64,000 nucleotides of DNA from Ulota crispa (taxonomy: Eukaryota; Streptophyta; Bryopsida; Orthotrichales; Orthotrichaceae), in the NCBI GenBank assembly GCA_963920765.1, contig OY987249.1, forward strand, positions 10,416,817 through 10,480,816. The letters are read 5' to 3'. Position 1 is the first letter of the stretch, and the number at the start of each line of letters is the position of its first letter. Shown in pieces: positions 1-64,000 of the stretch. The translations under genes and the position numbers were made by a program. Under the pieces are notes generated by a model that saw nothing but the letters and a program-made list of their open reading frames with translations, was not told the origin of the DNA and did not search any database.

Positions 1-300
1 AAGTTGCACAAAAATGAAAATCATTATAGATAGGGGCACAATTTCAAAATAATCACAATAGAGGCATTGTTTCAAAAAAAATTGTAATTTCTTGAAAACT
101 TTGATTTGGACTTTGATTGGTCTAGATACATCACATTAAATGTTTAATAACTTCCAAAAAACTTAGTCTTCTCCAAATCAAGTTTTAATAAAGAAATTTA
201 GATAAAAGGGTCTTGAAAGTGTGCCCCTATTTGTAATTATTTTGAAACTTATGATTCTATTTTGTTTTTGTGCCTCTATTTGTAAATTACCCTACATAAT
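1..300. repeat. Foldback repeat, GTTTACAAATA-type termini
   Basis: The two sides are inverted copies: a stretch around 30-65 (GGGCACAATTTCAAAATAATC) is matched in reverse by 222-275, which ends with TTTGTAAATTACCC. Similar termini recur at about 4910-4965, 5636-5700 and 42075-42120, so this is a dispersed family. The form (GGG start, long inverted ends) resembles MULE-type foldback elements. The left end may lie outside the window and I saw no target duplication. Confidence 0.5.
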
Positions 301-339
301 TTATAATAAAATCCAATTTGTAGATCTTTAAGCACTTAC

Positions 340-877
340 TAATTTGCATAAATTCTTCATGGCCAATTTCATCATTATCTTCCTTTGAAAACTGGTGCAT
401 TAATTTCAAAACCTCTGCCTTCTTTGCATTGCACTCCAACGCTCTCATTGCTGCCTATATTTCTCAATTTTTATCAGTGATTTTCCACGTGCCGTTAAAC
501 ACACAATATATTTAAATATATATATATGAGTGAATCAATACAGTACTAGGGCTTAATATAGCTCTTTAAATCACCTTCAATTCTCTATAAGTGAGTCGAC
601 CAACTTTGCGAGAATCAAAAAGTGTAAATGCTAGTCTAATGTCTTGCTTATCACCATTTTCAACATCATAAAAGTCATTTTTTCTAACTGTTGAGTGAGT
701 GTTTGTAATCATATATGATGGCATGTTGTATGATTTAAAATGGGAGCTAGAATTAACAAGAGTAGTATGAGTAGATGGTTGTGTAAGGATTGAATGTTTT
801 TGGTTCCATGAAGGCATTGATCTACTAAAGCCTTGAAGGCCTTGTTGTTGGGTAGGTTCCATATATGTAGAACTCAC
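340..877 (-). CDS. Centrin-like EF-hand protein, partial or decayed
   Basis: Two exons join in phase. The first runs 877 down to 575 and ends at AAG|GTGATT; the second runs 454 down to 340, with acceptor TATAG and donor A|GTAAGTGC. The joined protein contains DIRLAFTLFDS, GRLTYRELK, MRALECNAKKAEVLKLM and GHEEFMQI, matching the EF-hand to linker to EF-hand layout of centrins and related calmodulin-like proteins. Both calcium loops are degenerate: the first reads DSRKVGRLTYRE and lacks the acidic residues usual at positions 3 and 5. The N-terminus is a low-complexity 60 residues. No following exon is visible in 1-339, so the gene is either cut by the window edge or a fragment. Relation to centrins is inferred from pattern only. 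Confidence 0.5.
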
Positions 878-2155
878 TTTGTTTAAAACATTAATGGCAT
901 TAAAAAGATCAAATAAAATAGTATCATTGTTGTATTATTTGTATTAGTTTACAAGTATACAAGTTGAATACACAAGCTTATGTGAATGATCACTAAAAAC
1001 AAAAAGACAACCAAACCATGACAAAAAATTTATAGGTTCCAATATTTTATTCAAAGACTAGTATTGTAGGATTTTGTTGAACTGGAATCAAAATTTAAAA
1101 ATACTTGACTCTTTTTTAAAATACCAATCACTTTGAAATCATGTTGCAATTAAAAAAAACTCATAAGGTGTTGTATTGATTGATTATCCTATGCACTCAG
1201 TTTTGTGAAACTATGACGTGGGTGATTAATATATTACTTGTTATATATAAACATTTCCATCTAAAATCACATACAAACTAAAAAAACTATGTCAATCCAT
1301 GTCAATCCTCTTTTCTAGAGGTGTGTTTTAGACAATGGCAAGTGCTAGCAAAAATCTCAAAGGAAGGTTGTGCTAAATGTTAGTCTTAAAGCAAATGCAA
1401 TCTAAAATAAACTCGTATCTCTGAATTATTTTTACAAAAAACCTATATAAATTTACATTATTGCATTACGTTGGATGTAATGAAAACAATTGTAAAGAAG
1501 AAAGAGTTGTTAAATAAACATATCATACAGATTTAAAGAGCAAAATTTTAGAAGAAAAATTCCTCAGTAGTGCATTGAAAAGCTTTATTACACTCTTTGA
1601 GGTCTTGAGGGTTTGGTTAGTTATTTTGGTTTAACAATCAGGTTGGTTATTTAGGTCCAACTATTTAGTTACTTGTTGAGGTTTTCACACCTAAAGTACC
1701 TCAAATATACATTTTTGAACCACCATGTATTATTATTCATTAAATCTTGTACCATGTTGATTCTTTTTTGTGCGTAAACTTCATGATAATTTTTTGAAAG
1801 CACGGTTAGGTTATTGAATTTTGGTTTGTTGTGTAAAACTCAAACTACACTGCATTTAAATCAACTAAAATCGAAGAAAATTCATTGCAGTAAAATGGCT
1901 CAAAACAAAATGATGTAATTATATCACTTTTTCATTGCGTTTACAGGCAATGTGATATTATTTGCAGGTTTTCTCTAAGCATTCTCGTATTTTTTAACCC
2001 TTTTAAGATACTGATTTAATCGAAATAGCAGTCTTATTAGTTCTTGGATATTGACTTACAAATTAACAAGAAGCTAAAGTTTTGACTTTCATATTAATTC
2101 CTGAGTTCACACACTCATAGTATTCCAGAAAATAAATAAACACAAACTTTATTAA
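878..2155. other. AT-rich intergenic, nothing recognised
   Basis: There is no open frame of note, no splice-consistent coding exon and no clear inverted or tandem repeat. A T-rich run at about 2169-2215 lies just inside the repeat that follows. Confidence 0.5.
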
Positions 2156-3064
2156 CCCCTAAAGTCATAATTTTTTTTTTTTTTGTTTTTTTGTTTTTTT
2201 TTGTTTTTTTGTTTTGTGGCAGCATAGCAATTTTGGGTAGCTCACTACCAATGGGTTTTTCATATTTTTAAAATTTTCATGCATGATGTGTCCAAGAAGT
2301 AGCTATAAGATCCAAAAAATTTCATAACTTTTAACTCATGATTCAAAAGTTATTGCGTGATATGTTATTTTCTTTGCTTGTTGGGTAGATAAAAAAATTC
2401 TTTAAAGATTACATTTTAAACAAAAAAAATTGAAATTGGTTCTTTAGATCTATATATAGTTATATACATGGGAATCTTTGAATCATTCAATTTTGGTCAA
2501 CGAGATGAAGGTCATGAGGAAATTTTGTTTGCTAGGAGTCATGGAATCTCTACTCTAAAATAAACTTTGAAATCTTTTATTTTACTCAATTTTCAATATT
2601 TTGAAAAAAAAAAAAATCATAGGATTTAGATTTTTTATTGCAACATTATAGCCCTTGGGATTGGAATTTATCATTTCCATAATTAAGTTTTTAACAATTT
2701 TGTGGTTTGAATCATTTTCTATTTCTTTTTACTAACTTTTTTTTTCCCATGTGTTGTACAATTCCAAATGATTTGAAAATTTTCAAGTGTGTACCCCAAG
2801 TTGCTTTGAAGAACAAACCCAAAAAACTACAACCATTTTGAAGTTATCTTCATACAAATATGACCTTGTGAAGTGCAACTGCTTGGAGTTTTGTAGGAAC
2901 AAAAAATAATTTTTTTGACAATTCAAATTCAAATATCTAACAATCGGTGGAAATTTCTGAATTTTTTTTCACATTTTTTGATTCTAGTGTATTACAAGCC
3001 ATCTTACTAGAATTGGCAATTTTGGTATGGTTTTGGTGAAAAACTTAGCTTAGGACTTCAAGGG
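2156..3064. mobile_element. TTAA-flanked element, related to 58679-59431
   Basis: The left end is TTAA (2152-2155) followed by CCCCTAAAGTC. The right end is decayed: CTTCAAGGG followed by TCAA. The section about 2215-2540, with AGCATAGCAATTTTGGGTAG near its start, is clearly homologous to one arm of the large palindrome at 58679-59431, so this looks like a single-arm relative. No coding capacity is visible. Confidence 0.5.
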
Positions 3065-3150
3065 TCAATGTAATAAAGTTCTTAAATCATAAAAGAGTAA
3101 GCGTTTACAAATGATTTATTCAACCAATAATCATTTAAATATATCACATC

Positions 3151-3166
3151 CTTAACCCATAAACGT
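3151..3166. repeat. Solo TTAA-CCC terminus
   Basis: TTAACCCATAAACGTC fits the terminal consensus of the TTAA-flanked elements in this window, but I could not find a matching inverted end. It may be a decayed or truncated element. Confidence 0.3.
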
Positions 3167-3515
3167 CAAGGTAGACGTTTTTTGTCCTCTAGCCAAGATA
3201 AAACATTCTTTAGTATAGAAATAAAAAGTTTTTCACTTGGTATTTTTCCAAAGTGATCATAAACAAATGGTCCATCATGGAAGGTAAAAAAAAACCTCAC
3301 CTCACCAAACAAACTCATATATTTATGTAACCCAAATTGTGAGAAGATTCAAAAACACAATATTACGTTCCATGCTGCCTTTCTTACAATTTTCATGAGG
3401 GCACCATACATTGTTGACTTCTGCAACTTTTAGGAACATTATTACAAGATGGGCACCTGTCACATCACATTGTAGCAATATCAAGTTAGGTCACAACTAT
3501 GAGCTCAACGTTTAA

Positions 3516-4162
3516 CCCCTAAAGGACCTTGGAATTTCTTGAGCTTCTAGGAATTTGCTCTAATTTGAACAAAAAGCCAACATATTGATAAACTATATCA
3601 ATTCTCTTTGAATTATAATCATATAGAATCAAACTAGACATGTTAGAGATCATATTAGAAAAGAAAACACAACAATATCTCTTATGGATTGAAATATTCT
3701 AATGTTTGATCACAAGGGTGTTAAAACTCTGAAATTTGATTTGAAGTCTTCTTATCTTCTTTTCACATGTCAATTTAAAAACTTGGTCACCAAAAAAATA
3801 TGAGGTTAAAGGGCCTAACATGCATAACCCCAATCAATTTATGACTTCTCAAAATTTACTCTGCAATATTTTTAAACAAATTTTTAATGTGATTTTTTCT
3901 CAAAGATTTAGTGTATTTGAGGCTCATTCCCAAAAGCCCTCAACACTACATAAAGTCAAGATTGCAATGAACATCCATGCGGCGTGCGCAAAATCTTGAA
4001 TAGAAAAATTATAATTAATTATTTGCAAAATCAAATTGTTGGAGCTGAAACTGAACTTCATAAAGAACTTTTCAAAAATATAATATACTAAAAATAATCA
4101 GGTTTAATTTAATCTCAAAAATTGATCAAGGACAGTTTCTGTCCCCCAATGACGCTTTGGGG
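3516..4162. mobile_element. TTAA-flanked MITE, main 640-bp family
   Basis: A TTAA at 3512-3515 is followed by CCCCTAAAGGACC, and the right end ACGCTTTGGGG is followed by TTAA at 4163-4166. The interior matches the elements at 27540, 30848, 61026 and 63463 throughout (for example GACATGTTAGAGATCATAT and AATGTTTGATCAC). This copy is the most diverged. It has no coding frame, so it is non-autonomous. Confidence 0.7.
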
Positions 4163-4600
4163 TTAACACAATCTATGAACATAAAAGCCTTAACATTTTC
4201 AGAGCACAAAAGACTAATAACAATAATTACAAGTGGCACTTTCAAAAGTCATGATTTATAGATGTGATGCCCAAAAAACACATGCTAAAATGATAGACTT
4301 TCTTGCTATTCCTCTAATATGCTGGTCACTTGCTAGGATAGACTAGTGACATGCTTACACTTCATTTCTCATTGTCTACTTTTCTTCTAATAAGCCTTTT
4401 GAACCTCTAATCCTCTCAAAGCTTGCAAGCTTGCACAGAGGAATAAATACATATACTATACAGATCTATTGTCCACCTGACCCATCTGACTCTTCCAAGC
4501 AAGAAGGAAAAGTAAATGCAGGAGACATTGGCAATACCTTAAACGTATTCTGCGCAAACTTCGTCCCAAAGATCAATAAATAGTGAAACTCTACAACAAC

Positions 4601-4632
4601 TTAACCCTAAACCTTAAACCCTAAACCTTAAA
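4601..4632. repeat. Short interstitial telomere-like repeat
   Basis: Alternating AACCCTAAACC and TTAAACCCTAAACC units lie just past the stop codon of the GT31 gene. They resemble plant telomere repeat (CCCTAAA) with a degenerate unit mixed in. Confidence 0.7.
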
Positions 4633-4679
4633 AAGGATGAGCGTCTATACAAGTACCTATCCTCTTCCCATTCCATAAG

Positions 4680-7600
4680 CTAAGGACTCTTGGAACACAT
4701 GGGATCTCTGTGCAGCTCAGGCATCCGCTTTATTGGATTACAAAGCCCTGTCATTCATCCAGTGCATTTTCATCACGTCAACAAAATGCACCTACAGTGT
4801 TAGCATGTAACATGCAGTGCGCGTTAGAGATTGGAACTTTGATAAAAGATACCTAAAAATTCAATAATCAAGTACTTTCAAATATATCCCAAGTAGTTCA
4901 AAAAGTTAGGGGAGTTTACAAATAAGGGCACAAACTCACAAAATAATTACAAGCAAGGACCTGTCTTTGCTCTTATTCAATAGCAAGAGAATAAACTACA
5001 GATGGACAAGCAAGTGCATTGCAGAAAGTGTGACAAGAAGGAACACAGTGCCCGCATTTGAGAGGCACTATTGGTGAGGTTCTTGGAAGTACTAAAGTTT
5101 AGAGTTAGGGCAACAATAGTTTAGTTTAGGCAACAATGGGTTAGGGCTTAAGCAACAATGCTTTATAGTTTAGGCAACTATGGTTTAGAGTTTAAACAGT
5201 GGTTTAGGGTTTAGGCAAAAATGGTTTAGGCAATAATGGTTTAGGGTTTAGGCAACAATGGCAGTGAGTGGCGAGTGATGATCAAAAGGCAACAGATGTA
5301 TTGTGGCTGAGCTTCCCTCTTCGTAATTATTTTGTCATTTTATGACAAAAATTTATAAATTCCTCAAAAAGTCACTGCAAGCACATGCAAATGATACTGA
5401 AAACAGAGAAAAAGAATTGCAGCTGAAACTTACCAGAGCAAGCTGGAAGATCCCAGACAGCTATTGCCGTGGGTCCACACGATGTGGCACAGATAGCTCG
5501 GTTGTCTTCATGCACCACATCCATGGCTAACATCCAAGCGCCTATTGTGACATCTTCGTTGATGAACATGCGATACCTGCAAAAATGAGCCAGTTTCTAT
5601 ATAAATTGTAGATTATATGGTTTGATTCTACGTGAGTTTACAAGTAAGATTTACAAATAAGAGCACAAAATCACAAAACAATTACAAATACCGGGACACG
5701 GATAATGTTAACAAGAGGGCAATAACTGTATGTTGGGTGTGTCATCATTTATTACTTTTGAGCCCTGCCCCTACTTGTAAATTATATTATGCTTTTGCGG
5801 ACTTCTTTGTAAGTTTTCTATTAACTCTGACGTAAATCTCAAGTAAATCTCGAGTTGAATGACCAAGATTCATTACAATTTGTTCGTGAAGAAGGTTCCA
5901 TCACCAACAATACAACAAATGCGAATTCAGGTAAAATTCTACTATACAACCAAAACAAATAACAAAAAACAAAAAACATAAACTGATTGACAATCACCAT
6001 ACCTCTGGTTTCTGGTAGCTGCAAGATTTGCCACGACTTCTTTAGATAAAGCGTAAATCGGTCCATAGGCATGCAAGAAGTAGTCAGAGCCGATCATGTA
6101 CGCCTTGGGTTCATACCTGCATTACAAAACAGAGAGAATGAAAAGTTTGAAAACCTGAAACCCACCGATACAAACACAAATGCAATCGAATTCCAAAGAC
6201 AACTAAACCTGATGTTGTTGTAACCTGCAGATGGTTTGTAACTTTTCAAGACTCATGGAGCGGCGTTCACAGGATAAGAAAAATGGTATGTTTATGAGAA
6301 ATTCAGTAAAGCTTGGTACTAACCACTTATATTTGGAGTCTGTAATGACTGGGCCTTTTTTCATGCAGCCCAGATAAACCCTGGGACTGTCTCTTGGCTT
6401 GGACAGCAATGCAGCTAATCGATCTGTACGCAAGAAAAACGAGCAAATCAGAAGGTAAAATCAACAATTTAGAAGCTAAAACCGGCATTTCATAGAGGTC
6501 GGATCAATCATAGCTGAGGTTGTTAAATGAAAATCAACCATGCTAAGACAGCAGCAAAGAGGACACAATTCCGTCTAACTCAGAACTGGAAGAAAATTAA
6601 GTACAAGGGACGAGCCCTGAAAGTAGAGAACACAGAATTTGAAAAAATTAGAAGAAAAAACCCACATACCTGGGCGTAAATAGATATCGTCGTCCATCTT
6701 CATATAGAAGTCTGCATCATACAACAAATACGCTGTGCGAAAAAAAGCTAGTCTGTATAAGAGACAACAACATAACAAGAGAGAAGTCAGAAATCAGTAT
6801 CAGAAAACCCACCCTGTATCAAAAAGCTCACCCTTGTATCAAAAGACAAAGCACTTCGTAATAATAATAGGTGTATTTCTGCGTAGAGTATGTAGTATAC
6901 TTTAATACAATTTAATATCCTGCCAAGTTTTTTACCTTGAAACCTCATATCAGGTCACAACAATAAAGGACGCCTTAGAGCTTCTTAAGCGATGCAATGT
7001 CCTCAACTTTGCTGCTTGCACTTGAAAAAGAGTCTAACTGAATCAATGAAGCAGAAACAGGATGTGCTATATCACAACTCAAAGCAAATATTAAGACAAC
7101 TACTGATACATTTAAAAGGTAAGGTACTCCTTTGCACTGAGGTCCCAAAGCCACCCATTTACAACTCAAATGCCATCCAAATAAGTGAGTCATAACAAGT
7201 GAGACAATTGTAAGTTTTTTCACACTCAAAAAAAAATCCAAAAATTCCAAAAATTCCAAAAATTGTTCCATGAGATACAATACTCATAGTTTAAAGGTAT
7301 TTGGAGCTCACGATTAGGACCCTGCTACTTGAAATTCTTATAGCTTATTATACGTGACTGTTCAAGTGGGTTACAATCGTCTGAAAACGGGCACAAGGCC
7401 ACCTAAAAAACCCGAAAATTTAGAAAGAATCCGTCCTGGGAATGGAAACCAATCAAAATAGCTGGAAGGCACAGGAATGAGTGAATTAATCGCATTGATT
7501 TAATTAAGTATATTTTAGCCCACATAAACAGTTGGACTCCAAAGAGGATTTAGGGTTTAAGGTTTAGGGTTTAAAGCACTACTTACGTTTTAAGTGTAAG

Positions 7601-10600
7601 CTTGCTATACTTTTCGTCGACGTCGATGAGCATAAAGTCTTTATGAATGGCAACCTCCTCCTCCAAGGACTTCATTTTCTGCTTATCCTCTGTGTGGCCT
7701 ATGAAAAACCTAAACACCAATCCGGTGCTTTCCTCCATCCTGCAACAAACACACGAAGAATCTAGGTTTTGGTTAAGCTTAGCTAAATGCCTTTAACCAT
7801 TGAAATTTGAATGGAAATGGGAGTTTTTAATGTCCTTTCGAAAGTGGTCTACCACCTCCATTGCATAAGAAACTCATGTATAGCAGTAAAAAATTTGATG
7901 TCAAAGTTTCTGTATCCAAAACAATCTCTCCATGTCTCCCAGAAATATATTAAACAGCTCAAGTTAGCAGAAATGGTACTCTCTATCTGAACAAAGTCCC
8001 ACCAGTTCAAAGTACAGGAAATGGGATTTCTGAAGAAAAAAGAAAAGGGGGGTGAAAAGACGATGCTCCTCGGTAATGAATCGGACTGAGAAAATTTGAA
8101 TGATGAAACCCTAATTAGCGAGGAATTCTGGCGAGGACCCTCGTCTGGCGCACTACGTTAGTTATCAAAATCAACAGATTATTACGAGTGTTTTTTGAAG
8201 TGATTAGAGCATAGACATTTTTTAGAGAGAAAAGGAGAATGAGCTTTGGTCATGGGTCTGACTGAGAAAATTTGAATGATGAAACCCTAATTAGTGAGGA
8301 ATTCTGGCGCACTACGTTGGTTTCAATCAACAAACTTACTACGCCTGTTTCAGAGCTGATTTGACTTCTCAAGTGAAAAGAAGAATGAGCTTTGGTAATA
8401 GAACTAACTGAGAAAATTTGAATGACAAAACCCTAAGTAGTGAGGAATTCTGCCGAGGACCCTCGTCTGGCGCACTACGCTGGTTGTCATTCAACAGATT
8501 TATTACGCGTGTTTTTGAGCTAATTAGACTTCTAAATTGAAAAGAGGAATGAGCTTGGATAGTGGATCTGACTGAGAATTTGAAAGATGAAACCCTAATT
8601 AGTGAGGTATTCTGGCGCACTACGTTGGTTTCAATCAACAAATTTGCTACGCTTGTTTTTGAGCTAATTAGACTTCTCAAGTGACAACAAGAATGAGCTT
8701 TGGTAATGGATCTGACTGAGAAAATTTGAATGACAAAACCCTAATTAGTGAGGAATTCTGCCAAGGACCCTCGTCTGGCGCACTACATTGGCTGTCAATC
8801 AACAGATTATTACGAGTCTCTTTTGAAAGTGATTAGAACAAATATGTTTTTCAAAGAGAAAAGAGGAATGAGCTTTGGTAATAGGTCTGACTGAGAAACA
8901 ATTGAAAGATGAAACCCTAATTAGTGAGGAATTCTGGCGAGGGTCCTCGTCTCGCGCACTGTCAATCAACAGACTATTACGACTGGTTTTTGAAGTGATT
9001 AGAGTAGAGATTTTTTGAAGTGAAAAGAGGAATGAGCTATGGTAAAGGATCTGACTAAGAGAATCTGAAAGATGAAACCCTAATTAGTGAGGAATTCCGG
9101 CGAGGACACTCTGCTCTGACGCACTACGCTGATTCTCAAGATCACTAGATTATTACGAGTGTTTTTGAACTGATTAGACTTCCAAAGTGAAAAGAGGAAT
9201 GAGCTTTGGTAATGGATCCAAGGGAATTTGAAAATTTGAACTAATTAGACTTCTAAAGTGAAAAAAGGAATGAGCTTTGGTAATAGATCTGACTGAGAAA
9301 AGTTTGAAAGATGAAACCCTAATTAGTCAGGACTTCTGGCGAGGACTCTCATCTCGCGCACTGTCAATCAACAGACTATTACGAGTGTTTTTTGAAATGA
9401 TTAGAGTAGAGATTTTCTGAAGTGAAAAGAAGAATGAGCTTAGGTAATGGATCTGACTGAGAAAATTTGAATAACGAAACCCTAATTAGTGAGGACTTCT
9501 GGCGCACTACGTCGGTTGTCAATCAACAAATTTATCACGCATGTTTTTGAACTGATTAGACTTCGAAAGTGAAAAGAAGAAATGAGCTTTGGCAATGGAT
9601 CTGACTGAGAAAATTTGAATGATGAAACCCTAATTAGTGAGGAATTCTGCCGAGGATCCTCGTCTGGCGCACTACACGTTGCTTGTCAATCAACAAATTT
9701 ATTACGTGTTTTTTAACTGATTAGACTTCTAAAATGAAAAGAGGAAGGAGCTTTGGTAGTGGATCTGACTGAGAGAATTCGAAAGATGAAACCCTAATTA
9801 GTGAGGAATTCTGGCGAGGACCCTCGTCTCGCGCACACTCTCAATCAACAGATCGTTACGAGTCGTTTTTGAAGTGATTAGAGTAGAGATTTTTTGAAGT
9901 GAAAACAGGAATGAGCTATGGTAATGGATCTGACTGAGAAAAATTGAAAGATGAAACCCTAATTAGTGAGGAATTCTGGCGCACTACGTTGGTTGTCAAT
10001 CAACAAATTCATTACGCATGTTTTTAAACTGATTAGACTTTCAAAGTGAAAGAGAGGAATGAGCTTTGGTAATAGATCCAAGGAATTTGAACTGATTAGT
10101 CTTCTAAAGTGAGAAAAGAGGAATGAGCTTAGGTCATGGATCTGACTGAGAAAATTTGAAAAATTTGGAAGAAACCCTAACTTACTTGGTGAGCCCTTCA
10201 GGCGTGGACGGGAACCACGTCTCCCGAACGACTTTCCGGCGCGGACCCGAATCGAACCCCGTGTTGATCCCGACGAACGCCACCACTTTCGGACGAACAA
10301 TCTCACTACGCTTGCCCTCGCCGTCCAAGAGCTCCACCAGACCGCTTCCCACGCCATCGTTCTGACTACTGGCGATGTACGACAGCTCATACCCTCCCCC
10401 GCCAGACTCGGCATTGTTCTGTCCACCACCGTCGCTGCTGCTGCTCCGCCCGCACAGAATCGCCCAATCACGAACCCCCGTCACGTGCAACAGCACCACC
10501 CACACCAGGGACGTGATCACCACCGCCGCGTACACCCCGCAATCCATCCGAGCGCCTGCCCTGGTGCCCCGCCCCGTCGGCTTCTCCTCGTAGCTGCTCA

Positions 10601-10652
10601 TCGGTAACGACGACAGTGACGATTTGCGGATCGAAATGCCTGAGAGCGGCAT
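4680..10652 (-). CDS. Beta-1,3-galactosyltransferase-like, GT31 family
   Basis: Seven coding exons join in one frame of 375 residues: 10652-10186, 7739-7587, 6752-6670, 6423-6324, 6116-6003, 5576-5434 and 4747-4680 (stop TAG). All introns are GT..AG. The start is the first Met after an in-frame TAG. A cytosolic tail is followed by one membrane segment at about 39-58 ([18 protein letters not shown]), as in type II Golgi enzymes. GT31 marks follow: [30 protein letters not shown], the metal and UDP-sugar DxD motif [11 protein letters not shown] at about 224-234, then [12 protein letters not shown] and the C-terminal SGLCNP. The family moves galactose from UDP-galactose onto glycoprotein glycans, for example arabinogalactan proteins. 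Closest by pattern is the plant B3GALT12-14 group; acceptor and linkage cannot be read here. Intron 1 is almost wholly tandem repeat. The last exon is only 68 nt. Confidence 0.9.
5097..5268. repeat. Degenerate tandem repeat with telomere-like core
   Basis: About eight copies of a 20-24 nt unit close to GGTTTAGGGTTTAGGCAACA. It lies in the last intron of the GT31 gene. The TTTAGGG core is telomere-like, with a CAACAAT spacer. Confidence 0.75.
7549..7576. repeat. Telomere-like TTTAGGG cluster
   Basis: TTTAGGGTTTAAGGTTTAGG-type sequence sits about ten bases inside the intron after exon 2 of the GT31 gene. It is the third telomere-like patch in this gene. Confidence 0.65.
8040..10160. repeat. 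Intronic tandem array, ~150-165 bp unit, about 14 copies
   Basis: The marker GAATGAGCTTTGGTAATGG (with changes) recurs at about 8239, 8386, 8547, 8691, 8866, 9029, 9197, 9267, 9431, 9580, 9743, 9907, 10056 and 10120. Spacing is mostly 145-175 bp, with two short units of about 65-70. A full unit reads in order: CTGACTGAGAAAATTTGAA, GATGAAACCCTAATTAGTG, AGGAATTCTGGCGAGGAC, TGGCGCACTACG, TCAATCAACAGATTATTACG, then an A/T stretch. The array fills most of intron 1 and ends about 25 bp from the exon 1 donor. Its last unit runs into GAAACCCTAACTTACTTGGT, the donor region itself, so the unit may have arisen from the exon-intron border. Confidence 0.92.
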
Positions 10653-10670
10653 CGGGCATTCAAATTCGGG

Positions 10671-10796
10671 CTAAGAAGAAGAAGATGGAGAAGGGGATGT
10701 AGAAGAAGATGTAGAAGAAGATGGAGAAGGGGATGTAGAAGAAGATGGAGAAGAAGATGTAGAAGAAGATGGAGATGGAGATGGAGAGAATTGGAG
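10671..10796. repeat. Purine-rich GAAGATG/GAAGGGGATG microsatellite
   Basis: GAAGAAGATG, GAGAAGGGGATG and TAGAAGAAGATG units are repeated for about 125 bp directly upstream of the GT31 start codon. On the mRNA strand it is a CTTCTTCTACATC-type pyrimidine-rich tract, probably in the 5' UTR or core promoter. Plant core promoters often carry such Y-patches; the role here is inferred. Confidence 0.75.
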
Positions 10797-11953
10797 CTTG
10801 GGAGGTTGAGGGTGATTGAGCTCAACGAGAGATTGAGGGTATCCGATCCGTCATCGCTCGGAATGCGTTGCGTTGCGTTGCATCGGGTGAGATTGCAACT
10901 GAATCAAAGGCTTGAAGGGAGGCAATGTGTGCGGGGTTTTGAGCAGGATGGATTGCAGAGATTTTGGAGGAAAAGAGGTTTGGTGTGGAGTTCTGGCATT
11001 GCGATGCGTCGCTGTGGAGTGTGGATTGGTGCAGTTCGCGATCGGCAGCAATGCAGGCTCTTCTGCGCACTCGCTCGGGATGCCGACGACTGTCAAAGGT
11101 TTTGGTGTTACCGGTCAGGTCTGGGAGATGGACCCCTGGCCACGGACTACCACCGGTCGCTGACAGATAGCTGCAACCCCTTTGAGGGCGTCCTTCCATG
11201 TGAGCCTGTGAGGGAGTGGGGTGGTTTTGTATAGGGCAATGCTCAAGGAGGGGATTGCGCAAATAAAGGGCCAACGAGGAGGGTGGAGTCCAATGAGGAG
11301 GTATTTTATTTGGGCAATCCCCAATGACAAGGGCATTGTCCCGGCGTACACCAGTAGAGGGATGTTTGGATGAACTTGTGAGTTTCTGAATGAAGAATCT
11401 GCAATCCACAATGAAGAATCCATAATCCCTAATTACGCTGATTTTTCCGCAAAATGCCTGGTTGCAGCACAGAAGCCACCCCACAAATGAACAGGAAACA
11501 TCTCTGCGGTGGTTTATGAAAATGCAAGACTGGTAGCGGATAGAAGATCCCTGTGTCAAAGTCATTGATTTTTTCATTTGACACTTCCAAGCGGAAGGAA
11601 TGTTGTAAATAGCTTTCACTAATGAACGGCAAAAACAAGAAAGAAGCAAATTGAACCTCAAAGCTAACCAGTATAAACTACAAGGAAATAGTGTCTGAAT
11701 TGACGAAACTTGTCCAAATTGACAAAAAAATGTTTGAACTGACAATTAAACGCTCAAATTGATATGTCCAAATTGACAAAAAACTACAAAATTGACAGCA
11801 TTTCCTTATAGTGATATTGGTGACTTTCCACCCAACATACTTGACCCTAAAACTACTTCCATGAGCATCAATTGGGAGGATTATTGTTGTTTAGCACTTC
11901 TCTTCATCATTGATGCAACATGGAAGGAAGCACTAAGACCCTTCAACCCCAAA
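10797..11953. other. GC-richer upstream region of the GT31 gene, no supported gene
   Basis: Frames overlap on both strands, including 307 codons on the minus strand (11745-10822), but the translation looks random and has no domain. At 11700-11800 AATTGACAAAAA-like units repeat four or five times; a related stretch lies near 29505. A promoter or 5' UTR role is inferred from position. Confidence 0.4.
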
Positions 11954-12213
11954 AACACCATATTATGTAATTAATTTGGGAAAAAGGGAGGTACCATTTT
12001 GTACTCCACCTTAAACCCAAAAAGCTACCTTAAACCAAATTTGAAGGTATCAAATTCAGTCGGAGCCACTAAGATTTTTTCCCTCTCAAATTCCTCCTCT
12101 TAGATGAGGACACTTGTACCCCAAAAAAGCTAGAGCTCAGTTTTAGGTGATCACCTAGAACCTTCAAAAGTCCCAAAAAGTACCCTTATACCCAAATTAC
12201 ATAATATGGTGTT
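11954..12213. mobile_element. MITE with AACACCATATTATGTAATT inverted ends
   Basis: The left end AACACCATATTATGTAATT (11954-11972) is matched exactly in reverse by AATTACATAATATGGTGTT at 12195-12213. The 260-bp element has no coding capacity and I could not define a target duplication. Confidence 0.65.
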
Positions 12214-12756
12214 CTAAAGGCCCAACTGGGGGACAAATGGGTTTCAGGCATGTACCTACAACTAAACTACCTTGTGTGATTTTTTGAAACTTTTACTAAA
12301 GGTGGAGAATTCCAAGACCTACATGGGCATCTAATTTTTCCTTTTTTTTTGGCATATGATGAAGAAGTTATAAAGAACTTTCTAAAACTAGGCAAGAAGG
12401 GGCAATTTGGGCATGGCCTCTTCTTTGTGAGTGGGTGTTGACTCCAAATGGGTCAATCATTGTGGGCACAATGTGTGGTTACTTTGGCAAAGGGGAGTGG
12501 AGAGGAAAGTGCCCATCTTGGAGGACTCCCAAACCTCCATTTTTTTTGCCCCTTGTAAAATTTGGTGCTTTAATTTTTGAGCAATTTGAGTATTTGTTTT
12601 TTGATTCTTTTTTTTCCCAAGTTGTGGTAGGCTAAGAATCCTTGATGTTTTGATCAACAAGATTTGAATTTTTGAATTTTACATAAAGCCTCCAATTTTG
12701 CCTAGTGTATTTGCAAATTTCATGACCTTTTGACATTCAAAGATGTTTTGAAGTAT

Positions 12757-13400
12757 ATTGTATAGAGGGGTACACTTGCCTTATGAATTTTTTGCAGGAA
12801 ATTTGCCAAAAAATTCAAGAACTTCTTGAGGTCATAACTTCCTTAAAAGTTGTCTGTTTTTTAAACCAAAAATTGCTTTGGAATCCTACTGAAGGCTACT
12901 ACATGATTTGATATAAAAAATCTGAAATTTTACAAATGATAAAAAAAAGTTTGGCTACTTCCTATATATTGTTCCCCATCCCTCTTGCCAAAATCACTGC
13001 TTGAATTTGATTGGGCTATGCCACCCCCAACAGCCAAAGAATAAGCAAGAAATGATACACATCATTCAAAGAGTATAGGATGAGGTATCCATGGAGCAAT
13101 TACAAACCCTTATTGCAAGTATGCCCAATTGAATTGAAGCGGTGATTTTGGCAAGAGGTGGAAGTACTAGATGGTAGATACTATATAGGGAGTAGCCAAA
13201 CTTTTTTTATCATTTGTAAAATTTCAGATTTTTTTCATCAAATCATGTAGTACACTTTTAGTAGGATTCCATGCAATTTTTGGTTTTAAAATTGAACAAT
13301 TTTTGAGTAAGTTGTAGGCTCCAAAAGTTCCAAAACTTTTAATTGCATTTTCCTGCAAAAAAATTTGCAAGGCAAGTGTATCCCATTGTACACCTCCATT
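12757..13400. repeat. Large foldback, ~245-bp arms
   Basis: The left arm (about 12757-13010) and right arm (about 13140-13400) are diverged inverted copies. TACACTTGCC pairs with GGCAAGTGTA, TCTGAAATTTTACAAATGAT pairs with ATCATTTGTAAAATTTCAGA, and CTCTTGCCAAAATCACTGC pairs with GGTGATTTTGGCAAGAG. The spacer is about 110 bp. A TTAA-type terminus (TTTATGGG then TTAA, 13736-13747) lies 340 bp to the right and may be the true edge of a larger element. Confidence 0.7.
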
Positions 13401-13996
13401 TCATTTTCAAATTCTCCCACAATTTCCTAAATTGGTTTTCTACATGGAGAAATTAAACCTCAATTTTGCAAAGAGCAATTTTTTTGCTGTAAGAGTGATC
13501 AAAGGCTTCTAAAATATTTGGGCAACATGGAAAAAAACTATTTTTGTCACTTTAGATGCCAATGTCTCACTGATCTACATTTAGAATGGGCTAATTTTTT
13601 TCCCACAAATACCTCCAATAACCTAGGACAAGATCCTATGGTTGGGTTTCCAAAAAACTTTTTTTCTTATTTTTCTACTCATTCTTCCAACAGTGGCAAT
13701 TTTCAGTGACTTTCACACAAAAATGGACTTCGGCCTTTATGGGTTAAGTTAAGAGAAAACTTTTGTGCTAGTCGGGGAATCATCAAATTCAAAAACAATG
13801 AGCAATTTTTAGCAAAATTGCTTATTGTTTCTAGATTTTCAGATTCGCAAGTGAGCATGGAAGTTTGTTCTAATCCCTCAAAGCCACTTTACATTAGGAG
13901 TCAAGGTAAAAAAATATCGAAAGACAATATCAAAAGACATAGTAAAAAACACATCAAGGACACAGTAGAGAACACATTAAAAAAACATATCATAGC

Positions 13997-14450
13997 GTAG
14001 TGTGACATGGGTTTTATCTTTGCAATGACAAAAAAGTTAATATTTTTGCCCGAAGCGGTATGTTTTCATTGATTTGAAATAAAGATGATTTAGGTTGTGT
14101 ACGTATGTAATTATTTCACCAATTGTCACATCTGCAATGTGAAAAATTTGTCATGTTTTTTCAAATTGAAAAGAATTATAAACGTAAAAACAGTTTAAAG
14201 TTATGATGATGCTTATGAGTAATATATGAATGAAAGTGAAACGTGCTTAACATACTTTAATTGCATTGATTAATGGTTCAAGACTTCAAGGTAGTGGTAT
14301 ATTTATTTTAAAGTACTAGTTTTTTATTAGTGAATTTTTTGTCATAGCTGTCACGCATTTTTCACAAATTTCATTTGTTTGTTGACCTTTATAAAAATAA
14401 AATTTTGGTATCAATGAATTAATAAAAAAACAAAAGCCATGTCACACTAC
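13997..14450. mobile_element. MITE with GTAGTGTGACATGG ends inside a short-unit array
   Basis: Left end GTAGTGTGACATGG (13997) is matched in reverse by CCATGTCACACTAC (ending 14450). The same kind of array flanks it on both sides (13905-13996 and 14451-14530), made of AAAAACACATCAAAGACA-like units. The element therefore appears to have landed in a tandem array. There is no coding frame. Confidence 0.6.
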
Positions 14451-15054
14451 AGTAGTAAAAACCACATCAAAGACAGAATAAAAAAACACATCAAAAGGCA
14501 TAGTAAAAATCATAGCAAAAAGGCTTACAAAAACCCTACCATAGTACGTGGGGTTTTTAGTTTCATTTTTTAAGAAATGTTGTAGTGGTGCTCCAAATTT
14601 CAATAGTCATCCACATATTGGATAGATATAGAAAATATCACATTAACACATAATACATGTCTATAATTAGGGTTTCATCCGTAATTTGGCAATTTCATCC
14701 AAGTTTTTTTAAAATTTTGAAGCTTTTTGGCAATCATGTTTTTTTTCTATAGGCCTGGTGAAAAAAAAAAAAAAAAAGCACTTGTTGCTCCCTAGAATCT
14801 ACGGATTCCCGAAGTCTACGAACACTCAAAATCTACGAATATTTTGAACACAGTTCTCCGTTGGCGTTTCTAGGGGTTTCGTCCCGTTGGTAAAGTATCG
14901 ACTATCGACGGTGCTGCAGGGCTCGCAACGGATCCATCGCCAGCCCGAATTTCGCACGCAATTTTTTTGTCTTTCGTGGCCGTTCTCACAATTGCACATC
15001 TGTAGATAAGATTCCAAATGCGTCTTTAGTCGCCGCGACGGTCCGTCCACGACC
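14451..15054. other. Upstream region of the ING gene
   Basis: The rest of the short-unit array is followed by a poly-A run (14761-14776) and a GC-richer stretch from 14800 that likely holds the promoter and 5' UTR. A telo-box in reverse (TTAGGGTTTC) lies at about 14669. No TATA box could be fixed. Confidence 0.4.
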
Positions 15055-18000
15055 ATGACAAGAACCGGCGTTTATGTCGACGACTACCTTGAATGTACGC
15101 AATTTTCCATAACTTTTCTCATATTTAGCTCATTTCGATGACCATGGTGTGTAACTTATTGCTCGAGCTTGGATAAGTTTACGCAACTTTTCAAAGCTTC
15201 ACACGCATTATATCTTTTTCAAAATTTCATGACATGAAAATTAGGGTTTCATGATAAATTCTAACTATTGAGGTTTTTTCTTTTGTAGTTTATAGTTTGC
15301 TTCCTTCGGAGCTGCAGAGATTACTGTCTACAATGCGGGAACTCGATTTCATGACAAATAATTAGGGTTTCGTGATAAATTCTCACTGTTGAAGTGTTTT
15401 TTTTTTGTTGTAGTTTGTAGTTCGCTTCCTTCGGAGCTGCAGAGATTGCTGTCTACAATGCGGGAACTTGATGACCGGTCTCAGAGTGCGTTCTCTGTTC
15501 CCTAATTCTCTTTTCCTCTGGAATTTGTGTTCGAATTGGTAAAGTAGTCGTCTGTATGTTAGTTATCAGTAATGCTAGAACAAGCTTTTATTTGTGTCAT
15601 CGAGTGTGTAATGAGGTCCTTTTTGTTCTTTCATTCGATTTGTATGCAAATTTTGTATTCTAATTGTTTGTTAAACAAAAAACTAAAACTTAAAAACAGG
15701 CAGATAGCATATGAAGGTGATGTTATACACTTGTTTTTGCCTTTTGCTCTGGAATTTGTGTTCGAATTGGTAAAGTAGTCGTCTGTATGTTAGTTGTCGG
15801 TAATGTTAGAACATGCTTTCATTGATGTCATCGAGTGTGTAATGAGGACCTTTTTGTTCTTTCGTTTAATTTGTATGCAAATTTATGTTCTAATTGTTAT
15901 TAAACAAAAAATCCAAAATTTAAAACAGGCGGATAGTATTTGAAGGTGATGTATATGCTTGCTTTTAGTCGTCATTGCAGAGTTGGATAGTGTTTCATCA
16001 TTCGTTTATAATCCCTATTTGACTAAAGAGTTATCGTTTTAAGATGATGGATCCAAATGTTAAAATATCATAACAAGCGAAAGGCACTGTTTTTGTGGTG
16101 TTTGTCAACAAAACAAGTGAAATTGGACAAAATTAAATGGAGCCTTTTGGTCTTTTACAGGGGCTAGATTATATAGCGTACTTTGATTGGTCGTTTCTTT
16201 CTTAAACAATTTTAGCTTACAAGTTTGGGGGAGCAGATATGATGGTGCAGACAAGGGATCAAGTGAGGGCCTGTTTAATGAAGAAGAGGGATGGCTCCGA
16301 TTTAGATGCCGCATTGGACATTCAAAGGCAGCAGATTGAGAATAACCAAACAAACACGCTGAAGCTATGCACCGAGAAAGTGCTTCTTGCGCAACAGGCT
16401 TATGACTTGGTAAGTTCATGAGTACTTCATATAACTTTGTTTTATGCTTGTTACTTTAGTAGGCGACTCTTTTTTTCAGTTCGTATAGTATGGTATTTGT
16501 AGGTTACAAGGGAACTTGTTCTCCTATCTTTTGCATGAGCTTGCATCCAAGTGACATGTTTTCTGCTGCTGAAATCTCTGAAGCCATCTCCGTTTCAGCT
16601 TCTGGATAAGCAAAACCTATTGACTGTTTAGTAATAGTTTCATGTTTTTGGTGAGTAGCTACTACTGCTACGAAGTCCATATTCGAATCTCAACGAATAG
16701 ATGGACTCCGTGGTAATGGAAGTTCTGTCCTTTGTGAGTTCTAGTTTGAAAGCAATGAAGCAGTAAACGTTTGGACATTGAAATTTTTTCTTTCACTAGC
16801 CTGTACTTTTTATTAAATCGGAATTACGTCAGTTCTTAGTTAATTAAGAATCTAATGGAGCTGGAGCACCGTAGAACGATAGTAGCCATTAGACCAGACG
16901 ACTGCAACACTAGCAGATGCATAATAAGCTTAGTTAGTTCCTACGTATTCTTTAGTATGTGGAAAGATGTCTAGTAGTATATTAGCAGCTTCGTGGATGA
17001 TGGAGATTCATTTGAGCAGTTTGTTGAGTATCTTCCATGGTTAAGTGTCAACTTACGTTCTCAATCCAACACATATGGCTTCATCGGGAAATTGGAGTCA
17101 GCTACTGCTTAAAGGTTGTCACCATGACCATGGGTTTTTGACTTGTGAGGAGTGGTCTGACGAAAATATTATGTCCGTTGATACTTGTCGTGCTTGTGAT
17201 CTGTTAAGCGTCTCATGTTCATGTTATTGAAAATCACAGATTGAAACTCACATGAAGCGTCTTGATGAGGACCTGAACAGCTTTGCAGAGGACTTGAAGC
17301 AAGGTAGGATCAGTTTTCTAGTTTTACTTGAAACATTTTAATGAGAGTTGTCGTAGTCAAGCATTGTTCTGTGACAACCATGTGGACTTTTGTGTGCCAA
17401 CGTAAAATCCGAGCAAAATTCGCGTTTGGATATGTAGACACCTTTGACCCTTGAGTATCCAAGCTAACAATTGAAAATCTACTTTAGAAGGTTTTTTCAA
17501 GACGTGCTTTTTCCTCTTTAAAACTGAAACGTATCTTCATTTTTCTTAATGTTACATTTTGTTACCTTCCTTGAAGCGTCCTAAAGGATCTATTTCAACG
17601 AGCATAGATATAAAATAGCCTCAATTGACCATTTAGATCCTCAGGATTTAACTTTAACCTAAGTGCCTATTGGACCTACTTCTATATCTCTTAGACTTCA
17701 AACGAAGCATTTCAAAGTTTCTAGGAGGAACATATAGGACACTACTGGAAAGTAGGTTTGCTCTGGATGGGATAGATGTATTTAGAAAATTTGTCTGTTG
17801 TTTAAAATGTGATTTCTATTTGTAGTACTGTTCAGGCCCTGAGGAGGTAACTGTTAAGATATGGCATGTTTTTAAGTTTTTTGAGATGCCCAGCCCTTCT
17901 CAGCTTTTAGCTTTTGTCAGGGAGATCCTAGGACACTGCTGACCAATCTGGTTTTTCATGCTTGATCTCAGAGGGAAAAGTTTTAAACGACGACCCCTAC

Positions 18001-19588
18001 ATGTCGCCTATGACTCCCAAGGACGAGAAGCGAAAGCTGCAGTTTCTTACTCCACTTGGCAAGCGTCTGGATACGAAAATGGACAGGGACAGAGGACTTG
18101 AAAGTCTTCGGGAAAGGGAGAGGGACCGAGACCGAGACAGGGATAGCGAGTTGATGCCGCCCCCTGGGAGTCAAAAGAAGAAGAGTCTTCCTGCTCCAAC
18201 AGATGTGGATCAGCCCATTGATCCTAATGAACCTACATACTGCATCTGTGGCCAGGTTTTTATTAACTAACTAACTACTTTATTAATTCTAGGGAAAATT
18301 TCATGGATACCTGTGAAGTTTGCAATATTTACATAGATTCCCCTGCTTTTTTAGAAATTACACATATACCCTTGGACCAAATTTTCAGGCGTTTGTTTTG
18401 TTGTGCATGTCACTTCCCTTCTTCCTTTGTGCGCATGTTGCTTCTTTTTTGTTTCATTACATTCCCTTCTTCAACATTGGTCACGAAGAAAGTATGAGCA
18501 CAACAAATAAATGCCTAAAAACTATGGTCCAAGGGTATTTGTGTAATTTCTGAAAAAGCAGGGGTTTCTATGTAAATATTGCAAACTTCAGGGGTATCCA
18601 TGAAATTTTCCCTTAATTCTACCACCTTGTGGTGACTGCTGTTCATAATCTCTGAAGTACCCAAGTGACGAACATAAGACTCTACTTTGGAAGCGAAGAA
18701 CAGAAATAGTCTAATTTGGAAGCTTGTAGTTACTTGCAACACATAATTCAATTGTCTAGTACTGTAGTATACATGTTCTTCTATGTATAGTTCTACTTTG
18801 TTTATCTTTCCTTTGAGGCTTCCCAAATGATTTATTTCTACTACAGATATGAATGCAAGCACTTTAGGTCATTTGGGTACGTAGGGGCTCTAATTATTCG
18901 GGCTGACTTAATTTGGTAACAGAAGCTTAAGTAGCAACTAATCCAAAGTTTAGACTGGGTTTTCTGTGAATGTATCAAGGATTTTACATGATGCTGATTC
19001 TCAGGAACAAGTCTCATTTTTTCAATACGTGGTGTATGCTTACAGGTTTCATTTGGAGATATGATTGCCTGTGACAACGAGAAGGTAACGTGTTCAGCAT
19101 CATCCCATATCTAATACAACATTCAAAGTTGTACAGATATCACACACTTGATAATTGCCTGTTTTACTTTAAGATGACACTCACTATTCCAACAAGCAGT
19201 ATTCACAGATGTGACTAAATTCAGTAAAACATCCTACTAGTTATTTTCTATATAGATACATAAGATGTGGCTAAATTCAGTAAAACATTCTACCAATTAT
19301 TTTCTATACGGATACATAAGATGTGAATACCAGACTATTGAATTTGAATGTTTATCATACTTAGCAGGTTTTTAGTCACTTGAGCTAATTTCAAAAACCA
19401 CATTTGAGATCACTGCCAACAAATGCAGAATTAATTTGGTGGTGTGGGAGTTTCTGCAGTGTGAAGGTGGAGAATGGTTTCACTACCAATGTGTAGGATT
19501 GAGTTCGGAGACCCGGTTCAAGGGCAAGTGGTATTGCCCTCATTGCAGAGCTCTGCACAAGAGGGGCTTATTGGATGTTCTTACTTAG
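15055..19588 (+). CDS. ING2: ING-family PHD-finger protein (ING2 type)
   Basis: Seven exons give a 266-residue frame: 15055-15094, 15414-15485, 16237-16409, 17240-17303, 17972-18255, 19046-19084 and 19460-19588. The N-terminus [11 protein letters not shown], then [21 protein letters not shown] and the helical stretch to about 130, is the ING domain. The C-terminal PHD finger has all C4HC3 ligands: C207, C209, C220, C225, H232, C235, C250 and C253. ING PHD fingers read methylated H3K4 and link it to histone acetyltransferase or deacetylase complexes in the nucleus. The middle is lysine- and serine-rich, with an [12 protein letters not shown] run at about 165-180. The PHD is split over three exons. 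Exon 2 has an upstream decayed duplicate at 15289-15346; the copy used here joins in phase and leads to the rest. The symbol follows Arabidopsis naming by pattern. Confidence 0.92.
15229..15470 (+). repeat. Tandem duplication containing ING exon 2
   Basis: Two copies are offset by about 125 bp. Each holds ATTAGGGTTTC, GATAAATTCT, a T-rich tract ending GTAG, and the exon sequence for [16 protein letters not shown]. Copy one (exon part 15289-15346) has a good acceptor but no GT donor near its end; its frame runs into a TAG within six codons. Copy two (15414-15485) has donor A|GTGCGT and is the working exon. Confidence 0.88.
15512..15970. repeat. Tandem duplication in ING intron 2, ~230 bp unit x2
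   Basis: CTCTGGAATTTGTGTTCGAA, GTAAAGTAGTCGTCTGTATG and GAAGGTGATGT each occur twice, 230 bp apart. The copies are about 90% alike by eye. It is a second local duplication next to the exon duplication. Confidence 0.88.
18292..18612. mobile_element. Non-autonomous MULE-like foldback with 9-bp target duplication
   Basis: Inverted ends of about 95 bp start GGGAAAATTTCATGGATACC on both strands with few differences. The direct flanks are identical 9-mers, TTAATTCTA (18283-18291 and 18613-18621). GGG ends, long inverted termini and a 9-bp duplication are marks of Mutator-like elements. It sits in ING intron 5, within the PHD-coding part, 37 bp after the exon 5 donor. The 321-bp element has no transposase. 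Confidence 0.93.
19202..19328. repeat. Tandem duplication, ~64 bp x2
   Basis: CTAAATTCAGTAAAACAT, TTATTTTCTAT and GATACATAAGATGTG occur twice in a row in ING intron 6. Confidence 0.8.
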
Positions 19589-20653
19589 TGCAAGGTGAAC
19601 GATTTTGAAGCTCTTCGACGCAACGAAGGTTTTTGGACGGATCCTTTTTACGGATTCAAGAGCTGGTACGTTATTTGATTTCGAAAGTCCACTCCGACCA
19701 AATCTTTTAAAAGGCTTCTGCTTGTGAATAGATTCACTGGAATGCTAGTGTTGAGGCGTGTGTCTCAGCACTTAGATACCTGCAGCACCTTCAATTGTAC
19801 ACCGTGTAGGCTTGTGTAAATATTAGCCTCTTGATTTATCGCCACGATTCATCTTTCGATGTTTCGAACGTTGGTACCAATAATTGAAGCTTCTGTGCCA
19901 TTTTTCTGCTGGATCTGAGTACTGTTTCTCTATATAGTTCTCGTGATCATGAGTAAAACCTCATATTAGGTGAATATGGAGTATGCGCTTATTTATGGAG
20001 TCTTATTTAAAATCAACTTCTTCATGGGAAGGAAAAAATTAGAAGTTATTTTAGAAAAATGATGAGAAGCTTAATATGGCAAGAGTGTATTGTAGTATCA
20101 TGGGAAAAAAAGGTCAATGGCACGTTACACCAGCTTGAAAATATGGTAGTTAACACTCAACAAATAGTTGCATAACTCCATACCTACCTAATATCCCGTT
20201 TAATATCCTCTTTGCGATACAACTTAACTCGTTATACCGGAATGCTTAACCCTTGCTTTTTTTGCAGCAACCTCTACAGAAAAGACTATTGAAATGAAAT
20301 AGGTAAGGTAAACGACTCTTTGTGTAGCACAAATTGGCAACTTTCTATACAAATACTGTGATATAAATTACATCATTGACAAGTTCTAATACTATTCTCA
20401 AGTTATAAAACTGTTGTCACTAGCTCACTGTGCTTACAGTTTCTGCAATCAGCTTTTCTTTGCTCGCTTGGCCACTTGGCTGCTTCAAAGTTAACTTGAC
20501 ATGACATTAGTGATGCTTGTGATGGTAAAACCAACGTGGGTCACGAGTTTGTTTACTCAAAACTCCACATTAAAGTCCGTTGTGTGTATGGAATATTGAG
20601 CAAGTCGCTACAAAACTTGGGCATTTCAAGGATCAGTAATAATAAAGAGAAAA
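19589..20653. other. ING 3' region and convergent intergenic space
   Basis: The interval lies between the stop codons of two convergent genes and should hold the ING 3' UTR. I saw no further exon, clear repeat or RNA gene. Confidence 0.4.
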
Positions 20654-23600
20654 TTACAATTTGGCACGCATAAATTTAGGGCTAGTCTCAGAGGTAGCCT
20701 CAGGGGTAGTCTCAGAGGTAGTCTCAGGGGTAGTCTCAGATGTAGTGTCAGATTTGGTCTCAGGAGTAGTCTCAGGGGCAGTTTTGAGTTTGGGACCCTC
20801 TGAGACTTGTGACATGTCTTCACCGCTCCCTTCTGAATTTGCCAACACGTTCTTCTCCATGTCTTCAACGACCTGCACCCCAAGTTTGGTAAAGAAGCAG
20901 GTTACAACTTATAACTTCAATGCGAGCCTATTTACAAACCCCAAGGACATCCAAAGACATCTATACTAGTAAGTGGGAGCCTAACCCTCGTTAACTCGGT
21001 GCCCTTTTTTAGAGCTTTCTAAAACTTTTTGGTGGAAGTTGAAGCAATAAAAGATGCTTCAAATGTAAAACACCAAACACCCTCCAATCGTGTCCTTTTC
21101 CAAAGTCTTCTATAACTTTTTGGTGGAAGTTGAAACAATAAAAGATGCCCCCAAATACAAAGCACCAAATGCTCTCCAACCATGTTCTAGAAAACCAACA
21201 AAACGCCAATCACCCCTAGCAAAGTAATAAAAAATAGCATTCTGGTGAAGGTAACTATAATTTTTGGTTTCAAATAAGGACTAAAATGGCATTGTATCAA
21301 GGTTAGATTTTGAACTAAGTTATGAGATACTGATTTCCTATAAAGTACATCAAGGTAAGATTCTAGACTAATTAATTAGTGAGACGTTGATTTTTTGTAA
21401 AGTTGAATGTTGCATTACCCATACATGTCCACCTCATGCAAAGTGTGTGCCTCTATACTAGATGTATGTAAATTTACAACTTTGTAATATGTCCTACACT
21501 GCAAGTGTAAAAGAAATGTAGGGTTGATGCTTTCTTTCTAAATATTTATTTGATTTTTGTAAAGAAAAACAAAAAAAATCTCCAAACAAATAATGACATA
21601 AACAAAATTCTACAAAGAAAGTAAGCATGAACTTTTTGAATTTTTTGTGATATTTTCAGCCAGCCCTACCCTCTAGATATAAGAATCTTCTCAAGCCCCT
21701 AGAATCTCAAAAGTTATGTAGTTCACAAGTTCATGACCATGGCAAAGATAAGTTTGAGGCTAAAGCCATGAAACCCACAAAAAAAATTGGAGTCCATAGA
21801 AACCATGAAATACAAAAATAAATCAAGCTACTCAACATTAAAATAAAATAAAAACGACTACTACATGAAAAACAATAGTTTACCGTCTAGAACAATGGGG
21901 TCCGTTCTGTTGCACATATCACATTCTATTTGGATTTTATTGTTCCACTAACGGTTGGCACTTGCTGCAATATGCATACATTAGAATTTTATTAGAATTT
22001 TTGTATGTCAAATAGAATGTAAAGTAAAATTTTAATAAGTCTTCAAATTGTCTCTATGTGATAATATCACAAAGATTGGAGATGTGATATTAAAAAGGTC
22101 AAATGTAATATTACAAAAGCCACTATGGTTGTAGTAGTATGTCTACCCAAACTTTTTGTTTTTTAAAATTTCAATTTTCATGGAAAAATCCAATTCCTTG
22201 TGAAGGTCGCATTGTAAGTTCAGAAGTTCATAGCCGTGCAAACCACTCACTTGGTTAACGCTGGACGACGATTTCGACGATGACGACGACGACAAGATGT
22301 CGACGAGACTCTGCTGCGTTCGCTGGACGGCGTCCTTCGTGGAGGTGAAAGCGCCCCCGATCGCCCGTTTGACGGCGTCCAGCGACTCGGAGGGCAAGTG
22401 CAGCGTTGCCAGCTTCTCCGTCACCCGCGCCCGGACGCTCCCCAACGAATCGCCCACTTCCGTCGCCACCCCCTTGCCCGTCTCCACTATACCGGGCCCG
22501 GTATCCACCGCGTCACTGGCCTGGCCTGGCTGCTCTTGCTCCTCCGTGCCTGCATCTGCACCCCCTGCATCACATTCTTCAGCAGGGCTACAAGTACAAC
22601 AAAGTCATACATAAAAGAGTAGCTCAAGCTCATTTGCGTGTTCATATGTATAAGAAGGAATTCAAGGAATAAAAACTGGTTAGATATTGGAGAAAAACTT
22701 GCACCTACACAGACAAAGAACTGAGGAGCAGACCCTTATTTAGTGCTTAACCCTTAAATGACCATAGGCCATAGTATATACGCTATTGTATAAGTGGCAT
22801 TTGCTACCAAACAATAAGTTTTAATTTGGGATCTCAAATAGCTCACTAGAACCGCATTGATCTATATTACAACTCCTTTGTTAATCTCAAATGTAGTAAA
22901 GGTGTGAAACAATTCCAAATACAAGCAAAAAAACCTCGTATGTACTGGTCGCAGCAGCACACTCAGACGTAGAAGGGTTCAACCTCTTTATGAAGCATAG
23001 CTTGTCAAGCTCTAAAAGTTAACAACCCAACTACCAATAAGAGGGTTGTGTAACAACCCAGCATAACTTGGCATGCGCTAAAAATTCAACCACTCACCAA
23101 CTAATTGAAAATTTAACATACAGGTAAAGCATGGAGGACAAAACACACAGAATGGGAGGAAAAAACTTTTATTTTATTTAATTTGGAGCAATTGCCCAAA
23201 CGACACTTCTTCTCAATTGCTATTACGAGCTCTTTCTTGAGCCGAAGGTTGAAACACAACCAGCAAGTCAACAAAAGCATCCCCTCCGTTGACCAAATTC
23301 ATGTTTCCATTATAAAATATAAACTCCACAAGTAGTTATGTTTTGTTGGACCTCCACTACATTCTTTAAGCTTTAGTCCTTGTAAGCACGCTTCTTTCAC
23401 TTTGATATTAGAATGAGCGTCACAATCCATGACTAGCTAGCTTTACACACTTGAATTTAATAGCGTTCTTTTCCATTCTTCTAATTTTGTTCAACTCCTT
23501 CTGGTTCACATTTGCAAATCGATAATAAGAGAATATCAAGCTTTAGTTAATACAAGTTCCAAGTTTATAAGAGTTTCTATCTATTCCATAAATGGGGTTG

Positions 23601-25135
23601 GGTAAATTAGTATGATGAAATAGGGATAGCACTTATATTAGGAAGTTTCACACCGCCGCATTAGTAAGTGTGATTTATCGAACAATGTTACACAGAAAAA
23701 ACTCACTTCTGAGGTACCTCAATTGTTGGATCACATTGATTTACACTAAAAGGAATGCCACACATGGGCTTTCGCTATAAGGATTACTGCCCATGTCACC
23801 AACTCAAAAGGAAGGTTAACCATTAAATGACCGTAGAGCATAGTATATACGCTGCCATATAATTGGCATTTGTTACCAATAAGAAGTTTTAATTTGGAGA
23901 AGTTTTAATTTGGGATCTCAAGTAGCTCACTAGAACCGCTTTGATCTATTCTCCAACATCTTTGTTGATCCCCAAGTGTAATAAAGGTGTGAATCAATTC
24001 CAAATACAAGAGAAACACCTCATATTCTATTGGTCGCAACAGCATGCTCAGACGTTTAGGGGTTAACTCTAATCTAAAAGACCAGCGTAAATGAAGCCTA
24101 TGTTGGGAATGGTTCTACTATCAACTATCTAAACCTCATGGACCTAAATGGCAAATTGACGAATTCCATCCTTGATGCCTCTCTTAGGAAGTTAATTACA
24201 CAGTAGATATAAGCTCAAAATTGACCTTGCAAGCTCGGTCAAAAAAGTTAGTTCTATCGCCATGCTCAATCAAGGGTTTAAAAAGAAGGATACCATAAAA
24301 CCAAAGCAATTCCACATTATGGAAATACAGCCTCTTGTCAAATAAACTTATACCATTATCATGGTATAGAAATAGGGTTATGACTAAAGGTAGGAGGCTC
24401 TAATTCGGCTTTTGCTCTAAAATGGATCACCTTCTAAAATGTACTATTGTTGTACATGTTGTTTATCACAGGCGACCATGTACATTTGAGGAGGTGATTC
24501 ATTCTAGAACCCTACGCCATTTCAACTTCAAAATTTCATAACTAATTCCATAAAGCTCCAAAAAATATGAAACAACTTGGGTCAGATGTCAATTTCTCTT
24601 GTCTTTCAAAAACAATTTACTAATAAATATTTCAAGAAGTTTCACCTCCCCAAAATTGGGGAAAACTCAGTTTCAGCCCTTAGATTATCCATTTATGAAC
24701 CTCCTACCTTAGTGAGGTTTCAAAAGGCAAAGGCAAAGAGCAAAAGGCAAAGGCAAAGAGCAAAAGGCAAAGGCAGAGAGCAAAAGAAAGTAGAGTACGT
24801 GAAGAAGGCTGGTGCTCGTCGGAGGTCACGATACCGACTCCAGCTCCGGGGGAATACAATTCATGTGCCACGTCACCCTCCTTCGGCACAAGCTCCGTAT
24901 CCACAGGGGCGTAGTAATCCCCCTGCTGCTTCTCCCGCCCCGCCTCCTCGTCCTCGTCGCCACCGCCACCGCCATCGCCATCGCCGCCGATGCCATCGTT
25001 TGTGCCGCTGCTTCCGAGGACGCTCACGACCTTCTCCGCGACGCTCCTGCCACTACTCTCTTGCTCGTCCGGCACGAGGTCTGCTGCCTCCTTCTGTCCA
25101 GGGATGAACGGCGCCTGCGCTTTAGGCTGCGCCAT
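20654..25135 (-). CDS. Hydrophilic, LEA-like protein of unknown function
   Basis: Three exons are proposed. Exon 1 runs 25135 down to about 24835: it starts MAQPKAQAPFIPGQ, then a Gly/Asp/Glu-rich stretch, YYAPVDTELVPKEGDVAHEL. Exon 2 runs about 22576 or 22564 down to 22251, with donor CAA|GTGAGT: a mild amphipathic helix region (DSLGSVRARVTEKLATLHL, AVKRAIGGAFTSTKDAVQR) ending in a serine run. Exon 3 runs 20872 down to 20654: it starts VVEDMEKNV and ends in Thr/Pro/Glu repeats (SETTPETT) and stop TAA. Phases fit, but the exon 1-2 junction is not fixed: two donors and two acceptors are compatible. Length would be about 280 residues. There is no membrane segment or known domain. Composition recalls late-embryogenesis-abundant proteins, but that is a guess. 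Introns are long and carry two TTAA-flanked elements. Confidence 0.5.
21011..21190. repeat. Tandem duplication, ~90 bp x2
   Basis: ACTTTTTGGTGGAAGTTGAA, CAATAAAAGATGC and CACCAAA occur twice, about 90 bp apart, in the last intron of the LEA-like gene (1.4 kb from its exon 2). Confidence 0.8.
22751..22977. mobile_element. TTAA-flanked MITE, 230-bp family, copy 1
   Basis: TTAA then CCCTTAAATGACCATAGGCC opens the element; CAGACGTAGAAGGG then TTCAA (decayed TTAA) closes it. The interior matches 23820-24062 (ATAGTATATACGCT, GGCATTTG). It lies between exons 1 and 2 of the LEA-like gene. Confidence 0.65.
23820..24062. mobile_element. TTAA-flanked MITE, 230-bp family, copy 2
   Basis: TTAA (23816-23819) then CCATTAAATGACCG opens the element; CAGACGTTTAGGGG then TTAA (24063-24066) closes it. 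It has the same orientation as copy 1, about 1.07 kb away, in the same intron. Confidence 0.72.
24719..24786. repeat. 23-bp tandem repeat x3
   Basis: CAAAAGGCAAAGGCAAAGAG is repeated three times with small changes, close to the exon 1 donor of the LEA-like gene. Confidence 0.85.
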
Positions 25136-25542
25136 CGCCAACTCGAAACAATTGCCCTCAAATTCACCAAATCGTCCAACCTCGCCAAACCCTCAAATCC
25201 ACGAACTACATGAAGTCTACGATTTGCGAAGTTTGAACTGATAATGTGGAATTGTGTGCGAGCTCCCGTGAGACGCAAATTGTTTCGGTTGATTGGGTGA
25301 TGCTGGTGGTGGAAAACGAGACTCGTAATTTGGTGGAATCGAGGGAAGGGGAATCGTTGGGAGGAGGGGAGAGGGGGAGCTGGAGCAGTGGGGATTGTGC
25401 CTTGGATGGGGGTTTGAACGGTGCGAGGTGGAGGAGCTGTAGTGGCCGGGAGCCAGGTGGACTATTCGGTGGTGCGGGGGGTTGGGTGAGTGCCAAGTGG
25501 CAGGCGAGGAGGGTGGAACATATGTGATGGACGGCCCCTTAC

Positions 25543-25608
25543 CCCCTAAATGCCCACGGTATCAAATTTTAGTAAACACCCAAATTGGGTGCCGTGGGCA
25601 TTTAGGGG
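25543..25608. repeat. Minimal hairpin with CCCCTAAATGCC ends
   Basis: CCCCTAAATGCCCACGG at the left is matched in reverse by CCGTGGGCATTTAGGGG at the right, 66 bp in all. The flanks are TTAC and TCAG. The end sequence fits the TTAA-element consensus, so this may be the smallest member, with a decayed target site. It lies about 410 bp upstream of the LEA-like gene start. Confidence 0.6.
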
Positions 25609-25806
25609 TCAGGGGTCATTTTTCTTGGCTAAATTTGCAGCTTATCTCAATTTTCGATTGGCTATCATACTACTTGAAAAATTGGGTAAAAAAAAATGAA
25701 GTTGTCAAATCCCTCCCCAAGCAAAGGAAGTCTGCTCTAAAATCGCTCACTTGTTTTGAACCACTTGAGTAGCCTGTAGTGAAATGGCGCAGTGGTTGGT
25801 TCTTAA

Positions 25807-26762
25807 CCCCTAAAGGTCCAAAGAGCTTACTCTGGGCTTTATGAGAACTTAGGTAGGCTCTCTTGACTTCAAAATCTGAAAAAAATTCATGAAATTTTTA
25901 GGATAGATGCTACTCATCATAATCTACATGTGAAGCTTTATTTCATGTTGTTCCGATAAGTAATGCAAAAGTTAGAAGGTTTTTTCAATTTCAATGTCAA
26001 ACCAAGTAGCAAAAAATATGTTCTAAATTTTTTAATTTTTTTAATTGAATTGTATAGAGTGATACCTACTCAAAAAAGATTGAATCACTCAATTCCAAAT
26101 AATGAAGTAAGAGTTAAAAGGAGTTTTATTTTGCGGGCAATGAAGGTAGGAAGAGGGTAGAAAAAACATATCAAGTTATCTTTTACTCTCAATTTTGAAA
26201 AATTTCAAATGAAAATGAAAGTTAAAGTTACTAATTGTCTATTAGAGCATTCTCACCATTGGGATTAACAATTTTCAAATTCTTCCAAAACTTATTAGCA
26301 TATTAGTTATATCTTTCATTCATCAATACCTTTCACTTTACAATTTTTGTAAAAATGAATCCAAAATTTTTTTTGGTTTAATTTTTTTTGGTTTAATTTT
26401 TTTTGGTTTAATTTTTTTTTATATGCTTTCAACCCCTTTTCCAACATATTGCAAAAATTGCACAAGAAATACAACATGTGTGTTTTTTTTTCTAAAAAGT
26501 TTGAAAATCAAAACTTCACCTTTTGGAAGGACTAGAAAAACCTACATTTTTGAAGTTTAGGCACATTGATCTTGCAATTGGTGGGGATACTCATTCTAAA
26601 ATTTTGGGACAATGTACTTGTGCAAGTCAACCAAAGGACCCTATGGTTGGATTTGTTAAAAAATAAGTTTCAATGAAGATTTTGACCTTAGTTTGGGGCT
26701 CAGTTTGGGGACTAGTATTTTGAAGCAGTTTTGGGCCTCTAAACACAAAAGAATTTTAGGGG
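25807..26762. mobile_element. TTAA-flanked element, 956 bp, short matching ends
   Basis: TTAA (25803-25806) then CCCCTAAAGGTCC opens; AATTTTAGGGG then TTAA (26763-26766) closes. Only the first eight bases of the termini agree, so the pairing is less sure than for the others. Inside, a GGTTTAATTTTTTTT unit repeats three times at about 26365-26412. Confidence 0.5.
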
Positions 26763-26766
26763 TTAA

Positions 26767-27535
26767 ATTGGCCTCTTAAGGTCATTGAATGCATGAAAGA
26801 AAAGGTGTTTTTATTTACAAGAGCCAATCATTCTCCTTGCTTTTCTAAATCTATTCATAACTTGCAAGTGAAAATTTCTTGGAAGGTCTAAGGTCACAAA
26901 TAAGGACCTATGATACATGCACTATGAAAATTCATAAGCAATTCAAAAATGCTTCAAAAAATATGAAACAACTTGTGTTACATTCCGCATCTATTTCTCT
27001 TTGTCTGAAAAAGGAACTAAAAATCCTCCCATCCACGGAAAACCATGAAAAAGGTGGATGAGCCCTTAGAAGGACGGTTTATGAGCACACTACCTAAGTT
27101 GTCAAATCCCCTCCCAAGCAAGCACTAGGTTTGCTACACTAGGTTTGTTAGATTTTGAATGAAAGTTATTAATTTTAGTAGATTTTATGGATGGAAGTGC
27201 ACACATTGTTAATTCTATCCAATCCTATTGAGTTTTTCCTTACTTGCTTGCAATATGGGGTGTGTGTTGCTCTATTAGCAAAAATGCAAAAAAAACTTGT
27301 CGGCAACCATAACATTAGAAAAATTGGGTGAAAAAATGGATGAAATTTCCAAATCCCTCCCTAAGTAACCACCAAGTTTGCCAAATATTGGATTGAAGCT
27401 ACTAATTTTAGTGTATTTTATGGATGAACGTGCACATGTAGGTCATTCTATTCAATTATATGCAATCCTATCCAATTTTTCCTTACCTACTTGCATTGAG
27501 GGGTGCATGTTGCTCTACCAACAAAAATACAAAAA
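26767..27535. other. AT-rich intergenic, diverged internal duplication
   Basis: Two stretches at about 27095-27270 and 27350-27520 share phrases such as AAATCCCTCCC, TTTTATGGATG, CAATCCTAT and TTTTTCCTTAC. This suggests an old tandem duplication of about 260 bp. No gene was seen. Confidence 0.45.
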
Positions 27536-27539
27536 TTAA

Positions 27540-28180
27540 CCCCTCACCGCCCAAGGGGCCCAAATCGGGCCCCTTTGAATTTTATTCAGGGATTTTCAAC
27601 ATTTTTTCAATATTTTTTAGTGATTATTATTATTTTTAAATTCTCGTTGAAGTCTAGTTTTAGCATCAAGAGTCTGATTTTGAAAATGAATTAAAGTGGT
27701 TTGTCTATTCAAGATTTTGTGCAAGGGTGTCCATTGCAAATCTTTGTTTTCTAGTGTTGAAGGATCTTGGAAATGAGCCTCAAGTACACTATTACTTGGA
27801 GAAAAAATCACAAATACAATTCAATTAAAAAAATTGTAGAACAGATTTTGAGAAGTCGTAAATTGATTGGGGTTATGTATGTTATACTTTACGCACTCAT
27901 GTTTTTTTGGTACCCTCAATTTTAGGTTTGAGATGCAAAATGAAGATTAAAAGACTTCAAATCACTTTTGCATTTTTAACACCCTCATGATCAAACATTA
28001 TAATCTTTCAATCCATAAATGATATTGTTGTGATTTCTTTTCCTATGTGATTTATAACATGTCTACATTGTACTATGGTTGCCCTTAAGAGCAAGTTGAT
28101 AAGATTGATCAAAATGCCAACATTTTGTTCACTTTCAAGCAAATTTTGAGATACTCAAAAATACCATGGGCAGTGAGGGG
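27540..28180. mobile_element. TTAA-flanked MITE, main 640-bp family
   Basis: TTAA (27536-27539) then CCCCTCACCGCCCAAGG opens; CCATGGGCAGTGAGGGG then TTAA (28181-28184) closes. The interior is in inverse orientation to the copies at 30848 and 61026. There is no transposase frame. Confidence 0.88.
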
Positions 28181-28184
28181 TTAA

Positions 28185-29431
28185 ATCCTACCCTTACTGC
28201 GCTAGTAATGATGTTTGGTGTTAGAGTAAATTGTGTTATTTACTTCATCATTTCTCATTTTAATTCTTGTTTGGTTGATAATTGATGTTCATGTTGATAA
28301 CTAGTTTCAATGTTGGATACTACTTTAGTGTAGGTTAAACTATTATGGTACTAATTTAGAATTTTTGGTGGGAATTTAGTTAACAAATTGTGTTTGTGTT
28401 GGCATTTAGTGTTGATAATATTAGTAATATTGTTGGCATTGGGTATTATGATTTGTACTTAGTGTTGTCAACACATAATATCATTAAAACTATAATTAGT
28501 TTATGGGAACTTTTGCAACATCAATTGTATAAATATGTACATTTAAATTTGTCAAATGATATCAATCTGCATGTGACTTAGATCATCTCAAAATAATTGG
28601 ATTGCATTTAGTTTTTTAATTCTTTTTTTAAACTCTAAAACAAGTTGCAATTATGCAAATAGTTGAAATGAAATGAGACTACCTAGGAAAAAATTATATT
28701 CGATGCCCCTCCTTGTTTCCTTCTAAAAAATAGAAATAGTAACATCTTTGTGAAAGCCATGTCCTTAGTTTCATGTAAAACATTTTGCCACTAATAAAGC
28801 TGTCCTTTTATTGTTGTAAATTTTCTATATTAAATTTATGTAATATTCTGTTCTTTTGAACGGCTATAAATGTTAATAACTAAAAAAATCATTATATGCC
28901 CTAATAAAGTCTTCATCCGTTTGTTGTAAAGGTTCTAAATTTTATAATTAAAAAAAATGTCTTAAAAATTTAGGAAATCTTGATTTTTCAACTTGATATC
29001 TTGATTCTCAATTGGAGTTTTAAAACTTAGGTTTTCATTCAATTAAGTAGTAACTATTGAAGACCATTTAAAATTAATATTAGTAATCATCTTCATATAT
29101 TGAATTGTTGTGAAATATTTCATTTAAAATCTTCATAGTTTATTAAATCTAAACTGGTGTTATTAAACATATTGAGTTTTAATGACCAATAATGTTTAGA
29201 TATTTCTTTTTCTTTATATCTTTTCTATATTGTTTTAATTCATCAACATGTTAATAACTTTTGCGATATTCAGTTTACAAAACTCACTTGTGCATTTACA
29301 AAACGGCCTCTATGAGGAAACTTATATGCACATCTAAACTTTAATGGGGTTTAGATCTAAGGATTATAAATAACCAAGTTTGTATGTGAAATTTTTTCAT
29401 AGGTTCTTAAAAGTAAAATAAAACATTATAA
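28185..29431. other. AT-rich intergenic, nothing recognised
   Basis: No coding exon, structured RNA or repeat could be supported. Confidence 0.5.
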
Positions 29432-29439
29432 TATATAAA

Positions 29440-30022
29440 GGTAATTGCTGAAGCCACACCCAAAATTGCTAATGCATTAGCAGTTTTTGGTGTCCTAATT
29501 GACATGTCCAAATTGACTAAATGTGTCCAAAATGATAATTTTTTTATCAAATTGAACAATTTTTATAGATTTAGCCGTGTTCATTTGGACTAATTTTGGT
29601 CATTTCGGATAGTTTCCCTTGTAATGATGTCACACCCGCAAGGTGTGCTTTGAGTATGAAATGTGAGAGTTAAATGCTCATTTTTTAAAATTTGAATCAA
29701 AATATTTGTTTCACCTCTATCATTATGTTTGTATTCCAAAAAAAATTAAAGGTGCTTGAATTTGAAATTAAAAATATAGGATTTTGAACTTATAGGTATA
29801 GGACTTTTGAAATGTTTAATGCAAAATACATCAAAAAATAGCAATGGTGCAATAAAGTTCAAAAAATAATTTGTCCTTATTATGCTTCCTTTCAAGGAGG
29901 TAATAATGCCATGATTGAATGAATTATAGACCACTTGAATAGATAAAAAACATTAAATTCTCAATTTTCATACTCATAGAGGTGTGGCGTTAGCAATTTT
30001 GGGTGTGGCTTCAGCAATTCCC
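29440..30022. mobile_element. DNA element with GGGAATTGCT ends and 8-bp target duplication
   Basis: The left end GGTAATTGCTGAAGCCACAC is matched in reverse by the right end GTGTGGCTTCAGCAATTCCC. Both flanks carry TATATAAA (29432-29439 and 30023-30030). A relative lies at 60509-60960. An 8-bp duplication suggests hAT, or a MULE with a short duplication; the termini do not decide. Confidence 0.85.
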
Positions 30023-30847
30023 TATATAAATTGCTTGGATTAAACTAGTAAATGGATGGAGCTAACTCATTAAGATATAAATGCCCTTAAAAAGGTGTGT
30101 ACAGTATACAGGGGCATGTTTTACATTTTTGAGCTTGAACACAATGCTAAAAATTGAATAACTTTTAGCTTGAGTTGAGCCATAAGGAATGAAATAATGT
30201 TGCCTTATTGGTCATTCTACAAAAGAAGGCTACTGATAATCCTTTTTTCCACATCAAAGTCTAAATTTTCCAAACAAGAGATGGATCTGAGATGAATGGA
30301 ATTTTCATAAAAAGGCTTTGGAAGAGGGATTTGTATTCTAAAATTTGAATGCAATTGGAACTATTTAAGTAATTTGTATTAAATCTAAAATCTCATTTTT
30401 ATTAGTAAAAATAAAGAACAAGGGGAATTAGGCTTTACCATGAATTTGATTATGTAGGGAATGGAGGTGCTGTTTAATACCTAGGATATCCCAATAATCA
30501 AGAATGTGAAATAATAAATACCAAATATGTTCCAAAAATTATTATGCATAAGACAATCTCATCTTTTCATTTTTTATTTGTTAAAAGGTTGTGTATAACT
30601 TTTTTAATTGATTAAAGTGAAGATTTGGAAACTTCTCTTAACAAATATTCTACAATTTAAGAAGGTTGCACTTCGAAAACCACTTTAAAAAAAAATCAAA
30701 ATAGCCTTTAGCACATGACACTAATCAATCAAGAATTGTTTTGATCTTAAATAAAAGCTATTAGCTCAAGATTTATACCTTGATATTCCAACAAAAAGAA
30801 GACCGTTTTAATAAATCATGATATTTGATGAATTATAACTTTTTTAA

Positions 30848-31819
30848 TCCCTCAACGGCGTCAACGCCCCTGGAATTTTGGAGTATCTTTTGAATTTGCT
30901 TGAAAGTGAACAAAATGCTGGCACTTTGATCAATCTTATCAATTTTCTTTGAAACATAACCATACAAATTCAAGTTAGACATGTTATAGATCGCATAGGA
31001 AAAGAAATCACAACTATATCACTTATGAATTGAAAGAATGTAATGTTTGATCATGAGGGAGTTTAAAATGTGAAAGTGATTTGAAGTCTTTCAATCCTCT
31101 TTTTGCATCTCAAACCTCAAATTGAGGGTAAGGTATGTACACCCATAAGCGTCAAACTAACGGTTTTGAACATGATGAGTATCAATAAACAGCTAGCAAA
31201 TTACAGGATCCTATTAGGAACAGAAAAATAATGAGTTTGCACTTTTGAATGTATTATTTGGATACTGTGAGAATAAGTTGTGAATTTTTAAAGAGCAAAC
31301 TACCATTGCACCCATAACCACTTTGAAGATTTCATGTTCACATGTTGTACATCCTTGTCATTACATCTATCCACTTCCACAAATTTTCCAAGATTTTCAA
31401 AGGTGACAGTTATGGGGACACTGATGCTTATGGGTGTACATACCTTACAAAAAAAGTATGAGTATGTGAAGTATAACATGGATAACCTCAATCAATTTAC
31501 GGCTTCTCAAAATTTGTTCTATAATTTTTTTAAATGAATTTTTAACGTGATTTTTTCTCCAAGTTCTAATGTACTTGAAGCTCATTTCCATGAGCGTTCA
31601 ATACTAGAAAATGAAGATTTGCAATGGACACCCTTGCACATAATCTTGAATAGACAAACCATGTTAATTCATTTTCAAGATCAAACTCTTGACACTAAAA
31701 CTAGACTTCAATTACAATTTAAATATAACAATGATCATTAAAAAAGTCTTGAAGAAACTTTGGACACCCCTGAATAAAATTTAGAGGGGTGCAGTTTGAG
31801 CTCCTTGGGCATTGAGGGG
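30848..31819. mobile_element. TTAA-flanked MITE, main family, with nested insertion
   Basis: TTAA (30844-30847) then TCCCTCAACGGCG opens; GGGCATTGAGGGG then TTAA (31820-31823) closes. Removing the nested 315-bp element and its TA leaves about 655 bp, the usual size of the family. Confidence 0.85.
31131..31445. mobile_element. Nested TA-flanked MITE
   Basis: The left end AGGTATGTACACCCATAAGC is matched exactly in reverse at the right end. Flanking TA (31129-31130 and 31446-31447) and comparison with uninterrupted family copies, which read GAGGGTACCAAAAAAA here, show the insertion point. A TA duplication suggests the Tc1/mariner group. It has no coding frame. Confidence 0.85.
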
Positions 31820-31823
31820 TTAA

Positions 31824-34200
31824 AGAACCTTGGGTGATTTATTGAACTTTTTTTGAAAAATATTGGATAGTACAATTGTAAATCAAATTGCATAAATACA
31901 ATCTATGAAGAACAGTGTACAACTTGTGGGTTTGAAAATGAGAACAGGTTTTTAAAATTTAGTTTTGAAGAATCATTATCATGTTCAAACAACTTGAACT
32001 TTTTTTTGTCTGTTATTAAAGACTCCATTGCCAAATGATCAAATGGTTCTTTTTGATGTTACTTCGCCTTTCTAACTACACAATTTTTTTTTACTTTTTA
32101 TTATTAACAGCAAATAATTTCAAATGTGTTGTTTATAAATGTGAAACAAGTAAAAGTAAAACATACCATGGTCGTGTGTAGTTTTGAGATACATAAATGA
32201 AACATGCAGTTTAAATGTTTTTCAAAATATTTAGAATATGGAACTTGTAAAGTAGAATACATGTCAAATTCCTTAGACTTACATTTTTATTTTATTGTTG
32301 CATACAGCTTAAGAAAAACAAAGTACACAAGCATGTAATTGAGCAAATTTCTTTAACAACTTTTGTTTATTTTTGTAGGTAACTCTAGTTTTTGTGAACA
32401 AGTATAGACATTTTTTTAAACTTTGGTGAAATCACAATTTGCATAATACATGCAAGAGTTATAAGGAATCAAAGTTGTTTGACATCTTTTCTAAATGCAA
32501 GCTCTAATCACAATAACTTAAAATTAATTATTTCCAATGAACAAAGGTTTACCTTCAAACATTGTCTAATGAACATCTATATGGTATTCGTATTTGATTG
32601 AACATACTTTTGGGCATACCATTGCTATTCAATTATCTCACCTTACTTTATTGGAGATTTGGTAAACACAATTACAACCACATTCACAATTGTTACGTGA
32701 AGTTAATTTGAAAATGAAAAAGTAAAAAAACTTGACACATGCGAAAAGGTAATAGTTAATAATAACAATTATATTTGATATTATAGCATAAAATCATATA
32801 AAGGAATCATCTACTTAACAATATCCAATTATAGTGCATTATTATAAAACATGTAGAATAAAGTGTTTAGGTCATTAGTATATTTGATATAATTTCAAAC
32901 ACATAGAGACCTGGACATAAAGTTGTAGTCCTTTTTAAAATCCCTCCCACACATTTAATTCTTCATCAAATTTAAAAACGATTACATATTTGAAAAGCTT
33001 GCTAAGGAGGATAAAATGTACTAGAATTTGAAAATAGATTATTCTTATTTCATGCTTTTAATCCATGGCAAACACAAATTTGCACAAATAAGTATGCCAT
33101 GTTTGTCAACTTTTACCAACATCATTAACATCTTTGTGACTTTTAACAGCTTTTTAGAACTTGAAATTGTCTCAACTCAAGCAAGCATGTTGTACATTGA
33201 GAATATACTTGTGGTAAATTGTTGACAAACTTGTAATGATTTTAGAAGTATTTAAATCATAATTGATTTTTTTTTCAAGGTTTTTTTCTAACACTTCTCC
33301 TAATTAGATTTACATCAAAATTCAACAAAAAATTGCTTCTTCTTCTTCTAAGCTTTTCATATATGTAATTAGCTTAAGATTTGGTAAAGTAATGATTGCA
33401 TGAGATTTTTTTTAAAGGACAATGACTTTTTGTCCAAGACTCTATTTGTCTAGTAAAAACATATTAAACTAACTCCAAATATATAGCTTCTATGATGCTT
33501 GTAATATTAGATTTATAATTTTGATGTTTTTTACCCTCATATTAGTAAAAATGTTAAATTACATATGTGAGAAAACACACTTGAATGTGTCAATACTTAA
33601 AGAACAACAAAATCTGACTATGAAGACCATGGATTTGGTACTCATATGCAAAAATTCATTGTTGCATATGTTAATAAATTCATGTATTGCATAAAGCATG
33701 CTTTTTTGTAATTAATTATGTAGTTTATATGTGCAAAAATTGTGACCACCTTTCTTGCATTAACAAAAGCATCACATATGATGAAATGCTTTGTACTTTT
33801 GCAATCTTTGTTAAATGAAAACTTTTTGCTTTCCTTTGAGGAAAAAACATGACTTTACATGAAAGGAATTATGTATATGCAAGACAAAAGACCTTGGCCC
33901 TCTTTACTCTAGAGGTGAGAAGCTGTTAATAAAATCCTTCATGGGCCATGGCTTGTCTTTGAAAGGTCGGTCTTTGGAGGTAATGGCTTCTCATTGTAAT
34001 GTAAAGTGAGAAGGGGCCAAATAAGTAAATAAATAATTTTTTTCAATTTTGTTTTTGATTGGCTCCAAAGATTTTAGTCCCTAGAATTTTAGTCAAACCC
34101 ATCTTTTTTGGTGGGCCTAACTATAATTCCAAGGACCCCAAATTTGTGCTTTCTCATTGCCACGGAGAACGAAAGCATTCGGCACCTCATTTTCTCTTCT
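31824..34200. other. AT-rich intergenic, nothing recognised
   Basis: A long stretch without plausible exons, inverted repeats or RNA genes that I could support by reading. Confidence 0.5.
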
Positions 34201-34654
34201 TCTTGTCCCTTAAAAAAAATTCTCATCTAAAATGACGTTTCTTGGTCTTCTCGATTCCTATAGTTTCCATTGGTGGAAATTTTGTTTTCCATGGCTTCTC
34301 GATTCTAATGGAAAGGGGGCCTTGGTTCTTCTTTTTCTTTTTCCTTGAGGGTTGATACCCTGTGCTGGTAGCATGCATTCCAAAACAAAAATGAAAACAT
34401 CTGGGGTCCGGAAATGTAAAATGGACGGCACCAGACACGTCCACGGTCCACCGTAAATAGCCTACAAAAGGGGGCCACCTTTTTCCCTGCAAGCCCCCTG
34501 GAAATATTGGGGGCAATGGGAACGGGTCTCAAAGGGGTTCCCAACGGAGCTGGTGAGCCACCCAAAGGCTTCTAATTTTGAACCTCGTACCAGCAACTCG
34601 TGCCTTTCCAGCCACGTGTCCGAGATCTTTTGGACGAGGACCACCGCTCACGAA

Positions 34655-34793
34655 CGAAACTTTTCTTTATTCGTCCCACCGAACGAAAACGTGCACGGAT
34701 TCGTTTCCCACCGAACGAGAACGACGAAACTTTACTTTACTCGTCCCGCTGAACGGAACGTGCGCGGGTTTCGTTCCCCACCGGACGAGAACA
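34655..34793. repeat. 70-bp tandem duplication upstream of the ABCF gene
   Basis: Two adjacent copies (34655-34724 and 34725-34793) share CGAAACTTT, CTTTA, TCGTCCC, GAACG, ACGTGC, TTCGTT and CCCACC. They are GC-rich, carry repeated ACCGAACGA motifs, and lie about 490-630 bp before the ABCF start, in the likely promoter. Confidence 0.8.
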
Positions 34794-34936
34794 GGCGGCC
34801 GCCCTTCCTCTCTTTTAGGTCCTGGCTGCGCCTCATGAACGCTCACTTTGCAAGGCTGCGACTCCGCCGCAGCGCTCTTGCAAACTCTCTCTCGCCATCA
34901 CCGCGTTTCTGTCCACCAACGCTACGGCACTGGTGT

Positions 34937-35268
34937 TAGGTCAGTCTCTTCCTTCCATTTTCTGAATCCTCTTAAAATTTCTAATCTATCGGTATGCTTT
35001 TTGCTCGTTTCTGTGACTTGTGCTCGTTGTAACATCCACAACAAACCCTAAGCCACTTCCACACAATTTTAGCTTGGATGTGCAACAACAACGCTACCTA
35101 GGGTTTCAGTTTGAGGCGATCTGTTGCTTTAGGGTGTGGCGGCCGGGGTTGGCGATCGAGGATTTTGTTGTGAGAAGGTTGCGGTGATTGTTGAGAGTGA
35201 TATTGAGCTTCTTCTGATGAGGCGCTTTTTAGTGTGAACGCAGATTTAGATTTTTGTGTGTGCATTTA
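34937..35268 (+). promoter_or_regulatory. Probable 5' UTR intron of the ABCF gene with telo-boxes
   Basis: GTGTTAG|GTCAGTC could be a donor and TGTGCATTTAG|GCACGAG an acceptor 13 bp before the ATG. The interval contains AAACCCTAA (35043-35051) and, reversed, TAGGGTTT (35099-35106). Telo-boxes are common near plant translation-related genes, which fits ABCF1. The intron boundaries are inferred. Confidence 0.5.
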
Positions 35269-35281
35269 GGCACGAGCAACA

Positions 35282-37999
35282 ATGGTGTCTGATGCAAGCA
35301 AGAAGAAGGCCGCTGCCAAGAAGCTGGCCGCTGCAGAGAAGCGCGGATCCAAGGCTGCTGCTGTGGTTGCGCAAACGAAGTTGAATGATGTGACGAATGG
35401 AACCGGCGCTGATAGTTTGGCGGACGAGTTGGCGGCGGCGAACATCACAGATCGGACTTGTACGGGTGTTCTAGGATCGCATGCTCAGTCGAGGGATATT
35501 CACGTAAGTTTTGTGTGTTGATATGTAAAGACGCGTTTTTTGGTCTAAAATTTGCTATGTTGTTTTATTTTTGGGAATCACGTTGTTTGAGTGTCATGTC
35601 AGGTTCGCCTTAGCCTCCAAGTTCATTAAATCTCTCTCAGAGTCAATAAAATTGTTGCTTGTTTTGCAAAACAGTAAGTGTCGTTGCGGGACAGTTGTCT
35701 TTTGGTGTTGACTTGCCGTATTTTTCAAACGAATCTTGGTCGCTATTTGTAGCTTGTGTATTCCTTTTTATAGTTTAGCTCTTAGGCTACAATTGAGGAT
35801 TTTTTTCATTGTCGTTTGTGCAGATTGAATCTCTATCGGTGACATTTCATGGCCATGAGCTGGTAGCAGATTCAACATTGGAACTGAATTATGGAAGGTA
35901 TAGAATGATCTTTATGTTTCGAGTTTATGCTATCTGTTTTTCCCCAGGAATTTAGTGATTAGTTGATTGGCAGTATATATCGTATGTTATTGTCTGTATC
36001 TTCATTATCCGTTGGTAGAGCTTTTTTTAACGCCCAGTTTTGTTACTGAAGGTTCATATTTATGTTTTCAGTCGGTCTTAGTACTGGTGCACCGTAGTGA
36101 CTTTGATTTTGCATTTGAGAACAGTGAAGTAGATATTGGAAGCATAATTGTTTATACTTTAGTTTGTGACAATTGAGTTGGTGCAAAATTGAAGTACAAA
36201 GAATATTGTAAAAGGTACGATTTTGAAAACTGACATCTGTTTTTCTCTTGACAGACGGTATGGTCTGCTTGGTTTGAACGGATGTGGAAAGTCGACATTG
36301 CTTACGGCAATTGGACGTCGGGAAGTGCCGATTCCAGAACATATGGATATCTACCACTTGACTAGGGAAATTGATGCGACCGACATGACATCCCTTGAGG
36401 CAGTCATGAACGTGGATGCGGAGAGGTTGGTTTTGGAAAAAGAAGCAGAGAAGCTCGCACAACAAGTGAGTTCCAAGCTTTTGGTCCTTTGATTTGTCTG
36501 TACTGTCATTTTAATGTAGAATTCAAATTTTTACACATGTAGTAGTGACCTGGACAATTCTTAACGAAGTTTTTTTATACAGGATGATGGTGGTGGTGAG
36601 CCTTTGGAACGGATCTATGAAAGGTTGGAGGCGATGGATTCGGCAACTGCAGAAATGCGAGCAGCTCAAATATTGCATGGTTTAGGTTTTACGAAGAAGA
36701 TGCAAAATAAGAAGACGCGTGATTTCTCGGGAGGGTGGAGAATGAGGGTAGCTTTGGCTCGCGCGTTGTTTATGAATCCAACTATTCTCCTGTTGGATGA
36801 ACCTACGAATCATCTTGGTGCGTTGTTCTACTCGTAATTGGTATCATTTATTTTATGGTGACGTACTGCATAGGAAAGATAATGTCAATTGGAGCTTTTA
36901 GAGCGTAAGGTTGCGTTTGCTAAGAGATTATACTCTGATTTTGGCAGATCTGGAGGCATGTGTGTGGTTGGAGGAGACCCTGAAGAAGTTTGAGCGGATT
37001 TTGGTGGTTGTGTCCCATTCCCAAGATTTTCTGAATGGAGTTTGCACAAACATAATCCACATGCAGAGCAAGCAGCTCAAGTTCTACTCTGGAAATTATG
37101 ATCAGTTTTGCCAAACACGCTCAGAGCTTGAGGAGAACCAAATGAAACAATACCGCTGGGAGCAAGAACAGATTTCAGCGATGAAAGAGTACATTGCTAG
37201 ATTCGGTCACGGATCTGCCAAGCTTGCCCGACAAGCTCAAAGTAAAGAGAAGACCCTGGCGAAGATGGAAAGGGGCGGACTTGCAGAAAAGGTTGTGAGG
37301 GATAAGACCTTGACTTTCAGGTTCACGGATGTTGGAAAACTGCCACCACCTGTGCTCCAGTTTGTCGATCTGAGGTTTGGCTACACGCCTGACCAGCTGA
37401 TCTACGAAAAGGTTGACTTCGGCGTCGACCTTGATTCTCGTATTGCCTTAGTTGGGCCGAACGGAGCTGGAAAGAGTACTCTTCTTAAATTGATGACCGG
37501 TGAACTAGAGCCGCTGGATGGCATGGTTCGTAGACACAACCATCTTCGCATAGCCCAGTATCATCAGCATCTCGCAGAGACTCTAGTCCTAGATGTATCA
37601 GCACTTCAGTACATGATGAATGAGTACCCTGGCTTGGAAGAGGAGAAAATGCGATCTGCAATCGGGCGCTTTGGGTTGACCGGCAAGGCACAGGTAATGC
37701 CTATGGGCAATCTCTCTGATGGACAGAAAAGTCGTGTTATTTTCGCTTGGCTGGCATGGAGACTTCCGCATCTCCTTCTTTTGGATGAACCTACCAATCA
37801 TTTGGATATTGAAACCATCGATTCGCTTGCCGAGGCTCTGAACGAGTGGGACGGCGGGCTTGTGCTAGTGAGTCACGATTTTAGACTCATCAACCAAGTT
37901 GCAAAAGAGATCTGGGTGTGTGAGAAGAAGACCATCACCAGATGGAATGGTGATATCATGGACTTTAAGAAACATCTGAAGAAGACTGCAGGGTTATAA
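35282..37999 (+). CDS. ABCF1: ABC-F ATPase, GCN20/ABCF1 type
   Basis: Five coding exons (35282-35503, 35824-35897, 36255-36465, 36583-36817 and 36948-37999) give 597 residues, close to the usual size of the ABCF1/GCN20 group. The N-terminus is a lysine/alanine-rich basic tail. The first ATPase domain has Walker [10 protein letters not shown] at about 105-113, signature FSGGW at 217-221 and Walker [13 protein letters not shown] at 237-248. The second has GPNGAGKST at about 417-425, signature LSDGQ at about 503 and [12 protein letters not shown] near 527. No membrane domain is present, as expected for the class. ABC-F proteins bind ribosomes; GCN20 works with GCN1 to activate the GCN2 kinase under amino-acid stress, and Arabidopsis ABCF1 is its homologue. 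Every exon join keeps phase. FSGGW in place of LSGGQ in the first domain is common in this group. Confidence 0.95.
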
Positions 38000-39873
38000 G
38001 TCATCATAGACGAGCTGTGCAGAGGGCGTCTCCTGCATCCTCAAAGTTAGATAGATACTGCTATTATTACCAATGATGGAGCCAGTTAGGGACAGGGAGG
38101 TGGATATAAACCTCCAAGTGTGATCTTTTCCACACCCGTAGGTAGGATGTCAAAACATTTTTTCTCCATCCGCGGCTTCAACAGTCAAAGCGCATGGCAA
38201 CAACCGCTTTGCGTTACTCCTTGGGTTTATATCATCGACGTGTATGATTCATGCCCGTGACAACACCGAAGCACAGAATGGAGCGTTAATTTTTATTGAC
38301 CGAGGGACCTGCATTACATGCCAGGTTCTGGTGAGTGAAACTCTGGATATTTTCTACGTGGATTGCAATGCTACAGAGCAAAGCCACAAATGCGGAATCG
38401 TTGTGGGGGATCATGATGATGGCGCTCACATGATGCCTTTATTCATGGATTAATAGTTTCTGAAGATTTGAAGTATGGGCTGCTTTTCTGGTCAGATATG
38501 TTTCTTCTAGAAAGCCGTCCTGCCTGCAGAGGTATTCTTCGCAAAGAGTCTTGGAATGTTATGATAGACGCATTCCCAGAATAAGGCTCTCATTTTTGTA
38601 ATTTTCTTTTAGTACGATGTTCTAAATTTTCTAATATTGAGTCAAACATAGCGATTTTTCGCCCACGCACCTGTGTAATATTTTCTAGTAATTTGAGTAT
38701 TGGTATGACCAGTTTGCTTCCAGCTCATGTTACATCTTTGTGCTCTTCACTCAATATCACTCTATTATGATGCCAAGTGTAATCGAGTGAAGTTCTGTGA
38801 TTTAACATTCCAGATTCAAGTTTTGGTTCGTATTCATCAACAGATAGCAAGTAGAGTTTGAAGCATTTTCAGATGTTCTCTGCTTAGGTCTGCTGTTGTT
38901 TGTGAGAATCGGACAGAGAGAACTTGACTAAAGTTCAGGGAAAGCAATCGACAAAAAATCCGGAAGCAAACCCTAAAAAAAGCATATGATAAATCAATCA
39001 CTACTCAATGAAAATAGTATATAAATTGATCAGCCAAAATTCAAAAAGAAACTAATGAACTGTCGAATGTATGTGACACTGGAATTAGGCTATGGATATA
39101 ATGCTGGAACAAGGCTATGGATTAAAAATGAAATAGGAGGACAAAACCAATTGACTTTCCACTATCTGTACAGTGCCGAAGATTAGAAATAAATTATCCT
39201 TATAAGTTTAAAGTAGAATAGCTTTGAGTACAAAAGATTTGGCATAACGTAGTTGCAGAAATATGTTTTTTAATGTATTAATCGAATCTGGAAAGTCTTT
39301 GTATATATGATATTTTGTCAAATTTTGTCAAGCCTTCACTTGTATAATGCAACTCATTGTGAAGCCTCTTAGAGCAGCCTCAATGGCAGCGCCATGTGGG
39401 GCTTGCAGGGCTTGCTTCAGTATAAAGGACAAGAAAAAAAGACCCAATGGAAATCATAATCAACACATGTAGTTGGAAAGGAGAGCTTTGAAGTAGTATT
39501 TTGTAACTCATTAGTATGCACATTTAGTGAAGTAAAAAGGTGTAATCAACAAGGTCATGATGATAGTTAAGCTTATATTTGAAGTAGGGAAGAGCTATTC
39601 CCTAAAACAACCTCATCCCCTTGCAGATTTTTGATGTGACCCCACTTCATGTTAGATGATAGCATGTTAGTTCTCCAAAATTTAAAAAGTGGCCCCACCC
39701 CATATCATAGCTTGTAAAAAAGCTTGCACTTCTTTGGTTCCAACCAATAGCCCCACATTCTCCAGTCCCAACCAATGGCCTTACAAATGTCATAGTATCA
39801 ACTATTTTTCTTGTTCTAGCCAAGCTGGTGGTAGGAATTAAATTACACTAGGTGCCAGTTCCTATGTCAGCCC
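38000..39873. other. ABCF 3' region and intergenic
   Basis: The first 600 bases are GC-richer and probably 3' UTR. A 69-codon frame at 38244-38453 has no recognisable product. No other gene was seen. Confidence 0.4.
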
Positions 39874-40003
39874 CACTACAAGAAAAAGGCCCTTTTTGAC
39901 TCAGCACTATGACTATCGTCAATCAATTTGAACACATTTTGTGTCCAAAATGACTCACGGTAGTCATAGTGCTGAGTCAAAAAAGGGCCTTTTTCTTGTA
40001 GTG
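39874..40003. mobile_element. CACTA-type MITE, 130 bp
   Basis: The ends CACTACAAGAAAAAGGCCC and its reverse, closing CTTGTAGTG, form arms of about 45 bp. The flanks are a 3-bp duplication, CCC (39871-39873 and 40004-40006). CACTA ends with a 3-bp duplication define the En/Spm (CMC) superfamily. It carries no transposase. Confidence 0.95.
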
Positions 40004-40229
40004 CCCCCTTTCTATGTTACTAGATTGTTTAGGGGCATTGGGTCTCTTCCCTCATAATACAACTCACTACTCACAAGATCCATTCAACAAATTGTTAAAC
40101 TCTTTTACTACTTTCATTTGCACAATTACAATTGAGGTTGCTCTTATGCACCTCTAATGACTTCAACAATGAGTGAAATGCATGCACACATGAATGAAAA
40201 CTAGGCCAAATGAAGTACAGAACCCCATG

Positions 40230-40330
40230 TTTGATCAATATGGAGTTGTCAGTTATATATGGAGTGTATTTGGACTTTGTGTTGGTCCAAATACACTCCA
40301 TATATAATTGGTAACTCCATATTGATCAAA
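40230..40330. repeat. 100-bp hairpin element
   Basis: TTTGATCAATATGGAGTT and TATATATGGAGTGTATTTGG on the left are matched in reverse on the right around a short TTTGTGTTG loop. A few mismatches are present. It is probably a MITE, with no clear target duplication. Confidence 0.75.
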
Positions 40331-40746
40331 TACGGAGTTACAAATTCACAATGTCATTACCAATTGTTTACAAAAATGAGGGTGGCAATATCAAGACCCT
40401 TAAGTTATGGTTCAAACATAACTAGATTTTGAATTATAATTGGGGAAATGAGTGTATCACTGGTTTGTCAAGTGTATTGGAGTCATGGTTCAAGCAACCT
40501 TTGATGAGCACATCCTTGTAGAATTTTTTGTGAAGTCTTTGTTCACTTTAACGATGCATTGCAAATTTTTTGAGGTAGAATTGTCATTCTAAAGCCAACT
40601 TTCAGAGAGAATAAAAAGGTTTTTTTGCTCTTTTTCTGATTAGTAAAACTATAGAAGGTTGTAATTTTTTTTCTTCTCATAATCTAAATTAAGTGAGTTG
40701 AGAAATAAACATTGTAGTAGCTTAGAAATATCAAAACATGGTTATC

Positions 40747-40910
40747 AAAAGATTTTTATAGTTTAAAAAGAAGGACATGCCATGTATTGTTGAGGCATCA
40801 AAAGATTTTTATAGTTTAAAAAGAAGGACATGCCATGTATTGTTGAGGCATCAAAAGATTTTTATAGTTTAAAACAAAGGACATGCCATGTATTGTTAAG
40901 GCATCAAAAG
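40747..40910. repeat. 53-bp tandem repeat x3
   Basis: GATTTTTATAGTTTAAAA followed by GGACATGCCATGTATTGTT occurs at 40751, 40804 and 40857, nearly identical. It looks recent. Confidence 0.92.
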
Positions 40911-41679
40911 TTTTGAAAGTGGAAAAGTAAGTAGGATTATGTGACAATAGATTGCAAAATGATTTAATAGATGTTGAATTTGAGGGCTTGCAAGAAAATA
41001 TCAAAATCTTGTTTGTCATGGTAGAATACATGAGAGACTATGTTTTGTTATAGTACACAAAGATTGGAAGAGGATTGTATTCATTGACATAACATAAAAA
41101 CAAATGGTTTCAATGTTGAAGGGAAGACTTGGTGTTAGGTTAGTGAAAGAAACTCTCTCTATTTATGTTTTGAAACAAAGAATGACACATAGTGAATGGT
41201 TTATAGAGGATAAACATGCACATGAATGCTAAGGATCACATTGAGCACTGACATGGAGATTTATGCTTGACATTAGATGGATTAGGATATTTTAGTCTTG
41301 ACAAGGTCATTTTTTAGCATGATAATGTTTATGCATATAAGGTGGCTTTTGTTTAGAAATGATTTTTATAACAACCATTGATCATTCTAGAATGGCAAGC
41401 CCAATTTCCAAATCTTTAATTTTATTAAACATAATAGGGATGTTTTCAAATTTTGATCAGGTTCCTATCTAACTCCTCTAGCTTTGTTTCTTCAATTATG
41501 GGAGTGTGGAGGAGTTACAACAATATCATTACAAAATGAGTGTAAAAATTTGTATAATATCAAGCCAAATTAAATTGCAACAATTTTGGGTGCTTGTGGA
41601 AAGTGAAAAAAATTGAGTACATTTGCAAATCGCCTAAAAATTTGAGTCAATATACATAATCAACTTTGTATTTATATAG

Positions 41680-41829
41680 AACGCCATATTCATTAAATTG
41701 GGAAAAAGTGACATTTTGGGACTTTTGGATTTTGTGTTTTTCAAAGAGAACTCAACGAGTTCTCTTTGAAAAACACAAAATCCAAAAGTCCCAAAATGTC
41801 ACTTTTCCCAATTTAATGAGTATGGCGTT
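41680..41829. mobile_element. Near-perfect 150-bp hairpin
   Basis: Arms of about 72 bp, starting AACGCCATA, differ by one base and one single-base indel around a loop of about 5 bp (CAACG). Both flanks carry ATAG (41676-41679 and 41830-41833). It could be a very young MITE or a small-RNA hairpin source. Confidence 0.85.
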
Positions 41830-42306
41830 ATAGTTTGATATTCTAATGGACATCTATTTTCAGTTTTCTTGAGTCTATGTGTTACTTCATGCTTTACTTT
41901 TCTTTGAGTTAAAAGTCTTCTATTTTGATCACTTACACTTATTGTATTGTAAATTTTCTAAGACAAATATCCATACTGACTCATTTGTTGTGGTCACTAC
42001 ATCTTCTTGCACTCTATGTATGTTCTTTTTATGAAAATAATCTTCCCTGACCATTATTAAACACAAAAGATTTACAAATGAAGGTGTTTAAATAATCACA
42101 AATAAGGGGAAAATTTGTGCCCTAGGTTAGCAAGCTAAAGAAAAGCTTTCCTTCATGGTTACAAAAAAATGCAATCAATTGCAATCAAGTATGTTATAGA
42201 AAGTAAACTTTGACAAGAAGGAACACAACGCCTGCACATGTGAGAGGTGTTACAAGTGAAAGGTTCTCGAGAAACCACCAAAGGTTGAGCAATTAGCAAC
42301 AAGTGA

Positions 42307-42509
42307 CACTAAAAGAAAAATAAGGATAAATGATTGCCACAAATTGCAACAATTAGGTCACCAGAACTGTCTTGCAACTGCACAAACAACTGCACAACTA
42401 GATTGTAGTTGTGAAAATGTTGTGCAATTGTTGTGTAATTGCAAGACAGTTCTGGTGACCTAGTTGTTGCAATTTGTGGCAGTCGTTTATCCTTGTTTTT
42501 CTTCTAGTG
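42307..42509. mobile_element. CACTA-type MITE, 203 bp
   Basis: The ends CACTAAAAGAAAAATAAGG and, reversed, CTTGTTTTTCTTCTAGTG extend to arms of about 70 bp (including GGTCACCAGAACTGTCTTGC). The target duplication is TGA (42304-42306 and 42510-42512). The arms are nearly identical, so insertion was recent. It is a different family from 39874-40003. Confidence 0.95.
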
Positions 42510-42901
42510 TGATTGGCACTTAATAGTGGATCCTAGTAACAAACATTGAAGGAAGGGCATTGGCAATTATAGACATGCCAAGGATATTGCAAACACAAGA
42601 CATTGGCAAATAGTCATCATAAATTAATAATATGATTTAGTGTGTCTTCCTATTTGCGATCACCTTTGTTTGTGCCCTTCTGTTGGCAAACAATTTTGCA
42701 ATATCTTGTGCTTATTTGTATTTTTTCTTGAAAAGAATTTTGGAAGGATATTTTTCACTTGAAGGAAGACACGCATAAAGTGTTTCGTGTCCAAATACTC
42801 ATGTTTAAAAGCTTGATAGTACAAGTTATGAAATGAGCAACAATATTGTGTGGTTTGAAGAATCTTCATGTATACCTTATGTAGTGGATCACGCAATTTA
42901 A

Positions 42902-44276
42902 CCCCTGAGCGCCAAAGCCATTTTCACCAAAATCAAGATTTTGGGAGACCTATAACTTTGATGCATTGTATCTCAGTCAATTGGATGATCCACAAAAAAA
43001 TATTTGAAAATAGTGGAACACCTACTTAGAAAACAAAATGCGAGTTTTGTGGACAATTAACCGTGGGAGATGGGAGATTTTAACATTAGATCAAACAATA
43101 TGTGATGGCAAAATCTCATTTTTGGCAAGTAGTTGCTATTTAATGATTTTTACAAAAACTTATAAGCCCTTGATTCATCTCAAATTTTTGAGTAGCAAGA
43201 TTATATGTGAATGCACACACTTGCAAATTATTGAAAATTCAATTTACTTTTTTGTAAGTTAGGTTTTAGGGCTTCAATTTGCTATTGGGCAGAAAACAAT
43301 GACCAACACAATTGGTGAGGGTTGCCCCAAAAAGGGTTTAGAACATGCTTGAACCCTTGCTTGTGAATTTTTTGCCACCAAAAAGTCCATTCAAAGAAGC
43401 TTGCAATGAGTATTGATCAATTATAGCTTGTAAGACATTGTTTGTCACCACTCCCCGTTAGCCCTTTTTTTTTGGCACCATAGGGCCAAAAAGCACCACT
43501 TGAAAAAAGTAGGCAAAAAAACATAAGGGAAAAATAAAGAAAATAAAATAAATGTAGCCAGATAACAACTTAGGGTTTTAAGGGCACGGCTAGAAAGCTT
43601 CAACCTTGGCCATAGTCATCGCCACCTCTAGAGATCATGTGGCATCTCTTGTTTTACTTCAAGCGCCACATTGCTACAAGTTATAGGACAACCTTGCCTC
43701 CATGAATGAAATTTTACATTTTTAAATATTTTAACATGTGCAAATATGAAACCGCATTGTCCATTTTCTTACAAAAACCCTACCAAGTGCTAGATGACAC
43801 CATTCTTTTTAGCAATTTTTGCCTTTTTGCTTGGATATAATTATCTCTAGTGCTTGGAGAATTCAACAATTTTGAGCAATATAGCCACTTTAGCACAAAA
43901 AAAATTCTTGTATTGCCAGAAATTGTCACCAATTTTTAGCACACTATGCCAGATTTGTCATATCTACAATCCACTATTGCCACAACAATTCATCGACGGA
44001 TATGAAGTACTCGCCATATGGGCAACAGTTCAAAATATAATGTAGCCAATTTGGCTTTCTCCCAAAGGGTGCTCCCCATATGGTGTCTCACCCAATTAAG
44101 ACTCTTGAAGCACTTGTATAATATTTGACTTGCCTTGCTATTACTGCACTTACATGAACCACTTGAATACCTTAATAATTAGAATTTACAACAAGGTCAA
44201 AAAACCAGATCCAATACCTCAAACATGCATGTGAAATCCTGTGAGGACTATTTTGGTCCCATGGAGCGTTCAGGGG
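42902..44276. mobile_element. TTAA-flanked element, 1375 bp
   Basis: TTAA (42898-42901) then CCCCTGAGCGCC opens; GGAGCGTTCAGGGG then TTAA (44277-44280) closes. Ten of the first eleven terminal bases agree. No frame longer than about 75 codons lies inside, and none resembles a transposase. Confidence 0.7.
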
Positions 44277-44280
44277 TTAA

Positions 44281-45774
44281 AACCTTACCGCTTGGTAGAT
44301 GTGGACTCTTGATTCACAAAGTAGTACAAACAAAAAAAAATAAACGGATGTGTTGGGTTGCCAATTTAAGAGTGGTTGAGGTAGATAGAAGAATGTACCT
44401 TGTAAATCTCAATCTTCATCTAAATTTGGATTGTCAAACATCAAAACGTAGCACATGGATTTTCTTTGTCCATGTTTTTAGCATATTGCAATCACAATTA
44501 GAGACCGCTATGCTTTGAATTCCTTGGATTCAACGAACACATTTCCTTCTTTATGCAATTGTATTGGGTTGCTAGTTTGAAAGACAGGACCTCTGGTAAT
44601 TCACAGCAGAAATGAGGCACTTAGAAAATAGGCAACAATTCTAAATTTTATCATACCAAGTTACTTAGATGAATTATTGGTGAACTCTAGTAATCATTTA
44701 ACTCCTGAATGCTTTTCCGGTTTGAGTAAAACTTAGTTATGGCAAGATTTACAGTTTTTACAACTATTTTGAAGCTTGCACGTAAGGCAAAGATGTAAAA
44801 CATGGTTTTACACGTCTACCCATGCAATGAAACTTGAAGAGGCTTTAAACTTTTGTCAAACCATTTTGAAGCATCTCACCTTTGCGTTTACATAAAAACA
44901 TAACTGACATTTTTAGGACTTGAAGGACTGAACTACAAAGATGAAATTTTCAGCATGGCATAGTATAAAGACTAAATTTCTTCATGAATGTATTCAAAGT
45001 ACTAAAGTCGTACACTTTGGACTGATTCCTATTAATGTCTCTGTAGAAGCCTATAAGGAACCACCATCAACATTCAGTAAAGTATAATCTTCTTGTGCAT
45101 TCAATAATGTAAAATTGCCGCATTACCACATTCCAAAACGGTTGCAATTAAATGAAAAATGACTTTGGAGAGGATGAATGGTACCTTCAGGAAATAAGGG
45201 ATTTAAGGCTTCACACCGGTAATTGCACTCTTGATGAATCCGTCTCGAAAGTCAGTCTTCAGCGTTCACCAGGCATGGATTAAATCGAATTACAGTTTTA
45301 TTTTTGTCATAACGGAAGGAGTTCTACGCAATTTCTTTCATCTCAACAGTAATGAAAACGTATTTATGTAAGCAACAAAAAGAATACATCCAGAGCTTTC
45401 AGAGCTTCCGGGACGTCAAGAGCAATATGAATAATAATATACCAGAAAATCATAGTACCTGTGGGCATGCCGAGGATTAAAGAGGGGGAAAAATAGAAAA
45501 TTAGGTTCAACCCGGACGAACCACCTACCGACCACACTGTATCACTTCTCAAGTCTGGAGGAAAAAAAATTGTTCCATTAACCTGAGGTAAATGGTTGCC
45601 ACAACAATGTCAACTTCTGAAAGAAGGGACACACGCATCAAGTGGTGCCCCGTGTTTGGTGCCATTATTTCGAAGAATAAATCTACACTACAACGCAAAA
45701 GTTGGAAGGGGCTTTCTTCTTTGAGGCTACTGTACAAATGCCACTGAACTGGACGCAGAAGCTGGCACCTCTCT
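44281..45774. other. Intergenic and 3' region of the ASHH2-like gene
   Basis: A solo TTAA-type end (TTAACTCCTGAATGC) lies at about 44699. Sequence near 45100-45770 is less AT-rich and may be 3' UTR of the minus-strand gene. No other gene was seen. Confidence 0.4.
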
Positions 45775-48700
45775 TCAGGACTGCCCTTCGCCACTCTTCA
45801 ATTTGCTGTAAAGCCCAATTTGCAAGTCTACATAAGCATCCACCTTCTCCTGTAGTTTGCTTCTGAGAATTGTTTTTGTCATTCCCTGCAATCAACCAAA
45901 CAACTTACATCATCTATTTTATACAGTTCCTTGTCCACAAAAACAGAATTCCACATTTGTTTTCGAGAAAATTCAAATGCCATAAGAGCTAAAACTCGTT
46001 CAAGTGTATCCCCCTTACCTGAATTTTGTTCTCCCTATACTTTTTGATTTCCTTACGAGTGACAACTTCAGTCAACTTGCTACAAAACTTCTCCACATCC
46101 TTATAATGTACCTGAATCAAAACCAGCAATGTCGTTAAAAATCAAAACCAGGTTCGCAGAAGTTTCATTTAAAGAAACCAGAGTACTTAAGCTGTAACAC
46201 ACATTGAAATAATAATCATGTTGTTCAATGCCAAAAAAGCATCAACTTACCAAATGCTTCATTTCAACCCGAGCACGGATCATGCCAGAAACCTGCAAAA
46301 GATCCAGAAGATACGAAGAGGATTAGCAATGAAAGCACAACGCTTCTCACAAACGAATATTGTTCGCACAAATGAATAGTTTCAAAACGAAGCTGTGCAC
46401 AAGCTTACATGGTGGTGGAAGCTTGAACATTCAGGAGTATCCCAGCTCATCTCTCTCTGCGCTTTGCTTTGCATGGCTTCTGGATGAGAGTATGCGAGCT
46501 GTGTAGACTCTCTGCTGTCTGGTACACTACGGATGCGATTTACTACGTTTGAATCATGTCCAGATATCCTTGCCCCGTTTTCATCTCTGTGAATACGTGA
46601 AGTAGCTTCTACTTTTATCTCACTCTGAGCAGAACTTGGTGCTACCTCTGGGACCCTGCTAGTGACTACTTCCGATGTGCGGCTACTCCGAAGGCTTGCA
46701 GGTGACATCCCTGGAACGGGAGGCTCCCCTGCCGCTTCAGAATCTCCAGTCTCAGTACTTGCAGATCTCACATAACCCGGAAACCCATCCGACTGTCTTG
46801 GGCCATTAGGCCCCAACCCAGGTCGTACTGAATGGGGTAGAGGTAGCGGTGGAGGTTGAAAGGGGGAGGGAGCAAACATAACACCACCCATAGGGTGCAT
46901 CAAAGGCCATTGCATCGATGGTGGTACAGCATGCATGGATGGAGCAGCCTGTCCTCGATTGAATGCGAAAGGCAAAGGATGCATACCGACTGATGGCATT
47001 TGTACGTGCCCTTGCATTGGGTGTGCTCCAGCATAGGGCCTCTGAGCCGCCGGAGGCAACTCGTTACCCATAGAAACCCTCTGCATGCCCAAGTGCATGT
47101 GCCCAGGAGGAATAGCTTGCCTTTGACCTTGTAATCCTACCGAAACGTGACCAGGTGGATATCCTTGATGATGTTGCAAGCCCCCAGACTGAACGGGTGG
47201 AAAGGGACCTGGCGGCCGTCCTGGTATCCCTGGTTGGGTTGGGGATGATGAAACTCTTGATGAGGGGTCAGAAGAAACTGACATGTGCGAACCGGAAACT
47301 GCTGGAAGATGACGTACTAAGCCATGCAGTGATGCTGGTGCCGCTGAATTAGGCATCCCAGAAGGTGTACTTGCCACAGCAACCGGTGCAGGATCAGTGA
47401 CGGTGTCCCAACGGCTAGGTCTTTTCCGCCTGGTAGTGGTAGGAGGGTTTTCAGACTTCTCTTCCACTGGCCCACCCTGCAGTGTGGGTACCTGCTCTGC
47501 TGAAGTACTAGCTATTGGGCCTACTTGAGGGGACTCTATTACCGATGGCGAGGAATGAGCCACAGGTGCCTGTTGCAAAGGTGATTTGACAACGGGTGTT
47601 TCAGTGTTTATAATTGGTTTGTGTGGCCGTGGTGGAACGTATTGTTTCCTAAAGTCGCGAGCCATTTTCTGAACCTGCATCTCAAAAGCGAGGGTCAATA
47701 CATGAGCAAGAAGAGAGCAATCTTTCCATGTTCACAACGATCGTGCAAAAAGAACCACTCGTCAAAATATTGCGCTATCCATCTCCCAGCCTTTGTAAGA
47801 ACTACCAGAAGTGATTGTTTAGGACTAAAGCTAGAAACCATGTATTTCAAAACCTGGCAGTCACTTTTAAGCAATGCTCTCGAGTCCCTAGACATACAAG
47901 GTTCCTTGCCATACATTAAGTAGTAACACTTGCGACAGATGACAGTATAAGAGGAAAGCAACTGAAAATAGCACAACACTCCAATTGTACTGAATAATAC
48001 CTCCGAATCGTCATGCCTGGAAAGGTCAAAGAGTGTGTCGTAGAAGCTGCACATACATACACGAAACATTCCGATTAGAATTATTTTCAGTATCTCCAAT
48101 AGACACTGAAGCCAGAAGTCTGAAGCTCACAGGCTGAGAACATAGATGTTGGCAAGATGTTGCATTTAAACAAGGGAAACAGCTAAATACGATCAACCCA
48201 ACAAACAAGCAACCAATAATGGGATTTACCATTCTGTGCCTGATCGTGGGGGGCTGTAAATGTGCTCCACGGTCAAAACTTTGTTTTTCGCTAAATGATC
48301 CAAAACCTGTTGACAGAAAAATGATGTAAATCAGGATTGGATTCTCTTATCTGATATAAATAAGAGGTAATCTCAAGGCACAATCAATATCTGATCAAGT
48401 ATGATTTTTAGGGAAAACACATCATGTCGGCAAATAAACCTGGATCAAGATTCGTGACAAACCAAATTTTACAAAGAAAGTGTAGTTTGGAACCTTTATC
48501 AGCTTGCGAAGGATTGGTCTCTTTTCAAAAGACTTTCGGAACTGCTTGAGCAAGTTGTGGAACATCTGTAGACCTGCGTTTCCACCTCACCGTTAGCAAT
48601 CAGGTATTAAGACATCAGGGTGAACATAAACTAAATTTGATCGTAGAGCTCCAATTTATATACAGGATATGCGACTCCGGATTGAACATAATTAAGAGCG

Positions 48701-51700
48701 ACTTGCAAAGACAAAACCAACATATTAATCTGTCAATGACGATGTATCCATAGGGTAGAATTTGCAAGAATGAATAAACGGCCAGATAAACTTATACCAT
48801 TCTTGTTCATGATTTCCTTCAGCAAGCTCAACTTCTGAGTCTTGAGAAGTGCCTCCAAAAGCATCGACAGGTCACGAGCACTGCAACATTGCACTAACTC
48901 TTGAGAATTGTTCCCATTCTGCTGCTCATTAGGTTCCTATTGAAGCACAAACTCATTAACAAAAAGCATAGCAAAGAATAACAAACCTGCAAGCGGCAGC
49001 TCCATTTACAGTGCCACCAGAGGCTGCTGTAAGCACCAAGAGCTTTAGGTATTGTTTTGCAGCATCCTGCAACGCCAAATATCCATCATGTTAGGGGTTA
49101 GAAATCCTGGAATGTGTAGGACTAGTTTAAAAGTAACGCTACAGTCGGATTCATATGCAACTCTTCTAGATCTGAACAATAGCAAGAAGAATTGATGTAG
49201 AAGACATCGATGACTTACCCTTTGTTTTCTAAGTCCTCCAGACTCATTTGTTAGTTCTCCCAACTTTCCTTCAACTGCAGAACAAGACGAGAACATTTGA
49301 AAACAGAAAATACAAATCTGAAGGTTTGAGTTTAATCTCTCAAAGCAAACATGCACAAACATACATGTAGCTCATGTATATACATCTCCACAAAACCGAT
49401 ATCAAAAACAAAACATTACCATGCTTGTACACAAGAAAGTTAATTTGAAACGCATATTTAAGTGCAACACATACTGCAAATAGGTACGATACATAACTGG
49501 CAGGAACAGAACATCTTCAAAAAGACAACAGCGATCATCTCTTCCTCAATAACATGATGTCACACGCGAAGCATAAAATAGTAAAAAAAAACATGAAGGT
49601 GATGAGGACTTGGAAAGCCATCAGTATCCTACCATCGCTGTGGTATGTATTGCGATTGCCAAACCGAGACCCAGCAAAAAGTTTCGATGGTGCTGGGACG
49701 TAGCTGACTATTTTAGAACTCGCTGCTGTCTTCACTCGCCTCTTTCGCTTTGGCCTTTCTATGTCTTTAACCGCTTCTGAGTAGAACTTGCGTTTGACAC
49801 CTCCAAGTTTTTCGTACCTGTTGTCACCGTCTGCGATCATTCTTGCTTTTTTTACAGACCCTTCCTTTATTCTGCCATCAAGTTCTTCATCGCTTTCTGC
49901 ATGTAACATGATTGGCTCTGGATCTTCCCCCTCATCGCTATCGATATCCACCACGTTCTGTGGAGTGTCTGGATCAACCCCAATAAAACCCCGGCATTTA
50001 CTCGCACCACATTCACACTTTTTAGCATCGGCGCCACCAACACGCACAAAGTTGTAATCAAAAGTGATTTCTTCTCCCTGCGTAGCAAGATACGAAAAAG
50101 CTGAGTCAATCGATAAACACGTCGACCAAAATAAATATGACGAAAGGAATGCTGTATCAAACGTGATCCTACAAAGAGCAGTGCAAGATGTACCTCTCTT
50201 AAGTCACGGATTGCAAAAAGCCCAATGCAGACTTCCCCGTCCACCATCCACTACAGAAAACAAGAGTTCAAATGAGAAAAAGCCAGCAAATCCAGTTAAG
50301 AAAGATCCTCACTCGGTTTCCTGTGTCGCAAAACTACTGCCAAAATTTCACCACTATGCATCAGAATGGTGCCCCTTGTCCACATACAATTGGTTAAATG
50401 GAAAATGTTTGACCTTACCACGTTCATTCCGACACAAACAGATTAGACAACGAAGGCACTAACAACAGAACAGCACCATGTAATAGCAGTGTCACCGCTC
50501 AAACTGAGATCTAAATTTGAGTACCTTTTCCGTCTGACAGTTAGGTTCACAACTATGATTGATGAAACGTCCCAAGTTGCCTTTGCTGCAAGCGTCAATA
50601 ATCTGCAAAAACGATTCCTCTCATTAGCTAATGAGTCTCAATTCAAACTCTGATGAAGTCATATGCATCCTTTGTTGTCCAAAAACTGGAATAGCGTTCA
50701 AAGAACTCTTTCCTGGACAATTTAAACTATATTCTGGACTCCACGGTAAATACAAGAACAAGAACTAAAAGAACAGGGAAAAAAACTATTTGACTCATAA
50801 TTTGAACTCATTGATACCAGTCCAGATTTATTGCTGAATCTGAAGTCTACATTCCATAAGGCGATAAGTACCATAGTAGGAAAAAACAGTACCTCATTAG
50901 CACTCAAAGTCATGAAATAGAAATGCTTTTGAGAATTCATAGAATAATCCTTCTGCCTGTCTTCAAATGAGGCCATGTCAAGCACCTGGAAAAAAGAAGA
51001 AGGTGAGCAGGGTTTGTTTTTGGTTGAACACATTTAAGATAGTTCTGCTAAAGTTGACAATCACAATACAATTGGTTACATGATAAGGCCCAAATAGAAT
51101 CAAAGGCACAAAAAGGAGTAACGAAATCATAATCTCAAGAGTATTTGTCTTAAAACAAGCTTTACCCTACCCCTGACACTTCTGCTAACAAAGCCCAAAA
51201 TGCAGACCAAGCGATTATTCTTAATGCTTAACCGGAGAAAGGACATACCTCCCCGACATACTCAATGATAAATGAACCCCTTGGTATGTTCTCCAGAGCT
51301 CGAAGTCCATGACCCTTTTTCCCGCACCGGAATAATTCAACATTTGCATAACACCGCTTTTGAAACTGCAACATATTCCAGGTCAAAGTCAATAGCCCAA
51401 CTATCCTCTTTCAAACCAAAGTATAAAGTACATCCTCTAAGCAAAAGGTTAAAAGCTTTTAGGGTGTCACAATCTATAAACACAAGTTTCTTAAGAAATC
51501 CGACTGTTCACCTGTTGATTTGTGCATAGTGACCCACAAGGACATTGTTGTGGTAAACACTCAACGTTGAGTATTCGATTAAGGCAGTCCTCACCGCAGG
51601 CCACTTCTCCAGGTTTCGGAGGTGCACATTGGCATACCATTGCCTGATGGAGAAGACAAAGAACGGCTTAATCAGCGCCAACACAAAATTCCCAGTCCTA

Positions 51701-54700
51701 GAATTACACTAACGTACCTGTAGATAAACAAAAAATTCTGTAAACGTGTACGTATTCACACCAACCTCATCAGCATCCTGGTGCTTTTGACTGCGGTGCT
51801 TGAAAATATTTCGCTTAATAAGCGTCCACACAGCTTGACCATTCTCTGTCAAGGATAAATAGTCCATCTCAAATATCCCATATAAATACAAATCGAGTCG
51901 ATATAAAGGTTTGAACTAAGCTACAATTATAAAGCATAAGCCATTCAAAAGAAACCTACAGGAGACCCCACAAGTGCCAATACTGGGTAGAAAAGTAAAA
52001 TCGTCCACACCTTGTATGCCATTGTACAAGGGCCTAGAATCACAAGTTGCGTCAACATCGTCATCTTCATCACACAAGGAGCTTTCGGAGATTCCAAGAT
52101 CTCTGTTTATTTCTTCATTGCTTTTCACTTGAGGAACAGAGCAGTCTGCATATTTTTTGTTTGGATTCTCCTTACAAGACCTGCCATGAGCAATTCAGTT
52201 TAGTCTTTGATTACAGAAGAACGTGAAATCAAAATTTCGAAGTCTTCACACTAACAAAAATCAATTACCCCATTCCTCGATTTGTACCATCAGACACCAG
52301 GAAGCTGTTCTCAAGAACTTTGTATGCATACTTACATATATAAGTTATATCTAAGGATGTGAAAGACTTCACACATCACGTACCAAACAAAGCGCATGTA
52401 GTATGCACAACGATACTGTCCACAACAACTGTACTGGGGAAGCAATCTTACAGTCCACTTGTAGCTTAACAGTTAAAGATCAAGTGCGGTTATACTTCAT
52501 CTCGGTCTCTTTGCATTTAGCTTCGAACATGTTGTTCATCTTCGGTTTAAATTGTTTAACTCGTCAAAAAGTAAATCACTCCAACTTTAAAACCAAAACT
52601 ACCTTCAACAAACCCCATGTTCATTGACTAAATCAATTTACAAAACACTTACACACCTCCCAATTAATGCCAACCACCAATACTAATCACAAACCCATCC
52701 TTCGCAGGACAGGGTCAAAAAGTACACCCCAATTCGTACAACTGGGTGAGTTCAAACAGCAATCTGAATCTAGTGGAAATGTCATATTAATTACTCGACA
52801 TGTAACCTAGAGTGTCAGCTACTTGAACCCAGAATGATTCCTTGCATTATACTGGCCTAGATCCAAACTAAGACATTAGATCGCTTCGTCACCACAATTC
52901 ACGAACAGCACAGAAATCGGTAATGGCTGTGGTACCAAAGTATAAACAGCTCAAAATAATGGAAGTAAAAATTACCAGTAAACATTGGTTTCCCCGAGCT
53001 TCTCAGCAAGATCCACCGGAATGCTGCGCCATTTCTTACAGTTATCGCACTTAACCCATCCGGCTTTCGAGTTGATGCCAACGCTCTCATCCATCTTCTC
53101 ACTGGTGGTATTAACATCACCCTCCGTAACACCGCTTGAATCGTCTTCTCCACCAACGGTATGCCTAGATAGACTTCGTCTGACCTCTGAAAAAAACACA
53201 ATCAAGGCATTTGTAAGGTCTTCGTCAACTTGCAAAAAACCAAATAAATTTTTTAATTTTTTTAAAACTGAAATCCATATCCGCATATACATAGGTCAAT
53301 AAAGAACGAGCAACTCACCAGCTTTGCTTTCGACCTTCAAGACGCTAGGAACATCACTATCACGAACGCTAATCTCTTGATTGACAGATTTCAGTGAATC
53401 AGATTTTTCGCCCAGCAGCAGAGGGTCTTCCTCTTCACCTGATAATATACAAAATCAACAATGACCTTAACCTCATCAAGCGCCAACAACGGAGATTGCC
53501 TGCACCTTTACCTCCATGGCCTTGATCACATTCACCAGGAAAAAATAGACCAACCTAACGACTTACACGTCATCAAGCTCTTCGACACATTTTTAGTTCA
53601 TTAACTAATTAAAATGTCGGTTTCTCTACCAATCAAACTGCGGAGACCCTTCCACGGACTAGGCTTCAACCTATTGAAAACTTCAAAAGCTACACTTATT
53701 TCAGATAACTTAAGGGCACATATGACTTAGTTGCAAATATGTTACCTGATCGACGGCAGGCAATTTCTGAAGTTGTTTCCAATATCTCCTTCCGCTCCAG
53801 AACAATTGAAGATGCAATTTGCTGGTCAACGTTCCCATTCACTAACACCTGGGAGACAGGGGCTGACTTCCTACTTTTGGACGGAGATACCCGAGAAACT
53901 ATGGCCCCCGAACTGCTCCTACTTCTCACCTGGTCATCATCCTCATGTGGCTCCTTACAATGAATGAGTATTCCTTTCCTATATTGGACGTCAACAGTCT
54001 CTTCTACCAACAACTCCAAATTCGTAGCCATATGTACATTTAATGACGCCTCAGATGCGAGTTTTGATATACCTGCAAGAAATACAAGAAAATCAGATAC
54101 CATCGTATCCTACAGCACTGAAAATTGGCACAATTTGCGAAGGACCAACAGCGAACTCTCCAGAAAATTACGTTACTGCCTTCTGAAACCGGAGTTGGCT
54201 GATCGAGCGTTACAGAAAGAAAAAAAAGACAGGATAAGCCCATATTGAGATTACAACCTCCTACGTTGTCGCAGGACATAGCCTTACTATCCTTCTCTTC
54301 GAATGTAGCTGTAACGTGCGTAACATCATCCCGAGAGGTCACGGAACTCGAGTCTTCCCCATCACTCCCATTCAATTTCGATCCATCGTCCCCTCCCTTC
54401 GAGGTACTATTACTACCTCTCGAAGCACCCTCCTGCTGGTGATCTGACTCCCCCGGTTCTGCTTCGCTTCTTGTCAAAGTTTTGCAGGCTTGAAGAGTGA
54501 TATCACAGCTTGCTTGACCGATAGATAGGGTTGTGACTTCCTCATCAGCGCATTTCTCTGGCCTTGTACCTCCAATGCTAACACTAACAAATCCGGTAAC
54601 TTCCTCCTTAATCTCTCTTTTCGTCAGACTAGCCTCTGGTAAATTTTCCATTTGCGATTCGAGCTTTTCCTCGGTCTCTTTTTCAGAGGTACTCGGGACA

Positions 54701-55389
54701 TCGTGGTGAACTGTATTCTCTTCCGGATGAAGGATTACTATGCTCTGAAGATTTTCAAATATATTACTATCACAAAAATCGCCACTTGAGTCGACGAGGG
54801 GTCTGGCAGTTCCAGTACCTTCTTTATCCTCACAAAATGAGTCGCCCAAGACATCAAGGCTCTCCAGTCTCTCAACTTTGGCCACATTCTCTTCCCCATT
54901 ACCATGTGGCAATATCAGTTCCCCACATACCGAGACGGAAGGTAATTGGACACCATCGCCCGCTGGACTAGCTCCTAAATCCTCAGATTTTGTGGCCAGT
55001 CCCAGATGAAGAGATTCAATGATCACTTCATTCTTCAATTCTTCAACCGAATCTCCAATGCTTTGCACACTCTCGAGCACAGGAGCCTTCTTTCGCCTAC
55101 CTCTTTTCCCGCTTCCTGACAATTGCTTAAGAACAGGCGGACTCCCATCGCCTGGTTCTGCATTTCCTAAAGCGACCTTTCCCCTCAAACGGGAGCTCCG
55201 CCGCCTTCCGTCACTCGCGACAGGAACATCAGATGCAGTTCCTCGGTCGGGAATCTCCTTACTCAGAATCAATTCTGCCTGCCGTTCATCCCCCCTCTCT
55301 GACATAATCCCTTCCTGAAAATTTGCGAGGCCTGACTCCTCCCGAATTTCCCTTCCATCAGGGTCTGTATAATGTACAGTGGGAGCCAT
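45775..55389 (-). CDS. ASHH2: H3K36 methyltransferase, ASHH2/SDG8 (SET2) type
   Basis: Twenty-two coding exons join to 1631 residues. Exon upper ends: 55389, 54072, 53438, 53186, 52180, 51845, 51643, 51365, 50985, 50602, 50250, 50077, 49274, 49066, 48880, 48573, 48306, 48046, 47674, 46292, 46111, 45885. Order: a long acidic N-terminus with an RRRSSRLRG patch; CW domain at about 568-612 ([28 protein letters not shown]), which reads methylated H3K4 in plant homologues; cysteine-rich AWS at about 683-724; SET at about 725-848 with [19 protein letters not shown] and [10 protein letters not shown]; post-[16 protein letters not shown]. All zinc cysteines and the NHSC core are present. Next come helical exons (about 987-1128), a Pro/Met/Ser-rich region in one 1266-nt exon, and a short basic C-terminus. 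Such enzymes add methyl groups to H3K36 on transcribed genes. The ATG lies two bases inside an exon after a 5' UTR intron. Confidence 0.95.
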
Positions 55390-56530
55390 ACCTGTATAGA
55401 AAGTCGCTTGATGACCTAACCCTTACTACCTGATATCGTCTTCCACCCAACCTCTGTTTTATCCTTTCCAGAGTGGAATGCAAGCTCTCCATCAACCCTC
55501 AAAGATACAACCAAGGGTGGTCCATGACTCATGACAACTCAGAGTCAACAGCCCTTGCGTCAAAAACGATTGCACCCTTCATCGCTTCAATGCACCCCCT
55601 GCGCTCCACAACCTACAGTTAAAAATCGACTTGAGGAAACTACTTGCTTCTTATCCCTACAAATATTGCCTAAACTCGGAATCAAAACCATTATCTAACA
55701 CGCACACTCTTCTCTTCGCAATAAAATTCGAGACACAAGTTAAAAGCTAAAATTGGCAGTTTCCTAAATATACCGCACGCACGACTGTAACAAGCCCCTT
55801 CGTAATGCTTCGTTGTCCTCACAAAACCCGCTAACCCCTGGCCTAATACCTATTTCTTCTTCATAACAAACCCTGATTTAACACGTCCACTCACTTCGTC
55901 GAAAGAAGATTCGGAAAAAAAAGTTTAGTTAGACCTAAGATTGTAACTTTATTAAATTCACCACACGCACAATTGCTACAGTTCCTTCGTAATCCTCCAT
56001 TAATCCTCCACATTACACATGCACGCAGGTCTACCACAAACCAGTCACACACTATATACCTCAACTTCTGCCATACCTATAATGCGAATAGACCGATTAG
56101 GGTTTCAGAATTTGCACGAAACACTTTCTTCCCTTTCGTATTATCGCACGCGCCTTTGTAGAAGATTCCACACGAATCAAAAAATCAAAAAGAAACTCCC
56201 TCCCTCTCATCTTCTTCCCATGCCTACCGACACGACACACCTAAACACCTCGACTGCCTCCATGCACGGGCGGCCTTCCCAAGCGAACACCACAGTATAT
56301 CATCAACCTTAAGGACTAGAATCCTAAATACACTGCCACACCATAACAACATCAAAAAAAAGCAGCGTCTCATCACGCACCTTGAATCAACATCCGAGCT
56401 TCTTCATTCTCCCAACGCCTCGACTCCGCTCCGGCGGCGGCTGCTACTCCGAACCGCGGTGCATCCTCCGACGAAAACAAAAACGAGCACCGCAATCGAT
56501 TCTAACTAAGTTCCAGCCCGTGAGAGCGTG
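55390..56530 (-). promoter_or_regulatory. 5' UTR, intron and short uORF of the ASHH2-like gene
   Basis: CAAG|GTGCGTG (donor after 56381) and CTATACAG|GT (acceptor before 55391) define a likely 989-bp intron just before the start codon. The upstream exon contains a complete six-codon uORF (ATG at 56407-56405, TGA ending at 56387), which could damp translation if this exon is transcribed. The transcription start is not visible; about 56450-56530 is inferred from the GC-rich stretch. Confidence 0.5.
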
Positions 56531-56556
56531 ACTGCCAAGCATCGGAGCGGAGCATG

Positions 56557-57183
56557 TCAGGAAAGTAAAAAACAAGCGCGGGCATGAGCCAGAGATGTGG
56601 AGAAGAACGAGGAATCGCGAACGAGTGCCGTCGTCGTCGTCGTCGTTGCGACTGGCAGCAGCAGCAACAGCAACAGCGCAAAGCAAAAGCTATTAAGCTT
56701 AAGTTTAGCTATGGCTACGGCTGCGCCCGTCGCTCCGTCCGTCTGATCCACCGCAAAGGTGGACGCCAACAACGCCAACGCCAATCCAATCGCCACTGCC
56801 GAAACTCTCACTGGCTTCTTTCGAAAGCATGACGCAGCCACTGGAATTCCCTCTGCAACGACGCCCCCTTCTCCTCCATGCCAGTCTTCCCCGTTCTTCT
56901 CCTCCTTCGTCGCCACAATCGTCTCCGTCAGGGTCAGAATCGTCTCCGTCGTCGTCAGAATCGTCTCCGTCGTTGCCAGAATTGTCTTCGTCGTGATCAG
57001 AACCGTCTTCGTCGTCGTCGTCAGGATCGTCTTCGTCGTGGTAAGAACCGTCTTCGTCGTGGTCAGAATTGTCTTCGTCGTTGCCAGAGTTGTCTTCGTT
57101 ATGGTCAGAATCGTCTTTGTCGTTGCCAGAGTTGTCTTCGTCGTCGTTTCTGTCGTTATCGTCGGTTTCCTTATTTCATTCAT
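56557..57183 (-). other. 208-codon open frame over a minisatellite, doubtful gene
   Basis: The frame starts MNEIRKPTITTE, continues with Thr-Thr-Lys-Thr repeats made by the minisatellite, then has two hydrophobic stretches (AVAIGLALALLASTF and FCFALLLLLLLPV). It lies immediately upstream of the ASHH2-like gene on the same strand. Several other frames are open over the same bases for the same reason, so openness alone means little. It could be a small secreted or membrane protein gene, but I cannot support that. Confidence 0.25.
56925..57165. repeat. 21-bp minisatellite, ~11 copies
   Basis: Units close to GTCAGAATCGTCTTCGTCGT(C/G/T), mostly 21 bp with one 24-bp unit. The length is a multiple of three, so frames stay open on both strands. 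Confidence 0.92.
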
Positions 57184-57562
57184 TGCGGAAATAGAAAGGG
57201 CATCAATTAGAGGGTGGCGGTACTAATTAGTGTGGGTAGGGTTAGTGCAAGGGAAAGGCTGAACAGAGACTGGGAATGGAGGTAGTAAAATAGTATGGGT
57301 TGAGGAGGGGGTACTTTCATACTTTGTTTTAGGTCAGGACGTAATTAGCCGATTGCCACGAGGGGCTTCGTCGCAACTCTTCGTCGGTGCGGTGCTGGGC
57401 CCCGCCCGCACTGAGTGCATCGCCGTCCCATCCAGTGCGAGTATTTAAATCCGAGGGTTTGAATCTTTGAAGTGAGACAGTGTTTATGTTATTGATTCTG
57501 ACAATGATGTGTGGATTTGATTGAGAGTTTCAGACTTCTGTACAATGCACTCCTATTTTACA
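57184..57562. other. Intergenic, nothing recognised
   Basis: Moderately GC-rich up to about 57450, with no exon or repeat I can support. It may belong to the promoter region of the ASHH2-like gene. Confidence 0.4.
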
Positions 57563-57566
57563 TTAA

Positions 57567-57789
57567 CCCCTGAACGGCCTGGAAACCCTTTGCGGCGGTA
57601 TGTACGTTTGTATGTATAGACGTATTTGAGTTGTTTCGAGGGTTTTTCAATTTTTTTATGCACCTACCATCATATAATCCTTCAATATGTACGGTTGTAA
57701 CACCTGATTTCTAGCTGATTTAAATTTTTGAATGTTGGTTGCGACTGTATTTGGTACCGTATCTCCAAAGCCCAAGGGCCCTTCAAGGG
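57567..57789. mobile_element. TTAA-flanked MITE, 223 bp
   Basis: TTAA (57563-57566) then CCCCTGAACGGCCTGG opens; AAGGGCCCTTCAAGGG then TTAA (57790-57793) closes. The interior is unlike the other families. Confidence 0.82.
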
Positions 57790-57793
57790 TTAA

Positions 57794-58674
57794 ATAGTGC
57801 ATTTAGGTTGCTCTACCCTAAACAGTTACCTCTCTGTTTGGCCACTTGGAGGCACGTACGACTCTTTGAATATTAGGATTTCACGTGATTTACAACCTTG
57901 ATGCCCCTAATATGTTTTTCAACAATGTTGTTGTTATTGTTGCCATGTTTTTCTTGTTGTTAAAATTTGTTAATTGCAATAATTATGAATGAAAACTATT
58001 GTAATATCAATAAGTATCTATATAGTGTAAAATATCAAGAAACTAGAGTGGGGCAACCTAATGCATTATTCAGTGTAGTTTACCCTCATTTAGGTGTGTT
58101 ACACCGTTCATAAAAGTTGACTATATGTAATATATTTAAATCGTCACAAGTTGAAACATTAGACAATTTCAAAGCGCCACAAAAACAAAGTTTTAAGGAG
58201 AATGTTATGAAATAAAATAGCAATTTTCTCACACAAAAATCATATCTTCTTTCCAGAGTTTTTTTTAGTGACTCAGCACAAAGCGCTATCCTCTTGACAT
58301 TGGTTTATATTGGGAGGGAATGTACGACATTTGTTGAAATCTGTTAGAGGTGACAAAATGTCGTTAGCAAAAAAAACCGGCTTCTTTCAAAAAAATATAC
58401 ACATGATGAACACTTAGTGAAGTGGTGTAAGCATGAACTCTCTTGCTTGAAAAAACAAGGAAAATAACAAAGAAATAGCCTTGAAACCATTGCCAACAAT
58501 ATACATTTATATCTAACTACAAGAATCCAAAGGAAAACAAGAATTTAACTCAAAATGTACCAACTTTGAAACCCCTCTAATTGTATTGATTATCATCCAA
58601 AAATTTCAATTTTAAAGTGGTTACCATTTGTACCCATATTTATAACACAAAGCATGGTAGTGGATTACATTGAT
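57794..58674. other. AT-rich intergenic, nothing recognised
   Basis: No exon, inverted repeat or tandem array could be supported. Confidence 0.45.
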
Positions 58675-58678
58675 TTAA

Positions 58679-59431
58679 CCCTTAAAGGCCCAAGTAGTGT
58701 TTTTTGGCAACATAGCAATTTTGGGTAGCTCACTACAAATGGAGTTTTCATTTTTTTCTTTGAAATTTTGATACATGATGTGTCCAAGCAATAGCTTTAA
58801 AGTCCAACAATTTTCATAACTTTTAACTACATGGCTCAGAAATTGTTGCATGATATGTTATTTTCTTTGTTTAGGGGGCAATCTGGGCAGATCAAAAAAC
58901 TTCTTTAAAAAACATATTTTTTTGAATTTTTTTTTTGAAATTGGTTCTTTAGATTTATATATATGTGAGAAGTTTTGAATCGTTCAATTTTGATTTATGA
59001 GGTGAAAGTTATGAGAAATTTTAGTTTGTGGGTAGGTATGGAGTCTCTCTAAAACTACACCTACCCACGTGCCTACCCACAAACTAAAAAATTTCATAAC
59101 TTTCACCTCATAAATCAAAATTATATAATTCAAAGCTTCTCACATATATATAAATCTAAAGAACCAATTCTTTTTTAAAAATATCAAAGAAATGTAATTT
59201 TTGAAGAAGTTTTTTGATCTGCTTGGACTATCCGCCGAACAAAGAAAACAACATATCATGCAACAACTTCGGAGCCATGTAGTCAAAAGTTATGAAAATT
59301 ATTGGACTTTAAAGCTACTTCTTGGACACATCATGTGTCAAAATTTCAAAGAAAAAAAATGAAAACTCCATCTATATTGAGCTACCCAAAATTGCTATGT
59401 TGCCAAAAAACACTACTTGGGCCTTTAGGGG
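58679..59431. mobile_element. TTAA-type giant foldback, ~370-bp arms
   Basis: TTAA (58675-58678) then CCCTTAAAGGCCCAAGTAG opens; CTACTTGGGCCTTTAGGGG then TAAA closes. Almost the whole 753 bp is one palindrome centred near 59052-59056, where TAGGTATGGAGTCTCTC meets CTACACCTACCCAC. Arms differ at some positions. The element at 2156 matches one arm. The right flank TAAA is one change from TTAA and runs straight into another CCCTAAATGGCG-like end. Confidence 0.85.
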
Positions 59432-59435
59432 TAAA

Positions 59436-60508
59436 CCCTAAATGGCGAGGAATATTAATCAACAAGCGCAACATTATTTAGTACTATAATATACAAAAAG
59501 CAATATGGGAATAATAGGATGAAGTAATATTCATAATCTAGCAATTTGGCAATTCTGTAGCAATATTGTTTTTGTATTCCCTCTAATATAACAAGTCAAT
59601 GCCGCTTTTCCACTTGGGTTGGAATCAAGGTTGTTTTTTTGGTTTTCTCACTAATGTTTGGGTGGCATTTTTTGAAAATGGTTTGTAGCTTGCTGGCTCC
59701 GTCCCTATTTTGGTTGGAGCTAAAGGTGGCCCCAATGCATGGATTTTTGGAGCATCATGGGATTTTTTTTTAGGTAAGAAATATTCATTGATCATTTTTT
59801 GAAAACATCCAAATAACCATTGCCATAACTTAAGTATTGTATTGAATTGGATTAGGCAACACCTCAAAAAAAAATTGCTCAAACAAATTTAAATTGATGG
59901 CATCAATTTTCAATTGGATAAGGATTTTATAAAAGCCTAAGGTGCAATGCAATCTTCATTATTGCAATCTGGCATTTTTTGAAAAAAATTCACCCTTTTT
60001 TTCTTACAGGCTTGAAGCTAGCCTTTTCTTTTTTAAGGCAATTGGGCCTTAAATTGCCCAAAAAAAACACGGGTTGGAATCCTACTTGTAGCAGTATTGA
60101 AAATGTGTCTCAATGTAGAATTGCAACAACATTGGGTTAGAATTTTGTGTTTTAGTAGAAATCTCAAAAACTACACATGGATAAGGGAAGAAGGCAAAAA
60201 AAAAAGTGATAACTAAAAAGGTCTCAATTAAATATAAATTTATTATACACCCTTAGCTATAGTTTAAATCCAAGTACCATAAAATTTTCATTAAAATGTT
60301 GAAGTACTCTAAAAAATGTCAAAATTATTTCCTAAATTTTGTAGCACCGCCTTAGAATTTCAAGTAAACACTGAAACAATATGAAAAAAAGTTTGTTTTA
60401 TTAAAAAAATCTGTTGCAGAATCCTAGATATATTTCATCCTAAGCAAATAATATCTCAACTTAATTTATAACTATGTACATGTATATGTATAACTATATA
60501 TACATATA
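59436..60508. other. AT-rich intergenic, nothing recognised
   Basis: An 85-codon minus-strand frame (59882-59625) has no recognisable product and looks random. No repeat of note was seen. Confidence 0.45.
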
Positions 60509-60960
60509 GGGAATTGCTAAAACCACACCCAAAATTGTTAATGTCACACCCAAAATTGTTAATGTCACACCCAAAATTGTTAATGCCACACCCCTCCTAA
60601 GCATGTAATTTGAGAACTTTATGTTATTTTTTTCTTCAAGTGGTTCATCACTATTCAATTAATCATGGCATTACCATCTCCTTGAAAGAAAGAATGACAA
60701 GTACAAATTTTTGTTGAACATTTATTGCACAATTGTTATTATTTTGGTGCATTTTTGCTTTAAGTTATTCAAAAGTTATGTATTTTTAGTTTCAAACTCA
60801 AGGACCTCCAATTTTTTTGTATATAGCCTAAGAGTAATAGAGGTGAAACAAATCTTTTGGTCCATATAAAAAAGAAATAGCATTAATTCTCCCATTTCAT
60901 GCTCAAAGCACACTTTGGGATGTGACTTTAACAATTTTGGTTGTGGCTTTAGTAATTCCC
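60509..60960. mobile_element. DNA element with GGGAATTGCT ends, second copy
   Basis: The ends GGGAATTGCTAAAACCACAC and the reverse of GTGGCTTTAGTAATTCCC match the family at 29440-30022. No clear target duplication remains. Near the left end a 22-bp unit (CACACCCAAAATTGTTAATG) is repeated three times. Confidence 0.78.
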
Positions 60961-61025
60961 TTTGAAAAATACCAACAACCTCATTTTGATCTCAAAAAAG
61001 TTAAGGAGATGATTTGACACCTTAA

Positions 61026-61669
61026 ACCCTCACCGCCCATGGTAGTTTGGAGTATCTTAGAATTTGCTTGAAAGTGAACAAAATGTTGGCATTTTGATCA
61101 ATCTTATCAAATTTCTTTGAAGCACAACCATACAAATTCAAAATAGACATGTTATACATCACATAGGAAAAGAAATCACAACAATATCATTTATGAATTG
61201 AAAAATTATAATGTTTGATCATGAGGGTGTTAAAACTGCAAAAGTGATTTGAAGCCTTTCAATCCTCTTTTTGCATCTCAAACCTAAAATTGAGGGTACC
61301 AAAAAAATATAAGTATGTAAGTATAACATGCTTAACCCCAATCAATTTACTACTTCTCAAAAATCTATTCTACAAATTTTTAAATTAAATTTTTAATGTG
61401 ATTTTTTCTTCAAGTTCTAGTGTACTTGAAGCTCATTTCCAAGAGCCTTCAACACTAGAAAGTGAAAATTTGCAATGGACACCCTTGCACAAAATCTTGA
61501 ATAGACAAATCACTTTAATTCATTTTCAAAATTAGACTTTTGATGCTAAAACTAGACTTCAATGAGAGTTTCAAATTAATAATAATCACTAAAAAAATCT
61601 TGTAGAAAGGTTGAGCATCCCTAAATAAATTTAGAGAAGCCTAATTTGGGCCCCTTGGGCGGTGAGGGG
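61026..61669. mobile_element. TTAA-flanked MITE, main 640-bp family, intact
   Basis: TTAA (61022-61025) then ACCCTCACCGCCCATGG opens; CCTTGGGCGGTGAGGGG then TTAA (61670-61673) closes. The ends match over about 16 bases. It is a well-preserved reference copy, with the same orientation as 30848. Confidence 0.9.
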
Positions 61670-61673
61670 TTAA

Positions 61674-62505
61674 ATTTTGAAAAGTGTAGATACATTGATT
61701 TTAAGATTAAATACTACTTGAGCACTGATTTTCATCTATTGAATTCATTTGCCAAAAATACTCTAAATATATTTTGAAAAATACTTCAAAATGATTTTGG
61801 AGCCTCTATACTTCTTTGTGTTGTTTTTTTTCTTTTGTATAATCATTTCCAAGGAATTTGTTTAGAGATCCTGGATGAAACTTGTTATTTGTTTATAATT
61901 CAAACTAGGTGCGGTAAACCAATTCTTTCTTCTAGTGCTTGTAATCTTGTTATTTCATAGCAAGGGGTTATTCTTATTCATTGGGTGGAGTTATAACAAT
62001 ATCCACTAATGCATAAAGATTATCTTTGGTGAACAATGTAGGAGTAGCTAAATTATATATATTTGGTAAGCTTGGAAGGGTACCAGTGCAAGTCTTAAGA
62101 AGTTAAGCAAATCCAAACATCATTGCTGTTAATTTTTGGCAAATAAATTTATAAAACCATAACAACAAAAAGGGAATTCAAAAACGATATAATTGAATGT
62201 TGCTCAGCTATTCCACACACACTACAGAATCATGTTACTTGAAACTTCTTAAGTACAATTTTACATGCATTTTCAAAATTAGACTTATGGGTATTCAACC
62301 TCTACTTATTACCTATGGGCATCTTCTTGACTTGCTAGAACCTCATAATACTGCTAAAGCCAAAAAAAAGTGGCACCTTTCAAGTTGATTTCTACATAAT
62401 TGCCTAAGGACAATAAACAATTTGTTTCTTCAAATCAATTTCATCCATATAAAATGACTATATTATGAAACACTCACTTAAGAAAATTGAATTGCTTTTA
62501 GCCTC
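61674..62505. other. AT-rich intergenic, nothing recognised
   Basis: No exon or repeat could be supported. Confidence 0.45.
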
Positions 62506-62509
62506 TTAA

Positions 62510-63247
62510 CCATTAAACGTCATTACAACCGCTTTATGGCTTCTAGATGACAAAGTCTTGCTCTAATAGTGGAATAACATTGCTTTTTATCCAAGATTTT
62601 GTTGGGATATGAACAATGCAATCTAGAGCATGTAGATAGATAGTTTCTGCATGCACAATGTGACGAACAATGTTCACAAAAGGGTCTCACTTGTCAATTG
62701 AGTACTAAAGATGCACCACCATGTAGTGTATTTTGATTTTTGAGGATCTTCTTACCAAAACTTAGTTTGAGTTATTAAAATGATGTGTTTTTAGTTTGAG
62801 CATAACTAGCAATAGAAAGTTTACAAAATCTAGTTTCTCCTTGTACTTTAAGCTTCTGAAAAAATTTAAGTTTTGAAATTTTTGTTACTATCACAAGTTG
62901 AATACCTATTACTATGAAATGGTTACTTTTTCTAATTTGATCAACATGGGAGTTTTTTTCCATCATGATGGTCTTCATTTTGACTCACATCCATGCTAAA
63001 AAATGTGGCATAGTTGAACACATTTGGAATTAATATGAATTTCTTTAGCATTTGCTTCAAAAACTTACAATATTTTCAAATTTTTACCAAAATATATGAA
63101 TATTTTTTATACACGTAGTATGCATATACCTTCTTCTATTAAAATTATAATATTGAATTTTGATGTTGATTACATTGCCAAAATAACTGCTAGAAGATGA
63201 TTGCAATTCCATAGGAAATCCATGGTTGTAGGCGTGTCCTTTAAGGG
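62510..63247. mobile_element. TTAA-flanked element, 738 bp
   Basis: TTAA (62506-62509) then CCATTAAACGTCATTACAACC opens; GTAGGCGTGTCCTTTAAGGG then TTAA (63248-63251) closes. Ends agree as CCnTTAAAnGnC. The interior is distinct and non-coding. Confidence 0.72.
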
Positions 63248-63462
63248 TTAAGGATATTGCTATATTATATATGTTTTCTTGAGTTGTATACATATAGTGC
63301 ACATGGGTAGCACATGAATCCCATTGGAATTGTAAATTTTAAGACAAGTTATAAACATACTATTGGTCAACTATGATTTTTTTGGGGAATTCTTGGCATT
63401 TGTCATAAAGTCGATTCTTTTTAGTACTAAATGGTCCTTGTATGAATAGGCAACATCCTTAA

Positions 63463-64000
63463 CCCCTCACCGTCCACAAGCGTTCCCCGGTATCTCAGAA
63501 TGTGCTCTTGGATGAACAGAATGACAACATTTTGATAAGTTGCATCATTTAAAAAAAATTGTAACCATACAAAGTCAAACTAGATATGTTAAAGATCACA
63601 TAGGAAAAGAAAACACAACAATATCACTTATGGATTGAAAGATTATAACATTTGATCAAGAGGGTGTTAAAACTGTGAAAGTAATTTGAAGTCTTTCAAT
63701 CCTCTTTTCACATCTCAAATTTATAATTGAGGAGATCAACAAAAATATGAGTATTTAAAGTATAACATGCGTAACCCTAACCAATTTACGGTTTCTTAAA
63801 ATCTACTCTACAATTTTTTATATTAAATTTCTAATGTGATTTTTTCTCCAAGTTCTAGTGTACTTGAGGCTCATTTCCAAGAGCTCTCAACACTAGAAAG
63901 TGAAGATTTGCAATGGACACCCTTGCACAAAATCTTGAATAGACAAATCATAGTCATTCATTTTCAAAATCAGATTTTTGATACTAGAACAAGACTTTAA
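63463..64000. mobile_element. TTAA-flanked MITE, main family, cut by window end
   Basis: TTAA (63459-63462) then CCCCTCACCGTCCAC opens; the interior follows the copy at 61026 closely to the last base. About 100 bp and the right end should lie beyond the window. Confidence 0.85.

Follow-up and report, generated by a model that had tools for sequence, protein, structure and literature searches.

The piggyBac transposon is a widely used gene-transfer tool that has been studied mostly in animals, and its usual chemistry joins the element to a TTAA target; Kolobok and Sola3 elements target TTAA as well. For land plants, PiggyBac is given for all groups studied in Table 2 of PMC4438587, is named among the angiosperm MITE superfamilies in the available excerpt of PMC10004981, and stands at 1,230 copies (0.00%) in a table on the fern Ceratopteris in PMC6890710. 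A preliminary description of the DNA analyzed here, which held the superfamily to be not generally expected in land plants, was in this respect too strong, the superfamily being already listed there in the parts of PMC4438587 and PMC10004981 at hand. piggyBac is a known superfamily with entries for land plants, and what is notable in the present genome is its abundance and lineage diversity. Elements in the window (the whole 64-kb stretch analyzed) are very probably non-autonomous piggyBac transposons (MITEs) of a moss nuclear genome. The host is a plant and most probably a moss, its light-harvesting proteins agreeing best with those of moss.

Elements in the window

Searching the whole 64-kb window with TTAACCCYTNAANGNC at up to two mismatches yields 35 ends, whereas 50 first-order Markov shuffles, searched at the same tolerance, contain 4.0 on average and never more than 10. 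Convergent pairs 150–1500 bp apart number 12 (mean 0.06, maximum 1 in 50 such shuffles), and the reversed, uncomplemented window, used as control, contains 3 ends and 0 pairs. The features are as follows.

2152..3068, +, degraded element with family F in part of its length; second end TTGACCCTTGAAG
3152..3477, +, family H repeat, single recognized end at 3152; copies in L023, L028, L007, L015 and L033
3512..4166, +, MITE, family A, TTAA to TTAA; ends TTAACCCCTAAAGG / TTAACCCCAAAGCG; 75% to 61022-61599, 74% to 27614-28185
13386..13747, −, family I repeat, single recognized end at 13747; many copies, end likeness to E37
22747..22981, +, MITE, family B, right TTAA degraded to TGAA; 78% to 23816-24064
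23816..24066, +, MITE, family B; paired ends, similarity
25539..25612, +, 74-bp palindrome of two CCCCTAAATGCCCACGG ends; outer words close to TTAA, inexact
25803..26766, +, MITE, family C; L008:1500-2422 at 86.7%, identical borders
27536..28184, −, MITE, family A; genome copies and end likeness to E40
30844..31823, +, MITE, family A, with unrelated nested insert at 31129-31447; paired ends, similarity
42898..44280, +, MITE, family D, ~776 bp plus nested high-copy insert at ~43460-44066; paired ends
57563..57793, +, MITE, family E; paired ends, genome copies
58675..59435, +, MITE, family F, nearly all palindromic, right TTAA copy TTTA; complementary arms, L012 copy
61022..61673, +, MITE, family A; 88.5% to 27530-28184
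62506..63251, +, MITE, family G; L011:4910-4177 at 82%
63459..64000, +, MITE, family A, truncated where the window stops; L009:6432-6974 at 90%

All nine paired elements of the preliminary description were recovered, its coordinates marking the CCC, four bases inside the TTAA. Its count of at least seven unrelated interiors holds, because similarity resolves seven families among the paired elements and adds two repeats with one recognized end each; the members at 3512, 27536, 30844, 61022 and 63459, all listed there, are by similarity one family (A). The size range of about 220 to 1375 bp had to be revised: the two longest members, 30844-31823 and 42898-44280, were rejected as single long elements as each carries a nested insert, so that true sizes are about 230–965 bp. 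The insert at 31129-31447 has TA flanks, and a family D copy in L016 is without the ~43460-44066 insert; because this copy begins 17 bp inside the left end, the outer borders of 42898-44280 are placed from the ends. Of the four solo ends proposed, those at 3152 and 13747 each terminate a family of repeats (copies of family H in L023 and L007 begin at TTAA), whereas 44698/44699, with its two mismatches, is no better than chance, and 59436 marks the outer side of the right terminus of element 58675-59435. In this family F element, arms 58751-58932/59177-59358 are 87% complementary and arms 58939-59036/59072-59169 are 92% complementary. Alignment of family G element 62506-63251 to L011:4910-4177 meets the left border and stops within 7 bp of the right one. 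Scanned against Rfam with gathering scores as the threshold, the window gave no match, and a scan of seven window ORFs revealed no transposase.

Beyond the window, TTAACCCYTNAANGNCC occurs 24,790 times across the genome and the reversed control pattern twice. Among the matches listed, family A element 27536-28184 has 39 other genome copies at 88–92%, 34 of which have both alignment limits within 3 bp of the TTAA borders; family E element 57563-57793 has 41 other listed matches, with 29 aligned this closely. The listed copies of both elements lie on large contigs C1–C10 (one on C72) and have sharp borders. For the copies sampled, best full-length identity to the query is 92% for family A, 87% for family E, 88% for the L021 type and 90% for E40; since these full-length copies are only 87–92% identical to their queries, they look old and the bloom is probably past.

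Coding elements and their transposases

The preliminary description had proposed looking for longer, DDD transposase-encoding elements with the same ends, and such elements exist: PF13843 (DDE_Tnp_1_7) domains lie inside elements bounded by ends of this type. A profile search of the genome with PF13843 gave at least 120 matches that without exception exceed the cut-off (best E 1.3e-73), a lower bound with 116 of 528 first-look candidates scored, and 14 control genomes gave 0 matches to this profile. In hmmscan, PF13843 was the sole match for all six ORFs taken from five loci, and a PDB sequence search with one ORF returned the 6x67 transposase (4e-20) and piggyBat 9c0f (6e-17). Across nine sequences compared, the first catalytic motif, (V/I)DE, is present in all, the second, DN, in eight (E39 has NN), and the third, (V/I)D..DQ, in eight (E29 has VNVGDQ). 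The first two motifs align to 6x67, and we take the aspartates of the three motifs to be the three catalytic residues of piggyBac transposase. By eye, a Cys/His-rich region is seen C-terminal to the domain in all four loci viewed (E37–E40). The genome holds at least three piggyBac transposase groups, mutually 31–40% identical, and these replace the choice offered earlier between one transposase and an unrecognized TTAA-specific group.

Both borders could be placed for four coding elements, E31, E32, E38 and E40, which measure 5.0 to 7.1 kb. DNA similarity between E31 and E32 starts exactly at the left TTAA and ends 5 bp before the right border. E40, with TTAA borders at query positions 201 and 5227, has three full-length copies in which similarity begins and ends at TTAA; those on C10 (90%) and C8 (88%) align over query 201-5228 and 201-5227, respectively. 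Seven of the eight ends of these elements start with CCC, E31 right beginning TCC, and two of the eight deviate from the consensus, namely E31 right (TTAATCC) and E32 right (TTGACCC).

Two MITE families outside the window, the L021 type and the L015/E38 type, keep both coding-element ends and have lost the middle: L021:1169-1577 retains both ends of E31/E32, and for E38 a left-end partner on the same strand accompanies 29 of 37 right-end rows, giving elements of 905–1064 bp. The overlap of window families with the coding elements found is 30–54 bp at most, and usually consists of just the end motif. Element 27536-28184 is 87% identical to the left end of E40 over 31 bp, the right end of 61022-61673 to the same end at 87% over 30 bp, the palindrome 25539-25612 to the left end of E38 at 88% over 34 bp, and family I to the end adjoining the piggyBac domain of locus E37 at 81% over 54 bp. 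Because the shared stretches are this short, which transposase moved the window families can be suggested rather than read off. For families B to H assignment is based on the terminal motif, and we infer from their ends that all window families are piggyBac.

Target site and empty sites

Four insertions with seven paralogous empty sites, each a single TTAA, were obtained.

L026:5314-6227, three empty sites
L021:1169-1577, one empty site
L009:3441-4369, one empty site
L012:2465-3213, two empty sites; left flank TGAA at 2465-2468

These were drawn from ~0.13% of the genome at loci outside the window, though L012:2465-3213 is a copy of window family F. Pairing ends without a homology check gives 834 candidate pairs, mostly false by construction; 68 matches span a junction, of which seven were taken as empty sites, the rest being gapped, border-uncertain, mispaired or repeated candidates. 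Another paralogue of the L009 site, L017:6817-7098 (75%), is without the insertion, yet has no TTAA there. Insertion occurs at TTAA: the vacant site has a single copy, and in the occupied site a copy flanks the element at either end. The duplication of TTAA claimed previously agrees with these empty sites, which on their own are equally compatible with duplication of TA, TTA or TAA. A complete TTAA stands beside 83% of cores (9,804/11,760). With the looser core CCCYTNAANGNC and one mismatch allowed, TTAA precedes 55 of 150 sites in 17 loci, a share explained by this core also being frequent by chance.

Assignment and comparison with known systems

The piggyBac assignment draws on the PF13843 matches, the coding elements with such ends and the paralogous empty sites taken together. 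The most serious competitor, though an improbable one, is that the window families were moved by a different superfamily specific for TTAA (Kolobok, Sola3 or one not yet described) and that the piggyBac elements share TTAA and CCC by coincidence. In its favor, the terminal motif is all that most window families have in common with the coding elements found; against it, coding piggyBac elements with like ends occur in three groups, and MITE families tied to coding piggyBac over at least 60 bp have an identical end consensus. Moreover, CCCTT, CCCTC and CCCAT (next to CACTA) are conserved animal piggyBac end motifs in the excerpt of PMC10813416 at hand.

We consider it very unlikely that the elements are Tc1/mariner-like (TA) or PIF/Harbinger-like (TTA/TAA) MITEs that strongly prefer TTAA: the empty sites would fit, but the full TTAA at 83% of cores is needless for a TA or 3-bp target, and the transposases found between such ends are piggyBac. 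Chance, simple repeats or assembly artifact can be practically dismissed. Two solo ends out of four do lie at chance level or form part of another end, but 12 pairs face 0.06 in shuffles, 24,790 occurrences face 2 for the reversed pattern, and the copies listed sit with sharp borders on C1–C10 (one on C72).

On the piggyBac reading, transposase from the coding elements would bind these ends in trans and cut at the CCC/GGG boundary, after which the element would be joined to TTAA in the way usual for piggyBac. Internally unrelated sequences may have been amplified by the same transposases, since little beyond the terminal 12–16 bp is shared. More tentatively, and with some doubt prevailing, mosses may hold an old, diversified piggyBac radiation of their own, with at least three divergent groups in one genome, whose transposases act in trans on any DNA that gains a 12–16 bp CCC end pair at TTAA, unrelated DNA and even near-perfect palindromes thereby being recruited into thousands of MITEs. 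With several piggyBac groups and over 24,000 matching ends, this plant genome is a source of natural plant-adapted transposases and end sequences, and it allows one to ask how many MITE families can be supplied by a single transposase family. It also cautions that repeat libraries may contain moss TTAA MITEs that are left unclassified, and vertical descent versus horizontal transfer of piggyBac in plants becomes directly testable.

With the piggyBac superfamily (6x67, piggyBat 9c0f) the coding elements have in common DDE_Tnp_1_7 with the three motif aspartates, a Cys-rich tail, TTAA and CCC-type termini; the differences are the host, most probably a moss, the very high MITE numbers and the presence of at least three groups, 31–40% identical, within one genome. 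A well-defined piggyBac measures 2,472 bp in the excerpt of PMC10813416, compared to 5.0 kb for E40 and 5.7 kb for E32. Insect MITEs, as far as the available text of iMITEdb (PMC5199201) goes, are likewise short, TIR-bearing and high-copy, with piggyBac and TTAA mentioned, whereas the elements described here are in a plant. The plant surveys PMC4438587, PMC10004981 and PMC6890710 share with this work the superfamily name in land plants; in the portions considered they provide a name or a copy count, whereas the present analysis documents transposases, element borders and empty sites.

Terminal ends and elements in the window

The ends listed in the preliminary description are present in the window, the offset of 4 bases arising because its positions refer to the CCC. 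Using the pattern TTAACCCYTNAANGNC with at most two mismatches, we counted 35 ends in the window, and convergent pairs of 150–1500 bp numbered 12. The mean over 50 shuffled windows was 4.0 ends and 0.06 pairs, with never more than 10 ends or 1 pair, and the reversed window had 3 ends and no pairs. Eleven paired elements, nested inserts counted, occupy 7,507 of the 64,000 bases. Compared with the window and with other fetched loci, the paired elements resolve into seven families, with two further repeats carrying a single recognised end. The members had been described as unrelated-looking; five of those listed in fact belong to a single family, A, and the two longest (30844–31823 and 42898–44280) are composites with nested inserts.

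Nested repeats and a short palindrome in the window
31129–31447: 319-bp repeat flanked by TA, its inverted ends reading AAGGTATGTAC, nested in the family A element 30844–31823; copies in loci L016, L017, L020 and L023
~43460–44066: insert of ~607 bp, nested in the family D element 42898–44280; high-copy in the genome, absent from the related L016 copy
25539–25612: 74-bp palindrome, little beyond two ends of the type of coding element E38

The repeat at 31129–31447 looks like a Tc1/mariner-type MITE. The ~607-bp insert gave 2,179 first-look candidates, with copies at 86–92% among the matches listed; the outer borders of family D rest on the end motif, the scored genome matches being taken up by this insert. 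The family F element (58675–59435) is palindromic almost throughout and could yield a hairpin RNA. Further long inverted repeats, with arms 85–95% complementary, lie at 18291–18613, 39883–39993, 40221–40339, 41696–41814 and 42306–42510 in the window, and no TTAACCC-type ends are listed at these five.

Genome-wide abundance, borders and target sites

The window lies at C8:10416817–10480816 of a 274.8-Mb assembly of 157 contigs. Genome-wide, TTAACCCCTAAAGG occurs 15,411 times versus once for its reversed control, TTAACCCYTNAANGNCC 24,790 times versus 2 and CCCYTNAANGNCCAAG 11,760 times versus 8, with TTAA preceding 9,804 (83%) of the CCCYTNAANGNCCAAG sites. For a looser 12-base core with one mismatch, TTAA precedes only 55 of 150 sites (224 kb, 17 loci including the window), since this core also arises by chance.

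Family borders at TTAA are sharp. A family A query extended at either end by 100 bp of flanking sequence returned 39 other copies at 88–92% identity (40 scored of 4,951 first-look candidates), 34 of which stop at most 3 bp away from the TTAA border on both sides; the remaining five run 6–28 bp past one border, and one extra row is mostly a flank match. With family E (40 scored of 2,473 candidates), 29 of 41 other rows (80–87% identity) end within 3 bp of both borders, the other 12 being off by 4–39 bp at one, and with the flanked element L021:1169–1577 (40 scored of 1,539) both borders are reached within 3 bp in 24 of 40 other rows. At C10:12942229–12943339 three rows, two of family E and one of family A, lie in succession, neighbours overlapping by 4 bases, as expected if one element inserts into the flanking TTAA of another.

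Empty sites were sought by joining insertion flanks and searching the fetched loci.

Insertions with empty paralogous sites
L026:5314–6227: three empty paralogues, a single TTAA in each
L021:1169–1577: one empty paralogue, single TTAA
L009:3441–4369: one empty paralogue, single TTAA
L012:2465–3213: copy of window family F, its left TTAA now TGAA; two empty paralogues, a single TTAA in each

Another paralogue of the L009 site, L017:6817–7098 (75%), is without the insertion yet has no TTAA at that point. The empty sites fit a 4-bp duplication of TTAA, as in piggyBac. Given a target that already reads TTAA, a TA, TTA or TAA duplication would give the identical picture, and it is the transposase that discriminates between duplication types.

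Transposases and the elements sharing their ends

The piggyBac transposase profile PF13843 gave at least 120 genome matches, all above cut-off (best 254 bits), a lower bound as 116 of 528 candidates were scored, with a few matches being two pieces of a single gene; 14 control genomes gave none. Stop codons interrupt 110 of the 120 rows and 10 are stop-free. Six ORFs from five loci match PF13843 and no other Pfam family, one ORF matching solved piggyBac-type and piggyBat transposases. Nine domain translations form three groups, 31–40% identical to one another, and retain the three catalytic motifs save for one deviation each in E39 and E29.

Transposase groups and piggyBac-domain genes
E31, E32, E29: 62–67% identical within the group
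E37, E38, E39: 38–48% identical within the group
E40, L030, L033: 43–44% identical within the group
L030:2313–3479, minus strand: piggyBac-domain gene, stop-free within the matched stretch
L033:2149–3837, plus strand: piggyBac-domain gene in two pieces, stop-free within the matched stretches

No paired element ends were recognised around the L030 and L033 genes in the 5.5–6 kb fetched, and these are candidate domesticated piggyBac genes or elements with wider borders.

Longer members with such ends and a piggyBac transposase were sought and found in the coding elements E31, E32, E38 and E40. E31 (7.1 kb, including a ~2.1-kb insert matching L014) and E32 (5.7 kb) are similar in DNA over a stretch that opens at the left TTAACCCATTAAGG and stops 5 bp before the right border, their right ends reading TTAATCC and TTGACCC, respectively. 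E40 is 5,027 bp long and has two further full-length copies, at 90% and 88%, whose alignments begin at its first T and run to its last A, in one case 1 bp beyond; contig C11 carries a diverged, interrupted copy. E38 spans 5.7 kb from TTAACCCCTAAATGCC to the mirrored end; the 40 candidates scored of 6,746 include no other full-length copy that has both ends.

Two MITE families keep both ends of a coding element. In the one with E38 ends (fetched member L015:2641–3545), 29 of 37 right-end rows have a left-end partner in the same orientation, which makes elements of 905–1064 bp; three of the eight unpaired rows (C9:1933609, C4:5933793, C4:14105658) lie within ~2 kb of E38 coding matches and look like coding relatives. 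The other, represented by L021:1169–1577, retains both E31/E32 ends. Within the window, family A ends resemble the E40 left end over 30–31 bp, family I resembles an end adjoining the E37 domain over 54 bp, and the 74-bp palindrome resembles the E38 left end over 34 bp; the remaining families have the end motif alone in common with the coding elements. The most likely mechanism is that short derivatives were mobilised in trans by transposases from several piggyBac groups. For the window families such mobilisation is the best reading, inferred from the shared terminal 12–16 bp, the TTAA and, for A and I, the 30–54 bp of similarity. Best full-length identities to the query, among the matches listed, are 92% (A), 87% (E) and 88% (L021 type), and these values, with the stops in most PF13843 rows, make the sampled families look old.

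Host affinity and known piggyBac systems

A light-harvesting protein finds 36 matches in the assembly, and eight LHCII gene matches with equal scores cluster at G000:C4:21.39–21.77 Mb. Four light-harvesting genes were fetched and three compared with PDB chains. For the Lhca3-like and the Lhca2-like protein, the top chains come by clear margins (437 versus 404 and 357 versus 301 bits) from 8htu, 7xqp, 7ksq and 6l35, which we take to be Physcomitrium patens entries; for the LHCII protein the fused 620-residue chain 9vfj is top, with 8htu and 7xqp next (466 versus 433 bits). On these matches, a moss is the most likely host.

The piggyBac assignment proposed in the preliminary description is supported by the PF13843 transposases, the coding elements with like ends and the single-TTAA empty sites. 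No description of a moss piggyBac expansion was found in titles and abstract openings, subscription papers and preprints falling mostly outside this scope, which is weak evidence of absence. Conserved piggyBac end motifs are given as CCCTT, CCCTC, CCCAT and CACTA and the usual duplication as TTAA (PMC10813416), PiggyBac is counted among the superfamilies present in every group studied, land plants included (PMC4438587), and among the seven MITE superfamilies of angiosperms (PMC10004981), and 1,230 copies are tabulated for a fern (PMC6890710). A known superfamily, in a host where few studies have addressed it, is well supported, and what is unusual here is the abundance of piggyBac and the diversity of its lineages.
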